Of a DNA stretch of 64,000 nt, positions 1 through 64,000 are shown one piece after another. The notes under the pieces are model-generated. The model saw only the letters and a list, made by a program, of their open reading frames with translations, was not told the origin of the DNA and did no database searches. Each line of letters opens with the position of its first letter. Within the stretch, counting starts at the first letter, position 1. The position numbers were made by a program, and so were the translations under genes. Source of the DNA: Sulfuricurvum kujiense DSM 16994. Its GTDB lineage: Bacteria; Campylobacterota; Campylobacteria; Campylobacterales; Sulfurimonadaceae. Where the stretch lies: assembly GCF_000183725.1 (NCBI RefSeq), contig NC_014762.1, forward strand, positions 1,116,001 through 1,180,000, read 5' to 3'.

Positions 1-27
1 TAATCCTTAGTAATATAGTATGAATAC

Positions 28-56
28 TTGACAATAAGAAAAAGCTATATTAGAAT
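28..56 (+). promoter_or_regulatory. Sigma70-type promoter with adjoining palindrome
   Basis: TTGACA at 28-33 and TAGAAT at 51-56 are separated by exactly 17 bases, a near-consensus housekeeping promoter. It is followed by an AGGAGG ribosome binding site at 69-74 in front of the ATG at 80. The short palindrome AGTAT-GA-ATACT at 17-28 touches the -35 box. Because the second gene of the transcript is an Rrf2-type repressor, this palindrome could be its own operator; that link is inference. Confidence 0.6.
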
Positions 57-79
57 GGTGAAAAATTTAGGAGGAAACA

Positions 80-523
80 ATGGCTCAACAATGTCCTTTG
101 ATTTTTCGTCAGGTTGATGCAACCGTTGTTCGGATCAATACTCTCTTTGTAGTTCTCGGTATTATCGGATTCATGGTTACCTACAACACGTTGATCGTCT
201 CTTTTTTAATTGTCGATTTTTTTCTTCGTCTCTACGGGTACAAACAGTTCAGCCCTATTAACAGAGGCTCGTTGCTTATCCAGCAAAAGTTGTCACTGGG
301 CATTAAAATGGAAGATGCCGGTGCTAAGCGTTTAGCCGCATTTTTCGGGCTGGTATTCAGTATATTCTTGCTTGCCGGGACACTTTTGAATGCATATGCG
401 GCGGTAACGGTTATCGGAGGAATATTTCTTTTTTGTGCATCATTGGAGTTATTTTTCGGATATTGTGTTGCGTGTAAAATTTATTACATCGCCAAAAAAA
501 TCTATCCGAAATGGTTTGAGTAA
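80..523 (+). CDS. DUF4395 family membrane protein
   Basis: A 147-residue protein with about four hydrophobic segments (roughly residues 18-50, 83-105 and 106-126, the first long enough to cross twice). It resembles the DUF4395 family, whose function is not known. It keeps the family's N-terminal Cys-Pro pair (C5-P6) and a C-terminal Gly-Tyr-Cys-x-x-Cys motif near residue 130; the two cysteines could be a redox or metal site. The start is supported by AGGAGG at 69-74. Its stop overlaps the ATG of the following Rrf2-type regulator, so the two are translationally coupled. Family recognition is from memory of the motif pattern. Confidence 0.7.
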   Translation: MAQQCPLIFRQVDATVVRINTLFVVLGIIGFMVTYNTLIVSFLIVDFFLRLYGYKQFSPINRGSLLIQQKLSLGIKMEDAGAKRLAAFFGLVFSIFLLAGTLLNAYAAVTVIGGIFLFCASLELFFGYCVACKIYYIAKKIYPKWFE

Positions 524-927
524 TGGCGGCACTCTCATCCAAAGCGATTTACGGACTTGCCGCTATGCATGTGCTTGCCCATGCACCCCGTTCGCGAGCG
601 ATGCAGGTAAGAGAAATTTCGGCTATGACGCAGATATCGCACGGATATCTTGAACAGCTTCTTTCCATTTTACGCAGAAATAATCTCGTCAGCAGTATAC
701 GGGGTGCATCGGGAGGATACAAGCTTGCCCGTCTTGCACACGAAATCGAAGTCATTGAGATAATCGAAGCGTTAGAAGGGCCCTTTTACAAGATCGAAGG
801 AAATATCGGATCAAGCCTGATTTTAGAGTATTTTTGGAACGACATAGAAGAGAAGATGCGCACTCTTTTCAGTATGAAGCTTTCCGAACTTGACCAGGCA
901 TACCAGCCCCATTTTTATGAAATATGA
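523..927 (+). CDS. Rrf2 family transcriptional regulator without cluster cysteines
   Basis: A 134-residue Rrf2-family DNA-binding protein. The N-terminal winged helix is clear: an S-x-K-A-I-Y-G-L-A-A start, a recognition region around I-S-x-x-Y-L-E-Q-L-L, and the family's G-A-x-G-G-Y-x-L-A wing at about residues 60-68. The three cysteines that hold an Fe-S cluster in IscR, RsrR or NsrR are absent; the protein has no cysteine at all. It therefore more likely responds to a small molecule or a partner protein, as CymR does. Its ATG overlaps the stop of the DUF4395 gene (TAATG), so it probably regulates its own two-gene operon. Confidence 0.85.
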   Translation: MAALSSKAIYGLAAMHVLAHAPRSRAMQVREISAMTQISHGYLEQLLSILRRNNLVSSIRGASGGYKLARLAHEIEVIEIIEALEGPFYKIEGNIGSSLILEYFWNDIEEKMRTLFSMKLSELDQAYQPHFYEI

Positions 928-929
928 TT

Positions 930-1187
930 TTAGTATTGCTGTGTACGTTTTGATTCGATAAGCTTACGTTTTTCCATCATCATCAGCTCAATTTCATGGG
1001 CATTTTTACCGCTATAGACCTGCTCTACCCATAGATGGCTTTTTGCATTGACCTCTTCGTAAAAATCTTGGAGCGACGAACCTTTTTTAGTCGCTATTTG
1101 CGTTTTGTAAAAAGGCTCGACTCGAACTTTTTCTTTGGGTGCGGCATATTTTGCTAAAACCGCTTCGCTTGTTTTATTGATTCGCAT
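930..1187 (-). CDS. Small hypothetical protein, flgM-like size
   Basis: The reading frame is open to 1280, but the likely start is the ATG at 1185-1187. The longer form would begin two bases from the divergent cheB start and leave no room for a promoter. The product is then about 85 residues, hydrophilic and Lys/Glu rich, with no signal peptide or membrane segment. The C-terminal half (H-E-I-E-L-M-M-M-E-K-R) looks helical. I do not recognise the family. It ends three bases after the Rrf2 gene and converges with it. It sits beside chemotaxis genes, so a motility-related role is possible but unproven. Confidence 0.5.
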   Translation of the reverse strand: MRINKTSEAVLAKYAAPKEKVRVEPFYKTQIATKKGSSLQDFYEEVNAKSHLWVEQVYSGKNAHEIELMMMEKRKLIESKRTQQY

Positions 1188-1281
1188 ACTGTTCTCATTT
1201 TGTTTGAATACAATCATGCAAGCAAATACCGTACCTAAATTTTGGTATTCCAAGTGCGGATTTATCGTGTAAAATAGCATT

Positions 1282-1860
1282 ATGAATATATCATCATTAA
1301 TCCTTATCGGAGCATCAACAGGCGGTCCGGGTCGAATTTATTCGATTCTTTCGGCATTGGAGAGTCATTTTGTCGGCTCTGTCGTCATAGCGCAGCATAT
1401 GAGCGCTCCGTTTATCCCCAGTTTTATCAATCAGCTTCAATCTATCGTTTCGCTTCCTATCATTTCTGTCAATGAACCTCAAAAGATAAAACGAGCGCAT
1501 ATTTATGTCTGCTCCGTTACGTCCGAGTTGGTTCTTAAAGGCGGCGAAGTATGGATTGAACCGATGGAAGAGGGTGATTACCCCTATAATCCTCAAATCG
1601 ATCGGTTATTCGCATCCGCATCGTCTCTCCCCGCATCTATGAGACGCTTAGGGATTATTTTGACCGGAATCGGTGATGACGGTGCCCTCGGTGCCTTGTC
1701 TCTTTATGAATCAGGCGGAGAATGCCTTTTTGAAAGTGAAGAAAGTTCTATCGTATACGGGATGCCGCGGCGTGCTAAAGAGCTGGTAAGCAATGCGCAT
1801 GTCGCGGGAATCGTAGAGATAATAGAGCGGATCAAAGATTTCGGAGGGTGCCGTGTTTAG
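1282..1860 (+). CDS. cheB: CheB methylesterase, receiver-less
   Basis: Protein-glutamate methylesterase/glutaminase that removes methyl groups from chemoreceptors during adaptation. The 192 residues comprise only the catalytic domain. The triad is visible as S12 in G-A-S-T-G-G, H39 in A-Q-H-M, and D133 in T-G-I-G-D-D-G. The N-terminal response-regulator domain of enterobacterial CheB is missing, as known for Campylobacter and Helicobacter relatives, so CheA phosphorylation cannot control it in the usual way. The 3' end overlaps cheR by 8 bases, so CheR and CheB are made together. Confidence 0.93.
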   Translation: MNISSLILIGASTGGPGRIYSILSALESHFVGSVVIAQHMSAPFIPSFINQLQSIVSLPIISVNEPQKIKRAHIYVCSVTSELVLKGGEVWIEPMEEGDYPYNPQIDRLFASASSLPASMRRLGIILTGIGDDGALGALSLYESGGECLFESEESSIVYGMPRRAKELVSNAHVAGIVEIIERIKDFGGCRV

Positions 1861-2692
1861 CTGGTTCAAATCGAATAAAACCCCCGAGCCTCAAGAGAAA
1901 ACGGTTAAACCCGTGGAACACTTTGATAATCCGCAAGCGGTATTGGCAAAGTTTACCGCTATTACCGGGATCCATTTTAATCATAAAGAGGCGATTACCG
2001 CTTCTAAACTTATCCACTTTTGCCGAAATCACAATCTTAGTTCGTTTGAGGAACTCGATTTTCGTCTCGGAAACGATCGTCATATTCTTGAAGCATTGAT
2101 TAATTTGCTGACCGTCAATGAAACCTATTTTTTCAGGGAATCCCGACAAATCTATTTTTTAACGGAGAGAGTCGTTCGGAATCACGATAATGTCCGTATT
2201 CTATGTGCCCCCGGCTCGACCGGCGAAGAGCCTTACTCCATTGCGATGGCTTTACTCGATGCGGGTGTTTTTCCGAATCGCATCGATATCGTTTCGTTGG
2301 ATATTAACAGTGATGTCAGCACCATAGCCAAAGAAGGGCGGTACAATGCCAGGTCTTTGCATAAAACCCCTCTTTCCGTTCAACAGAAATATTTTGTACA
2401 AGAGGAAGATTTTTTTAAAATATCGGATGAAGTCAAGCGTCTGGTCACCTTTTATACGATCAATATTTTCGATGACCGTATTTTCGATCTGGGGCGGTTT
2501 GATACGATTTTTTCACGCAATATGCTGATCTATTTTGATGAGGCGACGGTTGTCAAGGCTGTTGAACGGCTCGGTCGGCTTGCCCGAAGCAAAGATTCAA
2601 TATTGTTTTTCGGACATGCCGATTTTGTCAATACGCCCGCTACTTTGCACGAGCATTATGAAGATGGGACGAAGTTTTATTCGGTAGGCTAA
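1853..2692 (+). CDS. cheR: CheR chemoreceptor methyltransferase
   Basis: S-adenosylmethionine-dependent glutamate methyltransferase for chemoreceptors, 279 residues. Recognisable parts are the N-terminal helical domain with N-E-T-Y-F-F-R-E (about residues 88-95), the SAM site C-A-P-G-S-T-G-E-E-P-Y-S (about 118-129) and F-S-R-N-M-L-I-Y-F (about 222-230). The start is GTG at 1853, preceded by GGAGGG at 1843-1848 and lying inside the last codons of cheB. The first 25 residues are a poorly conserved extension. The pair provides the adaptation arm of chemotaxis; CheA, CheW and CheY are not in the window. Confidence 0.93.
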   Translation: MFSWFKSNKTPEPQEKTVKPVEHFDNPQAVLAKFTAITGIHFNHKEAITASKLIHFCRNHNLSSFEELDFRLGNDRHILEALINLLTVNETYFFRESRQIYFLTERVVRNHDNVRILCAPGSTGEEPYSIAMALLDAGVFPNRIDIVSLDINSDVSTIAKEGRYNARSLHKTPLSVQQKYFVQEEDFFKISDEVKRLVTFYTINIFDDRIFDLGRFDTIFSRNMLIYFDEATVVKAVERLGRLARSKDSILFFGHADFVNTPATLHEHYEDGTKFYSVG

Positions 2693-3306
2693 AGCCCCTC
2701 ATTGAGCACATACCATAGCCGCTCTACTTCGTTGTCATCTAAAAAGAGGGTTGATGCACGGGTGTAGAGCCATTCAAACCCTTTCGGATTGATCGAGAGG
2801 GTGTGGGAACAGTTTTGGTGTGCGGGTAAAAATGCCCGTATCAGCGAAATATCGTTTTCGATGGGAAGATCGCAGAAGAAACAGTTCAATTCCCGATGCA
2901 GTCTCCCCTCATGATCGAGGATACGAATATACGATTCGATGGCTACCCGCTTGGGGTTTTGATCCTTCCACCTTGCCGATGCATCGTTTAGCAGATCGAA
3001 GTAAAAATTCCCTATCGATTCGGAATCTTTGAGATGGGGATGAAAAAGGGCGATAAACTGCTGCCACAGCCTCAGCCGCTCATATTCGCCCATCCATGAA
3101 AATCCCAGATGGATGACATCTTTCATACGCGGAATGGAAGATTTTAAAGAATATTCCGCTTCGTAGTCAATTTTGAATCCCATATTGATAGGGCTGTGGC
3201 GGGCTCCGTAGAAACGGTAAAGGGTCTGTAAGCTTTCCTCGGCTATGATACTGACAATCATATCTTCTTCGCGGGCACGGTTGAGTTTGATAATAAAGCC
3301 CTGCAT
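2689..3306 (-). CDS. recO: RecO-like recombination mediator
   Basis: A 205-residue protein resembling the short RecO of Campylobacterota. RecO helps RecR load RecA onto SSB-coated DNA. Visible features are the N-terminal OB-fold start Q-G-F-I-I-K with R-E-E-D-M-I-V, the Y-R-F-Y-G-A-R-H segment (about 31-38), and a C-terminal helical part with E-G-R-L-x-x-x-L-N-C-F-F-C (about 132-144). It is shorter than the roughly 240 residues of E. coli RecO. It converges with cheR, overlapping by 4 bases, and diverges from gltB. Recognition rests on overall resemblance. Confidence 0.75.
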   Translation of the reverse strand: MQGFIIKLNRAREEDMIVSIIAEESLQTLYRFYGARHSPINMGFKIDYEAEYSLKSSIPRMKDVIHLGFSWMGEYERLRLWQQFIALFHPHLKDSESIGNFYFDLLNDASARWKDQNPKRVAIESYIRILDHEGRLHRELNCFFCDLPIENDISLIRAFLPAHQNCSHTLSINPKGFEWLYTRASTLFLDDNEVERLWYVLNEGL

Positions 3307-3369
3307 TTTTAGTTCTACTTTTACACGTTTCTTTTTAAATTATTCGTTACTTCCTATTATTTTAACCTT

Positions 3370-3432
3370 TTTTAACCTGACTATTGTTAAAATAAGAAAA
3401 TTTCATCTCCCTTTAAACTACTTATGTTTAAA
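3370..3432. promoter_or_regulatory. Two stacked inverted repeats in the recO-gltB promoter region
   Basis: TTTTAAC at 3370-3376 is the inverse of GTTAAAA at 3386-3392 (9-base spacer), and TTTAAAC at 3412-3418 is the inverse of GTTTAAA at 3426-3432 (7-base spacer). The two repeats have nearly the same half-site and their centres lie about 41 bases (four helical turns) apart, in the divergent recO-gltB intergenic region. This would suit a dimeric regulator of glutamate synthase, but the AT-rich sequence makes chance repeats possible. Confidence 0.35.
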
Positions 3433-3487
3433 AAGAGATTAAAAAATAACAATTTGCCGAAATTTTTGGTGAAAGGTGACGATTAGA

Positions 3488-6400
3488 GTGGAATACCAAG
3501 ACCTATTACGATCATTTAAAGATAACTGCGGATTCGGTTTGATTGCAAACATCAAAAACCGTCCTTCGCATGAAAATTTAGAAAATGCTATTACTGCGCT
3601 CGAGAGAATGATGCACCGCGGAGCGGTAGCAGCCGACGGAAAGACGGGGGACGGAAGCGGATTGCTCCTTTCCCTTCCTCACGAATTTATGCGTACCTGC
3701 GCTTCGGAAGCGGGGGTTGAACTCCCTGAAATGTACGCGGTTGCCGTAGTTTTTACCCGTGATGCCTCAACATTAGCGCGCTTTGAGCAAATTTGTGTTG
3801 CCAATGATCTTAAAGTGGTCCTGAACCGACGTGTACCGGTTGATACCAACGCTCTTGGAGAGCAGGCTCTTGCAACGTTGCCGGAAATTCACCATATTTT
3901 TATTACCGCGAACTCTTTGATGGCAAGCCAGCGTTTTGATGCATTATTGTATTTGAGCCGAAAAGAGATCGAGCATGCTCTTGTGGATGATCAAGATTTT
4001 TACATCGCATCGATGAGCTCACGTGTCGTTTCGTATAAAGGTTTGATTATGCCGACGCATATCAAAGAATTTTATACCGATTTGCAAAACGAAAATTTCA
4101 AAATCTCTTTTGCCCTTTTCCATCAGCGTTTCTCTACCAATACCCTTCCAAAATGGCGTTTGGCTCAACCGTTCCGTGCGGTTGCCCATAACGGTGAGAT
4201 CAACTCGGTTGAGGCGAACCGCTTCAACGTAGCGGTTAAATCCGAATCGATCAAAAGTGAAGTATTTACCGACGAAGAGATCGCACGCCTTCTCCCGATC
4301 CTTCAGCCGGGCGGATCGGACAGTGCGAGTGCCGATAACTTTTTCGAGTTTTTGATCATCAACGGAATGGATTTCTTTAAAGCGGCGCGTGCCGTTATCC
4401 CCGCTCCGTGGCAAAATGCCCCGCATATGGACCCGCAGCTGAGAGCGTTTTACGAATACCACTCTACCGTTTTCGAAGCATGGGACGGCCCTGCGGCATT
4501 CTCACTGACGGATGGCCGCTATATCGGATGTGTACTGGATCGTAACGGTCTTCGCCCGTCCAAATATATCATTACAAAAGATGATACCCTCTTAATCGCA
4601 AGCGAATACGGTGTTATCGATATCCCCGAAGATCAGATTAAAGAGCGCGGACGTTTGCAGTCAGGCCAAATGATCGGTTTGGATCTTAAATTCGGAAAAG
4701 TGCTTAAAGACGAAGATATCAACCAGTATCTCAAATCGTCCAACCCGTATATGAAATGGCTCAACGACCATATGATCTACCTTCAGGAACATGTGGAAGA
4801 GCAATATTCTACCCGTTGTGAATACGACACAAACAATTTGATCGAGCGTCAGCGCTATTTCAACATTACCCAAGAGGTGGTTGAACAGGTGATCGAACCG
4901 ATGATGCGAGACGGAAAAGAAGCGGTCGGATCGATGGGGGATGATACTCCGTTGGCGGCGTTCAGTACCGTACAACGCAACTTCTCCGATTATTTCAAAC
5001 AGCGTTTTGCTCAAGTTACGAATCCGCCGATCGACCCGATACGCGAAAAAGTGGTGATGAGTCTCAACACCGGATTCGGAGAAACGCACAATATTCTCGA
5101 TGAGATTCCGTCGCATGCGAACCGTCTCAAAGCGATTTCACCGATTATCGTCCGTGAAAAACTTGATGTTCTCAAATCGTTCGGAGATAAAAAATCGCCG
5201 CGATATCAATCGTTTTATTCCAATCAAGAGTTCTCAACCGCTTACAGCGGTGCACTGAAGCCGGCGCTTGAAGCGTTGGTTGAAAAAGTGATTAAAGCAG
5301 TCCGCGAAGAGGGTGTCCGTATCGTTATCCTGGATGACAGCGGTTTTGACAAAGAGCACAAAGCGATCCCGATGCTAATGGCGGTAGGGCGTATCAGCCG
5401 TGCGTTGCTGGATGCAAAAATCCGCCATTTGGCTTCTATCGTCGCCTGTACCTCTGAGGTGATCGATTCTCACGGAGCGGCGACCTTGATCGCGTACGGT
5501 GCAAGCGCCGTTTATCCGAGCCTATTGTTTGCAACCGTAGCGGCACGTGCCGAGAACAGCGTCAATGATGTGAACTGTTCCGAAGCGTTTAAATCGGTCC
5601 ATCATGCCCTCAATGCGGGACTTCTTAAAATCATGTCGAAAATGGGGATTGCAACGATCGCATCGTATCGCAATTCAGGACTTTTCGATGTTATGGGTCT
5701 TAGTAAAGAGATTGTTCATGAGTGTTTCGGAGAATCGTATGTGATGATTCCGGGACTCACCTATGAGGATATCGACGCACGACTGGATCGCAATCACAAA
5801 GATGCGTTTGAAGTGGGCGGATTTAATAAAATATTCCCGCTTAAAATAGGGGGATACTACAAATTCTACAACGGTCAGGAACACCACGATTTCAGTCCGG
5901 ATGTGATCCATGCGATTCACCGTGTTTCCAAAACCGGTAAGCGCGAAGATTTTGATAAGCTCAGTGCATTGGTTAACGGCCGCGGACAAAAATTCATCCG
6001 TGACTTTTTTGAGTTTAAATCTGACCGTTCTCCGATCGATATCAGCGAAGTGGAACCGAAAGAGGCAATTTTCAAACGGTTTGCCTCGGCTGCAATGTCG
6101 CTCGGATCAATCTCACCGGAAGCACATGAGTGTTTGGCGGTAGCGATGAATACCATTGGTGCACAAAGCAACTCGGGTGAGGGCGGTGAAGATGCGGCAC
6201 GTTTCGGAACGCTCAAAAACTCGAAAATCAAACAGGTAGCATCAGGACGTTTCGGGGTTACTCCGGCGTATCTGCGCTCAGCCGAAGAGATTCAGATCAA
6301 AGTAGCCCAAGGGGCAAAACCGGGTGAGGGCGGACAGCTTCCGGGTCATAAAGTCAGCGGCCTGATCGCGCGTCTTCGTTACACGATGCCGGGCGTAACC

Positions 6401-7921
6401 TTGATTTCACCTCCACCGCACCACGATATTTATTCGATCGAGGATTTGGCGCAGCTGATTTTCGATATGAAACAGGTCAATCCGAATGCGAAAGTGGCGG
6501 TTAAACTCGTCTCTTCCGCAGGTGTCGGAACGATTGCGGCGGGTGTTGCTAAAGCGTATGCCGACAAGATCATTATCTCCGGCGGTGACGGCGGAACGGG
6601 TGCGGCTCCACTTACCTCGATCAAATTTGCGGGGAATCCGTGGGAACTCGGGCTTTCCGAAGCGCATAACGCATTGAAAGTCAACAATCTTCGCGGATTG
6701 GTTCACGTTCAAACCGACGGCGGACTCAAAACGGGTCAGGATATCGTTAAAGCGGCATTGTTGGGTGCGGAGAGTTATGCGTTCGGTACGGGAGCATTGA
6801 CCATCATCGGATGTAAAATGCTCCGTATCTGTCACGTTAATAAATGTTCGGTCGGAATTGCGACTCAAAACGAAAAATTGCGAAGCGAGTATTTCAACGG
6901 AACGGTTGAACAATTGATCAACTATTTCACCTATTTAGCCGAAGATGTCCGTAAAATCATGGCTCAGCTCGGGTATAAAACGATCGAAGAACTGGTCGGG
7001 CGCAGCGACTTGCTACGCGTTATCGATACCGAATTTGCACAAAAATTCGATTTCAGTTCGGTGTTGCACCGCGAAGAAGGTTTCAATACCTGCCAAAGCG
7101 CTTCAAATGAGCCGTTTGATTCCAACGAGTTTGAAAAAGAGGTTCTCGCTGAGGCGATGGATGCGATCAAAAATCCGGAACGTCCGATCCGAATCGTCCG
7201 TGACATCTGCAATCTCAACCGCAGTTTCGGTGCCCGAATCAGCGGTGAAATCGCCCATTACTACGGTGATGGCGGACTTAAATCCGATACGATCCGTATT
7301 GATTTAAAAGGGATTGCGGGTCAGGCCCTCGGGGCTTTCTTGATCAACGGTGTCTCAATCCGTCTTGAGGGTGTGGCGAATGACTACATCGGTAAAGGGA
7401 TGCACGGCGGTAAAATCGTGATCAAATCGAAAAACCAGGGTGAGCGCTTCAGTGCCGGCGGAAATACGTGTCTTTACGGTGCGACGGGCGGTAAACTCTT
7501 TATTGCCGGTTCGGTCGGCGAACGTTTCGCGGTACGTAACTCGGGTGCTCTTGCAATAGTCGAGGGGACCGGAGACAATGCGTGTGAATACATGACCGGC
7601 GGTGTTGCCGTGATCCTCGGTAAAACGGGTATCAACTTCGGTGCGGGTATGACGGGCGGTTTTGCGTTCGTATACGATCAAGACCACAGTTTTGTCGAAA
7701 ACGTCAACCGTGAGTTGATCGATGCGCTCCGTATCGATACTGATGATGGGGATGAAGCACGCCACTATCTCAAACGTTTGTTAAAAGAGTATGTAGCAGA
7801 GACCGAGAGCGAAATGGCCCAGGAGCTGCTTAAAAACTTCCGTGTTGAAATCCGAAATTTCTGGCTTGTTCGCCCGAAAAACTTAACCAAATTGCCACTC
7901 AATCCGGATAAAGGGGACTAA
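3488..7921 (+). CDS. gltB: Glutamate synthase large subunit
   Basis: Large subunit of NADPH-dependent glutamate synthase, which makes two glutamates from glutamine and 2-oxoglutarate. The order is: a class II glutamine amidotransferase domain beginning at Cys (C-G-F-G-L-I, exposed after removal of a short propeptide); a central domain; the FMN/2-oxoglutarate synthase domain; the [3Fe-4S] cysteines in C-K-M-L-R-I-C-H-V-N-K-C near residue 1110; and the C-terminal glycine-rich beta helix. A GTG at 3476 also opens the frame. The GTG at 3488 is preferred because AAAGGTGA (3472-3479) lies 8 bases before it and the propeptide is then 13 residues. It is followed by gltD after 5 bases. Confidence 0.96.
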   Translation: MEYQDLLRSFKDNCGFGLIANIKNRPSHENLENAITALERMMHRGAVAADGKTGDGSGLLLSLPHEFMRTCASEAGVELPEMYAVAVVFTRDASTLARFEQICVANDLKVVLNRRVPVDTNALGEQALATLPEIHHIFITANSLMASQRFDALLYLSRKEIEHALVDDQDFYIASMSSRVVSYKGLIMPTHIKEFYTDLQNENFKISFALFHQRFSTNTLPKWRLAQPFRAVAHNGEINSVEANRFNVAVKSESIKSEVFTDEEIARLLPILQPGGSDSASADNFFEFLIINGMDFFKAARAVIPAPWQNAPHMDPQLRAFYEYHSTVFEAWDGPAAFSLTDGRYIGCVLDRNGLRPSKYIITKDDTLLIASEYGVIDIPEDQIKERGRLQSGQMIGLDLKFGKVLKDEDINQYLKSSNPYMKWLNDHMIYLQEHVEEQYSTRCEYDTNNLIERQRYFNITQEVVEQVIEPMMRDGKEAVGSMGDDTPLAAFSTVQRNFSDYFKQRFAQVTNPPIDPIREKVVMSLNTGFGETHNILDEIPSHANRLKAISPIIVREKLDVLKSFGDKKSPRYQSFYSNQEFSTAYSGALKPALEALVEKVIKAVREEGVRIVILDDSGFDKEHKAIPMLMAVGRISRALLDAKIRHLASIVACTSEVIDSHGAATLIAYGASAVYPSLLFATVAARAENSVNDVNCSEAFKSVHHALNAGLLKIMSKMGIATIASYRNSGLFDVMGLSKEIVHECFGESYVMIPGLTYEDIDARLDRNHKDAFEVGGFNKIFPLKIGGYYKFYNGQEHHDFSPDVIHAIHRVSKTGKREDFDKLSALVNGRGQKFIRDFFEFKSDRSPIDISEVEPKEAIFKRFASAAMSLGSISPEAHECLAVAMNTIGAQSNSGEGGEDAARFGTLKNSKIKQVASGRFGVTPAYLRSAEEIQIKVAQGAKPGEGGQLPGHKVSGLIARLRYTMPGVTLISPPPHHDIYSIEDLAQLIFDMKQVNPNAKVAVKLVSSAGVGTIAAGVAKAYADKIIISGGDGGTGAAPLTSIKFAGNPWELGLSEAHNALKVNNLRGLVHVQTDGGLKTGQDIVKAALLGAESYAFGTGALTIIGCKMLRICHVNKCSVGIATQNEKLRSEYFNGTVEQLINYFTYLAEDVRKIMAQLGYKTIEELVGRSDLLRVIDTEFAQKFDFSSVLHREEGFNTCQSASNEPFDSNEFEKEVLAEAMDAIKNPERPIRIVRDICNLNRSFGARISGEIAHYYGDGGLKSDTIRIDLKGIAGQALGAFLINGVSIRLEGVANDYIGKGMHGGKIVIKSKNQGERFSAGGNTCLYGATGGKLFIAGSVGERFAVRNSGALAIVEGTGDNACEYMTGGVAVILGKTGINFGAGMTGGFAFVYDQDHSFVENVNRELIDALRIDTDDGDEARHYLKRLLKEYVAETESEMAQELLKNFRVEIRNFWLVRPKNLTKLPLNPDKGD

Positions 7922-7926
7922 GAAAT

Positions 7927-9309
7927 ATGAGAGAATTTTTAACGATTGAGCGTCTCGACCCCACGAAACGCCTTGTTTTACAACGCCTAAAAGACTTCAG
8001 TGAAATTTATGAGCCTATGAGCGCGAGCGATGCAACGTCGCAAAGTGACCGTTGTATCCAATGCGGTGACCCGTTTTGTTTGAATAAATGTCCGCTGCAC
8101 AACTATATTCCGCAGTGGCTTAAATCGGTTGCCGAAAAAGATTTGAAATTCGCGTTTAACCTCTCCAATGAGCCTTCACCGTTTCCGGAAGTGATGGGAC
8201 GCGTATGCCCTCACGATCGTCTTTGCGAAGGGGATTGTACCCTTAACGACGGCCACGGTGCGATTACAATCGGCGGTGTGGAGACCTTTATCAACGAAGA
8301 GGGATTCCGCCAAGGGCTAAAACCGTACTTTCCGGGAATTACGACGGATAAAAAAGTAGCGATCATCGGTTCAGGTCCTGCGGGTCTTTCTGCGGCAACG
8401 TATCTACTCCGCTCCGGTATCGCCGTGACGATGTATGAGCGTTCAGACCGTGCGGGAGGATTGCTCACCTACGGTATCCCGAATTTCAAGCTCGATAAAA
8501 AAATCGTAGAGCGCCGTGTCAATCTTTTGATCGAAGCGGGATTGAAACTGGTTCTAAACTGCGAAGTGGGCAAAGATATCGAATTTGACGAGATTGCCGA
8601 TCAGCACGATGCGGTTTTCATCGGAATCGGTGCGACGAAAGCGAAAGGGGCTAAAATTTCCGGAGAAAATGCGTCGAACGTTTATATGTCGATGGAGTAT
8701 TTGACCGCTATTCAGCGAAAAAATTTCGCTCTGAGCTATGACAAAAAGTTTGATTTCAAAGACCTCGATGTCGTAGTCATCGGGGGCGGTGATACGGCGA
8801 TGGACTGTGTCCGTACCGCAAAACGCGAAGGGGCGAAAAGTGTCACGTGTCTCTACCGCCGTGATGCGCATAATATGCCGGGTTCGGTCAAAGAGTACAA
8901 AAATGCGATCGAAGAGGGTGTGGATTTCACCTTTAACGCCTCTCCGAAAGAGGTTATCCTAAACGACAGCGGAAAAGCGGTCGGTATCCATATGGCCAAA
9001 ACCGTTCTCGGTGCCAAAGACGAGTCGGGACGCCAAAAAATGGAAGAGGTCAAAGGGGGCGATTTTAACGTCAATGCCGACGTTATCATAATGGCGCTCG
9101 GATTCGATCCGTGCGTCCCTCCGTTCTTAGCCGAAAACGGTATCTCTGTGAACAGCTGGGGCGGTATTATCGTCAACGATAAACACGAAACAACGACGGC
9201 GGGAATCTACGCCGGCGGTGACTGCTATCGCGGTGCCGATCTGGTTGTTACGGCTGCGTATGACGGTCGCGAAGCGGCACGCTCTATCGTTAAATCTCTC
9301 CTTCGCTAA
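7927..9309 (+). CDS. gltD: Glutamate synthase small subunit
   Basis: The FAD/NADPH-binding electron-donating subunit, 460 residues. The N-terminal ferredoxin-like part has two cysteine groups, C-I-Q-C-G-D-P-F-C-x-x-x-C-P (about 40-53) and C-P-H-D-R-L-C-E-G-D-C (about 93-103), which carry the [4Fe-4S] centres. Dinucleotide-binding motifs follow: G-S-G-P-A-G-L for FAD (about 149-155) and G-G-G-D-T-A-M for NADPH (about 287-293). A C-terminal G-I-Y-A-G-G-D motif closes the FAD site. It is in an operon with gltB, and its stop codon overlaps the next ATG (TAATG). Confidence 0.96.
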   Translation: MREFLTIERLDPTKRLVLQRLKDFSEIYEPMSASDATSQSDRCIQCGDPFCLNKCPLHNYIPQWLKSVAEKDLKFAFNLSNEPSPFPEVMGRVCPHDRLCEGDCTLNDGHGAITIGGVETFINEEGFRQGLKPYFPGITTDKKVAIIGSGPAGLSAATYLLRSGIAVTMYERSDRAGGLLTYGIPNFKLDKKIVERRVNLLIEAGLKLVLNCEVGKDIEFDEIADQHDAVFIGIGATKAKGAKISGENASNVYMSMEYLTAIQRKNFALSYDKKFDFKDLDVVVIGGGDTAMDCVRTAKREGAKSVTCLYRRDAHNMPGSVKEYKNAIEEGVDFTFNASPKEVILNDSGKAVGIHMAKTVLGAKDESGRQKMEEVKGGDFNVNADVIIMALGFDPCVPPFLAENGISVNSWGGIIVNDKHETTTAGIYAGGDCYRGADLVVTAAYDGREAARSIVKSLLR

Positions 9310-10037
9310 TGAGCGATTTTGTCAATGCGGCCATCGCCGCATGCCAAGAGATAGCGGCACTCTTGGAAGAGGGTGACTCCTCCTTATACCTTCTTCATGA
9401 AGAAGGGGCGGGCGGAGACATCAGCAACGGCGTCGATCTCAAAGCCGAAGCGATCTGTTTTAACCGTCTTTCACCGTACGGTTCGGTATTCTCCGAAGAA
9501 AGCGGTTGGATGAGCCCCGAATCTTCGATCAATATCATCCTCGATCCCATCGACGGCAGCGACAATTTTATCTCCAGACTTCCTTATTACGGTATTTCCA
9601 TTGCGCGCGTTACAGAAGGAAATACAACCGAAGCACTCGTTTGTAATTTGGCAAACGGTGATATTTTCGTCCGCACACAGAACGAATATTATACGACTAC
9701 GCTGCGCGCTTCTTCCCAAAAACATGAAATTACGATCAACAGATCTGCCAAAATCGGTCTTTTTGAAAAAGCGCCGGAACATCCCGATCTAGTCCGAAAA
9801 CTGATGGAAAAAAAGCTCAAATTTCGCTCTCCCGGGGCCTTAGCCCTCTCGTTGGCGTATGCCCCTTATGTGAAATATGTGCTATTTTTAGGTACAATGC
9901 GGCCATACGATATCCAAGCCGGGCTTTATCTGAGTGAGCACCTTTATGTGTTTAACGATGATAGATATATCCTGATGTGTGCGGATAAAGAGCTTTTTGA
10001 GCAGATACGTTCGATTGTAGAAAAGGAGTATTTTTGA
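9309..10037 (+). CDS. Inositol-monophosphatase-family phosphatase
   Basis: A 242-residue metal-dependent phosphatase of the IMPase/FBPase/CysQ superfamily. The metal ligands are visible: E-E-S-G at about 65-68, D-P-I-D-G-S-D-N-F at about 79-87, and the late motif Y-D-I-Q-A-G near residue 200. The substrate cannot be read from sequence; inositol phosphate, fructose bisphosphate or PAP are family options. The N-terminal region lacks a signal peptide, so it is cytoplasmic. It is coupled by overlapping codons to gltD upstream and accD downstream. Confidence 0.8.
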   Translation: MSDFVNAAIAACQEIAALLEEGDSSLYLLHEEGAGGDISNGVDLKAEAICFNRLSPYGSVFSEESGWMSPESSINIILDPIDGSDNFISRLPYYGISIARVTEGNTTEALVCNLANGDIFVRTQNEYYTTTLRASSQKHEITINRSAKIGLFEKAPEHPDLVRKLMEKKLKFRSPGALALSLAYAPYVKYVLFLGTMRPYDIQAGLYLSEHLYVFNDDRYILMCADKELFEQIRSIVEKEYF

Positions 10038-10876
10038 GTCTATTTAACCTGTTCGGGGACTCCGAAAAGAAAAAACAGCCCACTAAAAGCGAGGCGCCGT
10101 CTCACTGGGTAAAATGTCCTTCGTGCCAGTCACTGATGTATTACAAAGAGATTGAAAAACAAAACCATGTTTGCCCAAAATGCGGATTTCATCTACGTAT
10201 CGGTGTTAAAGAGAGACTTGCTTTGATTAGCGACGAGGGGAGTTTTGTCGAATACGACAGCAATCTCCGCCCGATCGATCCGTTGAACTTTGTGGATAAA
10301 AAAAGCTATGCGGCGCGTGTCGAAGAGGGATATGCCAAAAACGGAACCTACTCTTCGGTAGTCAGCGGGGAATGTACGATCAACTCTGTTCCCGCACAGC
10401 TCGTCGTTTTTGATTTTAATTTCATGGGTGGATCGCTCGGTTCGGTTGAGGGCGAGAAAATCGTCCGTGCCGTAAACCGTGCCTTAGAGAAACGTATGGG
10501 GCTGATCATCGTAAGCGCCAGCGGCGGTGCACGGATGCAGGAGAGTACGTTCTCCCTTATGCAGATGTCTAAAACATCGGCAGCGTTAGCGAAGCTTGCG
10601 GATGCGAAGCTTCCGTATATCTCATTGCTGACCGATCCGACGATGGGGGGTGTCAGTGCCTCTTTCGCGACACTGGGAGATATCATTATCGCCGAGCCGG
10701 GTGCACTGGTCGGATTCGCGGGTCAGCGTGTTATCAAACAAACGATCGGAAGCGATCTTCCCGAAGGATTCCAGCGTGCGGAGTTCCTACTCGAAAAGGG
10801 GTCTATCGATATGATCGTGGAGCGCAGCGAACTTAAAGAGACGTTGAGTGATATGCTCAAACTGCTTCTTCCGTAA
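10034..10876 (+). CDS. accD: Acetyl-CoA carboxylase carboxyltransferase beta subunit
   Basis: Beta subunit of the carboxyltransferase that makes malonyl-CoA for fatty-acid synthesis. The four-cysteine zinc ribbon (C28, C31, C47, C50) is typical of bacterial AccD. The crotonase-like core includes S-A-S-G-G-A-R-M-Q-E (about 157-166) and D-P-T-M-G-G-V (about 200-206). The start is TTG at 10034, overlapping the stop of the upstream phosphatase gene, with AAGGAG at 10023-10028. The length (280) is normal. Its partner accA is not in this window. Confidence 0.96.
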   Translation: MSLFNLFGDSEKKKQPTKSEAPSHWVKCPSCQSLMYYKEIEKQNHVCPKCGFHLRIGVKERLALISDEGSFVEYDSNLRPIDPLNFVDKKSYAARVEEGYAKNGTYSSVVSGECTINSVPAQLVVFDFNFMGGSLGSVEGEKIVRAVNRALEKRMGLIIVSASGGARMQESTFSLMQMSKTSAALAKLADAKLPYISLLTDPTMGGVSASFATLGDIIIAEPGALVGFAGQRVIKQTIGSDLPEGFQRAEFLLEKGSIDMIVERSELKETLSDMLKLLLP

Positions 10877-10878
10877 AT

Positions 10879-11436
10879 ATGCAGCTTTACGCTCTTTGTG
10901 ACACGCAGACGCTTCATCAAAAGGGGGTAGATACCCTCTCTTTTGCCAAACGTGCCAAATCTCTCGGGGCAAGCGTTCTTCAATACCGCAACAAACACTC
11001 CGATATCGCTACCATCAAAACGGAATTGATCGCCCTACGCCAAGTTTGGGAGGGTTTTTTAATCATTAACGATCATTATGAACTTGCCCCCTTTTGCGAC
11101 GGCGTCCATATCGGTCAGGAAGATTTGTATACGATCGATCCCGATCCCGCACGTGCGATCAAGATCCTGAAAATGGCAATCGGCGAAGATAAAATTATCG
11201 GTCTCTCCACCCATAATGTTGAAGAGATTGAGATTGCAAACCGCCTTGACCTTAATTATGTCGGTTTGGGAGCTTATCGCGCTACATCGACAAAATCGGA
11301 TGCCAAAGTTCTGGGAGATCGTCTCGATGCGATCGCCGCACATTCCAAGCATCCTGTTGCCGCTATCGGCGGAGTGAAACTTGACGATAGATTTCAGCAT
11401 GTAGCCTATCATGTCATAGGATCGGGACTGTTATGA
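10879..11436 (+). CDS. thiE: Thiamine phosphate synthase-like protein
   Basis: A TIM-barrel protein of the ThiE/TenI family, which joins the pyrimidine and thiazole halves of thiamine. Visible motifs are Q-Y-R-N-K (pyrophosphate-binding, about 35-39), N-D-H-Y (about 62-65), D-G-V-H-I-G-Q-E-D (about 74-82), G-L-S-T-H-N (about 111-116), Y-V-G-L-G-A (about 129-134) and A-I-G-G-V near residue 160. At 185 residues it is some 20 shorter than E. coli ThiE. A TenI-like or otherwise diverged role is possible. It begins 2 bases after accD and overlaps rlmH by 4 bases. Confidence 0.8.
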
Positions 11437-11891
11437 ACATTTCCATTGTCACGATAGCGAAAAAAGAGCGTTCCTTATACGATCCCCTCTATCAAGAACA
11501 GATGAAAATGATCTCCCGCTTTGCAAAAGTGGACGATGTTGAACTCTTTCCCAAAGAGATTGTCAAAGCGCATACGATCAGTCCTGAAGCATCGCAAGCG
11601 GCGTATTCGAAATTATTATCACCGATGTTGGGTAAAAATTACTCGATTGCCCTCCACCCCGAGGGAAAAAAAATGGACAGCTTTGCATTTAGTAAGCTTA
11701 TAAGTGATAAAATTTCGTTGCAATTTTTTATAGGCGGGGCATACGGCTTTGAAAAAAGTTTCGTAGACCAGTGCGATGCGGCGATCAGCCTCTCTGAGAT
11801 GACAATGAGCCATAAAATCGCAAAAGCGGTGCTGTTAGAGCAGATATACCGTGCCTATTCACTGTTAGCAAACCATCCGTACCACAAATGA
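11433..11891 (+). CDS. rlmH: 23S rRNA pseudouridine-1915 N3-methyltransferase
   Basis: RlmH methylates pseudouridine 1915 in helix 69 of 23S rRNA on assembled ribosomes. The 152 residues form a SPOUT (alpha/beta knot) fold. The SAM-binding knot is seen as F-F-I-G-G-A-Y-G-F (about 98-106), followed by S-L-S-E-M-T-M-S-H (about 118-126) and the C-terminal L-L-E-Q-I-Y-R-A-Y signature with terminal P-Y-H-K. Length is normal. The start codon overlaps the thiE stop (ATGA type), so it is co-translated. Confidence 0.95.
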
Positions 11892-11900
11892 GGAGCATTG

Positions 11901-12254
11901 ATGAGAGACCATGAACTGCATTATTTCGAGGAGATATTACTGACGCGAAAAACTCAGATTATCAAAAATCTTACCGGCGTTGAGAGTGAAATGAACCAGT
12001 TGCGTGAGTTGGAACTCAATGACGAGGGTGATTATGCGTCTGTCAGCAATGACAATATGGTAGAAAATGCGATCGGTTCACAACAAATGCATGAACTTGA
12101 CGAAATTGAAGCTGCACTGGGTAAAATCAAGGCTAAACAATACGGTATTTGCGAAATGTGCGAAGACGACATCGGTTTTCAGCGCCTCAAAGTAAAACCG
12201 CATGCAAAATACTGCATTGTCTGTCGTCCGATCGTCGAAAAAAACAAACACTAA
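11901..12254 (+). CDS. dksA: DksA-type RNA polymerase-binding protein
   Basis: A 117-residue TraR/DksA-family protein that acts in the RNA polymerase secondary channel, often with ppGpp. The coiled coil spans about residues 5-75. It carries the catalytic tip D41-x-x-D44-x-A46, the D-x-x-D-x-A pattern of true DksA. The four-cysteine zinc finger is C84, C87, C105 and C108. ATG at 11901 is chosen over the in-frame TTG at 11898 because AGGAG at 11891-11895 is correctly spaced from it. It is somewhat shorter than E. coli DksA (151 residues) at the N-terminus. Confidence 0.9.
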   Translation: MRDHELHYFEEILLTRKTQIIKNLTGVESEMNQLRELELNDEGDYASVSNDNMVENAIGSQQMHELDEIEAALGKIKAKQYGICEMCEDDIGFQRLKVKPHAKYCIVCRPIVEKNKH

Positions 12255-12266
12255 AAGGGGAAGAAA

Positions 12267-13286
12267 ATGCAGTTAAAACGGTATACCATCGCATCGCTTA
12301 TTTTAATGATTTTAGTCGCTGCGGCGGTTTATTCGATCGATAACGGATCGATATCTTTTGATTTGTTAGGGATGCATTTTCCAAATCTTCCGGTAGCTTT
12401 TTGGGTCGTAGTTCCTCTGGCGATTATGTATGTAGCCAGTTTGCTCCATATGGGTGTTTTCGCGTTGGTCGGAAATTTCAAACTTCGCCGTTTGAACAAA
12501 GACCATGAAAAAATGGTCGATGCGCTTCGCGACGCTCTGCTGGGTGTCGGAGAACGCAACAACGTTTATAAAAGCGATGCGTATAAACTTATGGGCAAGC
12601 TGATCGATAACTCTGTGATTTTGCCGTATGAAACGCTCCGCTCGGTCGGAAACGAAAAAATCGATGACGCTTTGCAGCTTATGCGCGATGTGAAAGAGAA
12701 TAAAAAAGTGGAAATTAAAAAATTCCATTTGCCTTCTAGCACGTCGATTGCTATTCAGAATAATCTTAACCGTTTTGAGCGCGGCGAATTGGATGCCGAC
12801 AGCATTCTCTCGCGCTCGGAACGTTATGGTGAAATCGTATGTGCGAAAGCGTATGAGTCGTATGTAAAAACGGCTTCCGTCGGATCGGTAATGAAGTTCA
12901 AACAATTTTTTACCAAAGCTTCTTTGGCCGATTTTATTCAACGCATCAATGCGGGTGAAAACGGGATCCAGATCAGCAACGAAGAACTCTCATCACTTTT
13001 TGCATCGATTAAACTCGACGCTAATGACTGGATCGACCTATCAGCGGCAATGTCCAAAAATATGCTCCCTGAACAGCGCATCCGTCTTTTTGAGATGTTG
13101 AGCGAAAATAATGACGATGCAATGGAAGGGTATTTGTATACCCTGTATGATTTGCAAATGATCGATACGGCAAACGAGATTTTGAACAATACGTCAAACA
13201 ACGATTATCAAATATTCAAAGCGTACCGTGACCTCAAACGTGCCAATAAACACTACGATATCGCGATCTTCTTGCGTCGCAGTTAG
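12267..13286 (+). CDS. Conserved membrane protein of unknown function
   Basis: A 339-residue protein with two N-terminal membrane segments (about residues 8-26 and 43-67) separated by a short loop, then a long, charged, mostly helical cytoplasmic domain without recognised motifs. I do not recognise a named family. The ribosome binding site is AGGGGAAG at 12255-12262. It is 12 bases downstream of dksA and likely the last gene of the operon that begins with gltB. The hairpin-rich repeat at 13298-13364 follows it. Confidence 0.7.
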   Translation: MQLKRYTIASLILMILVAAAVYSIDNGSISFDLLGMHFPNLPVAFWVVVPLAIMYVASLLHMGVFALVGNFKLRRLNKDHEKMVDALRDALLGVGERNNVYKSDAYKLMGKLIDNSVILPYETLRSVGNEKIDDALQLMRDVKENKKVEIKKFHLPSSTSIAIQNNLNRFERGELDADSILSRSERYGEIVCAKAYESYVKTASVGSVMKFKQFFTKASLADFIQRINAGENGIQISNEELSSLFASIKLDANDWIDLSAAMSKNMLPEQRIRLFEMLSENNDDAMEGYLYTLYDLQMIDTANEILNNTSNNDYQIFKAYRDLKRANKHYDIAIFLRRS

Positions 13287-13297
13287 TATTTTAGAAC

Positions 13298-13364
13298 GCT
13301 ATAGGAGTAAAACCCCTATAGCTACGCTTGCCGCTATGGCACTGAAGCTTCGCCCTAAAGGGCG
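13298..13364 (+). repeat. Hairpin-core-hairpin repeat, copy 1
   Basis: GCTATAGG at 13298-13305 pairs with CCTATAGC at 13315-13322. The core CGCTTGCCGCT (13325-13335) and GGCACTGAAGCTT (13338-13350) follow, then a second hairpin of CGCCCT (13351-13356) with AGGGCG (13359-13364). The same arrangement occurs at 43371-43437 with nearly the same core but different stem sequences. The first hairpin is 25 bases long in both copies. It could act as a terminator or RNA-processing element after the membrane-protein gene, or be a REP-like mobile repeat. Confidence 0.65.
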
Positions 13365-13389
13365 AGAATAATCGTCTTACAGGTACATA

Positions 13390-14379
13390 ATGACTCCCAA
13401 ATTAGATTTTTCTTCACCCGTTTATGCTCTGGCACCGTTAGCCGGTTATACCGATTTGCCGTTTCGCAACGTCGTAAAAAAGTTCGGCGCCGATTTGACG
13501 GTAAGCGAGATGCTCAGCTCCAATGCCTTGGCCTACGGCTCGCAAAAAACGATTAAAATGCTAGAACGCAGTCCCAATGAAGATCCCTATTCGGTTCAGA
13601 TCGCGGGTGCGGAGGAGGATATCGTCCGACGTGCCGTAGAGGTGCTTAATACGGTCGATGATATCGATATTATCGATCTTAACTGCGGATGTCCGGTTCC
13701 GAAGATCGTCTGTCACGGCTCGGGAAGTGCACTTCTGAATGATTTGCCTCGCATGGCGCGTATCATCGAGACGATCAAAAAAACCTCCAACAAATCGACC
13801 CTCAGCGTCAAAATCCGTTTGGGGTTCGAGACGAAAAACCATATCGAGATCGCCAAGCTCGTTGAATCATGCGGTGCCGATTTCCTTGCCGTTCACGGAC
13901 GTACCCGTGCGGGAAAATTCAAAGCTCCCGTCGATTACGACGCGATCGGAGAGATTAAGGCCTCTATCGGTATCCCCGTGATCGCCAACGGCGATATCGA
14001 TTCGTTCGAAAAAGCGCAATGGGTTTTGGAACACACTAAAGCCGATGGTGTGATGATCGGACGCGGAGCGGTCGGTGCGCCGTGGATTTTCCATCAGCTG
14101 AAATCTGGCAGTTCTGCCGTCGATCCGTTGATCAAACATGCGATCATTATGGAACATCTCGACGGGATGGTAAGCTTTTACGGCGCACGCGGTGTCGTGA
14201 CATTTCGCAAGCATGTCCACACCTATTCAAAAGGGTACGAGGGGGCATCGGCATTGCGCGATCAGGTCAACCGCATCGATGATCCCGTACATTTCCGCGC
14301 CGTAGTCGATGAGTTTTTCCTCACCCATCGCCAGATCGGTGAGGGATTCAAAGCCTCCGATATGAAATGCGAGTGCTGA
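13390..14379 (+). CDS. dusB: tRNA-dihydrouridine synthase (DusB family)
   Basis: An FMN-dependent enzyme reducing specific uridines in tRNA to dihydrouridine, 329 residues. The N-terminal TIM barrel shows A-P-L-A-G-Y-T-D-L-P-F-R (FMN loop, about 15-26), S-E-M-L-S (about 39-43), the catalytic cysteine in L-N-C-G-C-P-V-P-K near residue 100, V-H-G-R-T-R (about 167-172) and M-I-G-R-G-A-V-G (about 223-230). The D-G-V-M-I-G-R-G pattern fits DusB rather than DusA. The C-terminal helical domain ends with several Cys residues. It is separated from the preceding operon by the repeat element. Confidence 0.88.
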   Translation: MTPKLDFSSPVYALAPLAGYTDLPFRNVVKKFGADLTVSEMLSSNALAYGSQKTIKMLERSPNEDPYSVQIAGAEEDIVRRAVEVLNTVDDIDIIDLNCGCPVPKIVCHGSGSALLNDLPRMARIIETIKKTSNKSTLSVKIRLGFETKNHIEIAKLVESCGADFLAVHGRTRAGKFKAPVDYDAIGEIKASIGIPVIANGDIDSFEKAQWVLEHTKADGVMIGRGAVGAPWIFHQLKSGSSAVDPLIKHAIIMEHLDGMVSFYGARGVVTFRKHVHTYSKGYEGASALRDQVNRIDDPVHFRAVVDEFFLTHRQIGEGFKASDMKCEC

Positions 14380-14430
14380 TCGATTTAACAATCAAAAAAT
14401 ATTTTTTTATATAAAATTTACTCAATATAA

Positions 14431-14461
14431 GTATCCTTATATAAAAGAAGAATAAGGATAC
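14431..14461 (+). promoter_or_regulatory. Perfect inverted repeat covering the ribosome binding site
   Basis: GTATCCTTAT at 14431-14440 is the exact inverse of ATAAGGATAC at 14452-14461, with an 11-base spacer. The right arm contains the AAGGAT ribosome binding site of the following hydrolase gene (ATG at 14465). As RNA it would form a hairpin hiding that site; as DNA it would be a good operator for a dimeric repressor. An AT-rich -10-like TATAAAAT lies just upstream at about 14410-14417. Confidence 0.55.
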
Positions 14462-14464
14462 CTC

Positions 14465-15106
14465 ATGCGTTTTACTCTGTTGACGATTTTATTTCCAATC
14501 TATCTATTTGCCGTATCGGCCCCTGAGAAAGCTCTCTATTTGGAAGGTTCATCCGACAAGGGGATTATTTTGGCGCACGGTAAAGGAATGGACCCCGATT
14601 TTAAAGTGGTGAAGCCGCTGAGGCTGGCACTCCATAAAGATATGGGATTTCATACCTTATCACTGCAGATGCCTAATCAACACGAAGCCTATGAAGATTA
14701 TGAAAAAGAACAGCCGAAAGTGGATGCTATGATTGATCAATCGATCGCTTTTTTACAAAGCAAGGGGGTCAAGACGATCTACCTGATGGGACACTCTCTG
14801 GGGGCGGGGATGACGAACGGCTATCTGGTTTCTCATCCCAATGCGCCGATCAAGGGATATATCGCTATCGGGTGCCGCGGGAACAAAAGCAAGGTGATTT
14901 CATGCACCGATAATATGACGAAAATTAAGATAAAAACGTTCGATATCTGGGGCAAAGAAAACAGTGAAGACGAAGCATATGCCCTATTGCGTGCACCGCT
15001 TGTCGGAGCAAATTACCGACAATACGGTGTCGAGGGGGCCAACCATGCTTTGGACGGATCCATGGAATTTGTCATAGAAGAGATAGAGGGATGGTTAGAA
15101 CAGTAA
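14465..15106 (+). CDS. Exported alpha/beta hydrolase
   Basis: A 213-residue alpha/beta-hydrolase-fold protein with a signal peptide (hydrophobic residues 3-17, ending near A-V-S-A). It has the oxyanion-loop motif L-A-H-G-K-G, the nucleophile elbow G-H-S-L-G-A-G (serine near residue 112), and a late His in G-A-N-H-A-L-D that can complete the triad. It resembles the DUF3530 type of periplasmic hydrolases. The substrate is unknown. The gene stands alone between dusB and slyD and has its own leader with a perfect inverted repeat over the ribosome binding site. Confidence 0.75.
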   Translation: MRFTLLTILFPIYLFAVSAPEKALYLEGSSDKGIILAHGKGMDPDFKVVKPLRLALHKDMGFHTLSLQMPNQHEAYEDYEKEQPKVDAMIDQSIAFLQSKGVKTIYLMGHSLGAGMTNGYLVSHPNAPIKGYIAIGCRGNKSKVISCTDNMTKIKIKTFDIWGKENSEDEAYALLRAPLVGANYRQYGVEGANHALDGSMEFVIEEIEGWLEQ

Positions 15107-15158
15107 ACTTATCCGTTACAGAAGATAATGGTGAATTCGACAAGCTAGCAAGAGAGTA

Positions 15159-15175
15159 GAGCGGTTTATCCGCTC
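15159..15175. terminator. Hairpin between convergent hydrolase and slyD genes
   Basis: GAGCGG at 15159-15164 pairs with CCGCTC at 15170-15175 across a TTTAT loop. It lies between two convergent genes and may serve both as a weak terminator. There is no directly adjoining T run, so the call is moderate. Confidence 0.4.
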
Positions 15176-15216
15176 ATTGAGAATAGGCATTTAAATCAAT
15201 TATGTCGGTTTTCTTT

Positions 15217-15711
15217 TTAGTGATCGCCGCATCCGCAATCGTCTGAATGGGAGTGATGAAGCATTGCATCGATTTCCTCTTGAGTCGCCGGATAGATTTC
15301 AGTAACGGTTCCTTCAAACACCATATTGATGCCGGCAAGTGGATGGTTACCGTCTAGAACGGCGTTGTCGCCTTTAATTTCGGTGACGGTATAGATAAGA
15401 ACATCGTCTTCGTTTTCGGGCATATATCCCTCAATCTGCATTCCTACCGCCAGCTCTTCCGGGAGATTTTCCAACGCTTCAATAACGAGTAGCTCTTCAT
15501 CATACTCTCCGAATGCTTCGGCTGCTGAGACCGCGACTTTAAACGAATCGCCGAGAGATTTTCCTTCCATAGCTTTTTCTACAGGGGCAAATATGTTTTC
15601 ATACCCGCCGTGTGCATAGACAAGAGGTTCTTTTCCCTCGTCGATCATCTGACCATCGGAGGTTGTGACGGTATAATTGAGAGTAACGATAGTGTTTTTT
15701 GTGACGGTCAT
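15217..15711 (-). CDS. slyD: SlyD-type FKBP peptidyl-prolyl isomerase
   Basis: A 164-residue cytoplasmic FKBP-type prolyl isomerase and chaperone. The FKBP part opens with V-T-L-N-Y-T-V and returns near residue 120 (D-G-N-H-P-L-A-G-x-x-M-V-F-E). Between them lies the insert-in-flap chaperone domain (about 70-118). The C-terminal tail H-H-S-H-S-D-D-C-G-C-G-D-H is a metal-binding tail as in SlyD, which supplies nickel to hydrogenase maturation. The divergent region towards the molbindin gene contains a ModE-type half-site. Confidence 0.92.
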   Translation of the reverse strand: MTVTKNTIVTLNYTVTTSDGQMIDEGKEPLVYAHGGYENIFAPVEKAMEGKSLGDSFKVAVSAAEAFGEYDEELLVIEALENLPEELAVGMQIEGYMPENEDDVLIYTVTEIKGDNAVLDGNHPLAGINMVFEGTVTEIYPATQEEIDAMLHHSHSDDCGCGDH

Positions 15712-15746
15712 ACAAATCCCTTGGATATAAAATATATGTTAATGAA

Positions 15747-15764
15747 CGTTATATCAGAAATACA
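15747..15764 (+). promoter_or_regulatory. Possible ModE operator upstream of the molbindin gene
   Basis: CGTTATATC at 15747-15755 is identical to the strong half of the operators found upstream of the Mo-uptake genes. It is followed by AGA-AATACAAT, so the second half (AATACA) is present but three bases closer than in the others. Its orientation relative to the rightward molbindin gene is the same as that of the other sites to their genes. It lies 77 bases before the ATG at 15841 and 36 bases before the divergent slyD start. Confidence 0.5.
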
Positions 15765-15840
15765 ATAAGCAAAATATTAAGTTTGATTTGGCGATACTGT
15801 CATAACCGCAGACATTCGCAATATATTTTAAAGGGATGTT

Positions 15841-16257
15841 ATGAAAACAAGTGCACGCAATGAACTCAAAGGGACAATCAGCGAGATAAAAACAGGGCAG
15901 ATCAACAGTGAAGTCGTCCTCTCCATCGGGAGCGGTATCGTCATCAAATCGGTCATTACGAATGAATCGGTTGACGAAATGGAACTGAGTGTAGGGGATA
16001 CGGCCTACGCGATTATCAAAGCACCGTTTGTCATGGTCGCTAAAGACAAACCGACGAATATCAGCACGCGCAATATCATCGAAACCAAAGTGACCGAAGT
16101 GAAAAACGGGATGGTTAACAGCGAACTCAAGCTTGCGATGGGGAGCCAAACGCTTACCGCCGTTATCACTGAAGATGCGGTGGAAGACCTCCATTTTAAT
16201 GTCGGCGATACCGTCTATGCCCTCATTAAGGCCAATTTCATCATACTTGCCAAATAA
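15841..16257 (+). CDS. mop: Di-domain molbindin (two TOBE/Mop domains)
   Basis: A 138-residue protein made of two similar TOBE (Mop) domains of about 68 residues, at about 3-68 and 73-138. Each has the S-A-R-N/S-T-R-N opening, a V-N-S-E-L/V core and a V-G-D-x-x-Y-A-x-I-K-A ending. Such molbindins store and buffer molybdate or tungstate in the cytoplasm as oligomers. AAAGGGATGTT provides the ribosome binding site. It converges with modC, with a shared hairpin terminator between them, and carries an upstream ModE-like half-site. Confidence 0.9.
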   Translation: MKTSARNELKGTISEIKTGQINSEVVLSIGSGIVIKSVITNESVDEMELSVGDTAYAIIKAPFVMVAKDKPTNISTRNIIETKVTEVKNGMVNSELKLAMGSQTLTAVITEDAVEDLHFNVGDTVYALIKANFIILAK

Positions 16258-16264
16258 TTCTTCA

Positions 16265-16285
16265 ATTTCGGGCTTTGCCCGAAAT
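16265..16285. terminator. Bidirectional terminator between mop and modC
   Basis: ATTTCGGGC (16265-16273) and GCCCGAAAT (16277-16285) form a perfect 9-bp stem with a TTT loop. It lies between two convergent genes, with T-rich sequence rightward at about 16299-16317. It can end transcripts from both sides. Confidence 0.8.
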
Positions 16286-16365
16286 CATTCCCGCCTATTT
16301 CTTTGATTTGTTTTTTTACATAAGAGAACTGTCTTGGATATACATTGGAACAAGAACGTATGTGC

Positions 16366-17241
16366 TTATTCTACCGGCATGACGATCGGATTGAATGCTT
16401 TGGTCGAAATAATGGCGTGCTTTCCGACACATAACAAATGTGCTTCTTCATTGCTCAGTACGGTACGAACAACGGACGAGCCTACTAGCAAGGTCACTAC
16501 GCTGATCGGAAAATCTTCTTCTATCTTTAAAACTTCTCCGATAAGCTGAAGCTTGGTACTCAGGGTATGGGGACTGAAAAATTCCAACGGATCGCCGACG
16601 CGGATGATTTTGCCCAGCTCAATCGACGCCATCCGGTCGGAGAGTTTAACGGTTTCGGAAATGTCATGACTCACCAGCAGTGTCGTGATTCCCAGACGCT
16701 TGTGCAGCAGTGAGAGTTCGTCCTGCAGCTTTTGGCGCATAGTGGGATCAAGCGCCGAGAGAGGCTCATCGAGGAGCAAGATCTTCGGATGGCGTACCAG
16801 TGCGCGGGCGAGGGCGACACGCTGTTTCTGTCCGCCGGAGAGGGTAGCGGGGAGACGCTCCGAGAGCTGCGATAGTTCGACCAGCTCTATCAGTTCGTCC
16901 ACACTGCGGCGCTGCTCGGCCGTTTCGGCGGCAAAAAGGAGATTTTCTCTTACGCTCATCGTCGGGAAGAGGGCGTAGTCTTGGAAGACAAATCCGACGC
17001 TTCGCTTTTGGGGGGTGAGATTGATCTTTTTGGTACTGTCGAACCATACCTCGCCGTCCACTTCGATGATACCGCTCTCAGGCTGTTCCAGTCCGGCGAT
17101 CATGCGCATCAGGGTCGTTTTTCCCGCCCCGGAAGGGCCGAAGAGGGTCAGGAATTCACCATCCGTGATGGTGAGCTCAAAACAGGCGTTTAGTGAGCCT
17201 TCGGAGGTATCGAGACGCTTTGTGATATTAACTGATATCAT
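16366..17241 (-). CDS. modC: Molybdate ABC transporter ATPase ModC
   Basis: ATPase of the high-affinity molybdate importer, 291 residues. Walker A G-P-S-G-A-G-K-T-T (about 35-43), signature L-S-G-G-Q-K-Q-R (about 133-140), Walker B L-L-L-D-E-P (about 155-160) and the H-loop histidine in S-H-D-I-S are all present. It is shorter than the roughly 350 residues of E. coli ModC, with only a short C-terminal TOBE-like region. Storage and sensing may thus fall to the separate TOBE proteins nearby. Its start overlaps the modB stop by 4 bases. Confidence 0.92.
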   Translation of the reverse strand: MISVNITKRLDTSEGSLNACFELTITDGEFLTLFGPSGAGKTTLMRMIAGLEQPESGIIEVDGEVWFDSTKKINLTPQKRSVGFVFQDYALFPTMSVRENLLFAAETAEQRRSVDELIELVELSQLSERLPATLSGGQKQRVALARALVRHPKILLLDEPLSALDPTMRQKLQDELSLLHKRLGITTLLVSHDISETVKLSDRMASIELGKIIRVGDPLEFFSPHTLSTKLQLIGEVLKIEEDFPISVVTLLVGSSVVRTVLSNEEAHLLCVGKHAIISTKAFNPIVMPVE

Positions 17242-17912
17242 CGAATCCCCCCTAACGATTTTTTGTTAAGAGTGTAAACCAGAAGCAAGATGGCAAACGT
17301 TACCGCAAAAAGGGTCAGGGCGTACTGGTGTGCCAGAGCATAGTTGAGCGATTCCACTTCGTCATAGATGGCGATGGAGGCGACGCGTGTTTCTCCGGGG
17401 ATGTTTCCGCCGATCATGAGGATGACCCCGAACTCACCGACCGTGTGGGCAAAGGCGAGAACGATCCCTGAAATAAGGCCGTGCCGGATAGAGGGGAGGA
17501 TAACCCGTATCATCGTCTCCCATTTCGATTTGCCGAGGGTATAGGCGGCTTCGAAGATCGATCGAGGAACTTGCGCAAGTGCCGACTGGATCGGGTGTAC
17601 CATAAAGGGGAGACTGAAAAGGATAGATCCGATCACAAGCCCCTCAAAACTGAAAGCCAAACGGATGCCGTGTTCGGTCAAAAAACTGCCGATCGCGGAG
17701 GCGGGGCTGAATGCCAACAGCAGATAAAAGCCCAGTACCGATGGTGGCAAGACAAGCGGCATACTGACAATCGTCTCTATGATACTCTTGAACCGCATAC
17801 GGCTGAAGACCAAGAATGAGGAGAGGGGAATGGCGATTACCAGCAAAATGACCGTGGTGATGGAGGCCAGTTTAAAGGTAAGCAGCATCGTATTTATAAA
17901 TTCAGCTTCCAT
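17238..17912 (-). CDS. modB: Molybdate ABC transporter permease ModB
   Basis: Inner-membrane permease of the ModABC importer, 224 residues with about five membrane helices. The cytoplasmic coupling loop E-A-A-Y-T-L-G-K-S-K-W (about 142-152) and the A-H-T-V-G-E-F-G-V-I-L-M-I-G-G-N-I-P-G-E-T signature split between residues about 178 and 198 are typical of ModB. It overlaps modC by 4 bases and the upstream TOBE gene by 11 bases. The matching ModA is encoded about 17 kb away in the same orientation. Confidence 0.94.
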   Translation of the reverse strand: MEAEFINTMLLTFKLASITTVILLVIAIPLSSFLVFSRMRFKSIIETIVSMPLVLPPSVLGFYLLLAFSPASAIGSFLTEHGIRLAFSFEGLVIGSILFSLPFMVHPIQSALAQVPRSIFEAAYTLGKSKWETMIRVILPSIRHGLISGIVLAFAHTVGEFGVILMIGGNIPGETRVASIAIYDEVESLNYALAHQYALTLFAVTFAILLLVYTLNKKSLGGIR

Positions 17913-18297
17913 GATGACCTCTCAGGAGTGATATTTCGCTCGGTTGAACCATCCAGCACACTTCATCCCCCTCATGGATATCGAGTGTATCGAATCTCAA
18001 GGTCGGGACGAGGGCATTGATAGCCGTATCGTGATAGTGAAGGGTAATCTGGCTTAGAACGCTCCCTTGTGAAATACGGGTAACAACGGCACGGTGAATA
18101 TTCGCCGTGGTTGCCGTATAGGTTTTGGAGAGGATGATTTCGGTCTCTTTGAATGCCAGTTTCAACGGTTCGCCTATCGACTCGTGGCACTGTTCGGCAA
18201 GGAGAAGATGAAAGTTGTCTTCCCCCACGCTAACGGAGAGAATACTCAAATGTTCAGAAGAGGTGATAGCGGTCAAAACGGCATTCAGAATGTTCAT
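17902..18297 (-). CDS. Stand-alone TOBE-domain protein in the mod operon
   Basis: A 131-residue protein of two TOBE-like halves: about 1-62 (N-A-V-L-T-A-I ... K-L-A-F-K-E-T-E-I-I-L) and 64-131 (N-I-H-R-A-V-V-T-R-I ... G-D-E-V-C-W-M-V-Q-P-S-E-I). It looks like the C-terminal module that is normally fused to ModC and is largely missing there, so it may act in trans on ModC or as a cytoplasmic oxyanion buffer. It is embedded between modD (4-base overlap) and modB (11-base overlap). The role is inference from domain type and position. Confidence 0.7.
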   Translation of the reverse strand: MNILNAVLTAITSSEHLSILSVSVGEDNFHLLLAEQCHESIGEPLKLAFKETEIILSKTYTATTANIHRAVVTRISQGSVLSQITLHYHDTAINALVPTLRFDTLDIHEGDEVCWMVQPSEISLLRGHHGS

Positions 18298-19142
18298 AAC
18301 GGCTCAATTCTCACTTTGATGTCGGCGCTCTGGGCGTTATACGGAGAAGAGGTAACGATCATATCGACCCCCGTACTTGCATACTCGGCAATATTTTTGG
18401 TACTGATCCCTCCGGTCGCGATAAGGGTGATATGCGGATAGTCAGCCCGCAGTATCTGCACCGCATCGGAGAGTTTGGTGAGCGGGAACTTTTCGAGTTG
18501 GAGGATATCGATACCGAGACGGGCGAACTTCAACGCTTCGGCGATGTCCCCCGCTTCCATCACGATTTTTTTCTCCGGGTTCGCTTTTCTGGTTTTGTTC
18601 AGCGCTTCGGCAAATGCTTCTTCGGAGGGGAAAAATACGCGGTGGTAGTCAAAAATCAAGATACTCTCGGAGAGGCCGAGACGATGGGCGACGCCTCCGC
18701 CGGCTTCGACTGCTTTGATGGCGATTTTTTTCGTAAACGGGGTCGTTTTTCGGGTAGTGGCCACGACGATATCGGGATTGATACTGCGGGCTAACAGTAC
18801 CGCCTCACGGGTATAGGTCGAGATCCCGCCGGCGTAATCGAGGAGGTTCTGGACACTCTTCCAGATGCGGTGGATGTGGCCCGCTTCGCCGCGTGCTTCG
18901 AGAAAGACGCTTTTAGGCGGAACCAGCGTCCCCGATTTCACGAAACCGTCGATCTCTAATCCGTAGAGTCCGCACAGCCGTACTGCTTCTTCGGTGCAGG
19001 AGACGACGAGCGGGCGTTCGCGGGTGGCAAAAGTGATCCGGGCGCGCTGATCGGTGATACCCAACGATGCCGTCGTCAAATCGCCGTAGGGGACATCTTC
19101 GGCAAGCAAGGCTTCCAATTCGTGATCGTTCAGGATGATCAT
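18294..19142 (-). CDS. modD: ModD, quinolinate phosphoribosyltransferase-like protein
   Basis: A 282-residue homologue of nicotinate-nucleotide pyrophosphorylase (NadC) of the ModD subgroup, found in molybdate-transport operons. Family features are E-D-V-P-Y-G-D-L-T-T near the N-terminus, the R-K-T-T-P basic motif near residue 133, H-R-L-G-L-S (about 155-160) and the A-T-G-G-I-S phosphate loop (about 249-254). Its biochemical role in Mo metabolism is not established. ATG at 19142 is chosen because it overlaps the upstream stop as ATGA; an in-frame upstream codon at 19157 would lie inside that gene. It may act on a pyridine carboxylate or another small ligand, which is speculation. Confidence 0.85.
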   Translation of the reverse strand: MIILNDHELEALLAEDVPYGDLTTASLGITDQRARITFATRERPLVVSCTEEAVRLCGLYGLEIDGFVKSGTLVPPKSVFLEARGEAGHIHRIWKSVQNLLDYAGGISTYTREAVLLARSINPDIVVATTRKTTPFTKKIAIKAVEAGGGVAHRLGLSESILIFDYHRVFFPSEEAFAEALNKTRKANPEKKIVMEAGDIAEALKFARLGIDILQLEKFPLTKLSDAVQILRADYPHITLIATGGISTKNIAEYASTGVDMIVTSSPYNAQSADIKVRIEPL

Positions 19143-19933
19143 TGTGCGCACTCCCAAGAGATGAACGCCCAGTTTACGGCACGCGGAGGATGATTTTGTC
19201 CGACGATGACGTCGCGGTAGTATTCGCGCGCTTTTACCTTTTGTTCATCGTTCAACTCATGGACGCTCCAGATCAGCGATTCGACAAACTCCTCTTCATT
19301 GCCTGCACGGACGCTTCCCCGACCCGTTTCGATGTAGTCGACGCGGGGAAGGTAGCCTTTTGAATAAAGGAGGATCGGGATGTACCAGTAGTCGGGTTTG
19401 GTTTTGACCTTTTTGCCGATGTAGTCTAGGATATTCATATCGACGAAACTTCCCCCGACTTTGTAGGTGAGGTAACATGCTTTGGATGCATGGCCGGACA
19501 TTTTGGCGAGTGCCGCGTCGATATCGGAAACTTCCATCGAACGGGAAGCAACGACGATATCGATCGGCGGCAAATGGCTCCAGTCATCTTCCCAACCGAT
19601 ATGATATGTTTTAATATTAGTCACCCCTTCACGTGCCGCATAGGCTTTTAGCTCTTCGAGCATCTGTGCGGAGAAATCGATGGCGATTACCTCTTTGACC
19701 AATTTTGCCAACGGAACGGCAAGGGTGCCCGGTCCGCATCCGATATCCAAAACCACTTCATCTCCGGTGAGTTTCATATGGGAGATGAAGTCGTTTACAT
19801 AGGGGCTGTTGATAACGGATGCCGCCATATCTTTGGACTTTTCATCCCAGTCGGTATTGGTTTTGCCTTTGAAATCGGTAGTGGCTTTATGCTCGCGGTA
19901 CATGGAGGCAAAATCGATCGGTTCTAAAAACAT
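19139..19933 (-). CDS. Class I SAM-dependent methyltransferase, first gene of the mod operon
   Basis: A 264-residue class I methyltransferase. Motif I is V-L-D-I-G-C-G-P-G-T-L (about 61-71), the acidic residue of motif II lies in A-I-D-F-S (about 84-88), and an I-D-I-V-V-A-S-R-S segment follows near residue 130. The substrate is unknown. It starts the operon methyltransferase-modD-TOBE-modB-modC, and all junctions downstream of it overlap. A ModE-type operator ends 27 bases before its start codon. The ribosome binding site is AAGGA. Its regular place in a Mo-transport operon suggests a role in handling a Mo ligand, but this is inference. Confidence 0.8.
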   Translation of the reverse strand: MFLEPIDFASMYREHKATTDFKGKTNTDWDEKSKDMAASVINSPYVNDFISHMKLTGDEVVLDIGCGPGTLAVPLAKLVKEVIAIDFSAQMLEELKAYAAREGVTNIKTYHIGWEDDWSHLPPIDIVVASRSMEVSDIDAALAKMSGHASKACYLTYKVGGSFVDMNILDYIGKKVKTKPDYWYIPILLYSKGYLPRVDYIETGRGSVRAGNEEEFVESLIWSVHELNDEQKVKAREYYRDVIVGQNHPPRAVNWAFISWECAQ

Positions 19934-19959
19934 AGGGTGTCCTTGAAAAAGTATTTTAT

Positions 19960-19980
19960 TGTATCACATTTGATCTAACG
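19960..19980 (-). promoter_or_regulatory. ModE-type operator upstream of the mod operon
   Basis: On the plus strand the site reads TGTATC-ACATTT-GATCTAACG. It matches the cluster motif TGTATC-N6-GATATAACG at 14 of 15 fixed positions. It lies 27 bases upstream of the methyltransferase start, where a repressor would cover the promoter. Confidence 0.8.
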
Positions 19981-19989
19981 TATCCGTTT

Positions 19990-20009
19990 CCTCTCCCTCC
20001 GAGGAGAGG
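19990..20009 (-). terminator. Hairpin after the 20.0-22.0 kb receptor gene
   Basis: CCTCTCC (19990-19996) pairs with GGAGAGG (20003-20009). It lies directly downstream of the stop of the receptor gene and just before the operator of the mod operon, separating the two units. No T run follows in the leftward direction, so termination may be partial. Confidence 0.45.
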
Positions 20010-20015
20010 GGAGGA

Positions 20016-21995
20016 TTAGAATTTGTAGCCGAGAGTAGCGAAAAATTCGCGTCCTTCAGTCGGGAAACCCAAATCGTATTGATAAAATTTATCGGTAAGA
20101 TTTTTGATTCCCACTTCCGCCGTGACGTTTGCCGTCGGTTTATAGATCGCTTTGAGATCGAACGTCGTGAAGGTCGGGCTGATGATATACGAATTGTCCG
20201 CTATTTGATCGTAGGCTCCTTTTCTAAATTTCATATCGCCATAGAGTGCAATATTTGCTCCTACATCGACTTGGGAGTAGGCAAAAAGTTGATGACGCGG
20301 TACATCGGTCCGTTTGATACTGGCATCGGTACGGTTTTTGACGGAGGTATAGGTGTAGTTTCCGCCCGCTTCGAGAGTATCGGATTTATAGCTTAGCTCG
20401 GTCTCGATACCGCGATGGTAGAAACTTCCGACGTTTTGATTTTGGTAAAAGCTCGGATTCGGAGCATAGAGTGTTTGTTGTATAGCATCGTCGACCCGTG
20501 TAAAAAAGCCGTTAAGTCGGGTTGAGAAGAGGCCGAAGTTTTTTTGGTAACCGAGCTCGTAATGGGTAGCCGTTTCGTTATCGAGTTCCGGATTAGGGTA
20601 AAGGGGCGGGATTTTAAGGGTTCGGCTATAGCGGTCTTTCATGGAGGGCATATAGGTTTTACGCGCGATACTGGCGCGGATTTTGGACGTTGAATCGGGT
20701 GAATAAACGACTGCCGCTTCGGGATTGAAAGAACTTTGCGTCTCCAGACTCAGAGCGCTGGCCAAGGTCGGATTGGTGTCGTAAATTTTGTCCGCATCGC
20801 GGCGGTCATAACTTACACCGCCGAGAATCTGCCATTGTGAAGAGAGGGTATAGACATCTTCGAGACCGACGGAGAGGGTGTGGTCTTCATAATTTTCGGT
20901 AAGGGTTTCATGGCTGGTGGCTTTGTTGATGTCATACCCTTTGTGGACATCTTTTTTATAATTGAGTGCAGCACTCAGGAAATGTTTTTCCAACTCGATA
21001 CCGTATTCGAGCCGTCCGCCGTAGCTGTAGTCGTCGTATTTGCTTTTAAAGGTCGAACCGAACGAGTTGAACGTCGAATAGGTGTTATTGGCATACGAAT
21101 AGAGTGAGTTTTCAAACGTATCGTAATAAGCGAGGGCTTTGATGTAGCCGTTGCCTAGATTTTTCTGTCCTGTGATAAAGACGGACTCTTTATCCCAGTA
21201 CGGCCAATCCCAATAGCGGACGCTGTTATAGACGGGATTTGTGCTCGGCGGCTGCTGTTTCTCACCGTTTTGGTTCGAGTAACCGATGGCGATTTCACTG
21301 CCGTCATCGGCGATGTATCCGGTTTTAAAACTGATTTTATAATCTTCGGTAGCGGAGCGAAGACGATCCCCCTCCGGCTGTGAAGCGCTCCCTGAATAAT
21401 CATCGCTCAGGCGGAAATGGTTTTGATCGCTATATACGGCTCCGAGCTGGGCATAGAGATGGTCTTGGCGTGTACCGAGATTAAGCGAAGCGGTTTTACG
21501 GGAGAGTGCGGTATCGCTATCGAGAACCATTCCCACTTTGATTTCGCCCTCCAGAGGTTTGGTAGGACGTTTGGAGATGATATTGATAACGCCTCCCATT
21601 GTATTGGCTCCGTACGCAACGGATGAAAATCCTTTTGAAACATCGATTTGGGCAATATCGCTTGTCAGGAAACGGTCATAATCAAAGTTTCCGTCATAGG
21701 GAACATACACCGGAATACCGTCGATGAATACGCCGACCCGTTTTGCATCAAATCCGCGGATACTGAGTGTCGCTTCATTGCGTGCCCCCATCATACTCAT
21801 GCTGACGCCGCTGATATTATTGAGCGCGTCGGCGACGGTTTCGCTGTTTTGCTGCGCAATGGTCTCTGCGCTCATCGTCTGTTCCAGAGGACTCTCTTCG
21901 AGCGGGGTATTAAGGACGTTGACCTGTCCCAGAGTAAAGGTGTCTGCCAGCACCGCGGAAGCGGCTAGAGAGATCAGCAACAGATGTTTTTTCAT
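20016..21995 (-). CDS. TonB-dependent outer-membrane receptor (receptor 1)
   Basis: A 659-residue TonB-dependent receptor. A signal peptide (about 1-17) is followed by a possible TonB box (F-T-L-G-Q-V-N-V). The plug domain (about 40-150) has S-I-R-G-F and Y-G-A-N-T-M-G-G-V-I-N-I, and the beta-barrel ends in the expected terminal Phe. BtuB/FecA-like receptors bring scarce ligands across the outer membrane with proton-motive energy. It is the last gene of the operon that begins with receptor 2 at 25727, 15 bases after the monooxygenase gene. The ligand is unknown; the ModE-type control of the operon suggests a Mo or W species. Confidence 0.9.
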   Translation of the reverse strand: MKKHLLLISLAASAVLADTFTLGQVNVLNTPLEESPLEQTMSAETIAQQNSETVADALNNISGVSMSMMGARNEATLSIRGFDAKRVGVFIDGIPVYVPYDGNFDYDRFLTSDIAQIDVSKGFSSVAYGANTMGGVINIISKRPTKPLEGEIKVGMVLDSDTALSRKTASLNLGTRQDHLYAQLGAVYSDQNHFRLSDDYSGSASQPEGDRLRSATEDYKISFKTGYIADDGSEIAIGYSNQNGEKQQPPSTNPVYNSVRYWDWPYWDKESVFITGQKNLGNGYIKALAYYDTFENSLYSYANNTYSTFNSFGSTFKSKYDDYSYGGRLEYGIELEKHFLSAALNYKKDVHKGYDINKATSHETLTENYEDHTLSVGLEDVYTLSSQWQILGGVSYDRRDADKIYDTNPTLASALSLETQSSFNPEAAVVYSPDSTSKIRASIARKTYMPSMKDRYSRTLKIPPLYPNPELDNETATHYELGYQKNFGLFSTRLNGFFTRVDDAIQQTLYAPNPSFYQNQNVGSFYHRGIETELSYKSDTLEAGGNYTYTSVKNRTDASIKRTDVPRHQLFAYSQVDVGANIALYGDMKFRKGAYDQIADNSYIISPTFTTFDLKAIYKPTANVTAEVGIKNLTDKFYQYDLGFPTEGREFFATLGYKF

Positions 21996-22010
21996 TTCAT
22001 TTCCTTAAGT

Positions 22011-23018
22011 TTAAATGTACGGTCGGATTTCGGTATTGAACCGAGAGAGCATCCACCGATTTTGACCGTAGTCGGTGGAAGAAGGTTTGAGAACAAGATG
22101 GATATTCGACAACTCCTTTTGAATGGTTTTAATCGTCTTTAGACACTCCTCAACACTGCCGATAATGCCGTTTTCGAAGAACTTTGCACCGTTGAAAAAC
22201 GCGTTGCGTTCTTCTAACAGGGCTTTATAGTTTTCCGGGTCAAAATGCGGCTGTATCTGTTCGGCTTGTGCGGCGCGCATACATTTGACAAAATGATCGA
22301 TGCCGGGGATCGCACCGCATTGCGCTTCATCTGTCGTTTCGGCGACGTAAAAGACCCGCATGACGACCATCTGCGGATCATGCCCGGCGATGGAGCGATA
22401 AAAGTTGCGTGCCTCGATGCATTCGTCCAACGAGGCTCCTTGTGACATCATCAGCCCGTACCCGTGTGTCGCGGCGAATGCGATGGTCTCTTCGGAAGAG
22501 AAGGTGGCTATATAAAAGGGAATCTCTTGTTGGAGAGGCAGAGGTGCGAGAAGGGCATTGTTGATGTGGACGAATTGCCCGTTATACTCTGTAGGTTTTC
22601 CGTGCAGCAGCAGATCGATCGATTCTACCGTTTCGAACATGACGATTTTAAGCTCCTCTTTGGAACGGACGAAATGTCGGGTATCGGGGGCAAATCCCCC
22701 CTTGGCAAAGCCGGCATTGATCCGTCCCTTTGAGAGGTTGTCCAGTACGGCGATACTTTCGGCGAGGCGAACCGGATGGTAAAACGGAGCCAGAAAGCCT
22801 GCCGTTCCCAAACGGATACGTCCGGTACTCGCTGCACAATAGGCTATCATGGAGGCGGGGTCGGGGATAACGCTAAAGGCATTGAAATGGTGTTCGCCGA
22901 ACCACGCTTCATCAAAGCCGAGTTCATCGGCCAATTCGACGAGATGAAGCTGTTCTAATATACTTTCATTGACGTTGCCCGAATAGTTTTCGGCCAGGCA
23001 AAATAATCCGATTTTCAT
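22011..23018 (-). CDS. Luciferase-like flavin-dependent monooxygenase
   Basis: A 335-residue LLM-class TIM-barrel flavoprotein related to bacterial luciferase, using reduced FMN or F420. Family features are L-A-D-E-L-G-F-D-E-A-W-F-G-E-H-H (split around residues 29-44), L-G-T-A-G-F-L-A-P (about 70-78), P-V-R-L-A-E (about 82-87) and I-N-A-G-F-A-K-G. The substrate is not predictable. It sits between a methyltransferase and a TonB-dependent receptor in one operon headed by a ModE-type operator. This suggests that it alters or releases a ligand of the imported metal; that is inference. Confidence 0.85.
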   Translation of the reverse strand: MKIGLFCLAENYSGNVNESILEQLHLVELADELGFDEAWFGEHHFNAFSVIPDPASMIAYCAASTGRIRLGTAGFLAPFYHPVRLAESIAVLDNLSKGRINAGFAKGGFAPDTRHFVRSKEELKIVMFETVESIDLLLHGKPTEYNGQFVHINNALLAPLPLQQEIPFYIATFSSEETIAFAATHGYGLMMSQGASLDECIEARNFYRSIAGHDPQMVVMRVFYVAETTDEAQCGAIPGIDHFVKCMRAAQAEQIQPHFDPENYKALLEERNAFFNGAKFFENGIIGSVEECLKTIKTIQKELSNIHLVLKPSSTDYGQNRWMLSRFNTEIRPYI

Positions 23019-23027
23019 ACCATGCCT

Positions 23028-23645
23028 TTATTTGGTAATCACGGCCCAAAAGCCGCTTTCGTCGTCGATGATCTGATATTCGGAGGGTTTGAGCGATGCA
23101 AGAATTTCCGGCAGGGCTTCGCGTTCAGGCTGAATTCGATCTTTAAACGGGCTGCGCCAGTCGGGGTTGCGTTCACTCATCGTTGCAATAATTGTCTCGC
23201 GCAGTTTTGCATTGCCGAATCCGCCGCCGATGTATGCCATCCCTCCGGGCTTTAGAATACGCAGTATCTCGCTGTAGGCCTTATGCCAGTCATCCCAAAA
23301 AGGAGATGATCCGCGGCTGATGACGAGATGAACATCTTCATCCGGCAAGGGAATAGCATGTATATCACCGCAGACTAACGCACTGCGTTCTAACAGATTG
23401 TTAGTAAAGGTGTAGCCGAATACCAGATCGAGCATCTCTTCGGATTGGTCAAAAAAAGTGATGTGCAAATCGGTTATTTTTGCCATTGCGATACCGAGAG
23501 CTCCTGTGCCGCATCCGGCATCGAGGCATCGCCCCTCGGTGATGGAGGTAACATTTTTAATCTGCTCGGCGATTACGGGATAGATCGGAGCGAATACTTC
23601 ACGGACAATACAGTCGAAACTTTGGGGATTGGTAGCGCCTTTCAT
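23028..23645 (-). CDS. Class I SAM-dependent methyltransferase in the receptor operon
   Basis: A 205-residue methyltransferase of the Methyltransf_11/25 type. Motif I is C-L-D-A-G-C-G-T-G-A-L (about 40-50), an acidic residue follows in F-F-D-Q-S (about 64-68), then G-D-I-H-A-I-P-L-P-D (about 93-102) and the motif III region L-K-P-G-G-M-A-Y-I-G. It is not closely similar to the methyltransferase at 19139-19933. It lies 12 bases after receptor 2 and 9 bases before the monooxygenase gene. The substrate is unknown. Confidence 0.82.
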   Translation of the reverse strand: MKGATNPQSFDCIVREVFAPIYPVIAEQIKNVTSITEGRCLDAGCGTGALGIAMAKITDLHITFFDQSEEMLDLVFGYTFTNNLLERSALVCGDIHAIPLPDEDVHLVISRGSSPFWDDWHKAYSEILRILKPGGMAYIGGGFGNAKLRETIIATMSERNPDWRSPFKDRIQPEREALPEILASLKPSEYQIIDDESGFWAVITK

Positions 23646-23657
23646 ACTCGACCTCCT

Positions 23658-25727
23658 TTAGAAAACCATGCTCAGTTCTAAACCGAGCGTGCGCCCTCGA
23701 TCATAGTAATACCCCGTAACGTAACGGGTCGCATAGTGGTCATTGTTTAGATTGCGTCCATACAGTTTGCCGGTAAAGGTATAGTTTTTATATTTGAAAT
23801 CTTTGGCGATATTGGCATCGATACGGTTGTAATCACCCAAATCGGCATACAACGTACCGATAGGGCTTGCAGAAGTTTGCCATCCCGACGTGTACTTATA
23901 AGAGAGATTGGCGCGGTAGTCATCCCATGAATGCGATACGATAGCCGTTATACCGTCTTCAGGAGACGAATAGCCGATCGCATCGGTGCTCACGCCGTTT
24001 GTTGCCGTTTCATTGCTAAGCATGTGGGTCCATGCAAACTGATAGTTTGTCCCTTGTGCAATATCCCCTTTGATCGCAAGCTCGATACCGCGGCGGTGAA
24101 CGTCTGATTCGGTATAGTAATAATAAAGATTGCCGTCCGTATCGGTATAGGTGTTTGTCGTCGCTGTTTTTTGGTTTTTGGTATCGATATCAAACCAAGT
24201 GAAGGTCGGATTAAAGAACGGAATTAACCGGGCTTCAAGCGCTAGTTCGATCCGATCTTGCTTTTCGGAATGGAGGGGAACGCCGTTTTGGGTTCTGAGA
24301 TCAAAATCGCCTGATGTCCCTTCACTTCCGTGAAAATATCGGGCATTTGTATTCAATATCTCGTTAATTTTCCAGCGCGCTCCGAGTGCGATCACTTCGG
24401 CAGGTGCCATATCGACGTCATTGTTAGCGGCATCTTTGGCTGAGCTGGTACTGGAGTTGTCGATGTGTTTGACGTCACGGCGGTATCCTGCATCCAGAAT
24501 AACATCGCCATTGAAAAGTTTTTGCTCGATCGAGGCTGAGTATCCTGTGACGGTAGTGTCATAGCGGTTGTAGGTACTGCTGAGGTTAGGTCCGAATCCT
24601 TCCGAATCGGTGATCTGCCCTCCAAGTTGAATCAGTGTATCCCCAAAACGGGCATTATGTCTGAGGCTATAGCCTTTTGTTTTCTCATCATAGTGCCGTG
24701 TCGATTTCGTCGCATTGGCAAAGTTTTCATTATGTTCATTTTGTTCATACTCGGTTTTGAATGCGGAAAAGAGAGTTGTATGGGATTCATTCCACTGCAT
24801 ACTCATATCGGTAGAGAAAACGGATGTTTTCAGAGGATCATAATACCATTTTGCACTGTCCAATCCGCCGCTTAGGGTTATACCCCGCTGCATTTCAAAG
24901 CGTCCGCTGTCTTTATATCCCATCATGTTCAGACTAAAGCGTCCGAAATTGATCCCTCCCGAGATCATGCCCGAATCGGCATCGCTGCCGTCAAACCAGC
25001 TCTCTTTGCTCGGACGGTCATATCGAGAGATTAGCCCGCCGATGTAGCCGTTTAATCCTGAAGCCGCGGAACCTAACCGTGTTCCGACATAGAGACTTTC
25101 GCCGTTTGCGCTGGGCTGTGATACGGCCTGTTCGAGATATCCGGTGATGAGTCCCTCAGTTTTTTTAGGCTGTTTGGTACGAATGACGATAAATCCGGTA
25201 TTCAAACCTGAACCGCTGTTTGAAGCCCCGATACCGATGGAGGGAGCTATGGCGAGTGCAGTGGAACCGCGAATAATCTGAATTTCTTCGATAGCGCTTA
25301 AGGGGATGTTTTGAAGGATTCGGCTCACAGAGGGAGGCAAAATAGCACCGTCAAGCATATATGTAATATTGCCTCCGCCTCTCATTTCCAAGCTGTATGG
25401 ACTTCTACGCCCCTGATAGGTTAGTTCTAAGCCGTCGGCTTTGCCCAATAAATCAAATATATCTTTTGGGGCATAAGCCGCAATCTCTTTTTGAGTCATT
25501 ACCTGCGTACCGAATTGTGCGGTGGATTCGACACGGTAAAGATTGGTGACGCTGTCTGGTTTCAGATCATCGCGCTCAACGCTCTGCGGTACTGAGACAT
25601 GGATCGGCTCCAACGCTTTTGTGCTCCCCGTATCCGCTTCAGCAAAAGCGAATGAGGGAATAATAGCTGCTGCGGCAAATAAACTGAGGACAGCGTGTTT
25701 TGAATATACGATTTTTGTAACGTTCAT
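23658..25727 (-). CDS. TonB-dependent outer-membrane receptor (receptor 2)
   Basis: A 689-residue receptor. A signal peptide ends near A-F-A-E-A (about 30), a TonB-box-like E-P-I-H-V-S-V follows, and the plug domain spans about 70-185 (M-R-G-G-G-N-I-T-Y-M-L-D-G). The barrel ends in M-V-F with terminal Phe. The plug is unusual in its run of Gly/Ser (S-N-S-G-S-G-L-N) where the common G-x-x-x-x-G-G-V-I-N motif is expected. The gene heads an operon with a methyltransferase, the monooxygenase and receptor 1. A perfect-core ModE-type operator sits 38 bases upstream. Confidence 0.9.
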   Translation of the reverse strand: MNVTKIVYSKHAVLSLFAAAAIIPSFAFAEADTGSTKALEPIHVSVPQSVERDDLKPDSVTNLYRVESTAQFGTQVMTQKEIAAYAPKDIFDLLGKADGLELTYQGRRSPYSLEMRGGGNITYMLDGAILPPSVSRILQNIPLSAIEEIQIIRGSTALAIAPSIGIGASNSGSGLNTGFIVIRTKQPKKTEGLITGYLEQAVSQPSANGESLYVGTRLGSAASGLNGYIGGLISRYDRPSKESWFDGSDADSGMISGGINFGRFSLNMMGYKDSGRFEMQRGITLSGGLDSAKWYYDPLKTSVFSTDMSMQWNESHTTLFSAFKTEYEQNEHNENFANATKSTRHYDEKTKGYSLRHNARFGDTLIQLGGQITDSEGFGPNLSSTYNRYDTTVTGYSASIEQKLFNGDVILDAGYRRDVKHIDNSSTSSAKDAANNDVDMAPAEVIALGARWKINEILNTNARYFHGSEGTSGDFDLRTQNGVPLHSEKQDRIELALEARLIPFFNPTFTWFDIDTKNQKTATTNTYTDTDGNLYYYYTESDVHRRGIELAIKGDIAQGTNYQFAWTHMLSNETATNGVSTDAIGYSSPEDGITAIVSHSWDDYRANLSYKYTSGWQTSASPIGTLYADLGDYNRIDANIAKDFKYKNYTFTGKLYGRNLNNDHYATRYVTGYYYDRGRTLGLELSMVF

Positions 25728-25765
25728 TGTTTACTCCTTAAGATGTGAATCTTTTTGTGATTTAA

Positions 25766-25786
25766 TGTATCAAATTTGATATAACG
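25766..25786 (-). promoter_or_regulatory. ModE-type operator upstream of receptor 2
   Basis: The plus strand reads TGTATC-AAATTT-GATATAACG. The centre TATCAAATTTGATA is a perfect 14-base palindrome, and the right flank TAACG completes the ModE-like half-site. This is the most symmetrical member of the family and lies 38 bases before the receptor start at 25727. Confidence 0.85.
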
Positions 25787-25799
25787 GTATCTAAAACGT

Positions 25800-26777
25800 T
25801 TAGCCCCTGTACCCAGGGAAGAAAAGGGTATTAAACCGTTTTACCTCCTGATCGATCGGTTTTATCAGATCGGGGTTAAACGAGTGGATAAGCCATCGTA
25901 TCCCGAGCAGCCGCATAAATGAAGGGGGCCGTGTAATATAATTGAACGGAGTGTTCGGGACGCTCAAAACCCGCCCGGTTTTTACGGCACGAAGAGATTG
26001 CCACTGCGGGTTTGTTCGAACGGATGAAGCGAAAGATGGTTCCATCGCAACAATAACATCGGGATCGGCCAGCATAATGGTTTCCAGTGATATTTTTTCC
26101 ATTCCGTAGTTGGAAGACATTTTGCACTCTAGGGCATTTTTCGCACCGCTGTAGGTGAAAGGTTCGAGGTGAAACGAGCCGTCGCATTCACTCGATAAGC
26201 CGTCAAGCCCTTCGGCAAAGTAGTAGCGTATATCTTTTCGTTTATCGAGTTTCGGCTGAAGCGATCGGATGAGCCCCAGCGTCTCTAGGGTATAGGAGAC
26301 GAGCTCTTGGGCGCGTTTGGTATTTCCCGTAAGTTTCCCGTAGAGTTGGAACTGGGTGACTAAATCGTTGATCGATTCGTTATTGACCATCAGTACGGGG
26401 ATACCGAGCGCACTCAATTTTTTTAGTTGGGTTTCGGCGCCGGTCGCTTTTCCCCACATCAGTATGACATCCGGTTTAACGGAAGCCAGTACTTCAACAT
26501 TAGGGGTGTTCCCTTGGCCGAAAAAACCGCCGGCTACCGGTTTGGATGCGGCGATACCGGCGTAGGGCTTTTGATCTTCTTTAAAAGGGAAATTGAGTGC
26601 GGCGATCAGGGATGGATCGAATGCTAAAACGCTCATTGTCATCGGCGGCGATGCCGCATAGATTTTGGTCACGCGTTCAGGGATTGTGACGACTCTCCCG
26701 TAATCATCAGTAATCGTTCTGGCGTGTGAGGATACGGATAGGATAAAAACGGCAATGAGAAAAATCACAATTTTCAT
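25800..26777 (-). CDS. Class III periplasmic binding protein (paralogue 1)
   Basis: A 325-residue FepB/BtuF-type binding protein with a Sec signal peptide (about 1-19) and no lipobox. Two lobes are joined by a long helix; motifs include Y-G-R-V-V-T-I-P near the start and R-P-P-S-F-M-R-L-L-G (about 285-294). The central segment Y-F-A-E-G-L-D-G-L-S-S-E-C contains a Cys, repeated 20 residues later (A-L-E-C), and is shared with the protein at 30821-31843. It ends the operon with its ATPase and permease (4-base overlap). MolA of Haemophilus shows that this fold can bind molybdate or tungstate. Confidence 0.87.
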   Translation of the reverse strand: MKIVIFLIAVFILSVSSHARTITDDYGRVVTIPERVTKIYAASPPMTMSVLAFDPSLIAALNFPFKEDQKPYAGIAASKPVAGGFFGQGNTPNVEVLASVKPDVILMWGKATGAETQLKKLSALGIPVLMVNNESINDLVTQFQLYGKLTGNTKRAQELVSYTLETLGLIRSLQPKLDKRKDIRYYFAEGLDGLSSECDGSFHLEPFTYSGAKNALECKMSSNYGMEKISLETIMLADPDVIVAMEPSFASSVRTNPQWQSLRAVKTGRVLSVPNTPFNYITRPPSFMRLLGIRWLIHSFNPDLIKPIDQEVKRFNTLFFPGYRG

Positions 26778-27565
26778 GAAATTCCTTTGTTAAAGATGGG
26801 AAGACATCGCGTATGGGTGTCATGGGTGATGAGATCGGCTTCGATCCCGTAGACGTCACGGATCATGGAAGGGGTAATGACGTCATCGGGGCTTCCATCG
26901 GCAATGATCTTTCCGCCGTTCATCACCGCAACGCGGGTGGAGACCAGGAGGGCATGATCGGGGTAATGGGTCGTTTTGAGAAAGGTATATCCCTGTTCAC
27001 TGAGACGGACGATCAGTTCCAGAAGCCGGATCTGGTTTCCGTAATCTAGCCCCGATACCGGTTCGTCCATGATAAAGGTATCGACACCCTGTGTCAGTGC
27101 TCGTGCGAGAAGAACCATCTGTTTTTGCCCGCCGCTGAGCTGCCCGAAAGGACGGTTGGCTAAATCGGAAATTCCGACTCTCTCGAGCGATTCGCGGGCG
27201 ATGGTGTGATCACCTGCGGAAGGGGCGGCAAAAAAACCGAGCTTCGATACCCGACCCATGATTACCATCTCCAATACGCTGTAGTTGAACGGCACGTTAT
27301 GGTACTGCGGAATGTAGGCGATATGCGACGCGATCTCGCGGTGCGAATAGCGATGAAGCGATTTCTCATGGAGCCATATTTCACCGCGCTTTGCGCGGAT
27401 GAGTTTGAGGATAAGACGGATCAGCGTGCTTTTGCCGCATCCGTTTGGCCCCAGCAGACTGACTACTTCTCCGCGTCGGAGGGTGAAATCGACACCCTCG
27501 AGTACCGGACGTGTCGGATAAGAGAAATGGAGGTCGTTGACCGTAATTATCGGTGTTAGTTCCAT
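26774..27565 (-). CDS. FecE/BtuD/MolC-type ABC ATPase
   Basis: A 263-residue ATPase of the class II (BtuD-like) importer group. Walker A is G-P-N-G-C-G-K-S-T (about 39-47), the signature L-S-G-G-Q-K-Q-M near 143, Walker B F-I-M-D-E-P (about 164-169) and the H-loop in T-T-H-Y-P-D. The H-Y-P-D and Y-I-P-Q patterns are typical of siderophore/cobalamin-type ATPases, and also of MolC. It overlaps the permease gene by 10 bases and the binding-protein gene by 4 bases. The transported species is inferred from regulation. Confidence 0.9.
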   Translation of the reverse strand: MELTPIITVNDLHFSYPTRPVLEGVDFTLRRGEVVSLLGPNGCGKSTLIRLILKLIRAKRGEIWLHEKSLHRYSHREIASHIAYIPQYHNVPFNYSVLEMVIMGRVSKLGFFAAPSAGDHTIARESLERVGISDLANRPFGQLSGGQKQMVLLARALTQGVDTFIMDEPVSGLDYGNQIRLLELIVRLSEQGYTFLKTTHYPDHALLVSTRVAVMNGGKIIADGSPDDVITPSMIRDVYGIEADLITHDTHTRCLPIFNKGIS

Positions 27566-28575
27566 GCTGCCCTCGCGTTTTTAAGTACGATAATAAAGAT
27601 AGGAATCCCGATGAGCGACGTGAGTATCCCGATGGGGATTTCGACACTGAAAGAGAGGCGGGAGATCGTATCGGCTAGGAGCAAAAACGCTCCGCCGACG
27701 ATAGCCGAAAGGGGCATCAGAACACGATGGGACGGTCCGAGTGCCATACGGATGATGTGGGGGATAATAAGCCCGATCCATCCGATAATCCCCGCCATCA
27801 CGACCGAAAGCGAGCCGGCAAGGGTTGCTAATACGATCGCTCCGAGGCGAACAAGGGTGACATTGATTCCCAGCGCTTTCGCTTCTTCGTCTCCCAAACT
27901 CATCAAGTCGAAGTATTTGCCCAGTACGATTAGGCCGATGATACTGGCGAGCATAGGGACAGAGATAAGTAATACGCCGTGCAGATCCGCCATCGTCAGG
28001 CTCCCCATCAGCCAGTAGACAATGGCGGGAAGGGTACTGTAGGGATCGGCGAGATATTTGATGATTGAGAGCAAAGAGGTAAAGAGGGCACTGCTGATGA
28101 CTCCTCCGAGCACCAGCATCACGGTGGATCGTGAATTGGTCACCATCGTTCCGATCAATACGGCGACGCCGACGGCGACAAAACCGAAAGCGAACGCCAG
28201 CAGTTGGACGACATACCATTGCTCGCTTACCAACATCCCCAGCGCAGCACCGAACGATGCACCCGCCAATACGCCCAAAATACCGGGCGATACGAGAGGA
28301 TTGACAAACATCGCCTGAAATGCGGCACCTGACGTGGCCAATGCCGATCCGATAAGGATGGCGAGCAATACCCTCGGAAGACGGATTTGCAAAATGATAT
28401 TGTCGAGCAGTGTATAGGTATCGCACCCTGCGCCGCCGAACAGTTTAAACTGAAGATAAGCGATCAATGTCTCCAGTGAGATCGGGTATTGACCCCACAA
28501 AAGGGATAAGATGGCTATCATGCACAACATCAGTGTCGAGCCGATCATCCATCCCGCCGTTTTAAACTTTTTCAT
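27556..28575 (-). CDS. FecCD/BtuC/MolB-type ABC permease
   Basis: A 339-residue permease with about ten membrane helices. FecCD family signatures are I-R-L-P-R-V-L-L-A-I-L-I-G-S-A-L-A-T-S-G split around residues 63-82, N-P-L-V-S-P-G-I-L-G (about 91-100), and the C-terminal G-L-I-I-P-H-I-I-R (about 268-276). With the ATPase and the two binding proteins it forms a complete class II importer. It starts 8 bases before the end of receptor 3 and is clearly co-transcribed. Confidence 0.92.
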   Translation of the reverse strand: MKKFKTAGWMIGSTLMLCMIAILSLLWGQYPISLETLIAYLQFKLFGGAGCDTYTLLDNIILQIRLPRVLLAILIGSALATSGAAFQAMFVNPLVSPGILGVLAGASFGAALGMLVSEQWYVVQLLAFAFGFVAVGVAVLIGTMVTNSRSTVMLVLGGVISSALFTSLLSIIKYLADPYSTLPAIVYWLMGSLTMADLHGVLLISVPMLASIIGLIVLGKYFDLMSLGDEEAKALGINVTLVRLGAIVLATLAGSLSVVMAGIIGWIGLIIPHIIRMALGPSHRVLMPLSAIVGGAFLLLADTISRLSFSVEIPIGILTSLIGIPIFIIVLKNARAAWN

Positions 28576-28583
28576 TACTGCCC

Positions 28584-30824
28584 TTAAAATTTTAGATTGA
28601 TGCTGCCAAACAGTCCGAAAGGGGCACCGCTCTGATACGTGCTTGCCGTACCGGTTGCCGCTAGAAAATTGTCGGCGGCGTTGATGGTTGAAATATACTT
28701 CTCATTCGTAAGATTGGTTGCCGTAAGACGAAAGAGGGCATTACGTGAACTCATGAACTGTGCCATACGATACGTCAGGTCAAAATCGACAAGGGTATAG
28801 GCATCCACTTTTTGGGTATTCGCGACGTCACCGTAGCGGCTGGAGCTGTATCGGGCACTCGGAGTAAGGGTCCAATCGCCGATGTGATACGAAAGGGCCG
28901 CTTTGGCCATGTACTTCGGTGCATCGGGAAGCTGTTTGCCGTCGGTATCGACCGTAGTCGTCGCGCCGCTTTTGAAATCCTGGGTAAATTGATAGCGGTT
29001 ATAGGAGAGCCCCAGTAAAAGTTCCAACTGTTCATTGATCGGACCGTAGGCAGAGAACTCCGCACCGTAGCCTAACGCGTCACCGACGTTAGCGGGATAG
29101 TTGACGCCGAATGACGGATCGTAGATATTGGCCTGTTTGTTTTGGACGAATGAGACGAAAAGGCTCGGATTGAGGGTAAGTCCTCCTATCGTCGTTTTAA
29201 CCCCTACGTCGATATTGTCGGAAAGTTCAAGATCGAGTTTGTCCCACAGCTGTTGCAAGGTGACATTTTTGGCTTTGAACGTATCACGGTTTGAGATATA
29301 GGTTGGAAACAGATTGACATCGAATCCGTAGGTTCGCGAATAATCGATATAGGCGGTTGTTGATGGGGTAAACGCATATCCGAGATAGAGCGATGGGATA
29401 AAGGTATGAAACGTTTTCGCATCGACGCTTGCCCACGGATCGATTGCGGTTGAGTCAATCGCTGCATTATAATCGGGATTGGCTGCTCCCGTTTGATTGC
29501 CGAATGTATGGCTTTCCAGTGCTCCGAGTTTGAAAGATTGCAATTGGGCTCCGGCGACATAGTTGAAATGATCCAGCGTACCGCTGATTTGGGCAAACGG
29601 TGCTTGGAGAATATGGTAGTCGTTGTCGGATAGGACGGCATACCCGTCAAACACCAAATTCCCGTTGACCACTTTGTATTTGATCTGATCGCTCGGCGGC
29701 CCGGGAGGGAGCTGTTTGTGGTACCAATATCCGATTTCGGCTTTCAGCGCTTCGGAAAATTCGTGATCGTACGCGGCGGTTGCACCGTAGAGATCGTGCT
29801 CCATTCGCCAGTCCATAACACGCTGTTTGGCCGCGGCAGTATCAAATTTAGAGAACCAATAATCCCCTTCGTCTTTTTTATAATACGGTTTGATCGTGAG
29901 GGTGTCCGATGAAGTCGGGCGGTATTCGAACTCTCCCAGCAATGCCGTTGTCAGGAAATGTTGTTTGTTCCAGTCGTAATAATCGACATCGTTGGATACG
30001 GTCGGTTTGGCGGTTGCAAAATCTTTTGTGAAATTTGATCCGAGATCTTTTGCTTCGTCATACGAGAGGTTGTAATAGTTGTGGTGATCGTCCGAGTTGC
30101 GGATAGCGGTGATTTTTGCTTTAAATGCATTGTTAGGAGTATAGGTGAGCCCCAATGTTCCGTTGAGACGTGTAAGATCGCCTGAACCTTTGTTTTTATC
30201 GCTGCTAAGATGGGAAAATGAGCCGAAAATCGCGACGTCTCCGATTTTACCGGAGTCTAATCGGACAAAGGTACGCATAAAATCATCGCTACCGAACGAT
30301 TGAGATACTTCGGCACCTGCGCGGGAACGTGCCGAGAGGAGATTCATATCGACTTTTCCGATAAGAGATGAGAACCCGAGGTTTTTATCCGCAGGAAGAT
30401 ACCCTTTGAGAAGGTCGATAGAAGAGACGTTTTCCATATCGAGAAGCTGTTTTCCGCCTCCGGGATTGCTGGAGATCGGCATGCCGTCGATCATATAAAC
30501 CCCTCCCGGACCGCTTTGGCTTTTGCCGCGGATTCGGATAGGATCGTGATAGGAGGGTTCGTTGGAACCGGCCTGATCGACCGGGGTAAAATTGACGGAA
30601 GGCGAATAGGCGATAACGCTATAGGGGTTCATGTTGGCCTGCGTACTGAGCGTCGCAATGCTTTTGGCACTGAATGTCTGATTAGACCCGCTTATATTGG
30701 AATCTGAGATCATGGAAGTGCCGTCATCAGCAGCATCACTGACGATGATCCGTTCAATCCCGAGAGGATCAGCGGTGAGTACCGCACATGCGGCGAGAGA
30801 AAGGACAAGTGGTGAAAGTTTCAT
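28584..30824 (-). CDS. TonB-dependent outer-membrane receptor (receptor 3)
   Basis: A 746-residue receptor with a signal peptide (about 1-18) and a plug domain (about 45-165) showing R-I-R-G-K, Y-M-I-D-G-M-P-I and I-G-K-V-D-M-N. The barrel is long and Tyr/Asp rich, ending in I-N-L-K-F. The plug lacks the usual R-G-F/Y and instead has R-G-K-S-Q-S-G-P-G-G. It is distinct in length and sequence from receptors 1 and 2. It sits between binding-protein paralogue 2 (4-base overlap) and the permease gene, so it is the likely outer-membrane partner of this importer. Confidence 0.9.
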   Translation of the reverse strand: MKLSPLVLSLAACAVLTADPLGIERIIVSDAADDGTSMISDSNISGSNQTFSAKSIATLSTQANMNPYSVIAYSPSVNFTPVDQAGSNEPSYHDPIRIRGKSQSGPGGVYMIDGMPISSNPGGGKQLLDMENVSSIDLLKGYLPADKNLGFSSLIGKVDMNLLSARSRAGAEVSQSFGSDDFMRTFVRLDSGKIGDVAIFGSFSHLSSDKNKGSGDLTRLNGTLGLTYTPNNAFKAKITAIRNSDDHHNYYNLSYDEAKDLGSNFTKDFATAKPTVSNDVDYYDWNKQHFLTTALLGEFEYRPTSSDTLTIKPYYKKDEGDYWFSKFDTAAAKQRVMDWRMEHDLYGATAAYDHEFSEALKAEIGYWYHKQLPPGPPSDQIKYKVVNGNLVFDGYAVLSDNDYHILQAPFAQISGTLDHFNYVAGAQLQSFKLGALESHTFGNQTGAANPDYNAAIDSTAIDPWASVDAKTFHTFIPSLYLGYAFTPSTTAYIDYSRTYGFDVNLFPTYISNRDTFKAKNVTLQQLWDKLDLELSDNIDVGVKTTIGGLTLNPSLFVSFVQNKQANIYDPSFGVNYPANVGDALGYGAEFSAYGPINEQLELLLGLSYNRYQFTQDFKSGATTTVDTDGKQLPDAPKYMAKAALSYHIGDWTLTPSARYSSSRYGDVANTQKVDAYTLVDFDLTYRMAQFMSSRNALFRLTATNLTNEKYISTINAADNFLAATGTASTYQSGAPFGLFGSINLKF

Positions 30825-31843
30825 CGGTTGGCTCCTAATAGGTTTTTGATTTGTTCGTCACTGAGTTTGACATGTAAGAAAAGGTCATAAAACTCTTTGG
30901 TTCGCTGATTCAGATCGGCTTTGAACTCTTTGGGATGGAAGAGATGGGCGAGCCATTGAATACCGAGTACCCGCATAAACGAGGGAGGGCGGTCGACCCA
31001 GTTAAACGGCTGAACCGGAACCAAATAGATACGCCCGCTTTTGAGCGCACGCAGACTTTTCCACATCGGATCGGTGATGAGATCGTTATACACCGCACGG
31101 TTCTGGACGATGATGACATCGGGGTTATAGGCGAGCAGGGTTTCAAAGCTTATTTTTTCAAGTCCCAATATGCCGCTTTGTTGACAGGAGTGGACATTGC
31201 GTCCGCCGGCAAAATTCATCGCTTCGACATGAAACGAGCTGTCGCATTCGGTAGAGAGACCGTCCAACCCTTCCGCATAGTAGTAGCGGACCGGTTTGGC
31301 TTTGGAGACGCTTTTTTGGACATCTTTGATGATTTTCTCGGAATACGCTGCGAGTATTTCGCCCCGTTTCGACTCGCCGATCGCATTTCCGGCGAGGCGG
31401 AATGCACGCGGCATATCGTTAATATGGCGAAAAGGGATCAGGTAAGACGGTATCGCTGTTTTTTCAATCTCTTTGGCAACGGTTTGCACCAGCATATCGT
31501 CTTGCCATACCAGTACCAGCTGAGGCTTGTATTTCATCAGGGTTTCGAGGTTAATGCTCTGGCCTCCGCCGTGAAACGATCCTATGACCGGCAACGAGAG
31601 AAACCGTTTATTCAAAAACTGCTCATCGGCGCTGTTATTCGGATTTCTGGCTTTAAAATTCAGCCCTATCATCTTGTCCGGATTGAGCGTATAGAGCAGA
31701 TAGTTCATCGGAGGAGATGAACCGAAAACATGGTCGGTCTGGTCGGGCAATATGACGGGATGACCGTCCATGTCGTTAAGAGTCTTGGCGTGAAGCGTAA
31801 ACGCAATCAACGCTATACTCAGTATCTGTATAAGATGTTTCAT
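30821..31843 (-). CDS. Class III periplasmic binding protein (paralogue 2)
   Basis: A 340-residue paralogue of the protein at 25800-26777, with a Sec signal peptide (about 1-19) and no lipobox. Shared blocks are Y-Y-A-E-G-L-D-G-L-S-T-E-C-D-S-S-F-H (about 188-205), a second Cys 20 residues after the first, and R-P-P-S-F-M-R-V-L-G-I-Q-W-L (about 288-301). Two binding proteins for one permease suggests two ligands or two affinities. It overlaps receptor 3 by 4 bases and follows tonB by 9 bases. Confidence 0.87.
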   Translation of the reverse strand: MKHLIQILSIALIAFTLHAKTLNDMDGHPVILPDQTDHVFGSSPPMNYLLYTLNPDKMIGLNFKARNPNNSADEQFLNKRFLSLPVIGSFHGGGQSINLETLMKYKPQLVLVWQDDMLVQTVAKEIEKTAIPSYLIPFRHINDMPRAFRLAGNAIGESKRGEILAAYSEKIIKDVQKSVSKAKPVRYYYAEGLDGLSTECDSSFHVEAMNFAGGRNVHSCQQSGILGLEKISFETLLAYNPDVIIVQNRAVYNDLITDPMWKSLRALKSGRIYLVPVQPFNWVDRPPSFMRVLGIQWLAHLFHPKEFKADLNQRTKEFYDLFLHVKLSDEQIKNLLGANR

Positions 31844-31852
31844 GGGAGTTCC

Positions 31853-32644
31853 TTAAGATTTTGAGAGTGAAAATACGATAGGTATTTTCAAATAGGCTGT
31901 TTTGGAAAGGCTAGGATAATCGCCGCTCAACGCCAAAACGGTTTGAATCGCTTTGGAGTCCAGTAGATGACTGCCGCTCGAGGAAAGTATTTCGGCTTTT
32001 TCCACCAATCCGTCCGGTTTGAGGACAAAGGATACGATTACCGTCCCCTCTATGCGCAATTTGCGTGCAACAGAGGGGTAGGTAAGGGAGTTTTCAATCA
32101 TAGCTCGTATGCGTCCCAGTGTTGCCCCATTGATATCTTCCGATGAAACGTTCGGTTTTGGTAATTCGTTCGTTTGTCTAAGTGTAGATGCATCATGAGG
32201 AGAATCATTTGCGATGGGGTTAAGAGCCGAATGAAGCGGCTCTTTTGATTGGATATCCGATGGGGCAACACCGGGACGCACAGGAGAAGTTTGAGGCGCT
32301 GACGCCTCGGGAGAAGCTGCCGGAGTGAGTGGCAGCCTCTCCTGAGAAGTCACATGACGGGGAATTGTATCGGTTTTTGATCGTAAAGTTTTCACAGATT
32401 CGGCATGGTTGATGATTGGTTTTTGTTGATCGGATATAACATCAGCAGGTGCATAGTCGGCTAACGAGATCAGGATCGGCTTCTTCTTCGGCAACTCTGA
32501 GGGCTGGTGGAGTGAAAAATAGAGTGCCGTACTCAGCACGGTTGCATGCACGAAAAGTGATGCGGCGAACGATTTGGCTTTTAAGGCAAAATCGTTTTGT
32601 TGTATCTTAAATGATATAACGATGGGATCAAAAAAAATCATCAT
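31853..32644 (-). CDS. tonB: TonB family energy-transducing protein
   Basis: A 263-residue TonB-like protein. It has one N-terminal membrane segment (about residues 25-45) and a long Pro/Ser/Glu-rich periplasmic linker. The C-terminal TonB domain (about 178-263) has L-T-Y-P-S-V-A-R-K-L-R-I-E-G-T-V and F-V-L-K-P-D-G. No exbB or exbD accompanies it, so it must share those from elsewhere. The ATG at 32644 overlaps the globin stop (ATGA). The ModE-type operator at 32601-32621 lies inside its first codons, so a downstream non-ATG start cannot be excluded. Confidence 0.85.
   Translation of the reverse strand: MMIFFDPIVISFKIQQNDFALKAKSFAASLFVHATVLSTALYFSLHQPSELPKKKPILISLADYAPADVISDQQKPIINHAESVKTLRSKTDTIPRHVTSQERLPLTPAASPEASAPQTSPVRPGVAPSDIQSKEPLHSALNPIANDSPHDASTLRQTNELPKPNVSSEDINGATLGRIRAMIENSLTYPSVARKLRIEGTVIVSFVLKPDGLVEKAEILSSSGSHLLDSKAIQTVLALSGDYPSLSKTAYLKIPIVFSLSKS
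32601..32621 (-). promoter_or_regulatory. ModE-type operator within the start of tonB
   Basis: The plus strand reads TGTATC-TTAAAT-GATATAACG, matching all 15 fixed positions of the cluster motif. It lies 23-43 bases inside the assigned tonB reading frame and downstream of the globin gene. It could control an internal promoter or block elongation, or the tonB start could be wrong. Confidence 0.75.
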
Positions 32645-33201
32645 TTTCCCCAAATCGCGCTGTAGGGGTGGCGTTCGATCGGCGCAACAGTGGTTCTGCG
32701 ATTAATCATACGGATAGAGAGCGGTTCAATCCAGTTCCAAAACTCTTCAACGCAGCCTGAGGGCATCTTTAAATCTTTAATTGTTTTTTTGTACATCATC
32801 AGCCATATTTCACGCCCTTTTTCATCGATCGTAATATGAAAATGACGCATCCGAAGGGCAGGGTGCCCATGTACCGGTGTGTAGCTTTTTTCACCGCCGA
32901 GGGCTTCGACGAAAAAATCGGCGGTTTTCTCGGTCGCGTGGGCAAATGCCGCATCATCGGAGGGGAATAGATCGCCGATTGCGCTTTTGCGCAATAACTC
33001 ATGATGATAACGCACCATTTTGCGGATATTCTCTTCTCCCCATTGCTGAATGAGGATGATGGTTGGAAACGGAACTTCGGGATACACAAAATCGATTTTG
33101 GCTTCGGCCGTATGGGGTGTCATACTTGCAGGTTCGAACGGCTTAGTCCCGCACGCGCTAAATAGGGATACCGGTTTTCCCTCAGACATTATGTGTGTCA
33201 T
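32641..33201 (-). CDS. Truncated globin-like haem protein
   Basis: A 186-residue protein with a central truncated-globin domain (about residues 45-155). It shows F-F-V-E-A-L-G-G, then Y-T-P-V-H-G-H-P-A-L-R-M-R-H-F (the proximal His region, about 108-122) and E-I-W-L-M-M-Y-K-K-T with the G8 Trp of group II globins. N- and C-terminal extensions of about 45 and 30 residues are unusual. Such globins bind oxygen or nitric oxide. AGGAT precedes the ATG at 33201. It is the first gene of the operon globin-tonB-binding protein-receptor 3-permease-ATPase-binding protein. Its link to metal import is unclear. Confidence 0.75.
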   Translation of the reverse strand: MTHIMSEGKPVSLFSACGTKPFEPASMTPHTAEAKIDFVYPEVPFPTIILIQQWGEENIRKMVRYHHELLRKSAIGDLFPSDDAAFAHATEKTADFFVEALGGEKSYTPVHGHPALRMRHFHITIDEKGREIWLMMYKKTIKDLKMPSGCVEEFWNWIEPLSIRMINRRTTVAPIERHPYSAIWGK

Positions 33202-33229
33202 TTTTTATCCTTTTTTTGTGGTATTGATA

Positions 33230-33300
33230 GAACATCAGGGGAGACGACAGGCATTTGAATTAACCGCAGACAAACACTCCCGTCGTCTCTACTCATGTTC
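33230..33300. repeat. Long imperfect inverted repeat in the globin operon leader
   Basis: The 19-base arm at 33230-33248 (GAACATCAG...AGACGAC) and the inverted arm at 33282-33300 match at 16 of 19 positions, with a 33-base centre. The right arm read on the minus strand begins GAACATGAG and ends AGACGAC. It lies 29-99 bases before the globin ATG. It could be an RNA leader hairpin, a two-site operator, or the ends of a small degenerate mobile element. Confidence 0.6.
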
Positions 33301-33315
33301 CATTTGTTTTGATAC

Positions 33316-33395
33316 GCTAATTTGGGCAAAGCTCAAATTAGCGGCAAGGACAATCTTGTCCTTTGCAATCCCCTAAAGCTACCGGCATGTGCCGG
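33316..33395. terminator. Three successive hairpins between the porin and globin genes
   Basis: Stem 1 pairs GCTAATTTGGGC (33316-33327) with GCTCAAATTAGC (33331-33342), a 12-bp stem with one G-T wobble. Stem 2 pairs AAGGACAA (33346-33353) with TTGTCCTT (33356-33363). Stem 3 pairs CCGGCA (33382-33387) with TGCCGG (33390-33395). They lie just downstream of the leftward porin gene, so at least stem 3 may terminate it. The stretch CCCCTAAAGCTAC (33370-33382) resembles part of the repeat at 13298-13364. Confidence 0.5.
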
Positions 33396-33415
33396 AGATT
33401 TAAAAAATACGTATT

Positions 33416-34786
33416 CTAGAAACGGTAATTGATTTCCAAACGCATTTCCTGATTCGATGTTTCAGCTGTCGCTAAAGCTGTCTTATCATTATTTTGATCC
33501 ATCAAACGGGCTTTGAGTTCCGTCCCTTTCCAGTCTCCGGCAAGTTTGTAGAGAATATCGAAATTCCATTGGTGGGTATCCCCGTTTCCGAAGGCTCTAT
33601 CCGTCATGCTTTGATACGGTTTTTTGCTCGGATCACGATCGTAATAGGCATAGCTGAGCATCGTACTCATACCCGCTACTATGGCATCAAAGTCATAATC
33701 AAACTCTGCTTTATATGCCGTAGTATTGGCATTCCAATCGGTTTGCGTCATGCTTCGCGTATAGCCTTGGGTCGGGAATCCGCGCCACGGGGCAATCATA
33801 TCTGCACCGCTGTCCGTGTGTGATGTCGCTAGCAGAAATTTTGCTGCACGGTAATTTGCCGTAGCTCTTAAAGCCCAAAGATTGGTATCGACGCTGTTAT
33901 CACTGTCGTAGTTATTGGTTTTAGGCAAGATAATATCCCCGGCCCCTTTGTCGTATTGCTGCATATATAAACCGCCGAGTCCGAGGATCACATCACCCGC
34001 TTCAAACGCGTAATTGGCTTCCAGACGAAGATGATCTACCAGATCCGGCCAATGCATGACCCATCCTTCAAGTTCAAGGTTGTCGAATGAACGGTTTTTG
34101 ATACCGAAAACGGTGACATCCGGAGCGTCTCCGTGTCTATGAGTAGCGGTACCGTAGCCGGTATCGTAATACGAACTGATTTTAGAAGGAGTATCGAGCG
34201 TTTCGGCCATATTTCCGAAATAGTCCATACCGCGTTCTTTGATTTTATCGATATAGTCCAACTGAACGGTAGTGTTAAGGAGATCATTTGAAACAAAATC
34301 AACCCCTTCGAAAGCAACCGGGATCATCTTGGTGTCGTTGGGCGACATCCACGGATTACTTACCAGCATGCGGCCCGCTCTGATTTTGCTTTTGGCAATG
34401 TCGTATTGCAAATAGGCCTGTGCCAAAACGGCGTATCCGTCGCCATAATCGTAGGCAGAACCCGGGCCTCGTGCAAACAGGTCTTTGGAGGTATTGGCAT
34501 TTTTGCCGTCTTCCGCATCTGTCCATCCACCCGGATTTTGAGTGGTATAAAGACCTGTTCCGAAACTAAAACCGTACAATGGTGCTGTTTTATAGATCAA
34601 ACTTCCGCCGACGGCAAAGCCTGTTGCACTGTATTTTGCATCATTATCCCAATCGGTCACAAAATATTGGGCTCTGAGGCGCCCGTCAAGTTTTCCTTCT
34701 TTAAAAGCACTGACTAGATTATCCGCTGCCGATGCAAATACTGCCGATCCCAAGAGCAATGCTGCTGCTAAACTAAGTTTTGTCAT
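33416..34786 (-). CDS. OprD-like outer-membrane porin
   Basis: A 456-residue outer-membrane beta-barrel. A signal peptide (about 1-21, ending A-S-A-A) is followed by an OprD-family start (L-D-G-R-L-R-A-Q-Y-F) and A-G-R-M-L-V-S-N-P-W, and it ends in the porin-type I-N-Y-R-F. OprD porins pass small solutes through a basic-lined channel. A ModE-type operator sits 10 bases upstream of its ATG, between modA and the tonB operon. Diffusion of an oxyanion such as molybdate is therefore a plausible task. The ribosome binding site is AAGGAT. Confidence 0.82.
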   Translation of the reverse strand: MTKLSLAAALLLGSAVFASAADNLVSAFKEGKLDGRLRAQYFVTDWDNDAKYSATGFAVGGSLIYKTAPLYGFSFGTGLYTTQNPGGWTDAEDGKNANTSKDLFARGPGSAYDYGDGYAVLAQAYLQYDIAKSKIRAGRMLVSNPWMSPNDTKMIPVAFEGVDFVSNDLLNTTVQLDYIDKIKERGMDYFGNMAETLDTPSKISSYYDTGYGTATHRHGDAPDVTVFGIKNRSFDNLELEGWVMHWPDLVDHLRLEANYAFEAGDVILGLGGLYMQQYDKGAGDIILPKTNNYDSDNSVDTNLWALRATANYRAAKFLLATSHTDSGADMIAPWRGFPTQGYTRSMTQTDWNANTTAYKAEFDYDFDAIVAGMSTMLSYAYYDRDPSKKPYQSMTDRAFGNGDTHQWNFDILYKLAGDWKGTELKARLMDQNNDKTALATAETSNQEMRLEINYRF

Positions 34787-34796
34787 TTTATATCCT

Positions 34797-34817
34797 TGTA
34801 TATTTTTTGATATAACG
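34797..34817 (-). promoter_or_regulatory. ModE-type operator upstream of the porin gene
   Basis: The plus strand reads TGTATA-TTTTTT-GATATAACG, matching 14 of 15 fixed positions of the cluster motif. Its near edge is 10 bases before the porin ATG at 34786, next to the ribosome binding site, so a bound repressor would cover the transcription start. Confidence 0.8.
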
Positions 34818-34878
34818 CTATTGATTCAAAAATTCGACTGTCTATACCGCAAATGTGTCTCTGCCAAAGCAGAGCTGT

Positions 34879-35634
34879 TTATTTTTTCGGTAAGCCGTAT
34901 CCGCTCTCTTTTAATATGCTTTGTGCTTTGGCTGATGACATAAAACGTAAGAATTTTTTGGCAGCAATCTGGTTTTCAGGAGAGCCGTTTTTGAGACCTA
35001 CCATCGCCTGATCGATAGTGTTGTACGATTTTGGATCGACTTCGACCCATTTTCCGACATTTTTCATCTCAGGAGAGAGAACGATCGATTTTGCCATAAA
35101 GCCGACATCGACCGCTTTGGTCGTGACATAGCTTCCCACTTGCGAAATCGATTCGGCGGTGACGATTTTTGAGGTTACCGCATCGGCTACTTTATAAAAG
35201 CGCATCGTATTCATCGCTTCTATTCCGTAAGGGGCGGTTTTAGGGTTAGCGATGGCAATTTTCTTGACGGCCGGATTCGCTACGACTGTGACCCCTTTGG
35301 AGAGATCGACACCGGTATCGCTCCACAATACCAGCGTACCGTAGGCATAGACTTGAGCGGGAGTCGTAGTGTAACCGCCTTGAACCAGTTTTCCCGGAAA
35401 TTCTACATCCGCAGATAAAAAGGCATCATACGGAGCACCGCTCATAATTTGCTGAGTAAGTTTTCCCGATGCACCGGTGATGATTTTGACACCGATACCG
35501 CTCTCTTGGCTAAACGCTTTGGCAATATCGTTCACCGCATATTTCATGTTGGCCGCAGCGGCTACTGTAATCGTTTGAGCCGCAATGGCAGAGGCAAATG
35601 CCAATGAAGCAAGAACAAGCTTGAGTAATTTCAT
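34879..35634 (-). CDS. modA: Molybdate-binding protein ModA
   Basis: Periplasmic molybdate/tungstate-binding protein, 251 residues, with a signal peptide (about 1-18). Family signatures are V-A-A-A-A-N-M-K-Y-A (about 24-33), G-A-S-G-K-L-T-Q-Q-I (about 55-64), P-Y-D-A-F-L-S-A-D (about 69-77), and N-P-K-T-A-P-Y-G near residue 134. The motif pattern is that of classical ModA rather than WtpA or TupA. It is transcribed alone, about 15 kb upstream of the mod operon that encodes its permease and ATPase. Two ModE-like operators lie in its upstream region. Confidence 0.94.
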   Translation of the reverse strand: MKLLKLVLASLAFASAIAAQTITVAAAANMKYAVNDIAKAFSQESGIGVKIITGASGKLTQQIMSGAPYDAFLSADVEFPGKLVQGGYTTTPAQVYAYGTLVLWSDTGVDLSKGVTVVANPAVKKIAIANPKTAPYGIEAMNTMRFYKVADAVTSKIVTAESISQVGSYVTTKAVDVGFMAKSIVLSPEMKNVGKWVEVDPKSYNTIDQAMVGLKNGSPENQIAAKKFLRFMSSAKAQSILKESGYGLPKK

Positions 35635-35645
35635 CTTCTTTCCTT

Positions 35646-35666
35646 AGTATCTATTTTGATATAACG
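35646..35666 (-). promoter_or_regulatory. ModE-type operator next to modA
   Basis: The plus strand reads AGTATC-TATTTT-GATATAACG, matching 14 of 15 fixed positions. It lies 11 bases upstream of the modA ATG, adjoining the AAGGAAAG ribosome binding site. Confidence 0.8.
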
Positions 35667-35714
35667 ATAAACACAAACCAAACATTGCAAAAACGGTTCG
35701 CAGAAAAATGCGAC

Positions 35715-35748
35715 AATTTCGTTATGTTTTGTAAGATACAACGAAATT
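35715..35748. promoter_or_regulatory. Second, more symmetrical ModE-like operator upstream of modA
   Basis: AATTTCGTT (35715-35723) and AACGAAATT (35740-35748) are perfect inverted arms. The inner part CGTTATGTT-TTGTAA-GATACA-ACG spans 24 bases, with CGTT and AACG ends, the arrangement I recall for the E. coli modA operator. In orientation it is opposite to the site at 35646 and points rightward. It may serve modA as a second site, or a rightward promoter. Confidence 0.6.
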
Positions 35749-35999
35749 ATAAAGTAAAAGGCTTAAAGTTTGTAGGGAGTTGATAAAAATGTGTTATAAA
35801 GGAAACAAATTAAGGGTCGTCTTCCGTTCGCTATCAGTTCAAGGAAACATCCCTTTGCATGTGGTAGCATTGTTTTTGGCGAAAAGTGATTGTTTATAGT
35901 TCAATACGCTATCTTTAATTTTGAATAATCCTATTGAAAGCGTAGAAAATTGAAAATTAAATATTTATACTTAATTTTTCTCTTTCTAATTTCATTGAA
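35749..35999. other. AT-rich non-coding stretch between modA and the lipoprotein gene
   Basis: No clear gene. A 36-codon frame on the plus strand (35789-35899) has an AGGGAG at 35774-35779 at acceptable spacing. It lies 45 bases after the rightward-facing operator, but its product has no recognisable features and I do not call it. At 35882-35910 the sequence AAAGTGATTG-TTTATAGTTCAATACGCT partly resembles 37621-37650 on the other side of the lipoprotein gene. TTCAATA (35900-35906) is the inverse of TATTGAA (35932-35938). Confidence 0.4.
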
Positions 36000-37430
36000 T
36001 TATTGTCTATTTTTGTCTATGAATGATAAAGAGGTATTACACTCTTTTATTTTTTTAAAATCTATATCAGTTGGTAGAGGCATTCCATTTACTACTGACC
36101 ATAATACGATTGATGCATCAAAACCATTAAGCCCTAAACCGGTAATTTCATTTGTGATTCTTCTGCACATATTAGCTGCCGTTTCTTGAACAATCTTTTT
36201 ATCTTTACTTACTAAGCCTACTTGTGCAGAAATATACCAGTCTTGTTGAGAGAGAAAGGCTCTAATTGTATCTAGCTCTTGATTTCCATTGATCAATTTG
36301 TAATTTAAGACCTGACCTGCATCTATTTCTTTAGTTATATTTTTTTCAGCGGAAGAACGATTTATTGTACAACGAGGCAATGTATTGGTTGAACAAATTC
36401 GCCAATCTGAAAATATCGACGGTCGCGGATAATCGAAAGTTATGGTCCAATTCCCGACATCTAAAAGAGTAGAATTCCAATCATCTTCGTCACTAGGGAT
36501 GCGGAAGTTCACAACTACGCCTCTCGGCTGATTATTATTTATACTCCAAGTACGTAGGTCTCTATCAGTCCAGTGTTCTTCTGTTATTCCACTTGAAAAT
36601 AGTTTTGAAATTGCATCATCAATAGCACGTGCTTTGTCCTTTGTTGATTGCTCTGATAGCTGTGTAATAACAGACGGTGCTTCTCCTGTGGTGCGGGCAA
36701 TACCAAGAGCAATTTGAAGAGCTGCAGCTGCTCCACGGGAAGTATATGATTTTGTTCCATTTACAGAAAGTTTAATTACTGGTACAGAAGCACTTCCGTC
36801 AGTTTTTACTAAAAATAGTGGAAAATTTGATTTTGAATGATGAATGACTCTGTTCCATTTTTCCCCGTCAGAGTTGCTTTGATGTCCGATTGTTGCCAAA
36901 GGAATTGTAGACTCGAATGCACCTACTGTGACATTTGCAGTTAGATTAACGGAAAAATCTTTTCCTATGAGTGCCCGAACTAACCAAGGTCTTCCAACAT
37001 AAGGTAAGATATTTGTATTGTTGTTATTTTCTCCATCTGCTGGGAGTGCACTGAAAATAAGTAATCGCGTATAAGCATTAGAAAAAGATGCCCCATCAGG
37101 TTTATTGTTAACCCATTCATCGTTGTAGGTACTGAATGGGGTCAGATTTACAGCTTTTGGTGTAGGAAGATTGTGCTCAGGTTCAGGAAATGATGATTCT
37201 CTCAATACATCAGAATTAGTATTCAACATGGGAACTATTACAGGATATATTCTATTGGAGTCAGACACTGAATCTCCATTTGTTGGCAATGTAGGAGAAA
37301 ATTTAGATGATGAACATGAAATGAAAAATATTGATATAAGTAGTAATAATGGATAAAAAAAACACTTTCGAATAGCTGCATTATATTTTATAAAAGAATT
37401 TGTCTTTTCGATGTCAATATGAGTTGCCAT
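36000..37430 (-). CDS. Large putative lipoprotein of unknown function
   Basis: A 476-residue protein when started at the ATG at 37430, which has AAGGAA before it; the frame is open further upstream. After a 25-residue charged N-terminal region comes a hydrophobic segment ending in I-F-F-I-S-C-S-S-S, a lipobox, so it is probably an exported lipoprotein. The rest is Asn/Ser/Thr rich with no recognised domain. Base composition is distinctly AT-rich and codon use differs from the mod genes, suggesting later acquisition. Its neighbour at 37726-38784 has the same composition. Confidence 0.65.
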   Translation of the reverse strand: MATHIDIEKTNSFIKYNAAIRKCFFYPLLLLISIFFISCSSSKFSPTLPTNGDSVSDSNRIYPVIVPMLNTNSDVLRESSFPEPEHNLPTPKAVNLTPFSTYNDEWVNNKPDGASFSNAYTRLLIFSALPADGENNNNTNILPYVGRPWLVRALIGKDFSVNLTANVTVGAFESTIPLATIGHQSNSDGEKWNRVIHHSKSNFPLFLVKTDGSASVPVIKLSVNGTKSYTSRGAAAALQIALGIARTTGEAPSVITQLSEQSTKDKARAIDDAISKLFSSGITEEHWTDRDLRTWSINNNQPRGVVVNFRIPSDEDDWNSTLLDVGNWTITFDYPRPSIFSDWRICSTNTLPRCTINRSSAEKNITKEIDAGQVLNYKLINGNQELDTIRAFLSQQDWYISAQVGLVSKDKKIVQETAANMCRRITNEITGLGLNGFDASIVLWSVVNGMPLPTDIDFKKIKECNTSLSFIDKNRQ

Positions 37431-37599
37431 TTTAAATTCCTTAGCTATTGATGTGAAGTGAAGCAAAGATTTAACAATAGTTTACATTTATTAACATAAG
37501 TTATTCTTAACTTATTGTCATAGATATTTATGAAAGTTTGTAGTACGAGTATCGATTTAGAGAATGCAGTAATAAAAAAAGGTAAATTGAATTTTGTCT

Positions 37600-37665
37600 T
37601 TCGTTTGCCATAAATTAGTCAAAGTGTGGATGTTCATGGTTCGATAGGCTTTTACGAACAGGGAA
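37600..37665. repeat. Remnant of a common intergenic repeat
   Basis: AAAGTGTGGATGTTCATGG at 37621-37639 runs into GTTCGATAGGCTTTTACGAAC (split here at 37639-37649 and 37650-37659), where GTTCG pairs with CGAAC. It is similar to the widespread TTCGACAGGCT...CGAAC type intergenic repeats. A weaker relative lies at 35882-35910, on the other side of the lipoprotein gene, and the unrelated fragment AAGTCGGGAATGACG lies at 38881-38895. These mark the edges of the AT-rich insert. Confidence 0.4.
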
Positions 37666-37725
37666 ATATGAAGGTTTAATTCCTGACTCCTATCTCTATC
37701 TTTGTAAGAATAGAATGGGAATAAT

Positions 37726-38784
37726 TTACTTTTTTGTAACTTTTTTTTGTAGTGTTTTATTGGGGGTAGATTGACGATATACTAATATTGGATGAACTAA
37801 TACTCGTGGATAACGACAAGTTCTAACCATTGATTCCATACCTGTAAATCCTTTAAACATTCCACGAAATCCTCTTTCAACGGATTCATAGTCATTTATT
37901 GTTTCTTTTTCAAATTCGATTAGAGGATTAAAATCTTCATCAGTCTGCATAGGTACAGAAGTAATTACACCTAACATTGTAAATTCTTCTGTTGGGAATG
38001 AGCCATAAGTAAAATGAAATGCATTTGAATTTGGAATTGAAAAATTTAATGTATCAACATGTCCAAATAAATGTTCATCAGTCTCATTAGGAAAAGGATA
38101 AACTCTAATGTTTGTAATATTAGGAAGAAATGCATCAATCCAAGTTTTCATGCCTTCTAATATCCATTGAGGAATTGTCTCTATTGCTGAAGAAGATATT
38201 ACAAGCGATTCTAATAATTTCTTTAATTCTTTTGCTTCCTGTTGTTTTTTTAATTTAGTATTTTTATCACCATTTACATTTTCTAATTCAATAATTTTAT
38301 GCTCAATCTCCTTATATTCTGGAGTATTTTTTAATGACTCTTCATGACTGCGATTGATTAGTTTAGTTATATCTGGAAAAACTTGACCTATTGATTTAAT
38401 TCTTTCGTAATCTTCAATAACTATTCTGCCTGTACATTTAACACATAAGGCACTTTTGAGTAAAGCTCTTGTTTCATTGTCTTTAAGAGTTAAATTGTTT
38501 GGAAGTTGAGACAAATCTACAAGAAAACCTGAAGAAGAAAGCTCTTGTTCAAGTTCTTGAAGCAAAGAATGGTGAGGTTTTATTGTTTCTTTATTGGCTT
38601 CATTTTTTTGAGTTGTTCCACCAGCGTCATGTTTAAAAACTGTAAAATCATAGTTTCGTTTGTTATCAGAACTAGCACTTTTTTCTATTTGAGTTTCTCT
38701 TAGTTCAACCACGCCACCTGTTAATTGACTATAGAGCGAAATTACTTTATCAAGGTCTACGTAAATATAATCATATAAATTCAC
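37726..38784 (-). CDS. DUF6414-like protein of unknown function
   Basis: A 352-residue soluble protein starting M-N-L-Y-D-Y-I-Y-V-D-L-D-K-V-I-S-L-Y-S-Q-L. This F/Y-I-Y-V-D opening with a nearby S-Q-L-T-G-G resembles DUF6414 proteins, but I hold this tentatively. A Lys/Glu-rich coiled-coil-like segment covers about 150-195. There is no signal peptide. It is AT-rich like the lipoprotein gene downstream, and the two are separated by about 295 bases with a repeat remnant. DUF6414-type genes are often found in variable islands; a defence role is possible but not shown. Confidence 0.55.
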   Translation of the reverse strand: MNLYDYIYVDLDKVISLYSQLTGGVVELRETQIEKSASSDNKRNYDFTVFKHDAGGTTQKNEANKETIKPHHSLLQELEQELSSSGFLVDLSQLPNNLTLKDNETRALLKSALCVKCTGRIVIEDYERIKSIGQVFPDITKLINRSHEESLKNTPEYKEIEHKIIELENVNGDKNTKLKKQQEAKELKKLLESLVISSSAIETIPQWILEGMKTWIDAFLPNITNIRVYPFPNETDEHLFGHVDTLNFSIPNSNAFHFTYGSFPTEEFTMLGVITSVPMQTDEDFNPLIEFEKETINDYESVERGFRGMFKGFTGMESMVRTCRYPRVLVHPILVYRQSTPNKTLQKKVTKK

Positions 38785-38902
38785 AGAAAATCCTTGTCAT
38801 ATGTTGAATGTTAATATCAACAAATTATATCTTAAATAGGAAAAGATGCTAGATTGCAGATATACTCTAAATGCTAAATGAAGTCGGGAATGACGAAAAA
38901 GA

Positions 38903-39679
38903 TTATAATCCAATAATTATATGGCTAGGGGCGATAAGGGCGTAGGCGTTCATCCCCTCGGAAAGTTTTTGCGTATCTTTTGGATTCATAAGGGCGACCA
39001 GTTCGGTTGAGTGATTGAGCTGAAAAATGATTTCATCGGTTTCGTCCTGCGATTCGATACGAACGATTGTCCCTTGTAGACAATTAAGCGTTTCATCCGT
39101 TTCAGCGGGATCGGTTACGATAGTTACATCGCTCGATTTGATGATGGCATAGAGGTCGCATCCGACGCTAAGCCCCATGTTTTTGATCGATTTTAGGGTG
39201 ATAACGGAACGGAGGGTATGATTTCCCGCCAATGAGAGGGTAAGGATGCCGTTTAAACCTCGTTCTTCTATGCTGAGAAGGGTGGCAGGGAGCTGATTGC
39301 GCGCACTGGTAGTGAGAAAGGTACGGCTGAGGATGCGGGCAAGACGTTCGGGGTCGTCACCCGCTTCGGAAAAGCGGTCGATAAACTGGCGGTGCAGTTC
39401 GTTGAAGCGGTGGAACGTCGCGATAAGTTCGCGCGCGTACGGGGTGAGTTTCGTTCCTCCGCCCCCTTTACCTCCCGTTAACCGCTCGATGAGGGGCTGG
39501 TCGGCGAGGGCGTTCATTCCGTTGATACGCTCCCATGCCGCTTTATAGCTCATTTTCATCTCTTTGGCGGCGGCGTTGATCGATCCGGTTTTGTCGATCC
39601 GCTCCAGCAGTTCGATACGTCCTGCACCTAAAAAGCTCTGCCCCTCTTTGGTAAGCCAGAAACGTCCGTCGATTTTCAT
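38903..39679 (-). CDS. modE: Molybdate-responsive regulator ModE
   Basis: A 258-residue ModE with an N-terminal winged helix-turn-helix (about 1-110; I-N-A-A-A-K-E-M-K-M-S-Y-K-A-A-W is the helix-turn-helix, followed by G-G-K-G-G-G-G at the wing). Two TOBE domains follow (about 122-185 and 195-256), which bind molybdate and trigger DNA binding. The length matches E. coli ModE (262). It is the last gene of a long operon and overlaps aroE by 4 bases. The operator motif repeated across 15.7-35.8 kb has the ModE half-site, making this protein the obvious regulator. Confidence 0.95.
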   Translation of the reverse strand: MKIDGRFWLTKEGQSFLGAGRIELLERIDKTGSINAAAKEMKMSYKAAWERINGMNALADQPLIERLTGGKGGGGTKLTPYARELIATFHRFNELHRQFIDRFSEAGDDPERLARILSRTFLTTSARNQLPATLLSIEERGLNGILTLSLAGNHTLRSVITLKSIKNMGLSVGCDLYAIIKSSDVTIVTDPAETDETLNCLQGTIVRIESQDETDEIIFQLNHSTELVALMNPKDTQKLSEGMNAYALIAPSHIIIGL

Positions 39680-40470
39680 GGGAGCCTGAAGCTGTGCTTC
39701 ATCGGCACTTCAATAGTATCGGGTTCATAGGCGCCGTGCAAAAATAGGCGGGAAGCGAGAACCCCCTGCGCTAAAAGCATATCTGAACCGTCTTTATAGG
39801 GGAGGGCACTTGCTTTGACTTCTTTCAAAAACGGGGTTACTTTGCCGTAAATGACGTCAACCGCCCCTTTGGCCTTAACGAGGAGTACACCCAAAAGTTC
39901 TTGGGGGATCGGAAGCTCGTTATCGCTCAGACCGGCGGAGGTGGTGTTGATGATCAGATCGTACTCTGTAGGGATGAAATCGTCCCAGCAATAGGTTTTA
40001 AAGCCGCCGTTTTTGAAATACTCCAGCCGTCCTGAAGAGCGGTTGAGAATCGTCGGGGTGATTCCCCCTTGGCTGAGGGCGACGCTGAGGGCGCGTGCCG
40101 TTCCCCCCGCCCCCAATATCAGAGCGGTTTTGATTGCACCGAATGATTTGATAGCGTGCATAAAGCCATCCGCATCGGTGTTGTAGCCGATGAGTTTCCC
40201 ATCTTCCAAAACGAGGGTATTGACCGCTTGAATCGTCCGGGCGATACCGCGAACTTCGTCGCATTGCGCATAGGCGGCCTCTTTATGGGGGACGGTAACG
40301 TTGGCGCCGCTAAGGGCTTTGGCAAAAAAAACGTCGCGGAGCTGCGAACCCTCTTTCAAAGGGGTTCGGGTATAGCACGCATCGATACGGAGCGATTTGA
40401 AAACAGAATTGTGCATCAGCGGCGAGCGCGAATGGCTCACGGGGTCACCGAAGATGGTAAAAACATTCAT
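39676..40470 (-). CDS. aroE: Shikimate dehydrogenase
   Basis: NADPH-dependent reduction of 3-dehydroshikimate in the aromatic amino-acid pathway, 264 residues. Visible are the substrate site G-D-P-V-S-H-S-R-S-P (about 8-17), N-V-T-V-P-H-K with the catalytic lysine (about 56-62), and the nucleotide loop G-A-G-G-T-A-R-A (about 119-126). Its start overlaps the trpE stop and its end overlaps modE, so aroE, trpE and modE are co-translated. Confidence 0.95.
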   Translation of the reverse strand: MNVFTIFGDPVSHSRSPLMHNSVFKSLRIDACYTRTPLKEGSQLRDVFFAKALSGANVTVPHKEAAYAQCDEVRGIARTIQAVNTLVLEDGKLIGYNTDADGFMHAIKSFGAIKTALILGAGGTARALSVALSQGGITPTILNRSSGRLEYFKNGGFKTYCWDDFIPTEYDLIINTTSAGLSDNELPIPQELLGVLLVKAKGAVDVIYGKVTPFLKEVKASALPYKDGSDMLLAQGVLASRLFLHGAYEPDTIEVPMKHSFRLP

Positions 40471-41879
40471 TCAACGCAGACCAGATCGTCCAGGGTACTC
40501 ATCAAAGCCCCCAGTTTATTGGTCACTTCGAGGTATTCGAGCTCGTGTACCGAATCGGCGACGACTCCCGCACCCGCCTGCAAGACGACAAAGTCAGGTT
40601 TGATGAGGGCAGTACGGATCGTGATGGCACTGTCCATGTTGCCGTCAAACCCGAAATAGCCGATTGTTCCGCTGTAAAAGCCCCGTTTGACCCCTTCATA
40701 TTCGGCAATCAGCTCCATTGCACGGATTTTCGGAGCACCCGTCATCGTTCCCGCGGTAAAGGTGGCGGCGAGGAGGTCGAACATGTCTTTATCATCGGCG
40801 AGCCGGGCATGAACGTCCGAGACAATATGCATAACGTGCGAATAGCGCTCGACATGCATCATCTCTTCTACTTTTACCGTTCCCGTTTTGGCGACGCGGC
40901 CAACGTCGTTGCGTCCCAAATCGATCAGCATCAGATGCTCGGAAAGCTCTTTCGGATCGGAGAGGAGCTCTTCTTCGAGTTCCAGATCGCGCTGTTTGGT
41001 ACCGCCGCGTTTGCGTGTCCCCGCAATCGGACGAAGGAGGATGTCTCCGTCACTCAAACGTACCATTACTTCAGGGGAGCTTCCCACGATGCTGAAATCT
41101 TCATATTCCATCAGATACATATACGGAGAGGGGTTTTTGAGTCTCAAAATACGGTAAAAACTGAACGGATCGATATGGGCATGGCGGATATAGCGGTTGG
41201 TCATCAGAATTTGAAAGACGTCACCGCTTTTGATCATCTCTTTGGACTTGTCGACCATTGAGAAAAATTTCTCTTTCGAGAAAATAAATTCTCCCCCGTT
41301 ATCGGTTTCAATCGGTTTTAGCGGGGTATAGCTGTAGGGAGATTTGAGAACGTTCTCTATCTCTTCAAAACGTTCAATCATCGGTGTGAGAGAACTAAGC
41401 ATCGTGATGGTCGCATTTTTATGGGAGACGACGAGGGTAAGTTTCGGTAGGATCAGATCCATATCGGGGATATCGGTCTGATCGATCAGATTGCCCATCG
41501 ATTCTTCGAGTACCGGTTCGAATACCTGTACCATATCGTATCCGATATAGCCGATAAAGCCGTCGATATACCCGACACCCAGCTCCTGTGCTTTTTCACG
41601 ATACGCTTTATGGTTGAGTTTGCGGTAATACTCTTTTAAAAACTCAAACGGTGAAATGTTCAGGTGTTCGGCTTTACCCTTTGCATTTGTGTATATAGTG
41701 TTTTTTTGGCTGTAGGTGAGACGCTCGCGTGCACCGATAACGATTATCGTGTAGTTACCTTCGCTGTTGCCGGCACTTTCAAAGAGAAAACTGACTTCTT
41801 GAGGGAAAAGGCTTTTCGCCTTTTCGTAGACGGCTATGGGAGCGAATTGATCGAGAGAAAAATGGCGCGATGAAATCAC
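40467..41879 (-). CDS. trpE: Anthranilate synthase component I
   Basis: Converts chorismate to anthranilate, the first step of tryptophan synthesis; 470 residues. The chorismate-binding core shows S-P-E-V-M-V-R (about 268-274), P-I-A-G-T-R-K-R-G (about 283-291), D-L-G-R-N-D-V-G-R-V (about 319-328) and F-T-A-G-T-M-T-G-A-P-K (about 374-384). The start is GTG at 41879, just after the SPOR gene stop. A PabB role is possible since the families are similar, but the overall layout is TrpE-like. The C. jejuni version of this operon lacks it, as far as I recall. Confidence 0.88.
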   Translation of the reverse strand: MISSRHFSLDQFAPIAVYEKAKSLFPQEVSFLFESAGNSEGNYTIIVIGARERLTYSQKNTIYTNAKGKAEHLNISPFEFLKEYYRKLNHKAYREKAQELGVGYIDGFIGYIGYDMVQVFEPVLEESMGNLIDQTDIPDMDLILPKLTLVVSHKNATITMLSSLTPMIERFEEIENVLKSPYSYTPLKPIETDNGGEFIFSKEKFFSMVDKSKEMIKSGDVFQILMTNRYIRHAHIDPFSFYRILRLKNPSPYMYLMEYEDFSIVGSSPEVMVRLSDGDILLRPIAGTRKRGGTKQRDLELEEELLSDPKELSEHLMLIDLGRNDVGRVAKTGTVKVEEMMHVERYSHVMHIVSDVHARLADDKDMFDLLAATFTAGTMTGAPKIRAMELIAEYEGVKRGFYSGTIGYFGFDGNMDSAITIRTALIKPDFVVLQAGAGVVADSVHELEYLEVTNKLGALMSTLDDLVCVE

Positions 41880-41880
41880 G

Positions 41881-42762
41881 TTACCCCTTTACTATGTATG
41901 CGCCGGATTCGATGTTGCGTTTTACGTTTCCTAAAACGTCACGTGCCGCTTTCTCACCCTGGAACGGTCCGACCATGACTTTTGTAGCAGCACCGCTTGG
42001 AACGGTTGTGTATTTCAATCCGCTGGCGTTGAGGCGATCGAAAAGGGTTTTGCTCGGTTCTTTCGTAAAGGATCCGACTTGAATGTAATAGGTTCCGGTC
42101 GTATCAACGGTTTTAGCAGCCGGTTTCGTCGTTGTTTCGGCTGCGGTTTTTGCAGGCTCTGCCGCCGGTTTATCGGTTGTTTTCTGAGCAGTTTCAGCGG
42201 CAGGTTTCGGCGCAGCAGCTGTTTTTTGTACCGAAGAAGCTTTTTTGGTCTCTGTCGGCTTGACCGATTTGATTGTCGGTGTATTGACGACCGGCTGAGC
42301 GAATTTTTGGGTCGATTGGGCTTTAGCCGGTGCCGGTGTCACAGGTGCGGAAACGCTTTGTGTAGCTGCTTTAGGCTGCTGTGCCGGGACCGCGGGCTGA
42401 ATAACGGTCGTTTCCTCTACCGGAGAATTTTGCATCGACTCTTGTTTGATTTTTTGAGCGATTTGTCCCAAGTCCTGAGGTGCAGACGGCGTTGTTGCGG
42501 CAGATGTATTTGAACCTTCTTGGATCACTTCGACCGGTTCAAAGAGAGGATCGTTGGCAATCTCGGTCGGCGACGTCGGTGCAGGCGGAACTACGGCTTG
42601 CGGCGGCTTCTCGTCCGTTTGCGTTTTGAGCGAATTCATAATTACCAAAACGATGATCAATATAAGTGTCAGTGCAGCGATTGCCAACAATAACTTTTTA
42701 CTATTGGAATTTGATCCGCCTTTGCTTAGAATGATGTCATTGAGTTCATTTTTTTCTTCCAT
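41881..42762 (-). CDS. SPOR-domain cell-envelope protein
   Basis: A 293-residue bitopic inner-membrane protein. It has a short cytoplasmic N-terminus, one membrane helix (about 24-44), a long Pro/Ala/Lys/Thr-rich periplasmic linker with repeated K-P-A-A-E/K units, and a C-terminal SPOR domain (about 218-291; Y-Y-I-Q-V-G-S-F, V-M-V-G-P-F). SPOR domains bind denuded glycan strands at the division site. A SPOR-like gene is known at the same place in C. jejuni, between the DUF1882 gene and aroE. Confidence 0.88.
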   Translation of the reverse strand: MEEKNELNDIILSKGGSNSNSKKLLLAIAALTLILIIVLVIMNSLKTQTDEKPPQAVVPPAPTSPTEIANDPLFEPVEVIQEGSNTSAATTPSAPQDLGQIAQKIKQESMQNSPVEETTVIQPAVPAQQPKAATQSVSAPVTPAPAKAQSTQKFAQPVVNTPTIKSVKPTETKKASSVQKTAAAPKPAAETAQKTTDKPAAEPAKTAAETTTKPAAKTVDTTGTYYIQVGSFTKEPSKTLFDRLNASGLKYTTVPSGAATKVMVGPFQGEKAARDVLGNVKRNIESGAYIVKG

Positions 42763-42800
42763 TGAAGTGCCGTTCCTTATAAGAGTTGTGCTTATCGAAT

Positions 42801-43343
42801 TTACATATGTTTAGACCACGAAGCACCGCGCTCTTTAGCGTACACTTCGTAGGGAAGGTTAAGAATATTGTATTCCATCGGTAAATCTAACGACGGAAAC
42901 ATTCGCCACTGTTTCGGTTGTTTTGCGGCAAGTTTCATCGAAATCATTTTACCCAGTTGATTGGCTTCTTGTAAAGTCGTATGTCCTTTATGGATATACA
43001 CGTGCAAATGCCCCGGTGTTTTGGTCTCAAAAGCGGTAAAATTGATGAATCCCTCTTCTCTAAGCAATAATTGTGCCTTATGGTAAAAGCGCTGCGGATC
43101 AGTCCCGTTGTAGTCGATAACGATGTTTTCCACTTTGTCGAACTTATTGATCAGTGAATGGGCGACGGTGATCTGTTTTTTTAGATGCTGATCGATAATC
43201 GCCTGAGTAAGCGTTTTGTCGATTCTTTCGTATTTATTGAAAAAAGTGCGCCCTTTGAAATCGATTTTGTCAACGACGGTGTCATGTTTCAGCCAGTAAT
43301 GATCTGAAATCATTTTGATCAGTTTCATGTCCATCGATGTCAT
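42801..43343 (-). CDS. DUF1882 family protein
   Basis: A 180-residue soluble protein of the DUF1882 family restricted to Campylobacterota. Its function is unknown. Typical segments are D-H-Y-W-L-K-H-D near the N-terminus, G-R-T-F-F-N-K-Y-E-R (about 30-39) and P-G-H-L-H-V-Y-I-H-K-G-H-T (about 109-121). The conserved place between glyA and a SPOR gene is shared with Campylobacter and supports the assignment. The hairpin repeat copy 2 lies between it and glyA. Confidence 0.85.
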   Translation of the reverse strand: MTSMDMKLIKMISDHYWLKHDTVVDKIDFKGRTFFNKYERIDKTLTQAIIDQHLKKQITVAHSLINKFDKVENIVIDYNGTDPQRFYHKAQLLLREEGFINFTAFETKTPGHLHVYIHKGHTTLQEANQLGKMISMKLAAKQPKQWRMFPSLDLPMEYNILNLPYEVYAKERGASWSKHM

Positions 43344-43370
43344 TGGGGCGCCTTTTATATATTTAATTGC

Positions 43371-43437
43371 GGGTCGAGAACAAAGTCCCCGACCCTTTCG
43401 CTTGCCGCTGAGGCACTAAAGCTTGCCCCTGCGGGTC
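43371..43437 (+). repeat. Hairpin-core-hairpin repeat, copy 2
   Basis: GGGTCG (43371-43376) pairs with CGACCC (43390-43395). The core CGCTTGCCGCT (43399-43409) and GGCACTAAAGCTT (43412-43424) follows, then a GC-rich end whose GGGTC (43433-43437) can also pair with GACCC at 43391-43395. The core is identical to the copy at 13298-13364 except for one base in the second block and the two linker bases, while the hairpin stems differ. It sits between the co-directional glyA and DUF1882 genes. Confidence 0.65.
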
Positions 43438-43441
43438 AGAA

Positions 43442-44689
43442 TTAATACGTTGGTTGGTTATAGATAACGAAATTTTTCGCCAATGCTTTTAGCTCTTCTT
43501 TGATAGCGGCTTGTTTGGTCTCATTTTCGATATCGTCCAAAACATCGGCGATGCGGTTTGCGATAAGTTCAAACTCTTTCTCTTTCATACCGCGTGATGT
43601 CAATGCAGGGCTTCCGATACGGACACCTGAAGTAACGAACGGTGAACGCGTTTCTCCAGGTACGGTATTTTTGTTAACGGTGATTCCCGCGCGTCCGAGT
43701 GCCGCATCGGCATCTTTACCGCTGAACGGTTTGTTAAGGAATGAAACCAATACCAGGTGATTGTCGGTTCCGCCGCTGACGATGTCGTAACCGCGTTCCA
43801 TCAATACTTTGGCAAGAACAGCCGCATTCGCTTTGACTTGCGCAGCGTACACTTTCCACTCATCTGAGAGGTTGTATTTGAAGCCGACCGCTTTTGCCGC
43901 GATGACGTGAACCAACGGTCCCCCTTGAAGTGCAGGGAAAATAGCCGAGTTGATTTTTTTAGCGATCTCTTCGTCGTTGGTCATGATCATACCGCCGCGA
44001 GGACCCGCTAGGGTTTTGTGCGTCGTTGTCGTAACAACATCCGCATATGGGAACGGGCTTGGGTGCTCACCTGCACATACAAGTCCTGCGATGTGGGCGA
44101 TATCGGCGAAAAGAATAGCCCCGACGGCGTCAGCAATTTCGCGGAATTTTTTGAAATCGATTTCGCGAGCATAGGCTGAAGCGCCGCATACGATGATTTT
44201 CGGCTGAACGATTTTTGCGATATCCATGACACGCTCATAGTTGATGCGGCCGTCCAGTTCGACACCGTAGGAAAAACTGTGATAGTTTTTACCCGAAAAG
44301 CTTACTTTTGAACCGTGTGTCAAATGTCCGCCGTGGCTGAGATCCATACCGAGGAGTTTATCTCCCGCTTGAAGCAACGCCGCATAAACCGCGCCGTTCG
44401 CCGATGAACCCGAGTGCGGCTGTACATTGGCAAATTTGCACCCGAACAGTTCGCAGGCGCGGTCAATCGCCAATTGCTCTACACCGTCTGCGTATTCGCA
44501 TCCGCCGTAGTAACGTTTAGCGGGATATCCTTCGGCGTATTTGTTGGTAAATACAGAACCCATTGCTTCCATAACGGCAGGGAGGGTAAAGTTTTCCGAT
44601 GCGATCATCTCTAAATGGTCGGTTTGGCGTTCAAGCTCTTGCTCACATAATGTGTAAATTTCGTTGTCGTATTCTTTGAGGAAACTCAT
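43442..44689 (-). CDS. glyA: Serine hydroxymethyltransferase
   Basis: PLP-dependent interconversion of serine and glycine, supplying one-carbon units; 415 residues. The PLP lysine is in [14 protein letters not shown] (near residue 228). Other signatures are S-E-N-F-T-L-P near the start and Q-P-H-S-G-S-S-A-N (about 94-102). Its start overlaps lysS by 4 bases. Confidence 0.97.
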
Positions 44690-46203
44690 TCTTCTTCTCC
44701 GTTGTTGGTTTGGTTGTTGTGGATTGGTTTCATAGCCGGGAAGAGCAATACGTCCCGGATAGAGTGTTGGTTGGTCAGCATCATGACGAGACGGTCGATT
44801 CCGATCCCCTGTCCGGCGGTCGGTGCCATACCGTAGGAGAGAGCGGTAACGAAATCTTCGTCCATCTCATGGGCTTCATCATCGCCAGAATCTTTGGCCG
44901 CCATTTGCCCTTCAAAACGCCCTAATTGATCGACCGGATCGTTCAGCTCGCTAAACGCGTTGGCGATTTCGCGTCCGGCAATGAAAAGCTCAAAGCGGTC
45001 GGTCAGTTCGGGACGTTCGTCGTTACGGCGCGCAAGAGGAGAGATTTCGACCGGGTAGTGGGTAATAAAGGTCGGATTGATGAGTTTGGCTTCGACGAAT
45101 TCGTCAAAGAGTTCCCCTTGCAGCTGTCCGAGGTTCATCGCCGCATTGGCTTCGAGGTTTTTCGATTTCAAAAATGCCAAAATTGAGTCTTTGTCATTGA
45201 CGATTTCTTCGGGGACACCGCCGATGACGCTGAGGCTCTTGACCAGTTCGATTTCGCTAAATTGGTCGAAATCGACTTCCAACTCACCGTACGGGAGACG
45301 TTTAGGAAGGTCGAGATGATCGAAGAGATACTCGAAATACTCTTTGGTGATACTGATCAGGTCTTTATAGGTTTTAAATGCCCAGTAAAATTCGATAGAG
45401 GTGAACTCTGGATTATGGGTAGCGTCCATCCCCTCGTTGCGGAAATTACGGTTGATTTCAAATACCGCTTCGAATCCGCCGACGATGAGGCGTTTGAGAT
45501 AGAGTTCCGGTGCGATACGCAAATAGCGGTCGATCCCAAGAGCATTGTGATGGGTAACGAACGGCTTCGCGTTTGCTCCCCCCGCGATCGGGTGCATCAT
45601 CGGCGTTTCGACCTCTAAAAATCCTTTGTCTTCGAAAAAGCGGCGGGTAAGGCTGATCACTTTGGAACGTATATGAAACGTTTTGCGAACTTCGGAGTTC
45701 ATAATCAGATCAAGATAGCGTTGACGATAGCGCATCTCTTTGTCCTGAATCCCGTGGAATTTCTCAGGAAGAGGGGAGATCGCTTTGGTAAGGAGGGTTA
45801 GCTTGTCGGCATGGAGTGACAATTCGCCGTGTTGGGTTATAAACGGATAGCCGCTTACTTCGATGATGTCACCCACCTCGATCAGCTTTTTGAAAACGTC
45901 GTTGTAAAAATTTTCAGGAAGGTTGTCTCGGGCAACATAGATTTGGAGCATTCCGCTTTCGTCTTCGATTTTGACGAAACTCGCTTTACCCATCAATCGG
46001 TACAGTTTGATCCGTCCCGCAACGGTGTAGTGGCGGTGCTCATCCCGTTTTTCTTCTTTTTGAAAAAGATCGGAATTGACATTGTGAAATTTATCGATGG
46101 TCGTGTTGCGCTCTGAGTGGTTTGCATACGGATCGATTCCGAGTGCTCTTAGTGCTTCGGCTTTTTCGATCCGTTGTTGTACGTATTGGTTTTCAAATGC
46201 CAA
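44686..46203 (-). CDS. lysS: Lysyl-tRNA synthetase, class II
   Basis: Charges tRNA-Lys; 505 residues. It has an N-terminal OB-fold anticodon-binding domain (about 55-150; T-V-A-G-R-I) and a class II catalytic core with motif 2 [15 protein letters not shown] and motif 3 G-I-G-I-D-R-L-V-M near residue 475. It overlaps glyA and follows fur after 21 bases. Confidence 0.97.
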
Positions 46204-46224
46204 TGTTTTTCCTTTATTCGATAG

Positions 46225-46707
46225 TTATTTTTTAGAATCGGTTTGGCAGTTTTTACAGATGCCGTAAATTTGCATAGAGTGCTCCTGCATCACGAATCCA
46301 AGGGCTTCGGTGATCTCTTTTTGACGACGTTCGATCTCTTCATCGACGAATTCCGTGATGTTCCCGCACGAAGTACAGATGATGTGGTCATGATGATCCT
46401 TGGCACCGAGTTCGTATTTTTTTCCTTGCGCACCGAAAGAGAGAGAGGTAACCATCTCCGAATCTTCAAGCAAAGAGAGGGTACGGTAAACGGTTGCGAT
46501 CCCCGTTCCCAATTCAGGATGTTTCTCCTGAATCAGATGATGCAGCCCTTCCGGGGTTAAATGCTCGTCGGAATTATAGAGCATCTCCAAAATGACTTCA
46601 CGCTGAATCGTGAATTTTAGTCCGTTCTCTTTCAGCAATTGTTTGAAATCGCTTAAAAGCTTATTGTATTCGACGGTTCGTTCCGTAAAATCGGTATATG
46701 CATTCAT
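46225..46707 (-). CDS. fur: Ferric uptake regulator Fur
   Basis: A 160-residue Fur-family repressor. The N-terminal winged helix (about 20-90) contains T-P-E-G-L-H-H-L and G-I-A-T-V-Y-R-T-L. The dimerisation domain has H-H-D-H-I-I-C-T-S-C (about 104-113) and a second C-K-N-C pair near the end, a structural zinc site. Position upstream of lysS-glyA equals C. jejuni fur, which supports Fur rather than PerR or Zur. Confidence 0.93.
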   Translation of the reverse strand: MNAYTDFTERTVEYNKLLSDFKQLLKENGLKFTIQREVILEMLYNSDEHLTPEGLHHLIQEKHPELGTGIATVYRTLSLLEDSEMVTSLSFGAQGKKYELGAKDHHDHIICTSCGNITEFVDEEIERRQKEITEALGFVMQEHSMQIYGICKNCQTDSKK

Positions 46708-46710
46708 CGG

Positions 46711-47262
46711 TTAATGATCCTTATCCGAGCTGTTGGTATCGGTTGCATTTTCATCACTGATCAATGATTTAATATCATCGGTTTCAATATGCAAAATGAA
46801 ATTCCCCGTCGCAAACATCGGTTTATAAAAAAAGCTGTCAGCCATTTTCCCCTCAAAGTTTTCACGGATTGCCGTGACGCTGAAGAGGGCATAGACTATG
46901 ATAGAGACAATAAAGAAAAACTTGCTGCTCCCCAATACAAATCCCAATACTCTGTCCAAGGGGCCCAAACCGCTTAAGCTGGTAAGCTTTTTAAATCCTG
47001 ATCCGAGTGCGACCATTAAGAGCCAGAATATACCCAGGGCGAAAATAAATCCGACTAGATTAATGGCCGCCGAACTTTCAAAATGAAAAAGGACATCACT
47101 CAGAAACTTGCCGATAATCCCGCCCAAATGAGATGCGACAAAAACGCCTCCGACGATTCCGACAAGCCCGAAAACTTCTTTTGACAAACCGTTTAAAAGT
47201 CCTTTTAGCCCCAGTAGCAGGATTACCGATCCGACAACAAGATCAAAATAATTCAAATCCAT
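46711..47262 (-). CDS. cvpA: CvpA family membrane protein
   Basis: A 183-residue inner-membrane protein with four hydrophobic segments (about 5-22, 28-48, 66-90, 108-128). The CvpA pattern is N-Y-F-D-L-V-V-G followed by G-L-x-x-G-L, and G-P-L-D-R-V-L-G-F-V-L-G near residue 100. CvpA proteins affect envelope stress tolerance and biofilm formation, by an unknown mechanism. Its ATG overlaps the stop of the GGDEF gene, and it lies 3 bases before fur. Placement next to fur is conserved in the phylum. Confidence 0.88.
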   Translation of the reverse strand: MDLNYFDLVVGSVILLLGLKGLLNGLSKEVFGLVGIVGGVFVASHLGGIIGKFLSDVLFHFESSAAINLVGFIFALGIFWLLMVALGSGFKKLTSLSGLGPLDRVLGFVLGSSKFFFIVSIIVYALFSVTAIRENFEGKMADSFFYKPMFATGNFILHIETDDIKSLISDENATDTNSSDKDH

Positions 47263-48188
47263 TACAACTCCATCTCCAAACGGTCTTTACCGTTGTTTTT
47301 AGCCTTGTACAAAGCGGTGTCCGAACGCTGGATAATAGCGTCAATCGTATCGGTTTCTTTGATTTTCGTCATACCGATACTGAGCGTAACAGTAATTTGC
47401 TGGTTTTGGAAGAGAGGTTTATTGTTACGGCAAAGGGTTAACAGCCGTTCACCGACCAAACGCGCCCCTTCCAAATCGGTTCGGTTCAGCAAAATGATGA
47501 ACTCTTCGCCTCCGAAACGATAGACCCGGTCACCGTCGCGCAGAGCTTTCTTAAATAACTTAGCCAAAAAGATAAGTACTTTATCACCCGCAATATGGCC
47601 GAATTTATCGTTAATCTGTTTAAAATTATCGGCATCGATCATAAAGCAGAAAATATCAAAATTAAGTTTGCCTTTGTCGAGTATCGTACGAAGGTGTTCG
47701 TTGAGCGCATAACGGTTAAATGTTTTGGTCAAAGGGTCAAGCGAAGTTTTGACCTCCAGACTTTTCACCTGTTCCATCAGCGTATAGATAACATCGTTGG
47801 CACGGGAAACTTCATCGCTCAGATGATTCTGGATGTCGTTGAATTTTTCGGTGATCTTTTCAAAGTTTATCAGTGTATCGCCGTTGCTTTGTTCCAGCAA
47901 TTCGGCTTGTTCTTCGGTGATCTTTCCGATTCTTTCATTGGTATCGGCATACGAATCGATACTTTTTATGGCCAATGCTTTGTACTCTTCTGCTGAAGTG
48001 TTGCGATATGCCAGCAGATCGATCTCTCCTGAGGTGTAAGCCTCTAGCACTTCTTGGGTCGCATTGGTAACCAGCTCCGCGAATTCTGAGGGCTCTATGG
48101 TCGCCTGTCGCTTCGCGGCAGCTTCTAAATGGATAGAGAGTTCTTTGCAAAAATGGAATAAAAAAGGATTAATTTGATTGTATTCCAC
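47262..48188 (-). CDS. GGDEF diguanylate cyclase
   Basis: A cytoplasmic enzyme making cyclic di-GMP. The C-terminal GGDEF domain (about 150-308) carries the active motif R-F-G-G-E-E-F and the D-A-D-N-F-K-Q-I-N-D metal site. The allosteric R-x-x-D inhibition site appears to be absent. The N-terminal part is helical with no recognised sensor. GTG at 48188 is preferred because AAAGGTAA lies just before it; the frame also opens with a GTG at 48215, which lacks a ribosome binding site. It heads the long operon ending in modE. Confidence 0.9.
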   Translation of the reverse strand: MEYNQINPFLFHFCKELSIHLEAAAKRQATIEPSEFAELVTNATQEVLEAYTSGEIDLLAYRNTSAEEYKALAIKSIDSYADTNERIGKITEEQAELLEQSNGDTLINFEKITEKFNDIQNHLSDEVSRANDVIYTLMEQVKSLEVKTSLDPLTKTFNRYALNEHLRTILDKGKLNFDIFCFMIDADNFKQINDKFGHIAGDKVLIFLAKLFKKALRDGDRVYRFGGEEFIILLNRTDLEGARLVGERLLTLCRNNKPLFQNQQITVTLSIGMTKIKETDTIDAIIQRSDTALYKAKNNGKDRLEMEL

Positions 48189-48393
48189 ACACTTACCTTT
48201 AAAAGATACGGACACTTAAAAGTTCTTCTTTACGGGGAAAAAAGCAAAGATTATGAGCCGATATAATTGGCGCCATTATACTTTTTCAAACATAAATCTA
48301 AGATTTGGTTTCCTTAATCAGTCCCTTTTTAGGATAAAAGGATAAAATTCGGCAACTATAAATAAATAGGTGCAATAGCACGCAGGAGATCAT

Positions 48394-49740
48394 ATGAGTA
48401 CATGGAGCCGATCAAGCTGGAGAGAAAAACCGATTAAACAGCAGCCGACCTACCCGGATACGGCGGTACTGGAGCAAATCGAATCGCAGCTTCGCAACTA
48501 CCCTCCACTCGTATTTGCGGGCGAGGCGCGTACGTTAAAAAAGAATTTGGCCGACGTGTGTGAGGGAAAAGCTTTCTTGTTGCAGGGGGGCGATTGTGCG
48601 GAGAGTTTTTCTGAGTTTCATGCCCACAATATCAGAGACACCTTTAAAGTTATGATGCAAATGGCGGTTGTAATGACTTTTGCGGGCGGAGTTCCGGTAG
48701 TAAAAGTGGGACGTCTCGGCGGACAATTCGCCAAGCCGCGCTCATCCGATACGGAGACGGTTGAGGGGATTACCCTTCCGAGTTACCGCGGAGATATCAT
48801 TAACGGTGTCGATTTCAACGAAGCCGCACGCGTACCTGATCCTCATCGAATGGTTCAAGCCTACAACCAATCGGCGGCAACTTTGAACCTTCTTCGCGCT
48901 TTCGCATCGGGAGGTCTTGCCGATTTGCATCAAGTCCATGCATGGAATCTCGGCTTTGTCGGTCAAAACGAAATGACAAAAAAATACGATGATCTTTCGC
49001 GCCAAATCGATGATTCCCTGCGCTTTATGGCGGCGTGCGGAATTACTTCGGATACGTATCGAACCTTGCGTGAAACTGATTTCTATACGTCTCACGAAGC
49101 ATTGCTTCTGAATTACGAAGAGGCGTTTACCCGTCAGGACTCTCTAACGGGAGAATGGTATGACGTATCATCACACATGTTGTGGATCGGTGACCGTACA
49201 CGCCAGCTCGACGGTGCACACGTTGAATTTATGCGCGGTATCAAAAATCCGATCGGGGTTAAAGCGGGACCGTCTATGGATCCGGAAGATTTGATCCGTT
49301 TGTGCGATATCCTCAACCCTGATAACGAAGCGGGACGTTTGAACGTCATCGTCCGTATGGGAGCCGATAAAGTAGCCGACGGTATGCCGGCTTTGATCCG
49401 CGCGATTGAGCGCGAAGGGAAAAAAGTGGTCTGGAGCTGTGACCCGATGCACGGAAATACGATCACCAGCAACGGATACAAAACCCGTCCGGTCGATGCG
49501 GTGCTTAAAGAGATGAAACAGTTTTTCCAAGTACACAAGGCTGAGGGGACATACGCCGGAGGGGTCCATTTGGAGATGACCGGCAAAAATGTTACCGAGT
49601 GTCTGGGGGGATCGTTTGAGATCACTTCCGAAAATCTCAAAAGCCGTTATCACACCCATTGTGATCCGCGTCTTAATGCAGACCAGTCACTGGAATTGGC
49701 ATTTTTGATTGCCGATACGCTTAAAGAAGCGCATCGCTAA
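48394..49740 (+). CDS. aroG: Class II DAHP synthase
   Basis: 3-deoxy-D-arabino-heptulosonate-7-phosphate synthase of the class II (plant-like) type, the first step of the shikimate pathway, 448 residues. Signatures are W-S-R-S-S-W-R near the N-terminus, [11 protein letters not shown] (about 62-72), [13 protein letters not shown] (about 109-121), and [10 protein letters not shown] (about 350-359). It has its own promoter region with an AGGAG ribosome binding site and is divergent from the operon containing aroE and trpE. Both act in aromatic synthesis. Confidence 0.95.
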
Positions 49741-49742
49741 AA

Positions 49743-49766
49743 GTGTTTCCGCTTTTGCGGAAGCAC
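49743..49766. terminator. Bidirectional terminator between aroG and the PerR-like gene
   Basis: GTGTTTCCGC (49743-49752) pairs with GCGGAAGCAC (49757-49766), 10 bp with one G-T wobble and a TTTT loop. It lies between two convergent genes, with TTTTT shortly after. Confidence 0.8.
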
Positions 49767-49772
49767 ACTGCA

Positions 49773-50177
49773 TTACTTTTTCTGACACTCCGGGCAGAGT
49801 CCTGAAATAACTACCGAAACCTCTTCCACTTTGTACTGACTCACATCGATCGATTTTTGCAGGAGCGATGCCGCTTCCAGCGGAACATCTTTAATTTCAT
49901 TGCATGCTGTGCACAAAACATGGGCGTGAGACTCTTTGGAAATCTCGTACTTTGTTTTGTGCCCCGGAATTTTGACTTCGCGGATAAGGGAAACGTCGAG
50001 CATCGTATGGATGTTTTTATACAGCGTCGCAAGCGAGATAGAGGAGAACCGCTTTTTAACTTCCTGATAGAGTTCATCGATACTTATGTGGCCGCTGTGG
50101 TGCATTAATTGAATAATGGCTATCCGCTGCGGTGTTGCCTTGAGATGATATTGTTTTAATAATAGGTTATGTTTCAT
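49773..50177 (-). CDS. Fur-family regulator, PerR-like
   Basis: A 134-residue Fur-family repressor with winged helix (about 10-80; A-T-P-Q-R-I-A-I-I, S-L-A-T-L-Y-K-N) and two C-x-x-C pairs (C-T-A-C near residue 95 and C-P-E-C at the end) forming a structural zinc site. The A-T-P-Q-R and L-A-T-L-Y-K-N variants fit the peroxide-responsive PerR group of Campylobacterota, but sequence alone does not settle the signal. It is a single gene, convergent with aroG. Confidence 0.82.
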   Translation of the reverse strand: MKHNLLLKQYHLKATPQRIAIIQLMHHSGHISIDELYQEVKKRFSSISLATLYKNIHTMLDVSLIREVKIPGHKTKYEISKESHAHVLCTACNEIKDVPLEAASLLQKSIDVSQYKVEEVSVVISGLCPECQKK

Positions 50178-50280
50178 AATAAGGAATTATAAACGATCGG
50201 AGGCGCTATGTTTCATAAACAATGAAAGAAAGGGTGAGTTTCGAAATAATTTTTAAGATTTCCCCCAAAAGGGAGAATCA

Positions 50281-51351
50281 TTAGAGTGAATTGATGATAC
50301 GAACCAATTCGTCGGGTTTGTTGGAATATTGCAAAGCGGTCTCTTTGTTGATCAGTTTTTTGCGCAGGAAGTCGACGATTTCCTGTGTCTGGGTCGTCAT
50401 ATTGGTCTCTTGCTGATTGAGCTGCATTTGCGAATAGAGCTGATGGACTTTGTCTTCGCGGATCAGATTGGCAATCGCCGGATTGGTGATCATAATCTCC
50501 TGCGCAGCGACACGTCCGCCGCCGATTTTCGGCAAAAGGGCTTGGGATATGACGGCGATCAGGGAGGTAGACAATTGAGCCCGTACCTGCGGCTGTTCAT
50601 CACCCGAGAAAACGTCGATGATACGGTTGATGGTTTGCGGTGCCGAGTTGGTGTGGAGTGTTCCGAAGACCAAGTGTCCCGTTTCTGCCGCCGTCAACGC
50701 CGCTGAAATCGTTTCGCGATCCCGCATCTCCCCGATCAGGATAACGTCCGGGTCTTCACGCAGAGCGTATTTCAGTGCGTTCGAGAAGCTTTTGGTATCG
50801 GTTCCGACATTACGATGGGAGAAGAGCGATTTTTTGTTGTTATGGACAAACTCGACCGGATCTTCGACCGTGATGATATGGCGGGCTTCGTTCATGTTGA
50901 TTTCGTTCAGCATCGCCGCAAGGGTGGTCGATTTACCACTTCCCGTCGGTCCGGTGACAAGGATTAGCCCTTTTTCGCGTTTAATCAGCTCTTTAAATAC
51001 TTTTTTGGCGTTCAAATCATCCAAAGAGGGGATAATGACGGGGATGATACGAAACGCACAGGCGACTTCGTCCATGGTTTTGTAGTAGTTGGCACGGAAA
51101 CGGCCGACATCGGGAATGACAATCGAAAAGTCAAGTTCATTATTCTCTTCAAACGCTTTTTTTTGCTTCTCGGTGAGGAGAGAATATCCCATCTCTTCGA
51201 TATCCTGCCCGGTTAGTACGGGGAGGTTCAGGGCGACAAGGCGTCCGTCGATGCGAATCTGCGGTTCTGAACGGCTGACAAGATGTAAATCGGATGCCTT
51301 GTACGCCACAACGCTTTTAAGAAGCTTGTAAATATCCAACGTGGTATTCAT
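50281..51351 (-). CDS. pilT: PilT-like retraction/secretion ATPase
   Basis: A 356-residue type IV pilus retraction ATPase. Walker A is G-P-T-G-S-G-K-S-T-T (about 136-145), an Asp box and Walker B follow (L-R-E-D-P-D-V-I-L-I-G-E-M-R-D), and the His box T-G-H-L-V-F-G-T-L-H-T is near residue 226. The N-terminal PAS-like domain has the D-L-H-L pattern, and an A-Q-L-S-T-S-L segment with A-Q-E-I-M follows. Other pilus genes are not in the window, so it may serve twitching or DNA uptake with genes elsewhere. It overlaps the ArsC-like gene by 4 bases. Confidence 0.92.
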   Translation of the reverse strand: MNTTLDIYKLLKSVVAYKASDLHLVSRSEPQIRIDGRLVALNLPVLTGQDIEEMGYSLLTEKQKKAFEENNELDFSIVIPDVGRFRANYYKTMDEVACAFRIIPVIIPSLDDLNAKKVFKELIKREKGLILVTGPTGSGKSTTLAAMLNEINMNEARHIITVEDPVEFVHNNKKSLFSHRNVGTDTKSFSNALKYALREDPDVILIGEMRDRETISAALTAAETGHLVFGTLHTNSAPQTINRIIDVFSGDEQPQVRAQLSTSLIAVISQALLPKIGGGRVAAQEIMITNPAIANLIREDKVHQLYSQMQLNQQETNMTTQTQEIVDFLRKKLINKETALQYSNKPDELVRIINSL

Positions 51352-51692
51352 GATCGAAATATCCCTTCATAGTAAGATTCATCGTATCCGACGACAAGCG
51401 CATCTTTGTATTCGATAACCGGGCGTTTTATCAGAAGATTATGGTTCCCCATCCACTCAATTTTGCCGTTGTCGTCTAATTCGTGGTTTTTCATCCCTAA
51501 CGTTCGGTAGGTCGTCCCTTTGGTATTTAAAAGGGTTGAAAGGGGAACTTTTGCGGTCCAGTCTAGAATTTTTTTATCTGAAACGGGAGCAGTTTTAAAA
51601 TCGTGAAATGTATAGGCGATACCGCGGGCGTCCAGAAACCGGAGCGCTTTTTGGACACTGCCGCAACTTTTGATTCCGTAGACGTCTACCAT
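51348..51692 (-). CDS. ArsC/Spx family protein
   Basis: A 114-residue thioredoxin-fold protein of the ArsC/YffB group. It has one N-terminal cysteine in I-K-S-C-G-S-V-Q-K-A (about residue 10), the Y-T-F-H-D-F-K segment and the late R-P-V-I-E-Y motif (about 90-95), whose Arg and Pro are family hallmarks. The motif around Cys is that of YffB-like proteins of unknown substrate rather than true arsenate reductase. It is coupled to pilT and lies 3 bases after gatC. Confidence 0.82.
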   Translation of the reverse strand: MVDVYGIKSCGSVQKALRFLDARGIAYTFHDFKTAPVSDKKILDWTAKVPLSTLLNTKGTTYRTLGMKNHELDDNGKIEWMGNHNLLIKRPVIEYKDALVVGYDESYYEGIFRS

Positions 51693-51695
51693 CGG

Positions 51696-51986
51696 TTACT
51701 CGATGATTTTAGGGACGATGAAAAAATGTTCTTGCGAATGGGGAGCATGGGCAAGTATATCGTCGTTTACGGCGCGGTCGACTGTGCCGACGTCTTCTCT
51801 CAGCCGAGTGGATACTTCGGACATGGCGAATGTTGCGTCCACCCCCTCCGTCGAGAGCTCTGAGAGGTTGTCGACAAACGAGACGATTTCACTAAGTTGT
51901 GCTATCATCTCTTCACGATGTTCTTGGGGAATCTGGAGATAAGATAATTTTTCTAGCCGTTGCAAGAGAGTTTCATCAATTTTCAT
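51696..51986 (-). CDS. gatC: Aspartyl/glutamyl-tRNA amidotransferase subunit C
   Basis: A 96-residue GatC that stabilises GatA and GatB in converting Glu-tRNA-Gln and Asp-tRNA-Asn. Typical features are the opening L-L-Q-R-L-E-K-L-S-Y-L, the helix with L-S-E-I-V-S-F-V-D-N-L (about 31-41), L-R-E-D near 63 and the terminal F-F-I-V-P-K-I-I-E. gatA and gatB are elsewhere. It starts a leftward operon with the ArsC-like gene and pilT, divergent from the yfgM-like gene. Confidence 0.93.
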   Translation of the reverse strand: MKIDETLLQRLEKLSYLQIPQEHREEMIAQLSEIVSFVDNLSELSTEGVDATFAMSEVSTRLREDVGTVDRAVNDDILAHAPHSQEHFFIVPKIIE

Positions 51987-52109
51987 AGTTAACCTAAGTC
52001 ATAATAAATTTATAGAAATAATTGTACCCAAAAAAGAGGTTTACAAAACTTTAACATAGGGTGAGATATTATTGCTCTAATATAATGATTGTAAATGACA
52101 GGAGCCGTT

Positions 52110-52706
52110 TTGAGTCTAAAAGAGAATATGGAAGCCCTAAAAGAAGAGCTGAGTTCCGAAGAGAAGTTTTTTGAAAGTGCCATTCGAACAGAACGTTTCG
52201 TCAAACGGTATCAAAAGCCGTTAATGGCTGCGGTGGCGGCTTCATTATTGGCTGTGGGCGGGGCGATCGGATATCAATCGTATACGACTGCAAAAATCGA
52301 GAGTTCCAATGCCGCTTTAAATCTCCTTTTGGCGAATCCGGCAGATACCAAAGCCGAACAGACATTGAAAAATGACAATCCTAAACTGTATGATCTGTGG
52401 AAACTTTCCCGGGGGATCGCCCAAAATGACGTAACGATACTTGAAGGGCTCAAAAACTCTCAAGCGTTCGGTGTCGCCGATATCGCATCGTATGAATCTG
52501 CCGCTATCAAAGGGGACACGAAAGCGTTGGAGAACTATACCAAGCAGCAAGGTGCCCTTTATAAAGATTTGGCATTATTGGAAACTGCCGTAGGGGAAAT
52601 CAATAAAGGCAATACGAAAGCGGCGAACGAAAAAATCGCCCTTATCGGTGAAAATTCTCCTCTTTACCAAGTCGCGCAATCTCTTTCCCATTATGGAGTA
52701 AAATAA
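52110..52706 (+). CDS. YfgM-like membrane-anchored TPR protein
   Basis: A 198-residue protein with one membrane segment (about 38-57) and a periplasmic helical-repeat domain. TTG at 52110 is the likely start: an AGGAG at 52100-52104 lies before it and after the in-frame ATG at 52095, so that ATG cannot use it. TATAAT at 52081-52086 is a good -10 box. The layout resembles YfgM, an accessory of the Sec translocon, and the next gene is a BamB-like lipoprotein, the same order as yfgM-bamB in E. coli. Sequence similarity to YfgM itself is weak, so the family call rests on layout and order. Confidence 0.65.
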   Translation: MSLKENMEALKEELSSEEKFFESAIRTERFVKRYQKPLMAAVAASLLAVGGAIGYQSYTTAKIESSNAALNLLLANPADTKAEQTLKNDNPKLYDLWKLSRGIAQNDVTILEGLKNSQAFGVADIASYESAAIKGDTKALENYTKQQGALYKDLALLETAVGEINKGNTKAANEKIALIGENSPLYQVAQSLSHYGVK

Positions 52707-53704
52707 TGAAATTATCGACTTTAGCTCTATCGCTGGGGGCCATCCTTCTCTTAAGCGGATGTTCCCATAAAGAGGTGTATAAACCCGAGAATGTCAAAGG
52801 CGAATGGCGCACTGCCGGCCATTTGAGCTCTTCTATTTCCCAAACGGCCGACTCGGCGGCGTTGCTGGATAACGGCCGTTTGTTGACGGCAAAAGGGGAG
52901 AAAAACATTAAAATCCCTGAAGAGTATCGTCTCATCAACGCTACCGATACGTGGATCATTGCGGAGAGCCCGGAAAACAATCTCGTCCTTTTTCCGGCTG
53001 ACGGAAGCGATGCTAAAGTAACGTTTGAACTTAAACGCCAGATCGCGGCCGCAAATATCCAAGACGATACCGTCGCTATTTTATTTACCAACAACGAAAT
53101 GGCGCTGTATTCGCTGGAAAGTAAAAAACTCCTTTTCAAAGAGAGTGCGAATGCACCTATCGCGGTAGATTCTCGTATTGCCAACCCTTATTTTCTAAAA
53201 GAGCTGGTACTCTTTTTGACGCTTGACGGTAAAATCGTTATCGTCAACTCCGCAACCAAACAGGTTTTGCGATCGGTGGTTGTGAGTTCGGAAGAATATT
53301 TCAACAATGTCACCTATATGAATGTCATAGACAACAATCTTGTGGTGTCTACGAATAACGCTGTTCTGGCGCTTTCCCAAAAAGAGGCGCGTGAGAAGTA
53401 TGAAATCCGCAACATCGCGTATGCATCGGACGGTATCTGGCTGACTACCAAACAAGGGGAGATCATCGCCCTGACGCCGACATTGCAGTTTAAAGCGAAG
53501 AAAAAATTCCCGTTTGCTCACTTCGTCGGGCTCAGTGTCCAAAATGACCGCGTTTATGCCCTTGAACAAGAAGGGTACATGATCGCTATCACTAAAAACC
53601 TATTGGCGTACGATGTTTATGACGTTGATATGGACAACGACAACAAAATTTTCCTCGGAGACGGACGTTTTTATTTTGACGACCGCTATATCGATATCAA
53701 ATAA
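52706..53704 (+). CDS. BamB-like outer-membrane lipoprotein
   Basis: A 332-residue lipoprotein: signal peptide with lipobox L-L-S-G-C (Cys at about 19), then a repeat-rich beta domain in which strands ending in D-N-x-L/V-V or D-x-x-V-A-I-L recur about every 40 residues, as in a beta propeller. It follows the YfgM-like gene with a one-base overlap, as bamB follows yfgM in E. coli. It could be a divergent outer-membrane-protein assembly factor. It is followed, again with one-base overlap, by a Xer recombinase gene. Confidence 0.6.
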   Translation: MKLSTLALSLGAILLLSGCSHKEVYKPENVKGEWRTAGHLSSSISQTADSAALLDNGRLLTAKGEKNIKIPEEYRLINATDTWIIAESPENNLVLFPADGSDAKVTFELKRQIAAANIQDDTVAILFTNNEMALYSLESKKLLFKESANAPIAVDSRIANPYFLKELVLFLTLDGKIVIVNSATKQVLRSVVVSSEEYFNNVTYMNVIDNNLVVSTNNAVLALSQKEAREKYEIRNIAYASDGIWLTTKQGEIIALTPTLQFKAKKKFPFAHFVGLSVQNDRVYALEQEGYMIAITKNLLAYDVYDVDMDNDNKIFLGDGRFYFDDRYIDIK

Positions 53705-54525
53705 TGTCGAAAGAGCTTGAGGCTTTTATCGAATACATAACCGTTATCAAAGCGCTTAGTCCTCGAACAATCGAGGCCTACAGCCGCGACTTGGGAGAGA
53801 TTGAGCAGAACGCTCAAAAAGCCCTTGTCGATATCGATTCAAACACCGTTTTTCAAATCCTCGGAACCCTCTCCAATAAACGAACCCTGAACCGAAAACT
53901 CTCCGCATTTAACTCCTTTTTGGATTTTTGCCACCGTAACCGTTTTGATTCCCTGTCCACGAAATTTTCCCTCTCCAAAGTACCGAAAAATCTCCCTAAA
54001 TATGTAACCTATGAGACCATTCAAGCGGGTCTGGGGATGATTGACCGCAGCGATTGGATCGGACTGCGCGATTACGCCCTAATCCTCTTTTTGTACGCGA
54101 CGGGATCGCGTATCAGCGAGGCTCTGATCGCCGAGGAGGGGGATATCGAGATAGAATGGCTCCGTATACGCCACGGTAAAGGGGAGAAAGAGCGCTACGT
54201 TCCGATAGCTCATGAGGCGTTAAAAGCGCTTCGTGCCTATCAGGAGGCTTCCCCCTACAATAAGCCGTATCTGTGGCTCAACTACCGCGGAGAGCCTCTG
54301 AGCCGCATTTCGGCGTTTAAAATCACCCAAAAATATCTGGGTGTCTCTCCCCACGCGCTTCGCCACTCCTACGCGACGGCACTTATCCTCGGCGGAGCCG
54401 ATCTGCGCGTCGTACAGGAACTGCTCGGGCATGCGTCACTGCTTACCACGCAGATATACACCCATGTTCAAAAGCAAAATCTTCAAGAGACGGTACTTCG
54501 CCATCATCCGATGGCACACTCTTGA
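53704..54525 (+). CDS. Xer-type tyrosine recombinase
   Basis: A 273-residue site-specific recombinase. An N-terminal SAM-like core-binding domain (about 1-85) precedes the catalytic domain with Arg in A-T-G-S-R-I-S-E (about 135-142), the beta-hairpin Lys in G-K-G-E-K-E-R, H-A-L-R-H-S-Y-A-T (about 217-225), L-G-H-A-S-L (about 242-247) and the nucleophile Tyr in T-Q-I-Y-T-H. It is XerC/XerD-sized rather than the longer XerH of Helicobacter and Campylobacter. It probably resolves chromosome dimers at dif, but no dif site was looked for successfully here. It shows no sign of being mobile. Confidence 0.88.
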   Translation: MSKELEAFIEYITVIKALSPRTIEAYSRDLGEIEQNAQKALVDIDSNTVFQILGTLSNKRTLNRKLSAFNSFLDFCHRNRFDSLSTKFSLSKVPKNLPKYVTYETIQAGLGMIDRSDWIGLRDYALILFLYATGSRISEALIAEEGDIEIEWLRIRHGKGEKERYVPIAHEALKALRAYQEASPYNKPYLWLNYRGEPLSRISAFKITQKYLGVSPHALRHSYATALILGGADLRVVQELLGHASLLTTQIYTHVQKQNLQETVLRHHPMAHS

Positions 54526-54589
54526 TATTTATCAAGAATTAATTTTCTCTATAAGGTTATCATCCGTTATTCAATAAAAGGATGTTCCT

Positions 54590-54931
54590 ATGACTTACGC
54601 TTCATTTACCGCAGATGTCGTCTACGGCGATACACAGCCCGTTATTACGCCGCTCATTACCAACGAGTTTACCAAAGAGATTCGGATCGTATTTCGCATC
54701 GGTCAATCGATGAAAGCGCATAAAACATCGTTTCCGATCACGGTGATGATCGTGCAGGGACGTATCGATTTCGGAGTAGGGGAAGAGCGCTACGAATTGG
54801 TCGCTGGCGATGTCGTCGCATTAGAGGGTAATGTGATACATGATCTCAATGCCCTCGAAGATTCGATTGTCCGCCTTAGTCTGCATAAAGGTGACAGTGT
54901 TGCACGGGTAAACGGGGTACTTAAGCTATAA
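54590..54931 (+). CDS. Small cupin-domain protein
   Basis: A 113-residue single-domain cupin. The first motif corresponds to M-K-A-H-K-T-S-F-P-I-T-V-M-I-V-Q-G (about 42-58) and the second to L-V-A-G-D-V-V-A-L-E-G-N-V-I-H-D-L (about 72-88), keeping His residues that could bind metal. Function is unknown; small cupins are often metal-binding enzymes or sensors. AAAGGATG precedes the start. It lies 7 bases upstream of coaX and may share its transcript. Confidence 0.78.
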   Translation: MTYASFTADVVYGDTQPVITPLITNEFTKEIRIVFRIGQSMKAHKTSFPITVMIVQGRIDFGVGEERYELVAGDVVALEGNVIHDLNALEDSIVRLSLHKGDSVARVNGVLKL

Positions 54932-54938
54932 TACCCGC

Positions 54939-55556
54939 ATGATATTATGTGACGTCGGAAATACATCGGTTGATCTGTTTTATGCGGGTAAGCGGACCAA
55001 GCTCAGTGTGGACGATTTTGATCCTGCAACACTCTATGACACTGTCTATTTTGTCAGTGTAAACAGTGCGTTTAACGAACGGGTACAAAACTATACAAAT
55101 TGGCATAATTTACGAGAGTTAATCGACTGGGATAAATACTATCCTACGATGGGCATTGACCGTATTATGGTGTGCGAAGCGGTGGAAGAGGGTGTTATCG
55201 TCGATGCGGGGAGTGCCATCACAGTCGATGTGATGCGCGGCGGCGTGTATCAGGGGGGATTTATTTCTTTAGGGCTTCGTGCGGCACAATCGGCGTACGC
55301 GAATCTCTCCGGCGCACTGGACGTGTCATTTAACTTTGAGGTAGATTTGGCTAAAATGGCGAAAAATACTCCCGATGCCCTTACGGTCGGTTTTTTGGCT
55401 CCTTTGATAGAGAAGATCGAGAGTCTGGGAAAACCCCTTTATTTGACCGGAGGGGACGGCTTGCTGTTGTCCCGTTATTTATCCGGGGCAGTAGTGGATG
55501 AAGATTTGATCTTCCGCGGGATGGAAAAGTTACTTCAAAAAGGTTCTAAATGCTAA
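54939..55556 (+). CDS. coaX: Type III pantothenate kinase
   Basis: Phosphorylates pantothenate, the first step of coenzyme A synthesis; 205 residues. Features are the phosphate loop D-V-G-N-T-S-V-D (about 5-12), the catalytic Asp region G-I-D-R (about 72-75), V-D-A-G-S-A-I-T-V-D (about 88-97) and G-G-F-I-S-L-G-L (about 106-113). It is shorter than the roughly 250-residue type III kinases of Thermotoga and Bacillus, as is usual for Campylobacterota. Its end overlaps hisG by 7 bases. Confidence 0.9.
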   Translation: MILCDVGNTSVDLFYAGKRTKLSVDDFDPATLYDTVYFVSVNSAFNERVQNYTNWHNLRELIDWDKYYPTMGIDRIMVCEAVEEGVIVDAGSAITVDVMRGGVYQGGFISLGLRAAQSAYANLSGALDVSFNFEVDLAKMAKNTPDALTVGFLAPLIEKIESLGKPLYLTGGDGLLLSRYLSGAVVDEDLIFRGMEKLLQKGSKC

Positions 55557-56167
55557 GTGTCGCACTCCCGAAAGGGCGAATTGCCGAAGATACGTTGGAA
55601 ATTTTCGAAACGATTTTCGGAAGCAGTTTTAAATTCGATGATCGCAAATTGATCTTGCAAACCGAAAACTTCAAATTCTTGCTGGTACGCAACCAAGACG
55701 TCGCCACCTACGTCTATCACCAAGCCGCCGATATCGGTGTCGTCGGTCTCGATACCCTCGAAGAGCAGGGGCTGGACGTCATCCGTCTGCTCGATCTGCA
55801 AAAAGGGAAATGCCGTGTCGCCATCGGGATGCGTGCGGGTGAAAAACCCGATTTCACCAAAAGCGAGATCAAAGTCGCGACCAAAATGGTGAACATCACC
55901 AAACGCTATTTCGCCGAGCGCGCCGTTGCCGCCGATATCATCAAACTCTACGGTTCCATCGAACTCGCTCCCCTTGTAGGGCTTGCCGACATGATCGTCG
56001 ATGTCGTCGAGACGGGAAGCACGATGAAGCAAAACGGTTTGGAAGTGGTCGAGACGATCATGGAATCGACGACCCATCTGATCGCCAATAAAAACAGCTT
56101 TTTCGAGAAAAAAAGCGAGATATTGGATATTTACGAAAAGATAAACGCACTTTTGTACGGCAATTAA
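55550..56167 (+). CDS. hisG: ATP phosphoribosyltransferase, short form
   Basis: The first enzyme of histidine synthesis, 205 residues. It has A-L-P-K-G-R-I (about 5-11), G-V-V-G-L-D (about 63-68) and the PRPP loop L-V-G-L-A-D-M-I-V-D-V-V-E-T-G-S-T split around residues 141-157. The C-terminal regulatory ACT-like domain of the 300-residue long form is missing, so it needs the partner HisZ, which is not in this window. Long-form HisG is found in C. jejuni. It overlaps coaX. Confidence 0.95.
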   Translation: MLSVALPKGRIAEDTLEIFETIFGSSFKFDDRKLILQTENFKFLLVRNQDVATYVYHQAADIGVVGLDTLEEQGLDVIRLLDLQKGKCRVAIGMRAGEKPDFTKSEIKVATKMVNITKRYFAERAVAADIIKLYGSIELAPLVGLADMIVDVVETGSTMKQNGLEVVETIMESTTHLIANKNSFFEKKSEILDIYEKINALLYGN

Positions 56168-56232
56168 TTAAGCAATTCACAATTGATTAACGAATACGAT
56201 TTAGAATACTGAAAACTATTAAGGATATACAA

Positions 56233-56751
56233 ATGTCAAAGATTATCTTACCGGTCGCTTTAACAGTTCTTTTTTCGACGTCAGCGGTAATGGCGGAAAG
56301 TTTTTCGACGGTTGAATATGTTACGGTCACGCGATCGACCCCTATCTATTCAACGATTCAAGAGGAAATTCCAAGCCAAAAATGTTACGATGTCCAAGAA
56401 GCGGTAAGCTCGGGCGGAAGCAGTAACAACGACGTCGTCGGTGCCGTTGTCGGAGGTGCCTTAGGAGGTGTGCTCGGACATCAGATCGGAGGGGGAAAAG
56501 GTAAAACGGCGGCAACCGTCGGCGGAGCCGTTTTGGGAACCTTGGCCGGTCAAAACGTAGGGAGCAAATACAACACTCCGGGAACGACGACCTATCAAAC
56601 CGTTCGCAAATGCGAAAATATTACTACGGTTAAAAGCCGTCAGGTATTGGGCGGTTATTCGAATGTCGCCAAATTCAAAGGCAAAACGATCACCGTCGAG
56701 AGCGATCAGCCTTTAAAACAAATTCCCGTTACCGTGACCTACAGCTATTAA
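56233..56751 (+). CDS. Glycine-zipper outer-envelope protein
   Basis: A 172-residue exported protein: signal peptide to about residue 21 (V-M-A-E), a region with one Cys, then a glycine-zipper 2TM segment (about 75-117; V-V-G-G-A-L-G-G-V-L-G-H, G-G-A-V-L-G-T-L-A-G), and a C-terminal beta part with another Cys. Such proteins resemble SlyB and UmoD and sit in or at the outer membrane. Function is not known. It is a single gene with AAGGAT before its start and a strong terminator after it. Confidence 0.82.
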   Translation: MSKIILPVALTVLFSTSAVMAESFSTVEYVTVTRSTPIYSTIQEEIPSQKCYDVQEAVSSGGSSNNDVVGAVVGGALGGVLGHQIGGGKGKTAATVGGAVLGTLAGQNVGSKYNTPGTTTYQTVRKCENITTVKSRQVLGGYSNVAKFKGKTITVESDQPLKQIPVTVTYSY

Positions 56752-56757
56752 CTCCTC

Positions 56758-56781
56758 TTTTCTCCCGTTTGTGGGAGAAAA
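56758..56781. terminator. Rho-independent terminator after the glycine-zipper gene
   Basis: TTTTCTCCC (56758-56766) pairs with GGGAGAAAA (56773-56781) across a GTTTGT loop; a short T-rich sequence follows. It separates this gene from gapA. Confidence 0.78.
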
Positions 56782-56865
56782 ATCTCCATTTTATTACCCT
56801 CTTTTTAACGATAATCTGTTAGAATTAATCATAATCTAAAATTTTCTACAAGAACAGGAGTTTCC

Positions 56866-57861
56866 ATGGCACTCAAAGTGGCGATTAACGGAACGGGCAG
56901 AATCGGAATTATCGTAGCAAAGATCATTGCAGAGCGCAGTGATATCGAGCTGGTAGCATTAAATACGACGGCGAAACCTGACATGTTGGAATATTTACTT
57001 AAATTTGACAGCGTCCATCGCGGAATCGACGCAAAAGTGATCGACGAGAATACAATTTCGATCGGCGGGAAAAATGTCCGTATGTTTCGTGAACGGGACA
57101 TCGATAAAGTCGACTTCGGAAGCTGCGGCGCTGAAGTGGTTATCGAATGTACGGGCGTCTTTTTGGATCAGGAGAGCTGTCAAAAGCATTTAAAAAACGG
57201 AATTAAAAAGGTCATTATGTCGGCTCCGGCAAAAGATGACAGTCCGACATACGTTTTCGGTGTAAACTCGGATCAATATAAAGGCGAAGCGATTATCTCA
57301 AACGCCAGCTGTACGACCAACTGCCTCGGGCCGATCTGTAAAGTTCTTGACGATGCGTTCGGTATCGAAAACGGTTTGATGACAACGATCCACTCATATA
57401 CCAATGACCAAAATATTTTGGACGTTAAACACTCAAAAGATCCTCGTCGTGCGCGTGCGGCGGCTCTTAACATGATCCCGACTTCTACGGGTGCGGCAAA
57501 GGCGATCGGCAAAGTCATGCCTCATTTGCTCGGCAAGCTTAACGGCTATGCGATGCGCGTACCGACGCCGGATGTTTCCGTCGTCGATTTGACCGTCAAT
57601 TTGAAAAAAGAGGTCACTAAAGAAGATATCCATGCTGTTTTCAACGCTGCGGCAGCCGGTGATTTCAAAGGGTTGATTGAAGTCGATAACGACAAACGCG
57701 TATCGTGCGATTTCATCGGATCGACCTACAGTTCGACGTATGTTCCGGACATGACGAGTGTCGTTGACGGACATACGGTCAAAGTTTTAGCATGGTATGA
57801 CAACGAGTGGGGATACAGCAGCCGTTTGGTTGATATGACGGTTCTTATCGGTACACGATAA
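56866..57861 (+). CDS. gapA: Glyceraldehyde-3-phosphate dehydrogenase
   Basis: NAD(P)-dependent glycolytic/gluconeogenic enzyme, 331 residues. N-terminal N-G-T-G-R-I-G-I (about 8-15) binds the cofactor, and the catalytic cysteine is in S-N-A-S-C-T-T-N-C (near residue 153). The later W-Y-D-N-E-W-G-Y is the C-terminal signature. ACAGGAG precedes the ATG. pgi starts on its last base, so the two glycolytic genes are translated together. Confidence 0.96.
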   Translation: MALKVAINGTGRIGIIVAKIIAERSDIELVALNTTAKPDMLEYLLKFDSVHRGIDAKVIDENTISIGGKNVRMFRERDIDKVDFGSCGAEVVIECTGVFLDQESCQKHLKNGIKKVIMSAPAKDDSPTYVFGVNSDQYKGEAIISNASCTTNCLGPICKVLDDAFGIENGLMTTIHSYTNDQNILDVKHSKDPRRARAAALNMIPTSTGAAKAIGKVMPHLLGKLNGYAMRVPTPDVSVVDLTVNLKKEVTKEDIHAVFNAAAAGDFKGLIEVDNDKRVSCDFIGSTYSSTYVPDMTSVVDGHTVKVLAWYDNEWGYSSRLVDMTVLIGTR

Positions 57862-59093
57862 TGCTGACCTATACGAACCATTTCGATACGAAAACACTCG
57901 ATCCTTTCACCCTTGAAAAAGGGTTTGAGGCGGTTCGTTACGAAGCTGCCTCGGGAGAGGTAGGCTACTATCATCTTCCTATTTCTTCACAGCCTCTTGT
58001 CGAAGAGCTCAAATCTCTCTATCACGATATCGACCGCCGTTTTAATACGATTGCAATCATCGGAATCGGGGGATCATCGTTGGGGATCAAGGCGATTGAG
58101 AGATTGCTCCGCCCCAGTACTCCAAATGCCAAAAAACTTATCTACCTCGAAAATTCTGATCCCATCAGCATTATGCAGGAGATGAAACAGATCGATAAGT
58201 TTCGTACCCTTTTTATCGTTATATCCAAATCGGGCGGTACGGTAGAGACCCTTTCCATCTTTAAACGTCTTGTCGTAAGTTTTGAACTCCCGCTGGATCA
58301 TTCCGATCAGATTTATGTCGTGAGCGATGAGAATTCTATCCTAGCCCATTTCGCCGATGAGCACCATTTGCGCCGTTTTGTTATACCGAGTAATGTCGGA
58401 GGACGATTTTCGGTTTTAAGCGCCGTAGGTATGGTTCCGTTAACGCTGGCAGGGTTTGATACGGCTGCAATACTCAAAGGGGCACAAACCTTTTTAGAGC
58501 AATTCTGGAACCGCCAGGAAGAGCATATGCTCCAAAAAGCGGCCTATTACGTAACCCAAAGCGATCAGTATCCTATGAATGTCCTTTTTGCCTATTCCGA
58601 TACGTTTGAAGAGTTCGGTAAATGGGTCGTTCAGATATGGGGCGAATCGCTCGGCAAACGTAACCGCCGAGGTGAACGGGTCGGGTTGACTCCGATTTCC
58701 TTGATAGGTTCGGTCGATCAGCACTCGTTTTTGCAGTTGATTATTGAAGGGCCGTTGAATAAAACCGTTACCTTTATGCATATTGAGCATTCGGAAGATC
58801 ATCTTATGATTCCCGAACTTTCACTCCATTATTTGGAAAAAAGTGATTTTGTCAACGGAAAGAGTTTCAATGAACTGATCAACGCGCAGTGCCACGCTAC
58901 GATGCAGAGTGTTTTGCAAAGCGGTGTCAGTGTGGATGAGATAGCTTGGAAACAAATCGATGAGGCTTCTGTGGGAGAGTTGATTCTCTATTATGAGCTT
59001 TTGACGTCGCTAAGCGGGGCATTGCTGGAGATTAACACGTATGACCAGCCGGGGGTAGAAATCGGCAAAAAGATATTAGAAACTCAGTTCTAA
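57861..59093 (+). CDS. pgi: Glucose-6-phosphate isomerase
   Basis: Interconverts glucose-6-phosphate and fructose-6-phosphate; 410 residues, the short bacterial type instead of the roughly 550-residue enterobacterial one. Phosphate-binding segments are G-I-G-G-S-S-L-G (about 68-75) and I-S-K-S-G-G-T-V-E-T (about 120-129); the conserved G-G-R-F-S-V-L-S-A-V-G is near residue 180 and Q-W/I-x-G-E-S-L-G near 256. It overlaps gapA by one base and is followed by a bidirectional terminator. Confidence 0.94.
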   Translation: MLTYTNHFDTKTLDPFTLEKGFEAVRYEAASGEVGYYHLPISSQPLVEELKSLYHDIDRRFNTIAIIGIGGSSLGIKAIERLLRPSTPNAKKLIYLENSDPISIMQEMKQIDKFRTLFIVISKSGGTVETLSIFKRLVVSFELPLDHSDQIYVVSDENSILAHFADEHHLRRFVIPSNVGGRFSVLSAVGMVPLTLAGFDTAAILKGAQTFLEQFWNRQEEHMLQKAAYYVTQSDQYPMNVLFAYSDTFEEFGKWVVQIWGESLGKRNRRGERVGLTPISLIGSVDQHSFLQLIIEGPLNKTVTFMHIEHSEDHLMIPELSLHYLEKSDFVNGKSFNELINAQCHATMQSVLQSGVSVDEIAWKQIDEASVGELILYYELLTSLSGALLEINTYDQPGVEIGKKILETQF

Positions 59094-59108
59094 ATCTTCT
59101 TACACTTC

Positions 59109-59129
59109 GTTTAGGCCAAGTGCCTAAAC
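59109..59129. terminator. Bidirectional terminator between pgi and the chemoreceptor gene
   Basis: GTTTAGGC (59109-59116) pairs with GCCTAAAC (59122-59129), 8 bp with a CAAGT loop. It overlaps the last codons of the leftward chemoreceptor gene. Confidence 0.65.
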
Positions 59130-60572
59130 ATTCTTCATCAAATCGTCTTCCGATTCTTTATTCAGAGCATCCATAATCGTGAAGAGCATTTGACTTTGAT
59201 CTTCCATATCTTGGAAGCTGCTGAGAATCTCTTCTTTGTGATAGATGGAGGTATCTTCTTTTTCAATATATTGCATATTATGTAGAACGATTGTATGAAC
59301 ATTTGCATGAGGCTGTTCCATACTTTTATAGCTTGGAAGATGTACGAAACGCTCTTGACCTTGTCCAGAATCGTACCATTTGCCTAGGCGGCAGCCGTGA
59401 TGATCGGAAAATTCAGCCTCTTTTTGTCCGTTGGCAATGCTTTTATAGGCGTTGGATTTAAAGATGATATGGTCGATTTTCGCCAACGTAATAAAGGTCG
59501 TGTTTTCGATAGCGGTTGTCTGCAATGCCGCTTTTTTGGCATCTTCATTGAACATGTGGATCGTTTGGCGGAACGAACCGATCGATTCGCTCGACTCTTG
59601 GGCGATATCGTTCATGATTTCTGAATTTGAATGAATTTCAGTGGTCTCTTGCTGAAGTGTCTGGACGGCGATACCGATCTCTCCGGTCGCTTTTTGGGTC
59701 CGCTCGGCGAGTTTGCGCACTTCATCAGCTACGACGGCGAATCCGCGTCCGTGCTCTCCGGCACGTGCCGCTTCGATCGCAGCATTGAGAGCCAGAAGAT
59801 TGGTCTGATCGGCAATATCTTTGATCAGATTGACGACTGAGCTGATTTCACCCGTTTTTTCGTTGAGCGAGTTGATAGCATCGACGGAAACCTGAACCAA
59901 CTCGATAAGACGGCTTAGTTTACCGATAATTTCTTCAAGCTCTTCAACGCTGTGAGACGATTTTTCTGAGGTTGTCTGACTGATCGCTGCAATCGTGTGA
60001 AGACGCTGAATGGTATTTTGAAGATCTTTTTGTATCACTTCCATACCACCGCCGACGCCTGCACCGATTTTTCCTAATGAACTGTTAAGAAGCGATTTTT
60101 GGATATGAAGATAGGTTGAATGCATCGAACCGATAGCCATATTGACAAAATTACTGGCTTCTTTGTATTCTCCTTGCAACCCTTGGGTATTGATTTTACG
60201 GTGGAATTCATCACGGCTTGCCGCTTCGACGCTGGCACGGATTTCACGGATAAAAACTTCAGTCTGGTCGAGCATATTGTTGGTATTCCAGCACAGGTTG
60301 TGAAGTTCGCCGTGGTCTTTGATATTGGTGATACGGCTCTCTAAATGTCCGACTTCCGCCGATTTTATAACGGCGGCTACTTCATGGATTGTTTTTTGCG
60401 CTTCACGGATATTGATAAACACAAACCATGCAAGGCCGAAATTGGCAATATTTAAGAGTCGAATCCAACTCCATCCGTATAGAATAACTTCGATAAAAAG
60501 GGCAACAACAAAAAGGGCTATCGAAATGATATTGGCATACTGAACTTTAGATAGAGAGGATAAATTCGTCAT
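59124..60572 (-). CDS. Chemoreceptor with C-terminal zinc-binding (CZB) domain
   Basis: A 482-residue methyl-accepting chemotaxis protein. Two N-terminal membrane helices (about 13-50) have almost no periplasmic part between them. A HAMP-like and helical region follows, then the signalling domain with the conserved tip [16 protein letters not shown] (about 253-268). The C-terminus is a CZB domain (about 350-450: [22 protein letters not shown]), which binds zinc and may sense it or hypochlorite. The start overlaps the PAS gene by 26 bases, so the two probably form a split Aer/CetAB-like energy sensor. Confidence 0.9.
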
Positions 60573-61035
60573 ATGACATCCCTTTGTCTTTGAGTATTTG
60601 ATTGAGTGCCGCTTCCGAAGCGGCTATACCGCCGTTTTTTTCTTTTTGCAACAAAGCGGTATACAGCGGTTTTATGATATTTAGTGCATTTTGTGTCGGT
60701 TTGCGCCGTACTGAATGGTAATTGCTGATTTTTCGGTTAGTATCAAATGACGGGGTTACATGGGCAAATACCCAGTAAAAATCACCGTTCTTGGTTTTAT
60801 TTTTTACGTAGGCGAATATTTCTTTCCCCTCTTTAATACGGCTCCAAAGGAGCTTGAACACAATTGCGGGCATCTCTTCATGCCGCAATATATTATGCGG
60901 CTGATGAAGCAGTTCTTTCTCTTCATAGCCGGACATCTTAATAAAAAGGGCATTACCGTACGTAATTTTTCCGCTCAAATCGGTTTTAGATACGATAAAC
61001 TCTTCGTCACCGAAAGATAGTTCTTGGTTAGACAT
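60547..61035 (-). CDS. Aer/CetB-like PAS-domain protein
   Basis: A PAS protein of 162 residues from the preferred ATG at 61035, which has GAGGA before it; the frame also opens at 61053. The PAS fold (about 12-115) shows [16 protein letters not shown], then N-I-L-R-H-E-E-M-P and [10 protein letters not shown], the pattern of FAD-binding PAS domains in Aer and CetB. No membrane segment or signalling domain is present. It is overlapped by the following chemoreceptor gene, which likely carries its signal. Confidence 0.85.
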
Positions 61036-61078
61036 AATCATCCTCATCTGCATAATAAAAAATCATAAACCGTTTCCG

Positions 61079-62431
61079 CTAGTCTAACAGCCATTTCCTG
61101 AATGTTTTCCCTTTTATCGGCCGATTAACCAGTTTTTGATAAATATTTTCGGCTATGTTGCGGGGGACCGCAACATAGCTGAGATGGTCAAGCTGATCGA
61201 TTTTTCCGATCTCTTCTTTGCTCAGGCCGCACTCATGGATTAGCGCTCCGACAATGTCGCCTGCACGGAGTTTTTCTTTTTTGCCGGCATCGATACAGAT
61301 CGTGCGCATTAGGGTTTTTAATGGGGATGCATTTTTAATGCCAGGGAGTTCTATTGGGGTGACGGGACGTTTTAAATCGATAAACCGTTCATATTGGTAG
61401 TGATTGACCAGGGTAATGGCAATACCGTTTTTTCCTGCCCGTCCGGTACGTCCGATACGGTGGGTGTAGCGTTCGTTTTGAATCGGTACTTCGTAGTTGA
61501 TAATGGCGTCCAGCCCTTCAATATCGATTCCGCGGCCGGCGACATCGGTAGCGACAAGGATAGGGGCGCTTAGATTGCGAAATTGGATGATCGCTTCGTT
61601 GCGGTCGAACTGCTCCATATCTCCGTGAAGGGTAAGGGCATGTACTCCGATGCGGTTTAAATCCTCGCATAATGCATTTGCGTCTACTTTCGTATTGCAA
61701 AAAATGATCGTATTGGTAATTCCGTGAAGTTGAAGCACCATGCTGATCGCGGGGAGTTTATCGTTACAGAGATAGGCGATCTCCTCAATTTTGGGTTTAC
61801 TGAGCGAATGCTCGGCAGTGACCATGACGGGGTCTTTCATAAAATCCGAAGTGATGGTTTGGATCGATTCGGGAAAGGTGGCGGAGAAAAGGAGGCTTTG
61901 GCGTGATGGCGGCGTAAAACCTAGAATAGAGGTAATATCTTCGATAAATCCCATATCGATCATCTGATCGGCTTCATCGAGTACTACCGTTTGGATTTGA
62001 GCCGGATCAAATGTCTCCATCTGAAGCAATTTCAAGACGCGCCCCGGGGTGCCGACGATGATATGGGCGCCGTGTTTGAGCGAATGAATCTGCCCTTTCA
62101 TCGGAACCCCTCCGCAGAGGGTGAGAACTTTGATATTGCCGATTTCAGATGCTAACGAACGGATCACTTTTGCCACTTGTTCGGCAAGTTCGCGGGTAGG
62201 GCAGAGGATCAGTGACTGGGTGCCGAAGGATTTGGGGTTGATCCGTTCCAAAACGCCTAGTCCGAATGCCAAGGTTTTTCCGCTTCCGGTGGCGGCTTGG
62301 GCGATACAATCTTTTTTTTGTAAGATAACAGGCAAAGCTTGCGATTGAATAGAGGTCATTTGAGTAAACTCCAACCGTTTCAATGCTTCTTTTAGGGGGA
62401 TACGTAATGCTAAGGTTTCGAAGGTGGACAT
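61079..62431 (-). CDS. dbpA: DEAD-box RNA helicase DbpA
   Basis: An ATP-dependent RNA helicase, 450 residues. The motifs are in order: the Q motif, A-T-G-S-G-K-T (about 46-52), P-T-R-E-L-A, G-T-P-G-R, D-E-A-D (about 151-154), S-A-T, D-V-A-G-R-G-I-D and H-R-I-G-R-T-G-R. The C-terminal domain (about 378-450; I-D-A-G-K-K-E-K-L-R-A-G-D-I-V-G-A-L) is the DbpA RNA-binding domain that targets 23S rRNA hairpin 92. It therefore acts in large-subunit assembly. Confidence 0.93.
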   Translation of the reverse strand: MSTFETLALRIPLKEALKRLEFTQMTSIQSQALPVILQKKDCIAQAATGSGKTLAFGLGVLERINPKSFGTQSLILCPTRELAEQVAKVIRSLASEIGNIKVLTLCGGVPMKGQIHSLKHGAHIIVGTPGRVLKLLQMETFDPAQIQTVVLDEADQMIDMGFIEDITSILGFTPPSRQSLLFSATFPESIQTITSDFMKDPVMVTAEHSLSKPKIEEIAYLCNDKLPAISMVLQLHGITNTIIFCNTKVDANALCEDLNRIGVHALTLHGDMEQFDRNEAIIQFRNLSAPILVATDVAGRGIDIEGLDAIINYEVPIQNERYTHRIGRTGRAGKNGIAITLVNHYQYERFIDLKRPVTPIELPGIKNASPLKTLMRTICIDAGKKEKLRAGDIVGALIHECGLSKEEIGKIDQLDHLSYVAVPRNIAENIYQKLVNRPIKGKTFRKWLLD

Positions 62432-62477
62432 TGTGTCGCTTTATAATATAGATACGCGATTATAGCATAGTTGGAAA

Positions 62478-62491
62478 TCCCCCGCAGGGGA
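62478..62491 (-). terminator. Weak hairpin after acnB
   Basis: TCCCC (62478-62482) pairs with GGGGA (62487-62491) across CGCA, just downstream of the leftward acnB stop. The stem is short and its T run is not clear. Confidence 0.35.
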
Positions 62492-62511
62492 GGGAGTTTG
62501 AGTGGTATGCG

Positions 62512-64000
62512 TTATACGGCTTTAATCGTAACGCCGTATTTTTCTTCAGCCACGTTGCGCGCTTGAAGCGAATACGAAGCGATCTCGTTAAAGTTGAGAT
62601 ATTTGTAAACGTCATCCGCTTTTCCTGCCAATTTCTCAGGAACGATGCTCATGTATTCCGCTACGGTCGGGATACGTCCGAGTTTTGCACATACCGCTGC
62701 TAGCTCGGCTGATCCTAGGTAAACCTGAGTCCCTTTACCAAGACGGTTGTCGAAGTTACGGGTAGAGGTTGAGAATACGGTTGATCCTTCGCGTGAACTC
62801 GCTTGGTTACCCATACAGAGTGAACATCCCGGAACTTCGGTTTGTGCTGCGATCGCTTTGTAAACGTCGTAGTACCCTTCGTTGATAAGTTGTTGCTCAT
62901 CCATACGGGTCGGAGGAACGATCCAGAACTTTTCAACCGCAATTTTGCCTTCGCCGCGCATTACTTCACCCGCTGCACGGTAGTGACCGATATTGGTCAT
63001 ACAGCTGCCCAAGAATACTTCATCGATTTTTTCACCCGCAACTTCGCTGAGCAATTTAACATTGTCAGGATCGTTCGGACAAGCAAGGATCGGCTCTTTA
63101 ACTTCATTAAGATCGATTTCGATGATCGCTGCATACTCTGCATCCGCATCCGGTTCCATCAATGACGGAGCGGCCAACCACTCTTTCATTTTATCGGCGC
63201 GGCGTTGAAGCGTGCGAGCATCTTCGTAACCGTCTTTAATCATCGCTTCGATCAGCGTTACGTTTGATTTTAGGTATTCGATAACCGGTTCTTTGTTTAA
63301 ACGAACGGTACAAGCAGCCGCTGAACGCTCAGCCGATGCATCGGAAAGTTCGAACGCTTGTTCCACTTTCATGTTCGGAAGACCTTCGATTTCCAACACA
63401 CGTCCGTTGAAGATATTTTTCTTACCTTTTTTCTCAACCGTGAGTAATCCTTGTTTGATCGCATAATACGGGATCGCGTTAACGAGATCACGTAAAGTGA
63501 TACCCGGCTGCATTTCACCTTTGAAGCGTACAAGAACGGATTCCGGCATTTCAAGAGGCATAGAACCGGTAACCGCTGCAAACGCAACAAGACCTGAACC
63601 TGCAGGGAAACTCACACCGATCGGGAAACGGGTATGAGAGTCACCGCCGGTTCCTACAGTATCCGGAAGAACCATACGGTTCAACCATGAATGGATAACA
63701 CCGTCCGCAGGACGAAGAGCTACACCGCTGCGTGAGCTGATGAATGCCGGCAATGTTGCGTGCAATTTCACGTCGGACGGTTTAGGATACGCCGCCGTAT
63801 GACAGAAAGACTGCAATACGAAATCAGCCGAGAAACCGAGAGCTGAAAGCTCTTTGATCTCATCGCGCGTCATCGGTCCGGTAGTATCTTGGCTACCTAC
63901 GGTGCTAGTCATCGGCTCGCAGTACATACCCGGGCGTACCCCTTCCATACCGCATGCTTTACCGACCATTTTTTGAGCAAGGGTATACCCTTTGCCCGTA
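62512..64000 (-). CDS. acnB: Aconitate hydratase B, 3' part
   Basis: The C-terminal 496 residues of AcnB, the TCA-cycle enzyme converting citrate to isocitrate; the gene continues beyond the right edge. The frame is open through to 64000, so the ATG at 63969 is internal. Visible are [35 protein letters not shown], and the [4Fe-4S] cluster cysteines in G-S-C-M-T-N-I-G-H and C-S-L-C-M-G-N-Q. The motif order is that of AcnB, not AcnA. Confidence 0.96.

Follow-up and report, generated by a model that had tools for sequence, protein, structure and literature searches.

A short DNA element repeated across one 20-kb locus of Sulfuricurvum kujiense DSM 16994, a sulfur-oxidising bacterium, is, judging from its sequence and gene context, very probably the operator of the neighbouring regulator ModE, its sites forming a closed local regulon that would control TonB-dependent uptake of molybdenum (or tungsten). 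The regulator is of a known kind and the regulon is a new variant.

The usual view is that molybdate passes the outer membrane passively, via porins. The arrangement described here would tie a molybdate sensor, at the level of the operator, to a dedicated TonB, receptors and an importer in several genera, and turns the annotation-based idea of active outer-membrane Mo uptake into a concrete prediction for cultured Campylobacterota such as Sulfurospirillum. The LLM, methyltransferase, globin and ModD genes that accompany the module also gain candidate functions.

The motif is confined to one locus

The window is the whole 64,000-nucleotide stretch that was analysed (contig NC_014762.1), and its features are collected in Table 1. 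The motif TGTATC-N6-GATATAACG occurs on the plus strand without mismatch at 25766 and 32601 and with one mismatch at 19960, 34797 and 35646; the site at 35720, on the minus strand, has two. An earlier note on this DNA had listed the same five sites in a single orientation, which we confirm, and they are the only ones within one mismatch in the entire genome (2,819,357 bp). Allowing up to three mismatches, the window holds 10 matches where 1.6 are expected, a count reached by none of 100 shuffles. The genome-wide matrix scan proposed in that note was run with a matrix trained on 53 sites from other Sulfuricurvum genomes, the window sites left out; the five window sites were the genome's top five (20.6-27.1 bits, the highest being 35646..35666), followed by a next score of 14.2.

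Rather than being common in the genome away from molybdenum genes, the motif has all its good sites in this locus. Sites recur at the same genes across the genus with an excess elsewhere near zero: 51 of 59 genus-wide matches lie at Mo genes, and the remaining eight compare with seven for a reversed-pattern control. These eight unlinked matches (G007:C2, G040:C92, G012:C60, G017:C2, G018:C5, G020:C12:74703, G022:C5 and G023:C20) were taken as chance; those in G007:C2 and G040:C92 fall in one long ORF family. That the sites themselves are alike by chance or through repeats has in its favour an A+T-rich motif in places and nothing else that we found, and the shuffles, the reversed-pattern controls, the other-genome matrix and the orthologous positions reduce its probability to a negligible level. 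The looser palindrome CGTTAT-N12-ATAACG with two mismatches was rejected as a defining pattern: it has 143 genome matches against 162 for the control, so the regulon cannot be defined by its core half-sites without the rest of the motif.

Table 1. Annotated features of the locus, in window coordinates
Feature	Coordinates	Strand	Basis
mop-type site, CGTTATATC...ATAAGC, upstream of promoter-like TTAAG-N11-GATACT (15777-15798)	15747..15770	+	sequence; relatives
mop, two-domain molybdate-binding protein	15841..16257	+	TIGR00638 above cut-off
modC, without usual C-terminal domain	16366..17241	-	family score 220, below 285
modB	17238..17912	-	TIGR02141, 238 (cut-off 182.6)
Detached ModC C-terminal-like protein	17902..18297	-	matches ModC positions 236-345 only
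modD, quinolinate phosphoribosyltransferase-like	18294..19157	-	TIGR01334 above cut-off
SAM-dependent methyltransferase A	19139..19933	-	family match
Predicted class A operator, CGTTAGATC form, 26 nt before methyltransferase-modD-modBC operon	19960..19980	-	motif, matrix
TonB-dependent receptor 1	20016..21995	-	domain/family match
Luciferase-like (LLM) flavin monooxygenase	22011..23018	-	family match
SAM-dependent methyltransferase B	23028..23645	-	domain match
TonB-dependent receptor 2	23658..25727	-	Plug domain only
Predicted class A operator, 38 nt before receptor 2	25766..25786	-	motif, matrix; also L093, L096, L099, L102
MolA-like periplasmic binding protein 1	25800..26777	-	4pag 7e-85; HI1472 MolA 1e-22 with profile
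MolC-like ATPase	26774..27565	-	FecE/BtuD-class ATPase
MolB-like permease, FecCD/BtuC fold	27556..28575	-	best solved match HI1471 (MolB) 6e-59; BtuC 2e-37
TonB-dependent receptor 3	28584..30824	-	domain/family match
MolA-like periplasmic binding protein 2	30821..31843	-	homology
tonB	31853..32641	-	TIGR01352 above cut-off; start inferred from 15 loci
Predicted class A operator within tonB, 20 nt after ATG	32601..32621	-	motif, matrix, 15 loci
Truncated-haemoglobin-like protein, stop overlapping tonB start	32641..33201	-	PF01152; sequence
OprD/MOMP-type porin	33416..34786	-	domain match
Predicted class A operator, 10 nt before porin ATG	34797..34817	-	motif, matrix; also L099, L101
modA, periplasmic molybdate-binding protein	34879..35634	-	TIGR01256, 166 (cut-off 62.5)
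Predicted class A operator, 11 nt before modA ATG	35646..35666	-	motif, matrix; same place in most relatives
Predicted class B operator, near-palindrome CGTTGTATCTTACAAAACATAACG read toward modA	35720..35743	-	sequence; same element in relatives
Putative modA promoter, TTTAAG (35762-35767), N10, TATAAT (35746-35751)	35746..35767	-	sequence, kept in relatives
modE, HTH and two Mop/TOBE domains	38903..39679	-	E. coli ModE 1b9m/1o7l, E = 2e-31

Site architecture and placement

The sites have three placements: a palindrome just past the modA promoter, asymmetric sites at gene starts, and an upstream site at mop. Class B is a complete inverted repeat of CGTTAT-type half-sites, 24 bp overall. In class A the left half is a full half-site of this type, the right half is reduced to GATACA or GATACT, and the spacer is fixed at six bases with its letters free. 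A symmetric dimer by itself does not account for why class A sites keep one orientation and have a weak downstream half.

Counting from the 21-base site, the four class A sites that precede genes all fall within the 10-40 bases claimed earlier (Table 1); the CGTTAGATC variant is also found in L090, L094, L095 and L107. The site at 35720, described before as a 24-base, more symmetrical form, holds up as a class B near-palindrome that also precedes modA in relatives. Here it lies 2 nt downstream of the TATAAT; in about ten relatives the element upstream of modA lies 2-3 nt after TTTAAG-N10-TATAAT, and in about 14 loci class B sites follow a conserved TATAAT by 2-3 nt. It covers the point at which transcription from a putative modA promoter is expected to start. 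That putative promoter was missed by a TTGACA-type scan and recognised solely by comparing relatives, as would be expected if its upstream box is not TTGACA-like. In the same -35/-10 scan (TTGACA/TATAAT) neither promoters nor terminators were in excess. The modA leader has a hairpin at 35698-35713 that was considered as an attenuator; it fails in several relatives.

At 15747 the earlier note was right about a motif site facing mop; rather than three bases shorter, as stated there, the element (CGTTATATCAGAAATACAATAAGC, core CGTTAT-N12-ATAAgc) is better described as having the same length as the others and a decayed right half. It is kept in five relatives that align over the full length (L091, L097, L100, L102 and L114), followed there by a conserved promoter-like TTTAAG...GATACT, and its location upstream of the core promoter is probably an activator-type position.

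The asymmetry also invites a different reading, in which class A sites are RNA elements, that is, leader or early-coding signals for, e.g., translation or processing, and ModE operators are limited to the palindromic class B sites. The asymmetric sites of modE-linked Sulfuricurvum loci are co-directional with their own gene in 43 of 46 cases (of the other three, two are palindromes read backwards and one is at a contig edge), and class A sites sit at gene starts, some by the ribosome-binding site and one in coding sequence. Yet the left half is an exact ModE half-site, the spacer is constant in length and free in sequence, and the tonB site of Sulfurovum-like genomes is nearly symmetric (CGTTATGTTTGAAAACATACAACG), as a DNA site would be; moreover, the possible stem has only 4-5 A-U-rich pairs before a conserved A-C mismatch. 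We consider the RNA explanation improbable and treat class A as DNA sites below.

A predicted operator inside tonB

The start of tonB is most likely the ATG at 32641, in a TGATG stop/start overlap with the globin gene, which places the site at about codons 7-14. The earlier claim of one site inside the start of tonB is upheld at an identical position, 20 bp past the ATG, in 15 of 15 loci, and such an intragenic site recurs in other Campylobacterota. It is under nucleotide-level selection; its codons GTT, ATA and ATA are practically invariant, and ATA makes up 11% of Ile codons here. The tonB site thereby offers a clean case of a predicted operator kept by selection inside coding sequence.

The neighbouring regulator

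The modE gene noted earlier at 38903 proves to be full-length: the alignment with E. coli ModE runs from residue 14 to residue 256 and takes in the N-terminal HTH and the two C-terminal Mop/TOBE domains. The molybdate-site motif is present (TTSARNQ, E. coli TSARNQ) and the SYK-AW segment of the recognition helix is conserved (SYKAAWERIN, E. coli SYKSAWDAIN). The protein passes TIGR00638 and scores below the curated cut-offs of NF007957 (163.7 bits, cut-off 369) and TIGR00637 (96.3, cut-off 98.5). As for the proposed ModE type of the CGTTAT/ATAACG half-site, half-site and length both match the E. coli modA operator, and the window sites are close to the published ModE consensus, ATCGNTATATA-N6-TATATANCGAT (PMC545781). 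Furthermore, the motif is carried by 30 of 33 genus genomes with a modE match versus 2 of 8 without (Fisher p = 4.5e-4). Exclusivity, operator likeness, an intact ModE and this co-occurrence support the local Mo regulon that had been suggested from sequence.

Most of the targets (receptors, TonB, a FecCD-like importer) are of a type usually under iron regulators, and the motif might belong to another regulator, e.g. of iron or general starvation, with the proximity of ModE incidental. However, the same motif stands at modA, modBC and mop, its half-site is that of the E. coli ModE operator, it follows the presence of modE, and the whole-genome scan found no sites at the genome's other tonB-like genes; we judge ownership by another regulator very improbable, and ModE the likely owner.

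The module in relatives

In several genera the targets make up a TonB/receptor/MolABC-like module next to modE. The MolABC, TonB and receptor genes of Sulfurimonas, Sulfurovum and Sulfurospirillum adjoin modE with palindromic sites between, and genomes with modA and modBC alone keep only the modA-leader sites (e.g. L105, L112 and L116). Within the Sulfuricurvum cluster the TonB C-terminal domain and the receptor plug domains score above cut-off, and the low ModC score reflects the encoding of its C-terminal domain by a separate gene. MolA-like protein 1 matches 4pag better than HI1472; the molecule name of 4pag states no function. No ExbB/ExbD is found in the cluster; both are present in Sulfurimonas-type loci.

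When Mo is short, the module most likely brings molybdenum (or tungsten) across the outer membrane, probably in the form of an organic complex. Alternatively, the ModE regulon could be genuine and the TonB/MolABC cargo another compound (haem, corrinoid, Fe-siderophore, or tungstate only) for which demand tracks Mo status. Receptor 1 has its best family scores with haem/siderophore subfamilies, below cut-off; the L110 cluster of a relative includes a TupA-like protein; and the presence of LLM and methyltransferases points to a ligand of organic nature. Against this, operons and operators are shared with modA, modBC and mop, MolB is closest to HI1471, and the module remains beside modE in L224, L225 and L227, where the locus lacks modABC. 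A different cargo thus seems to us unlikely, though the most serious of the alternatives, and we proceed with molybdenum or tungsten.

A proposed model for control and uptake

In the following scheme we infer ModE binding, the sign of regulation, the transported substrate and the breakdown of its ligand. With plentiful cytoplasmic molybdate, molybdate-loaded ModE would occupy the 24-bp sites; at class B it would cover the transcription start of the modA promoter, and at class A it would shut internal promoters or halt transcribing RNA polymerase where porin, tonB, receptor 2 and methyltransferase-modDBC begin. The ModABC pump would then be switched off together with a TonB-driven uptake module comprising a TonB of its own, the three receptors, the MolABC-like importer and its two binding proteins, the LLM oxidase and the methyltransferases. 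The promoter scan gave no excess of internal promoters at class A sites. At mop, given the activator position, molybdate-ModE bound ahead of the core promoter may increase the amount of storage protein.

More tentatively, and short of what we would call probable, Campylobacterota may import organic Mo/W complexes through ModE-controlled TonB-dependent receptors and then MolABC; inside, the LLM monooxygenase, methyltransferases and ModD would act on the ligand to free the metal, and coding-sequence operators such as that in tonB would control flow within the operon.

Comparison with known systems

The E. coli modABC operator is likewise a 24-bp site with CGTTAT...ATAACG half-sites (CGTTATATTGTCGCCTACATAACG) and modE nearby; in the E. 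coli locus as annotated here it lies 19 nt before the modA ATG. Unlike that single site, Sulfuricurvum has five to seven, some asymmetric and one inside tonB, with targets that extend to TonB, receptors, a porin and MolABC.

Haemophilus influenzae MolBC-A (HI1470-1472) resembles the importer in its FecCD/BtuC-type permease, ATPase and BtuF-type binding protein, HI1471 being the closest solved permease, whereas Sulfuricurvum has two binding proteins, coupling to receptors and TonB, and ModE sites. The regulator of H. influenzae molABC is described as unknown, and MolBC-A takes up molybdate with low affinity (PMC4031551), which fits a scavenging role poorly.

For Azotobacter chroococcum, active outer-membrane Mo uptake has been suggested by annotation, with a TonB receptor and a second ABC transporter adjoining modE and modABC (PMC4465626); that organism, in contrast, is a diazotroph, the case is made at annotation level, and the relevant passage offers no evidence on operators and names no dedicated tonB among the cluster's genes. 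In A. vinelandii, VnfA1-activated TonB-dependent siderophore receptors are expressed without Mo and V (PMC9542535). TonB receptors and ABC genes are induced there too when Mo is missing, but under VnfA1, not shown to be under ModE, and in a different phylum.

Occurrence of the motif in the window and genus

The earlier note had proposed a repeated ModE-type operator with up to seven sites between 15747 and 35748, taken to delimit a local Mo regulon. TGTATC-N6-GATATAACG was found with 0 or 1 mismatch at each of five of these, and at this threshold nowhere else in the genome (2,819,357 bp); if up to 3 mismatches are allowed, 10 matches fall in the window versus 1.6 in shuffles. As an independent test, the genome was scanned with a sequence-only model trained on 53 sites taken solely from other genomes of the genus. 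Its top five matches were the same five sites, at 27.1, 26.2, 21.3, 21.2 and 20.6 bits, with the next best at 14.2. Two further sites, at mop (12.0) and the symmetric one at 35720 (11.5), score below this background of an asymmetric model, and their support comes from comparison with relatives.

At no more than one mismatch, the motif occurs 59 times in 24 of 41 genus genomes, against 7 for a reversed-pattern control. Maps of the surrounding DNA place 51 matches at Mo-cluster genes (modA, porin, tonB, receptor, LLM monooxygenase, methyltransferase, globin or mop); the 8 others are on a par with the control count. Where the cluster consists of modA and modBC only (L105, L112 and L116, loci of relatives), sites are confined to the modA leader. 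Protein searches found modE in 33 of the 41 genomes, and the motif accompanies it in 30 of the 33 versus 2 of the 8 lacking modE (Fisher p = 4.5e-4, optimistic because the genomes are related); one of these two is a chance match in a long ORF.

Features of the window and its putative operators
Feature	Position	Remark
Mop-type site	15747	
Mop-leader hairpin	15809-15842	CAGACATTC ... GGATGTTATG; includes the ATG and some of the ribosome-binding site
Detached ModC tail	17902-18297	small gene of its own, lying between modD and modB and encoding the ModC C-terminal regulatory part
Class A sites	19960, 25766, 32601, 34797, 35646	
modA-leader hairpin	35698-35713	TCGCATTTTTCTGCGA; small, between class B and class A sites
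Class B operator, putative	35720-35743	TATAAT at 35746-35751, minus strand
Two genes between modE and the modA promoter	36000-38784	one of 488 aa without Pfam match, one DUF6414
modE	38903-39679	full-length alignment to E. coli ModE, 2e-31

Placement of the sites

The sites show three kinds of placement. Class B, a palindrome of 24 bp (CGTTATATC-N6-GATATAACG with close variants), is found before modA or globin genes at about 14 loci, 2-3 nt past a TATAAT that itself follows TTTAAG by about 10 nt. It would thereby cover the transcription start, a classical position for repression. Globin paralogues in other Sulfuricurvum (L095:5004-5563, L102:1375-1934 and L097:915-1478) each have a class B palindrome, perfect or nearly so, directly after TATAAT, so that ModE seems regularly to target a truncated globin. 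Pairing of the modA-leader hairpin is kept in some relatives and broken in others.

Class A sites read CGTTATATC-N6-GATACA or GATACT. They are asymmetric, the complete half-site being upstream in every case, and lie about 8-40 nt 5' of start codons or just within the gene. They are co-directional with a nearby gene start in 43 of 46 matches, the exceptions being two palindromes read backwards and one match at a contig edge. On a small contig (G000:C3:33045-33068; loci L028 and L029), a palindrome TGTATC-N6-GATACA without the CGTTAT half resembles two facing class A right halves and is possibly the site of another regulator.

The class A site within tonB starts exactly 20 nt after the first ATG base at 15 Sulfuricurvum loci, including the window. 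The codons beneath it are nearly invariant (GTT 15/15, ATA 14/15, ATA 15/15), ATA being just 11% of isoleucine codons in the window's genes, while at adjoining conserved residues the synonymous codon varies. Sulfurovum-like and related genomes bear a site at the same position (L156, L161, L173, L179 and L182); those of L161 and L182 are nearly symmetric. This pattern indicates selection on the DNA (or RNA) within the coding sequence. On the window's minus strand, the stop codon of the globin gene overlaps the tonB start (TGATG), which suggests coupling; the tonB site may thus serve as a roadblock or govern an internal promoter of the downstream genes.

The mop-type site precedes a promoter-like TTAAG-N11-GATACT, conserved in the window and five relatives, and thus lies upstream of the core promoter, in an activator-type position. 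Some promoters are activated by ModE-family proteins, and we predict the same for mop. Seven of the nine pairs of the mop-leader hairpin hold in all six compared sequences; there are no two-sided changes, so conservation is its only support, and it could add translational control.

The comparisons establish the positions of the sites, their conservation, their exclusivity to this locus and the constraint on them, whereas ModE binding, the sign of its effect, internal promoters and the substrate are inferred. In the best supported mechanism, molybdate-loaded ModE would repress modA through class B, would repress or block transcription of internal genes at class A sites, and may activate mop.

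Putative target genes and uptake module

Besides the Mo genes modA, modBC, modD, the detached ModC tail and mop, putative operators lie before or within the genes of an outer-membrane uptake module. Its parts are TonB, three TonB-dependent receptors, an OprD-type porin and a BtuCD-type importer that has two binding proteins. The LLM monooxygenase, two methyltransferases and the truncated globin accompany it. Other tonB-like genes in the genome have no such sites, so the cluster TonB may be dedicated. ModC itself lacks the C-terminal regulatory part, a split conserved in the genus.

The closest solved structure to the permease is HI1471 (MolB molybdate permease); for binding protein 1, 4pag is the better match and HI1472 MolA a weaker one. 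Eight genomic matches to the molybdopterin oxidoreductase family make Mo demand plausible. Haem, a corrinoid or an Fe-siderophore is a possible cargo; the most economical reading is Mo or W in complexed form. MolABC genes are missing from the Mo cluster of one relative, in which receptor 1 has as neighbours a TupA-like (tungstate-binding-type) protein and a di-haem cytochrome c peroxidase (L110:5147-7466).

In other Campylobacterota (Sulfurimonas, Sulfurovum and Sulfurospirillum) this module adjoins modE, with palindromic sites between, even at loci without modABC; ExbB and ExbD are often part of it. At four Sulfurospirillum-type loci (L177, L178, L183, L184), divergent molA-like and methyltransferase genes beside modE have a shifted palindrome nearby (CGTTATATA...CTATAACG or a similar form), which suggests operator drift between genera. 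In many relatives a gap of only 100-300 bp separates modE from modA, and the window's two-gene stretch therefore looks like an insertion.

Comparison with known systems

ModE regulons as such are well known. In a literature search mostly outside subscription journals, we found no paper that links ModE operators with TonB, receptors and MolABC, nor a report of an operator inside tonB, though such a report may exist. In A. vinelandii, TonB-dependent siderophore receptors are under VnfA1 control (PMC9542535). The window ModE keeps the SARNQ motif and the SYK-AW helix. The published ModE consensus is ATCGNTATATA-N6-TATATANCGAT (PMC545781). In an annotated E. coli genome, the modA operator, CGTTATATTGTCGCCTACATAACG, lies 19 nt before modA with modE adjoining, and the putative Sulfuricurvum operators share its half-site and length.

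Follow-up and report, generated by a model that had tools for sequence, protein, structure and literature searches.

A mod-linked gene cluster of Sulfuricurvum kujiense predicted to encode TonB-energised, Mol-type import of molybdenum or tungsten

The gene cluster of Sulfuricurvum kujiense DSM 16994 analysed here probably encodes a ModE-controlled, TonB-energised Mol-type importer of molybdenum (Mo) or tungsten (W), located beside ModABC; on the strength of sequence comparison, we give this reading a probability of roughly 70%.

Gene content and domain architecture

The cluster is confirmed and is larger than first described. All the parts named in the original prediction for positions 20016–35634 of the 64-kb window (the whole stretch of DNA analysed) are present in one orientation, namely three receptors, TonB, a FecCD-type importer, two binding proteins, a porin and ModA. 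However, among the open reading frames of the window, the minus-strand run extends from 35634 to 16366 and adds to the TonB/FecCD part the genes for a methyltransferase (MT2), ModD, a Mop-like protein, ModB and ModC, and the segment originally delimited also encodes a globin, a luciferase-like monooxygenase and another methyltransferase that had gone unnamed. From the globin gene to modC, the genes form a single minus-strand run with gaps of less than 85 bp or overlaps; modA and the porin gene sit just upstream of this run, and modE is located upstream of the cluster. All genes described below are on the minus strand unless stated otherwise.

TonB-dependent receptors 1 (TBDR1, 28584–30824) and 3 (TBDR3, 20016–21995) contain both the plug and the barrel domains (PF07715 and PF00593), and the top Foldseek matches of the AlphaFold model of TBDR1 (pLDDT 76) are TonB receptors. 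The plug domain is detected in receptor 2 (TBDR2, 23658–25727; PF07715, 35.2 bits, cut-off 23.9) as well, and so in all three receptors; given that TBDR2 has no other Pfam domain and no NCBIfam match, and that AlphaFold models it poorly (pLDDT 49), we infer its barrel. Those receptors that score in NCBIfam do so against siderophore, haem or cobalamin types, all below cut-off, the best match of TBDR3 being the haem-receptor subfamily TIGR01785 (194 bits, below the cut-off of 317). The tonB product (31853–32653) contains the TonB C-terminal domain (PF03544, 59.9 bits, cut-off 24.6; TIGR01352, 57.7, cut-off 27.1), and the OprD-family porin (33416–34786) matches PF03573 with 63.9 bits (cut-off 25). 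In the textbook view, molybdate diffuses through porins.

The importer consists of a FecCD-type permease (27556–28575, PF01032) and its ABC ATPase (26774–27565, PF00005). Among solved structures, the closest relative of the permease is MolB (HI1471, PDB 2nq2; 203 bits, E 6e-59), ahead of FhuB (159 bits, E 2e-45), HmuU (155 bits) and BtuC (132 bits), which bears out, within that set, the MolB-like character proposed earlier. In the plasmid records viewed, the homologous permease is automatically annotated as “iron ABC transporter permease”. The two binding proteins belong to the Peripla_BP_2 family (PF01497): SBP1 (30821–31843) matches PDB entry 4pag with E 3e-79 and MolA (3psa/3psh) with E 5e-16, and SBP2 (25800–26777) matches 4pag with E 6e-53 and MolA with E 2e-9. 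A profile of the binding proteins (A2) reaches MolA (3psa/3psh) with E 2e-27, behind 4pag, 4ovk and 4hn9. The alignment with MolA is remote and, because the RPPSFM motif and a pair of cysteines that are invariant in the SBPs are missing from MolA, the ligand of MolA is not transferable to these proteins. As far as the alignments extend, the periplasmic binding protein 4pag has the sequence encoded at 13472–14494 of a modE-flanked locus (L061), and it is apparently a structurally solved ortholog of the binding proteins of the cluster. The receptors, the permease and the binding proteins all stay below the NCBIfam cut-offs of haem, siderophore and cobalamin uptake families, and an Rfam search of the window yields no match, riboswitches included, at gathering scores.

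The periplasmic molybdate-binding protein ModA (34879–35634) and the molybdate permease ModB (17238–17912) reach the equivalog cut-offs (TIGR01256, 166.1 bits, cut-off 62.5, and TIGR02141, 237.8 bits, cut-off 182.6, respectively), and the tungstate models WtpB and TupB score lower on ModB than the molybdate model. The short modC-type ATPase (16366–17241, PF00005) remains below the equivalog cut-off (TIGR02142, 219.7 against 285) and has no TOBE match; a small TOBE/Mop-like protein (PF03459, 23.1 bits, cut-off 22.3) has its own gene in this run (17902–18297). The modD product (18294–19157), a quinolinate-phosphoribosyltransferase-like Mo protein, passes TIGR01334 (277.5 bits, cut-off 178.9); assignment as nadC was rejected, the nadC model scoring 134.6, below its cut-off of 198.4. 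A di-Mop (molbindin-like) protein with two Mop stretches is encoded on the plus strand (15841–16257; TIGR00638, 134 bits, cut-off 55).

The remaining genes encode a truncated globin (32641–33201; PF01152; PDB 4nk1/4nk2, E 1e-47), with His120 and Trp133 invariant in an alignment of 14 sequences; a luciferase-like flavin monooxygenase (22011–23018; PF00296, 188.7 bits; PDB 7bip, E 5e-25); and two class I SAM-dependent methyltransferases, MT1 (23028–23645; PF08241; PDB 3dlc, E 6e-49) and MT2 (19139–19933; PF13649). Between the porin and globin genes lies a new, conserved, covarying RNA hairpin (33215–33309, minus strand), recognised by fold, conservation and covariation; the fold z-score of the region 33220–33400 is -6.6, and the hairpin is found in 7 of 101 genomes of the family, all 7 from the genus of the window.

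ModE and its predicted operators

The molybdate-responsive regulator ModE (38903–39679) combines a LysR-type HTH with two TOBE stretches (Pfam HTH_1, 36.4 bits, cut-off 26.6; TOBE, 71, cut-off 22.3; NCBIfam Mop, 75.1, cut-off 55), i.e., the genome encodes a full-length ModE with HTH and Mop domains. The protein falls just under the cut-off of ModE_repress (96.3 against 98.5) and does not reach that of the equivalog PRK10676 (163.7 against 369).

Candidate ModE boxes were scored over 14 positions against the E. coli-type consensus CGNTATAT-N8-ATATANCG (PMC545781). All five sites of the 64-kb window that match at least 11 of the 14 positions fall at the cluster: two before modA (35720–35743, 12/14, and 35643–35666, 11/14), one before the porin gene oprD (34794–34817, 12/14), one at the globin/tonB junction, within the 5' end of the listed tonB ORF (32598–32621, 12/14), and one before the TBDR2 gene (25763–25786, 11/14). 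Weaker boxes (10/14) precede MT2-modD (19957–19980, with one mismatch to the local consensus) and the di-Mop gene (15747–15770). The window contains 3, 2 and 27 sites at 12/14, 11/14 and 10/14; the respective expectations are 0.43 and 3.9, from shuffles, and 24.5. Because the counts at 11–12/14 are little above those in shuffled sequence, the argument for ModE rests on the placement of the boxes and on the relatives; in both respects, and less so by window count, the boxes before transcription units exceed controls. In the whole genome, the generic box with at most two mismatches occurs at 16 places, compared to 9 for the reversed pattern, and 3 of the 16 are within the cluster (binomial P 1.7e-4).

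Conservation of the mod link in related loci

Relatives were grouped by permease identity into 20 loci at 71–90%, 21 at 50–58% and 19 at 39–51%, and a mod marker was defined as modE, modA, modD or di-Mop within the stretch of the locus examined. Such a marker is present in 20/20, 14/21 and 1/19 loci, respectively (P 8e-9), although the relatives are not independent and nine loci of the second group come from one genus; on the permease tree, the Mo label switches 22 times. Thus, mod genes flank 34 of the 41 higher-identity loci, compared to a single one of the 19 lower-identity FecCD loci. For modE itself, the counts are 16/20, 12/21 and 1/19, so that looking for these genes next to modE in further Campylobacterota, as proposed with the original prediction, gives a positive answer.

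The boxes behave in the same manner. At a threshold of at least 12/14 and with the reversed pattern as control, there are 62 boxes in the 20 closest loci (control 4) and 51 in the next 21 (control 3), that is, 113 against 7 over the 41 higher-identity loci, compared to 6 against 6 in the lower-identity group. The proposed link to mod genes and ModE control, including operators of the ModE type, accordingly holds up outside the window. In the closest group, the gene that follows the box is of the globin, tonB, methyltransferase, binding-protein, porin, receptor or permease type in 42 of the 62 cases and is modA or modE in 6; 11 boxes have no annotated neighbour and 3 are intragenic. In the second group, 17 of the 51 boxes precede mod genes (15 modE, 1 modD, 1 di-Mop). 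The seven higher-identity loci that lack all four mod markers in the stretch examined are L063, L067 and L069–L073. Boxes are present in four of these (L063, L067, L069 and L070), as well as in L125 and L132, even though no mod gene is found in the stretch examined; markers and boxes are both absent from L071 and L072, and the only box of L073 is distant. Beyond the Campylobacterota, 23 boxes, against 4 for the reversed pattern, occur in 28 loci with identities of about 50% or higher. Altogether, mod genes or ModE boxes occur at homologous loci of Campylobacterota, Desulfuromonadia and several proteobacterial classes; a mod link is missing from most of the clostridial and archaeal relatives. 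Eight of the 21 second-group loci also contain members of a gene family typed, from its representative in L055, as molybdopterin oxidoreductase. A point against the Mo reading is that, within the genus of the window, nifH is not predictive of the system: nifH is found in 7/9 genomes and the permease in 2/9, with both only in the genome of the window.

Comparison with described systems

Among solved structures, the permease is closest to MolB of the Haemophilus influenzae MolBC-A system (HI1470–1472), a class II molybdate/tungstate importer, and the neighbouring genes are comparable: HI1469–HI1475 comprise modA, molABC, modD, salX and cysU (PMC3928620), so that modA, modD and further ABC transporter genes are shared. 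In contrast to MolBC-A, the cluster additionally encodes three TonB receptors, TonB, a porin, a globin, a monooxygenase and two methyltransferases, and its two binding proteins are only remotely similar to MolA, which binds molybdate and tungstate (PMC4031551). Mo-dependent repression of molB has been reported, and the cited part of that paper gives the repressor of molABC as unknown at publication (PMC4031551), whereas the cluster contains ModE boxes. With E. coli-type ModABC/ModE, the cluster shares ModA, ModB, ModE and the box geometry, but here modBC come last in a long gene run that includes tonB. For enterobacteria, molybdate is described as crossing the outer membrane by diffusion through porins (PMC8264917); the same source describes ModE as a negative regulator of modABC.

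There is partial prior art for this kind of cluster. An apparently homologous 13-gene “Fe-Mo transport cluster” of Acidithiobacillus ferrooxidans was described in 2008 as a bifunctional Fe/Mo importer for nitrogenase, with two outer-membrane receptors, TonB, two Fe-type binding proteins, a ModA-like protein and a truncated globin beside nif, and with an adjoining ModA-OprD-CdfB gene set (PMC2631029); a companion paper assigned a Fur box to the globin gene (PMC2621215). The receptors, TonB, paired binding proteins, ModA-like protein, truncated globin and OprD recur in the present cluster, which has, in addition, the ModE boxes, monooxygenase and methyltransferases that the cited parts of the published account do not mention. 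The suggestion that such an outer-membrane route was largely undescribed therefore needs a qualifier.

Predicted mechanism and alternative interpretations

The locus would give Mo (or W) two ways across the inner membrane and one energised way across the outer membrane. As the boxes suggest, at low cytoplasmic molybdate ModE would leave its sites before modA, oprD, tonB, TBDR2 and MT2-modD, allowing expression. The receptors, judging by their domains, would bind scarce external Mo or W species for TonB-powered transfer to the periplasm, where SBP1 and SBP2, by homology, would deliver them to the MolB-like permease, which we take to be a dimer by analogy with MolB, and its ATPase. Free molybdate may enter through the OprD-type porin and proceed to ModA-ModBC, as suggested by the equivalog-level homology of ModA and ModB, and the Mop proteins and ModD would handle Mo inside the cell. 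For the monooxygenase and methyltransferases, the most likely role would be the modification or degradation of a ligand that accompanies Mo. A tentative extension, which we consider possible but doubtful, is a dedicated molybdophore system, the Mo counterpart of siderophore systems: the receptors and the MolB-like importer would take up Mo (or W) on a ligand, organic or thio, that would be made, modified or broken to release Mo by ModD and the co-oriented methyltransferases and, in certain lineages exposed to oxygen, also by the globin and the flavin monooxygenase. Control would be exerted by ModE and, in the genus of the window, by the new structured RNA before globin-tonB as well.

The view published for A. 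ferrooxidans implies a bifunctional importer that feeds nitrogenase, in which ferric siderophore would travel by the TonB/FecCD arm and molybdate by ModA, with no link between the two beyond co-expression. The adjacent nif genes (PMC2631029) and the Fur box in front of the globin gene (PMC2621215) of that organism are compatible with this explanation, as is the enrichment of nifH among genomes with a permease scoring at least 331 bits (29/42 compared to 46/355 others, kinship ignored). So is the proximity of nifH to the permease in three of the 29 (G203, G373 and G378), where both share a contig and lie no more than 15 kb apart (binomial P 0.005). We nevertheless consider it unlikely: nifH is absent from 13 of the 42 permease genomes, the permease is nearest, among solved structures, to MolB rather than to siderophore permeases, and in a related Acidithiobacillus locus (L126) the exbB-tonB-globin-SBP-permease run is preceded by a ModE box matching at 14/14 positions. 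E. coli-type Fur boxes, a consensus that may not be that of the genus, are unspecific, being slightly above shuffles in all three identity groups alike (7, 8 and 6 against 3.3, 3.7 and 4.3 expected).

A little less probable still is a division of labour, which two adjacent inner-membrane routes would permit, with the TonB/Mol arm bringing W for tungstoenzymes and ModABC bringing Mo. MolA indeed binds molybdate and tungstate alike (PMC4031551), but the neighbouring enzymes and the nif link favour Mo, without excluding W; the fit of ModA and ModB to molybdate models, with WtpB and TupB lower on ModB, bears on the ModABC arm. That an uptake operon of the usual kind, for iron, haem or cobalamin, lies by chance inside a mod region is very improbable and strongly disfavoured. 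The automatic annotation of the homologous permease as an iron transporter, the below-cut-off haem-like score of TBDR3 and the globin gene would agree with it, but the failure to reach any NCBIfam uptake cut-off or Rfam gathering score for a riboswitch does not, and neither does the recurrence of mod linkage and ModE boxes in Campylobacterota and several other groups, as opposed to the lower-identity FecCD loci.

Implications

The clear operators and 4pag, the solved structure of an apparent binding-protein ortholog, make the preferred reading, a ModE-controlled, TonB-energised importer of Mo or W, directly testable. If it is correct, database entries named “iron ABC transporter” or “siderophore receptor” would in many cases be misnamed, and many Mo-dependent microbes, nitrogen fixers included, would actively capture scarce Mo, in contrast to the view of molybdate diffusing through porins (PMC8264917). 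In this sulfur-oxidising bacterium, the cluster resembles a complete energy-driven route for Mo or W over both membranes that would be switched by a Mo sensor.

Gene order and family assignments

In the 2.82 Mb genome of Sulfuricurvum kujiense DSM 16994, a minus-strand gene run extends from 35634 to 16366, with modA first and modC last. The order is modA, an oprD-type porin, a truncated globin, tonB, SBP1 (a Peripla_BP_2 binding protein), TBDR1 (a TonB-dependent receptor), a FecCD-type permease (27556-28575), an ATPase, a second binding protein (SBP2), TBDR2, MT1 (a SAM-dependent methyltransferase), a luciferase-like monooxygenase, TBDR3, MT2, modD, a small TOBE protein, modB and modC; from globin to modC, neighbouring genes overlap or lie less than 85 bp apart. 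A divergent di-Mop gene (15841-16257) lies beyond the modC end, and modE (38903-39679) is located upstream of the run. The original prediction recognized this run with a span that was too short, leaving MT2, modD, TOBE, modB and modC outside. Two minus-strand ORFs, one of DUF6414 and the other without a family, occupy the interval between modE and modA (36000-38784); in L094, a relative, about 200 bp separate modE from the start of modA.

ModA, ModB, ModD and Mop reach curated cut-offs. ModC, a short ATPase without a TOBE match, fails its curated cut-off, and the small TOBE protein is encoded by a separate gene of the same run. ModE reaches the cut-offs of Pfam HTH_1, Pfam TOBE and NCBIfam Mop, narrowly misses ModE_repress (96.3 against 98.5) and widely misses the PRK10676 equivalog (163.7 against 369). 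The NCBIfam cut-offs for siderophore, haem and cobalamin families are reached by no receptor, binding protein or permease.

The closest match of the permease among solved structures is Haemophilus influenzae MolB (203 bits, vs 159 for FhuB, 155 for HmuU and 132 for BtuC). A second, distant FecCD permease of the same genome (G000:C4:31203-32021, 31% identity) perhaps belongs to an ordinary iron importer. For the two binding proteins, the closest structure is 4pag, followed by 4ovk, with MolA more remote. An alignment of 21 sequences, SBP1, SBP2 and their relatives, contains an invariant RPPSFM motif starting at Arg285, together with invariant Glu199-Cys200, Cys220 and Tyr188. In contrast, MolA lacks both the motif and the Cys pair, so that the ligand may be something other than bare molybdate. 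The binding protein encoded at L061:13472-14494, in a modE-flanked locus, is apparently the protein of PDB 4pag; thus, the structure of a protein from such a locus seems to have been solved. A fold search with TBDR1 yields PqqU/YncD, Fiu, PiuA and FhuA as the nearest folds; the 50 matches listed have 12-17% identity, which indicates a TonB receptor and nothing firm on substrate. The predicted model of TBDR2 is too poor for use.

ModE operators and their recurrence in Campylobacterota

Operators were sought as E. coli-type ModE boxes scored over 14 positions, with the reversed pattern as a chance control. Given that shuffled versions of the window yield 3.9 sites with a score of 11/14 and 0.43 with a score of 12/14, the box count in the window was set aside as the main argument, which rests instead on placement and on relatives. 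A genome scan with the local consensus identifies 22 places with up to two mismatches vs 12 with the reversed pattern; at zero or one mismatch there are six, five within the cluster and the sixth inside a 402-aa ORF, a result that is partly circular because the consensus derives from the cluster itself. A scan with the generic box is the fairer test.

When the permease was searched against 397 genomes of the phylum, 197 gave a match at E <= 1e-40, and about 20 kb was fetched around 60 matches, picked by hand down the match list: group 1 (L034-L053, n=20, 71-90% identity), group 2 (L054-L074, n=21, 50-58%) and group 3 (L075-L093, n=19, 39-51%), the latter two overlapping at 50-51% because of this manner of choice. 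Three of the 42 genomes with a permease of at least 331 bits (G206, G237 and G373) were left out of the fetched loci, and L072 and L073 were retained in group 2 despite permeases below 331 bits. At least one of modE, modA, modD and di-Mop is present in 20/20, 14/21 and 1/19 loci of groups 1, 2 and 3, respectively, and modE alone in 16/20, 12/21 and 1/19; these relatives are not independent, 9 of the 21 group-2 loci belonging to one genus (the Sulfurospirillum group). Boxes of at least 12/14 number 62, 51 and 6 vs 4, 3 and 6 with the reversed pattern, with about 0.7 per group expected from dinucleotide shuffles (three per locus), and one box or more is present in 39 of the 41 loci of groups 1 and 2 vs 3 of the 19 in group 3.

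In group 1, 42 of the 62 boxes stand in front of a gene for globin, TonB, a methyltransferase, a binding protein, a porin, a receptor or a permease, and 6 in front of modA or modE; for 11 no neighbour is annotated, and 3 are intragenic. For group 2, the same non-mod gene classes account for 26 of 51 and modE, modD or di-Mop for 17; one box is shared, 4 have no assigned gene and 3 are intragenic. Four group-2 loci (L063, L067, L069 and L070) contain boxes despite having no mod marker, with 14/14 sites in L063 and L070. Counting against the link, L073 has a single distant box, and neither a marker nor a box was found in the fetched loci L071 and L072.

Beyond the gene set of the window, and with each neighbour family named from one typed representative, the 41 loci include an ExbB-type family (20 loci) and an ExbD-type family (18). 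A molybdopterin oxidoreductase family (typed from L055) is found in 8/21 group-2 loci and a molybdopterin-binding oxidoreductase (typed from L066) in 6/21. Around L055:2375-4651, typed representatives indicate that molybdopterin oxidoreductase, ferredoxin-type and NarJ-like families adjoin the importer in group-2 loci.

Loci outside the phylum

A permease-profile scan of one genome per species (84,980 species) identifies at least 79 loci. Among the matches listed, those with mod genes or boxes come from Desulfuromonadia, a further deltaproteobacterium, Rhodocyclus, Pseudothauera, Nitrobacter, Thiomicrorhabdus, Acidithiobacillus and one Fibrobacteres genome. The 79 listed loci contain 69 boxes vs 10 with the reversed pattern, in a set that partly overlaps the phylum set (L094, L106, L114, L117, L120 and L122 repeat genomes present under other handles). 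Fully separate from that set are 28 listed loci that lie outside Campylobacterota and reach an identity of about 50% or higher; they contain 23 boxes vs 4, and 14 of the 28 bear a box vs 4 with the reversed pattern. Boxes precede the receptor gene in L105, L115, L116, L125, L132 and L140. Among plasmid loci, that of Paracoccus ferrooxidans shows an 11/14 box that begins 93 bp upstream of the receptor start, that of Methylosinus has two weak, unassigned sites, and that of Acinetobacter has no site of 11/14 or better. Clostridial and archaeal relatives mostly show no mod or box link; in the archaeon Methanohalophilus, a 12/14 ModE-like box (L143:6261-6284) that may be due to chance precedes the gene for the binding protein in a MolB-like cluster. 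On a FastTree phylogeny of 134 permeases, the label "Mo-linked" (mod marker or box in the locus) requires 22 changes, so that the Mo link does not form one clean clade.

An RNA hairpin before the globin gene

The 214 bp gap between oprD and globin contains a hairpin (33215-33309, minus strand) in a region with a folding z-score of -6.6. A covariance model identifies it in 7 of 101 genomes of the family, all of the window's genus and at one place each, opposite-strand echoes excluded. In six, it lies directly 3' of oprD and before globin-tonB; the seventh has no globin at that place, and the hairpin precedes tonB. Under strict filters, a scan of the 397 genomes of the phylum detects it only in the two permease-bearing members of the genus, and a search of other cluster loci found none. 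The alignment of the seven sequences, which leans toward structure because three of them served to build the model, contains 26 pairs, 93% kept, and an invariant apical loop. The covariation score is 0.234 vs 0.168 for shuffled alignments (reached by 1 of 500 shuffles; slid alignments give 0.071-0.115). Support from covariation is moderate, given that two-sided changes in five pairs are matched by 49/500 shuffles and the number of pair types by 172/500. No Rfam family matches the window at gathering score, and the hairpin region gives only chance-level matches; a riboswitch of a known family was therefore rejected.

Metal specificity and possible consumers

In Acidithiobacillus ferrooxidans, an island beside nif encodes TonB, a truncated globin and a ModA-like protein along with two receptors and two Fe-type binding proteins, and has been interpreted as a bifunctional Fe/Mo importer (PMC2631029); another study assigns a Fur box to the globin gene (PMC2621215). 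In a related Acidithiobacillus, a 14/14 ModE box (L126:1451-1474) is located about 300 bp ahead of an exbB ORF, the first of an exbB-tonB-globin-SBP-permease-ATPase run, which favours Mo control of this counterpart as well. A role confined to nitrogenase was also considered. The nifH gene is present in 29 of the 42 permease genomes vs 46 of the 355 others, counts that ignore kinship and include, among the 75 nifH genomes, three below the curated cut-off, one of these among the 29. The remaining 13 permease genomes lack nifH, and in the window's genus nifH (7/9 genomes) is no predictor of the permease (2/9), both occurring in the window's genome only. Nitrogenase as the sole purpose is thus rejected, and it is at most one Mo consumer among several. 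The accessible parts of the methanogen literature cover Mo transport in nitrogen fixation and contain nothing on this importer.

Monooxygenase and globin matches are each found in 9/18 Campylobacterota loci and in none of 17 Bacillota, 12 Thermodesulfobacteriota and 5 Methanobacteriota loci; elsewhere, the monooxygenase occurs in 2/6 alpha-, 0/3 beta- and 2/3 gammaproteobacterial loci and the globin in 0/6, 0/3 and 1/3, some loci being incomplete, so that absences are soft. The Acidithiobacillus locus has the globin without the monooxygenase. This distribution, patchy in the other oxygen-exposed groups, fits an oxygen-dependent step on a ligand without proving it. Methyltransferase matches, counted over the same partly incomplete loci, fall on either side of this division, in 12/18 Campylobacterota, 8/12 Thermodesulfobacteriota, 3/5 Methanobacteriota and 1/17 Bacillota loci, and comparison of MT1 and MT2 with solved structures indicates no substrate.

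A putative TonB-energised molybdenum or tungsten importer

The genes, their order, homology, operators and recurrence, all directly observed here, are compatible with a MolBC-A-like importer for putative Mo/W transport that, unlike MolBC-A itself, includes a TonB-dependent outer-membrane stage. The receptors would capture scarce Mo or W species, TonB would drive their passage, and the binding proteins would pass the substrate on to the MolB-like permease/ATPase pair; ModE would repress the system once Mo is sufficient. ModABC would provide a parallel path for free molybdate admitted by the porin. Porin diffusion is the supposed entry route of molybdate according to PMC8264917. Among the matches listed from the open-access literature, a scope largely exclusive of subscription papers, a TonB-dependent Mo route under ModE is reported nowhere but in the Acidithiobacillus work. 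The individual parts are of known kinds; as far as these matches show, their union under ModE, the breadth of its occurrence and the RNA are new.
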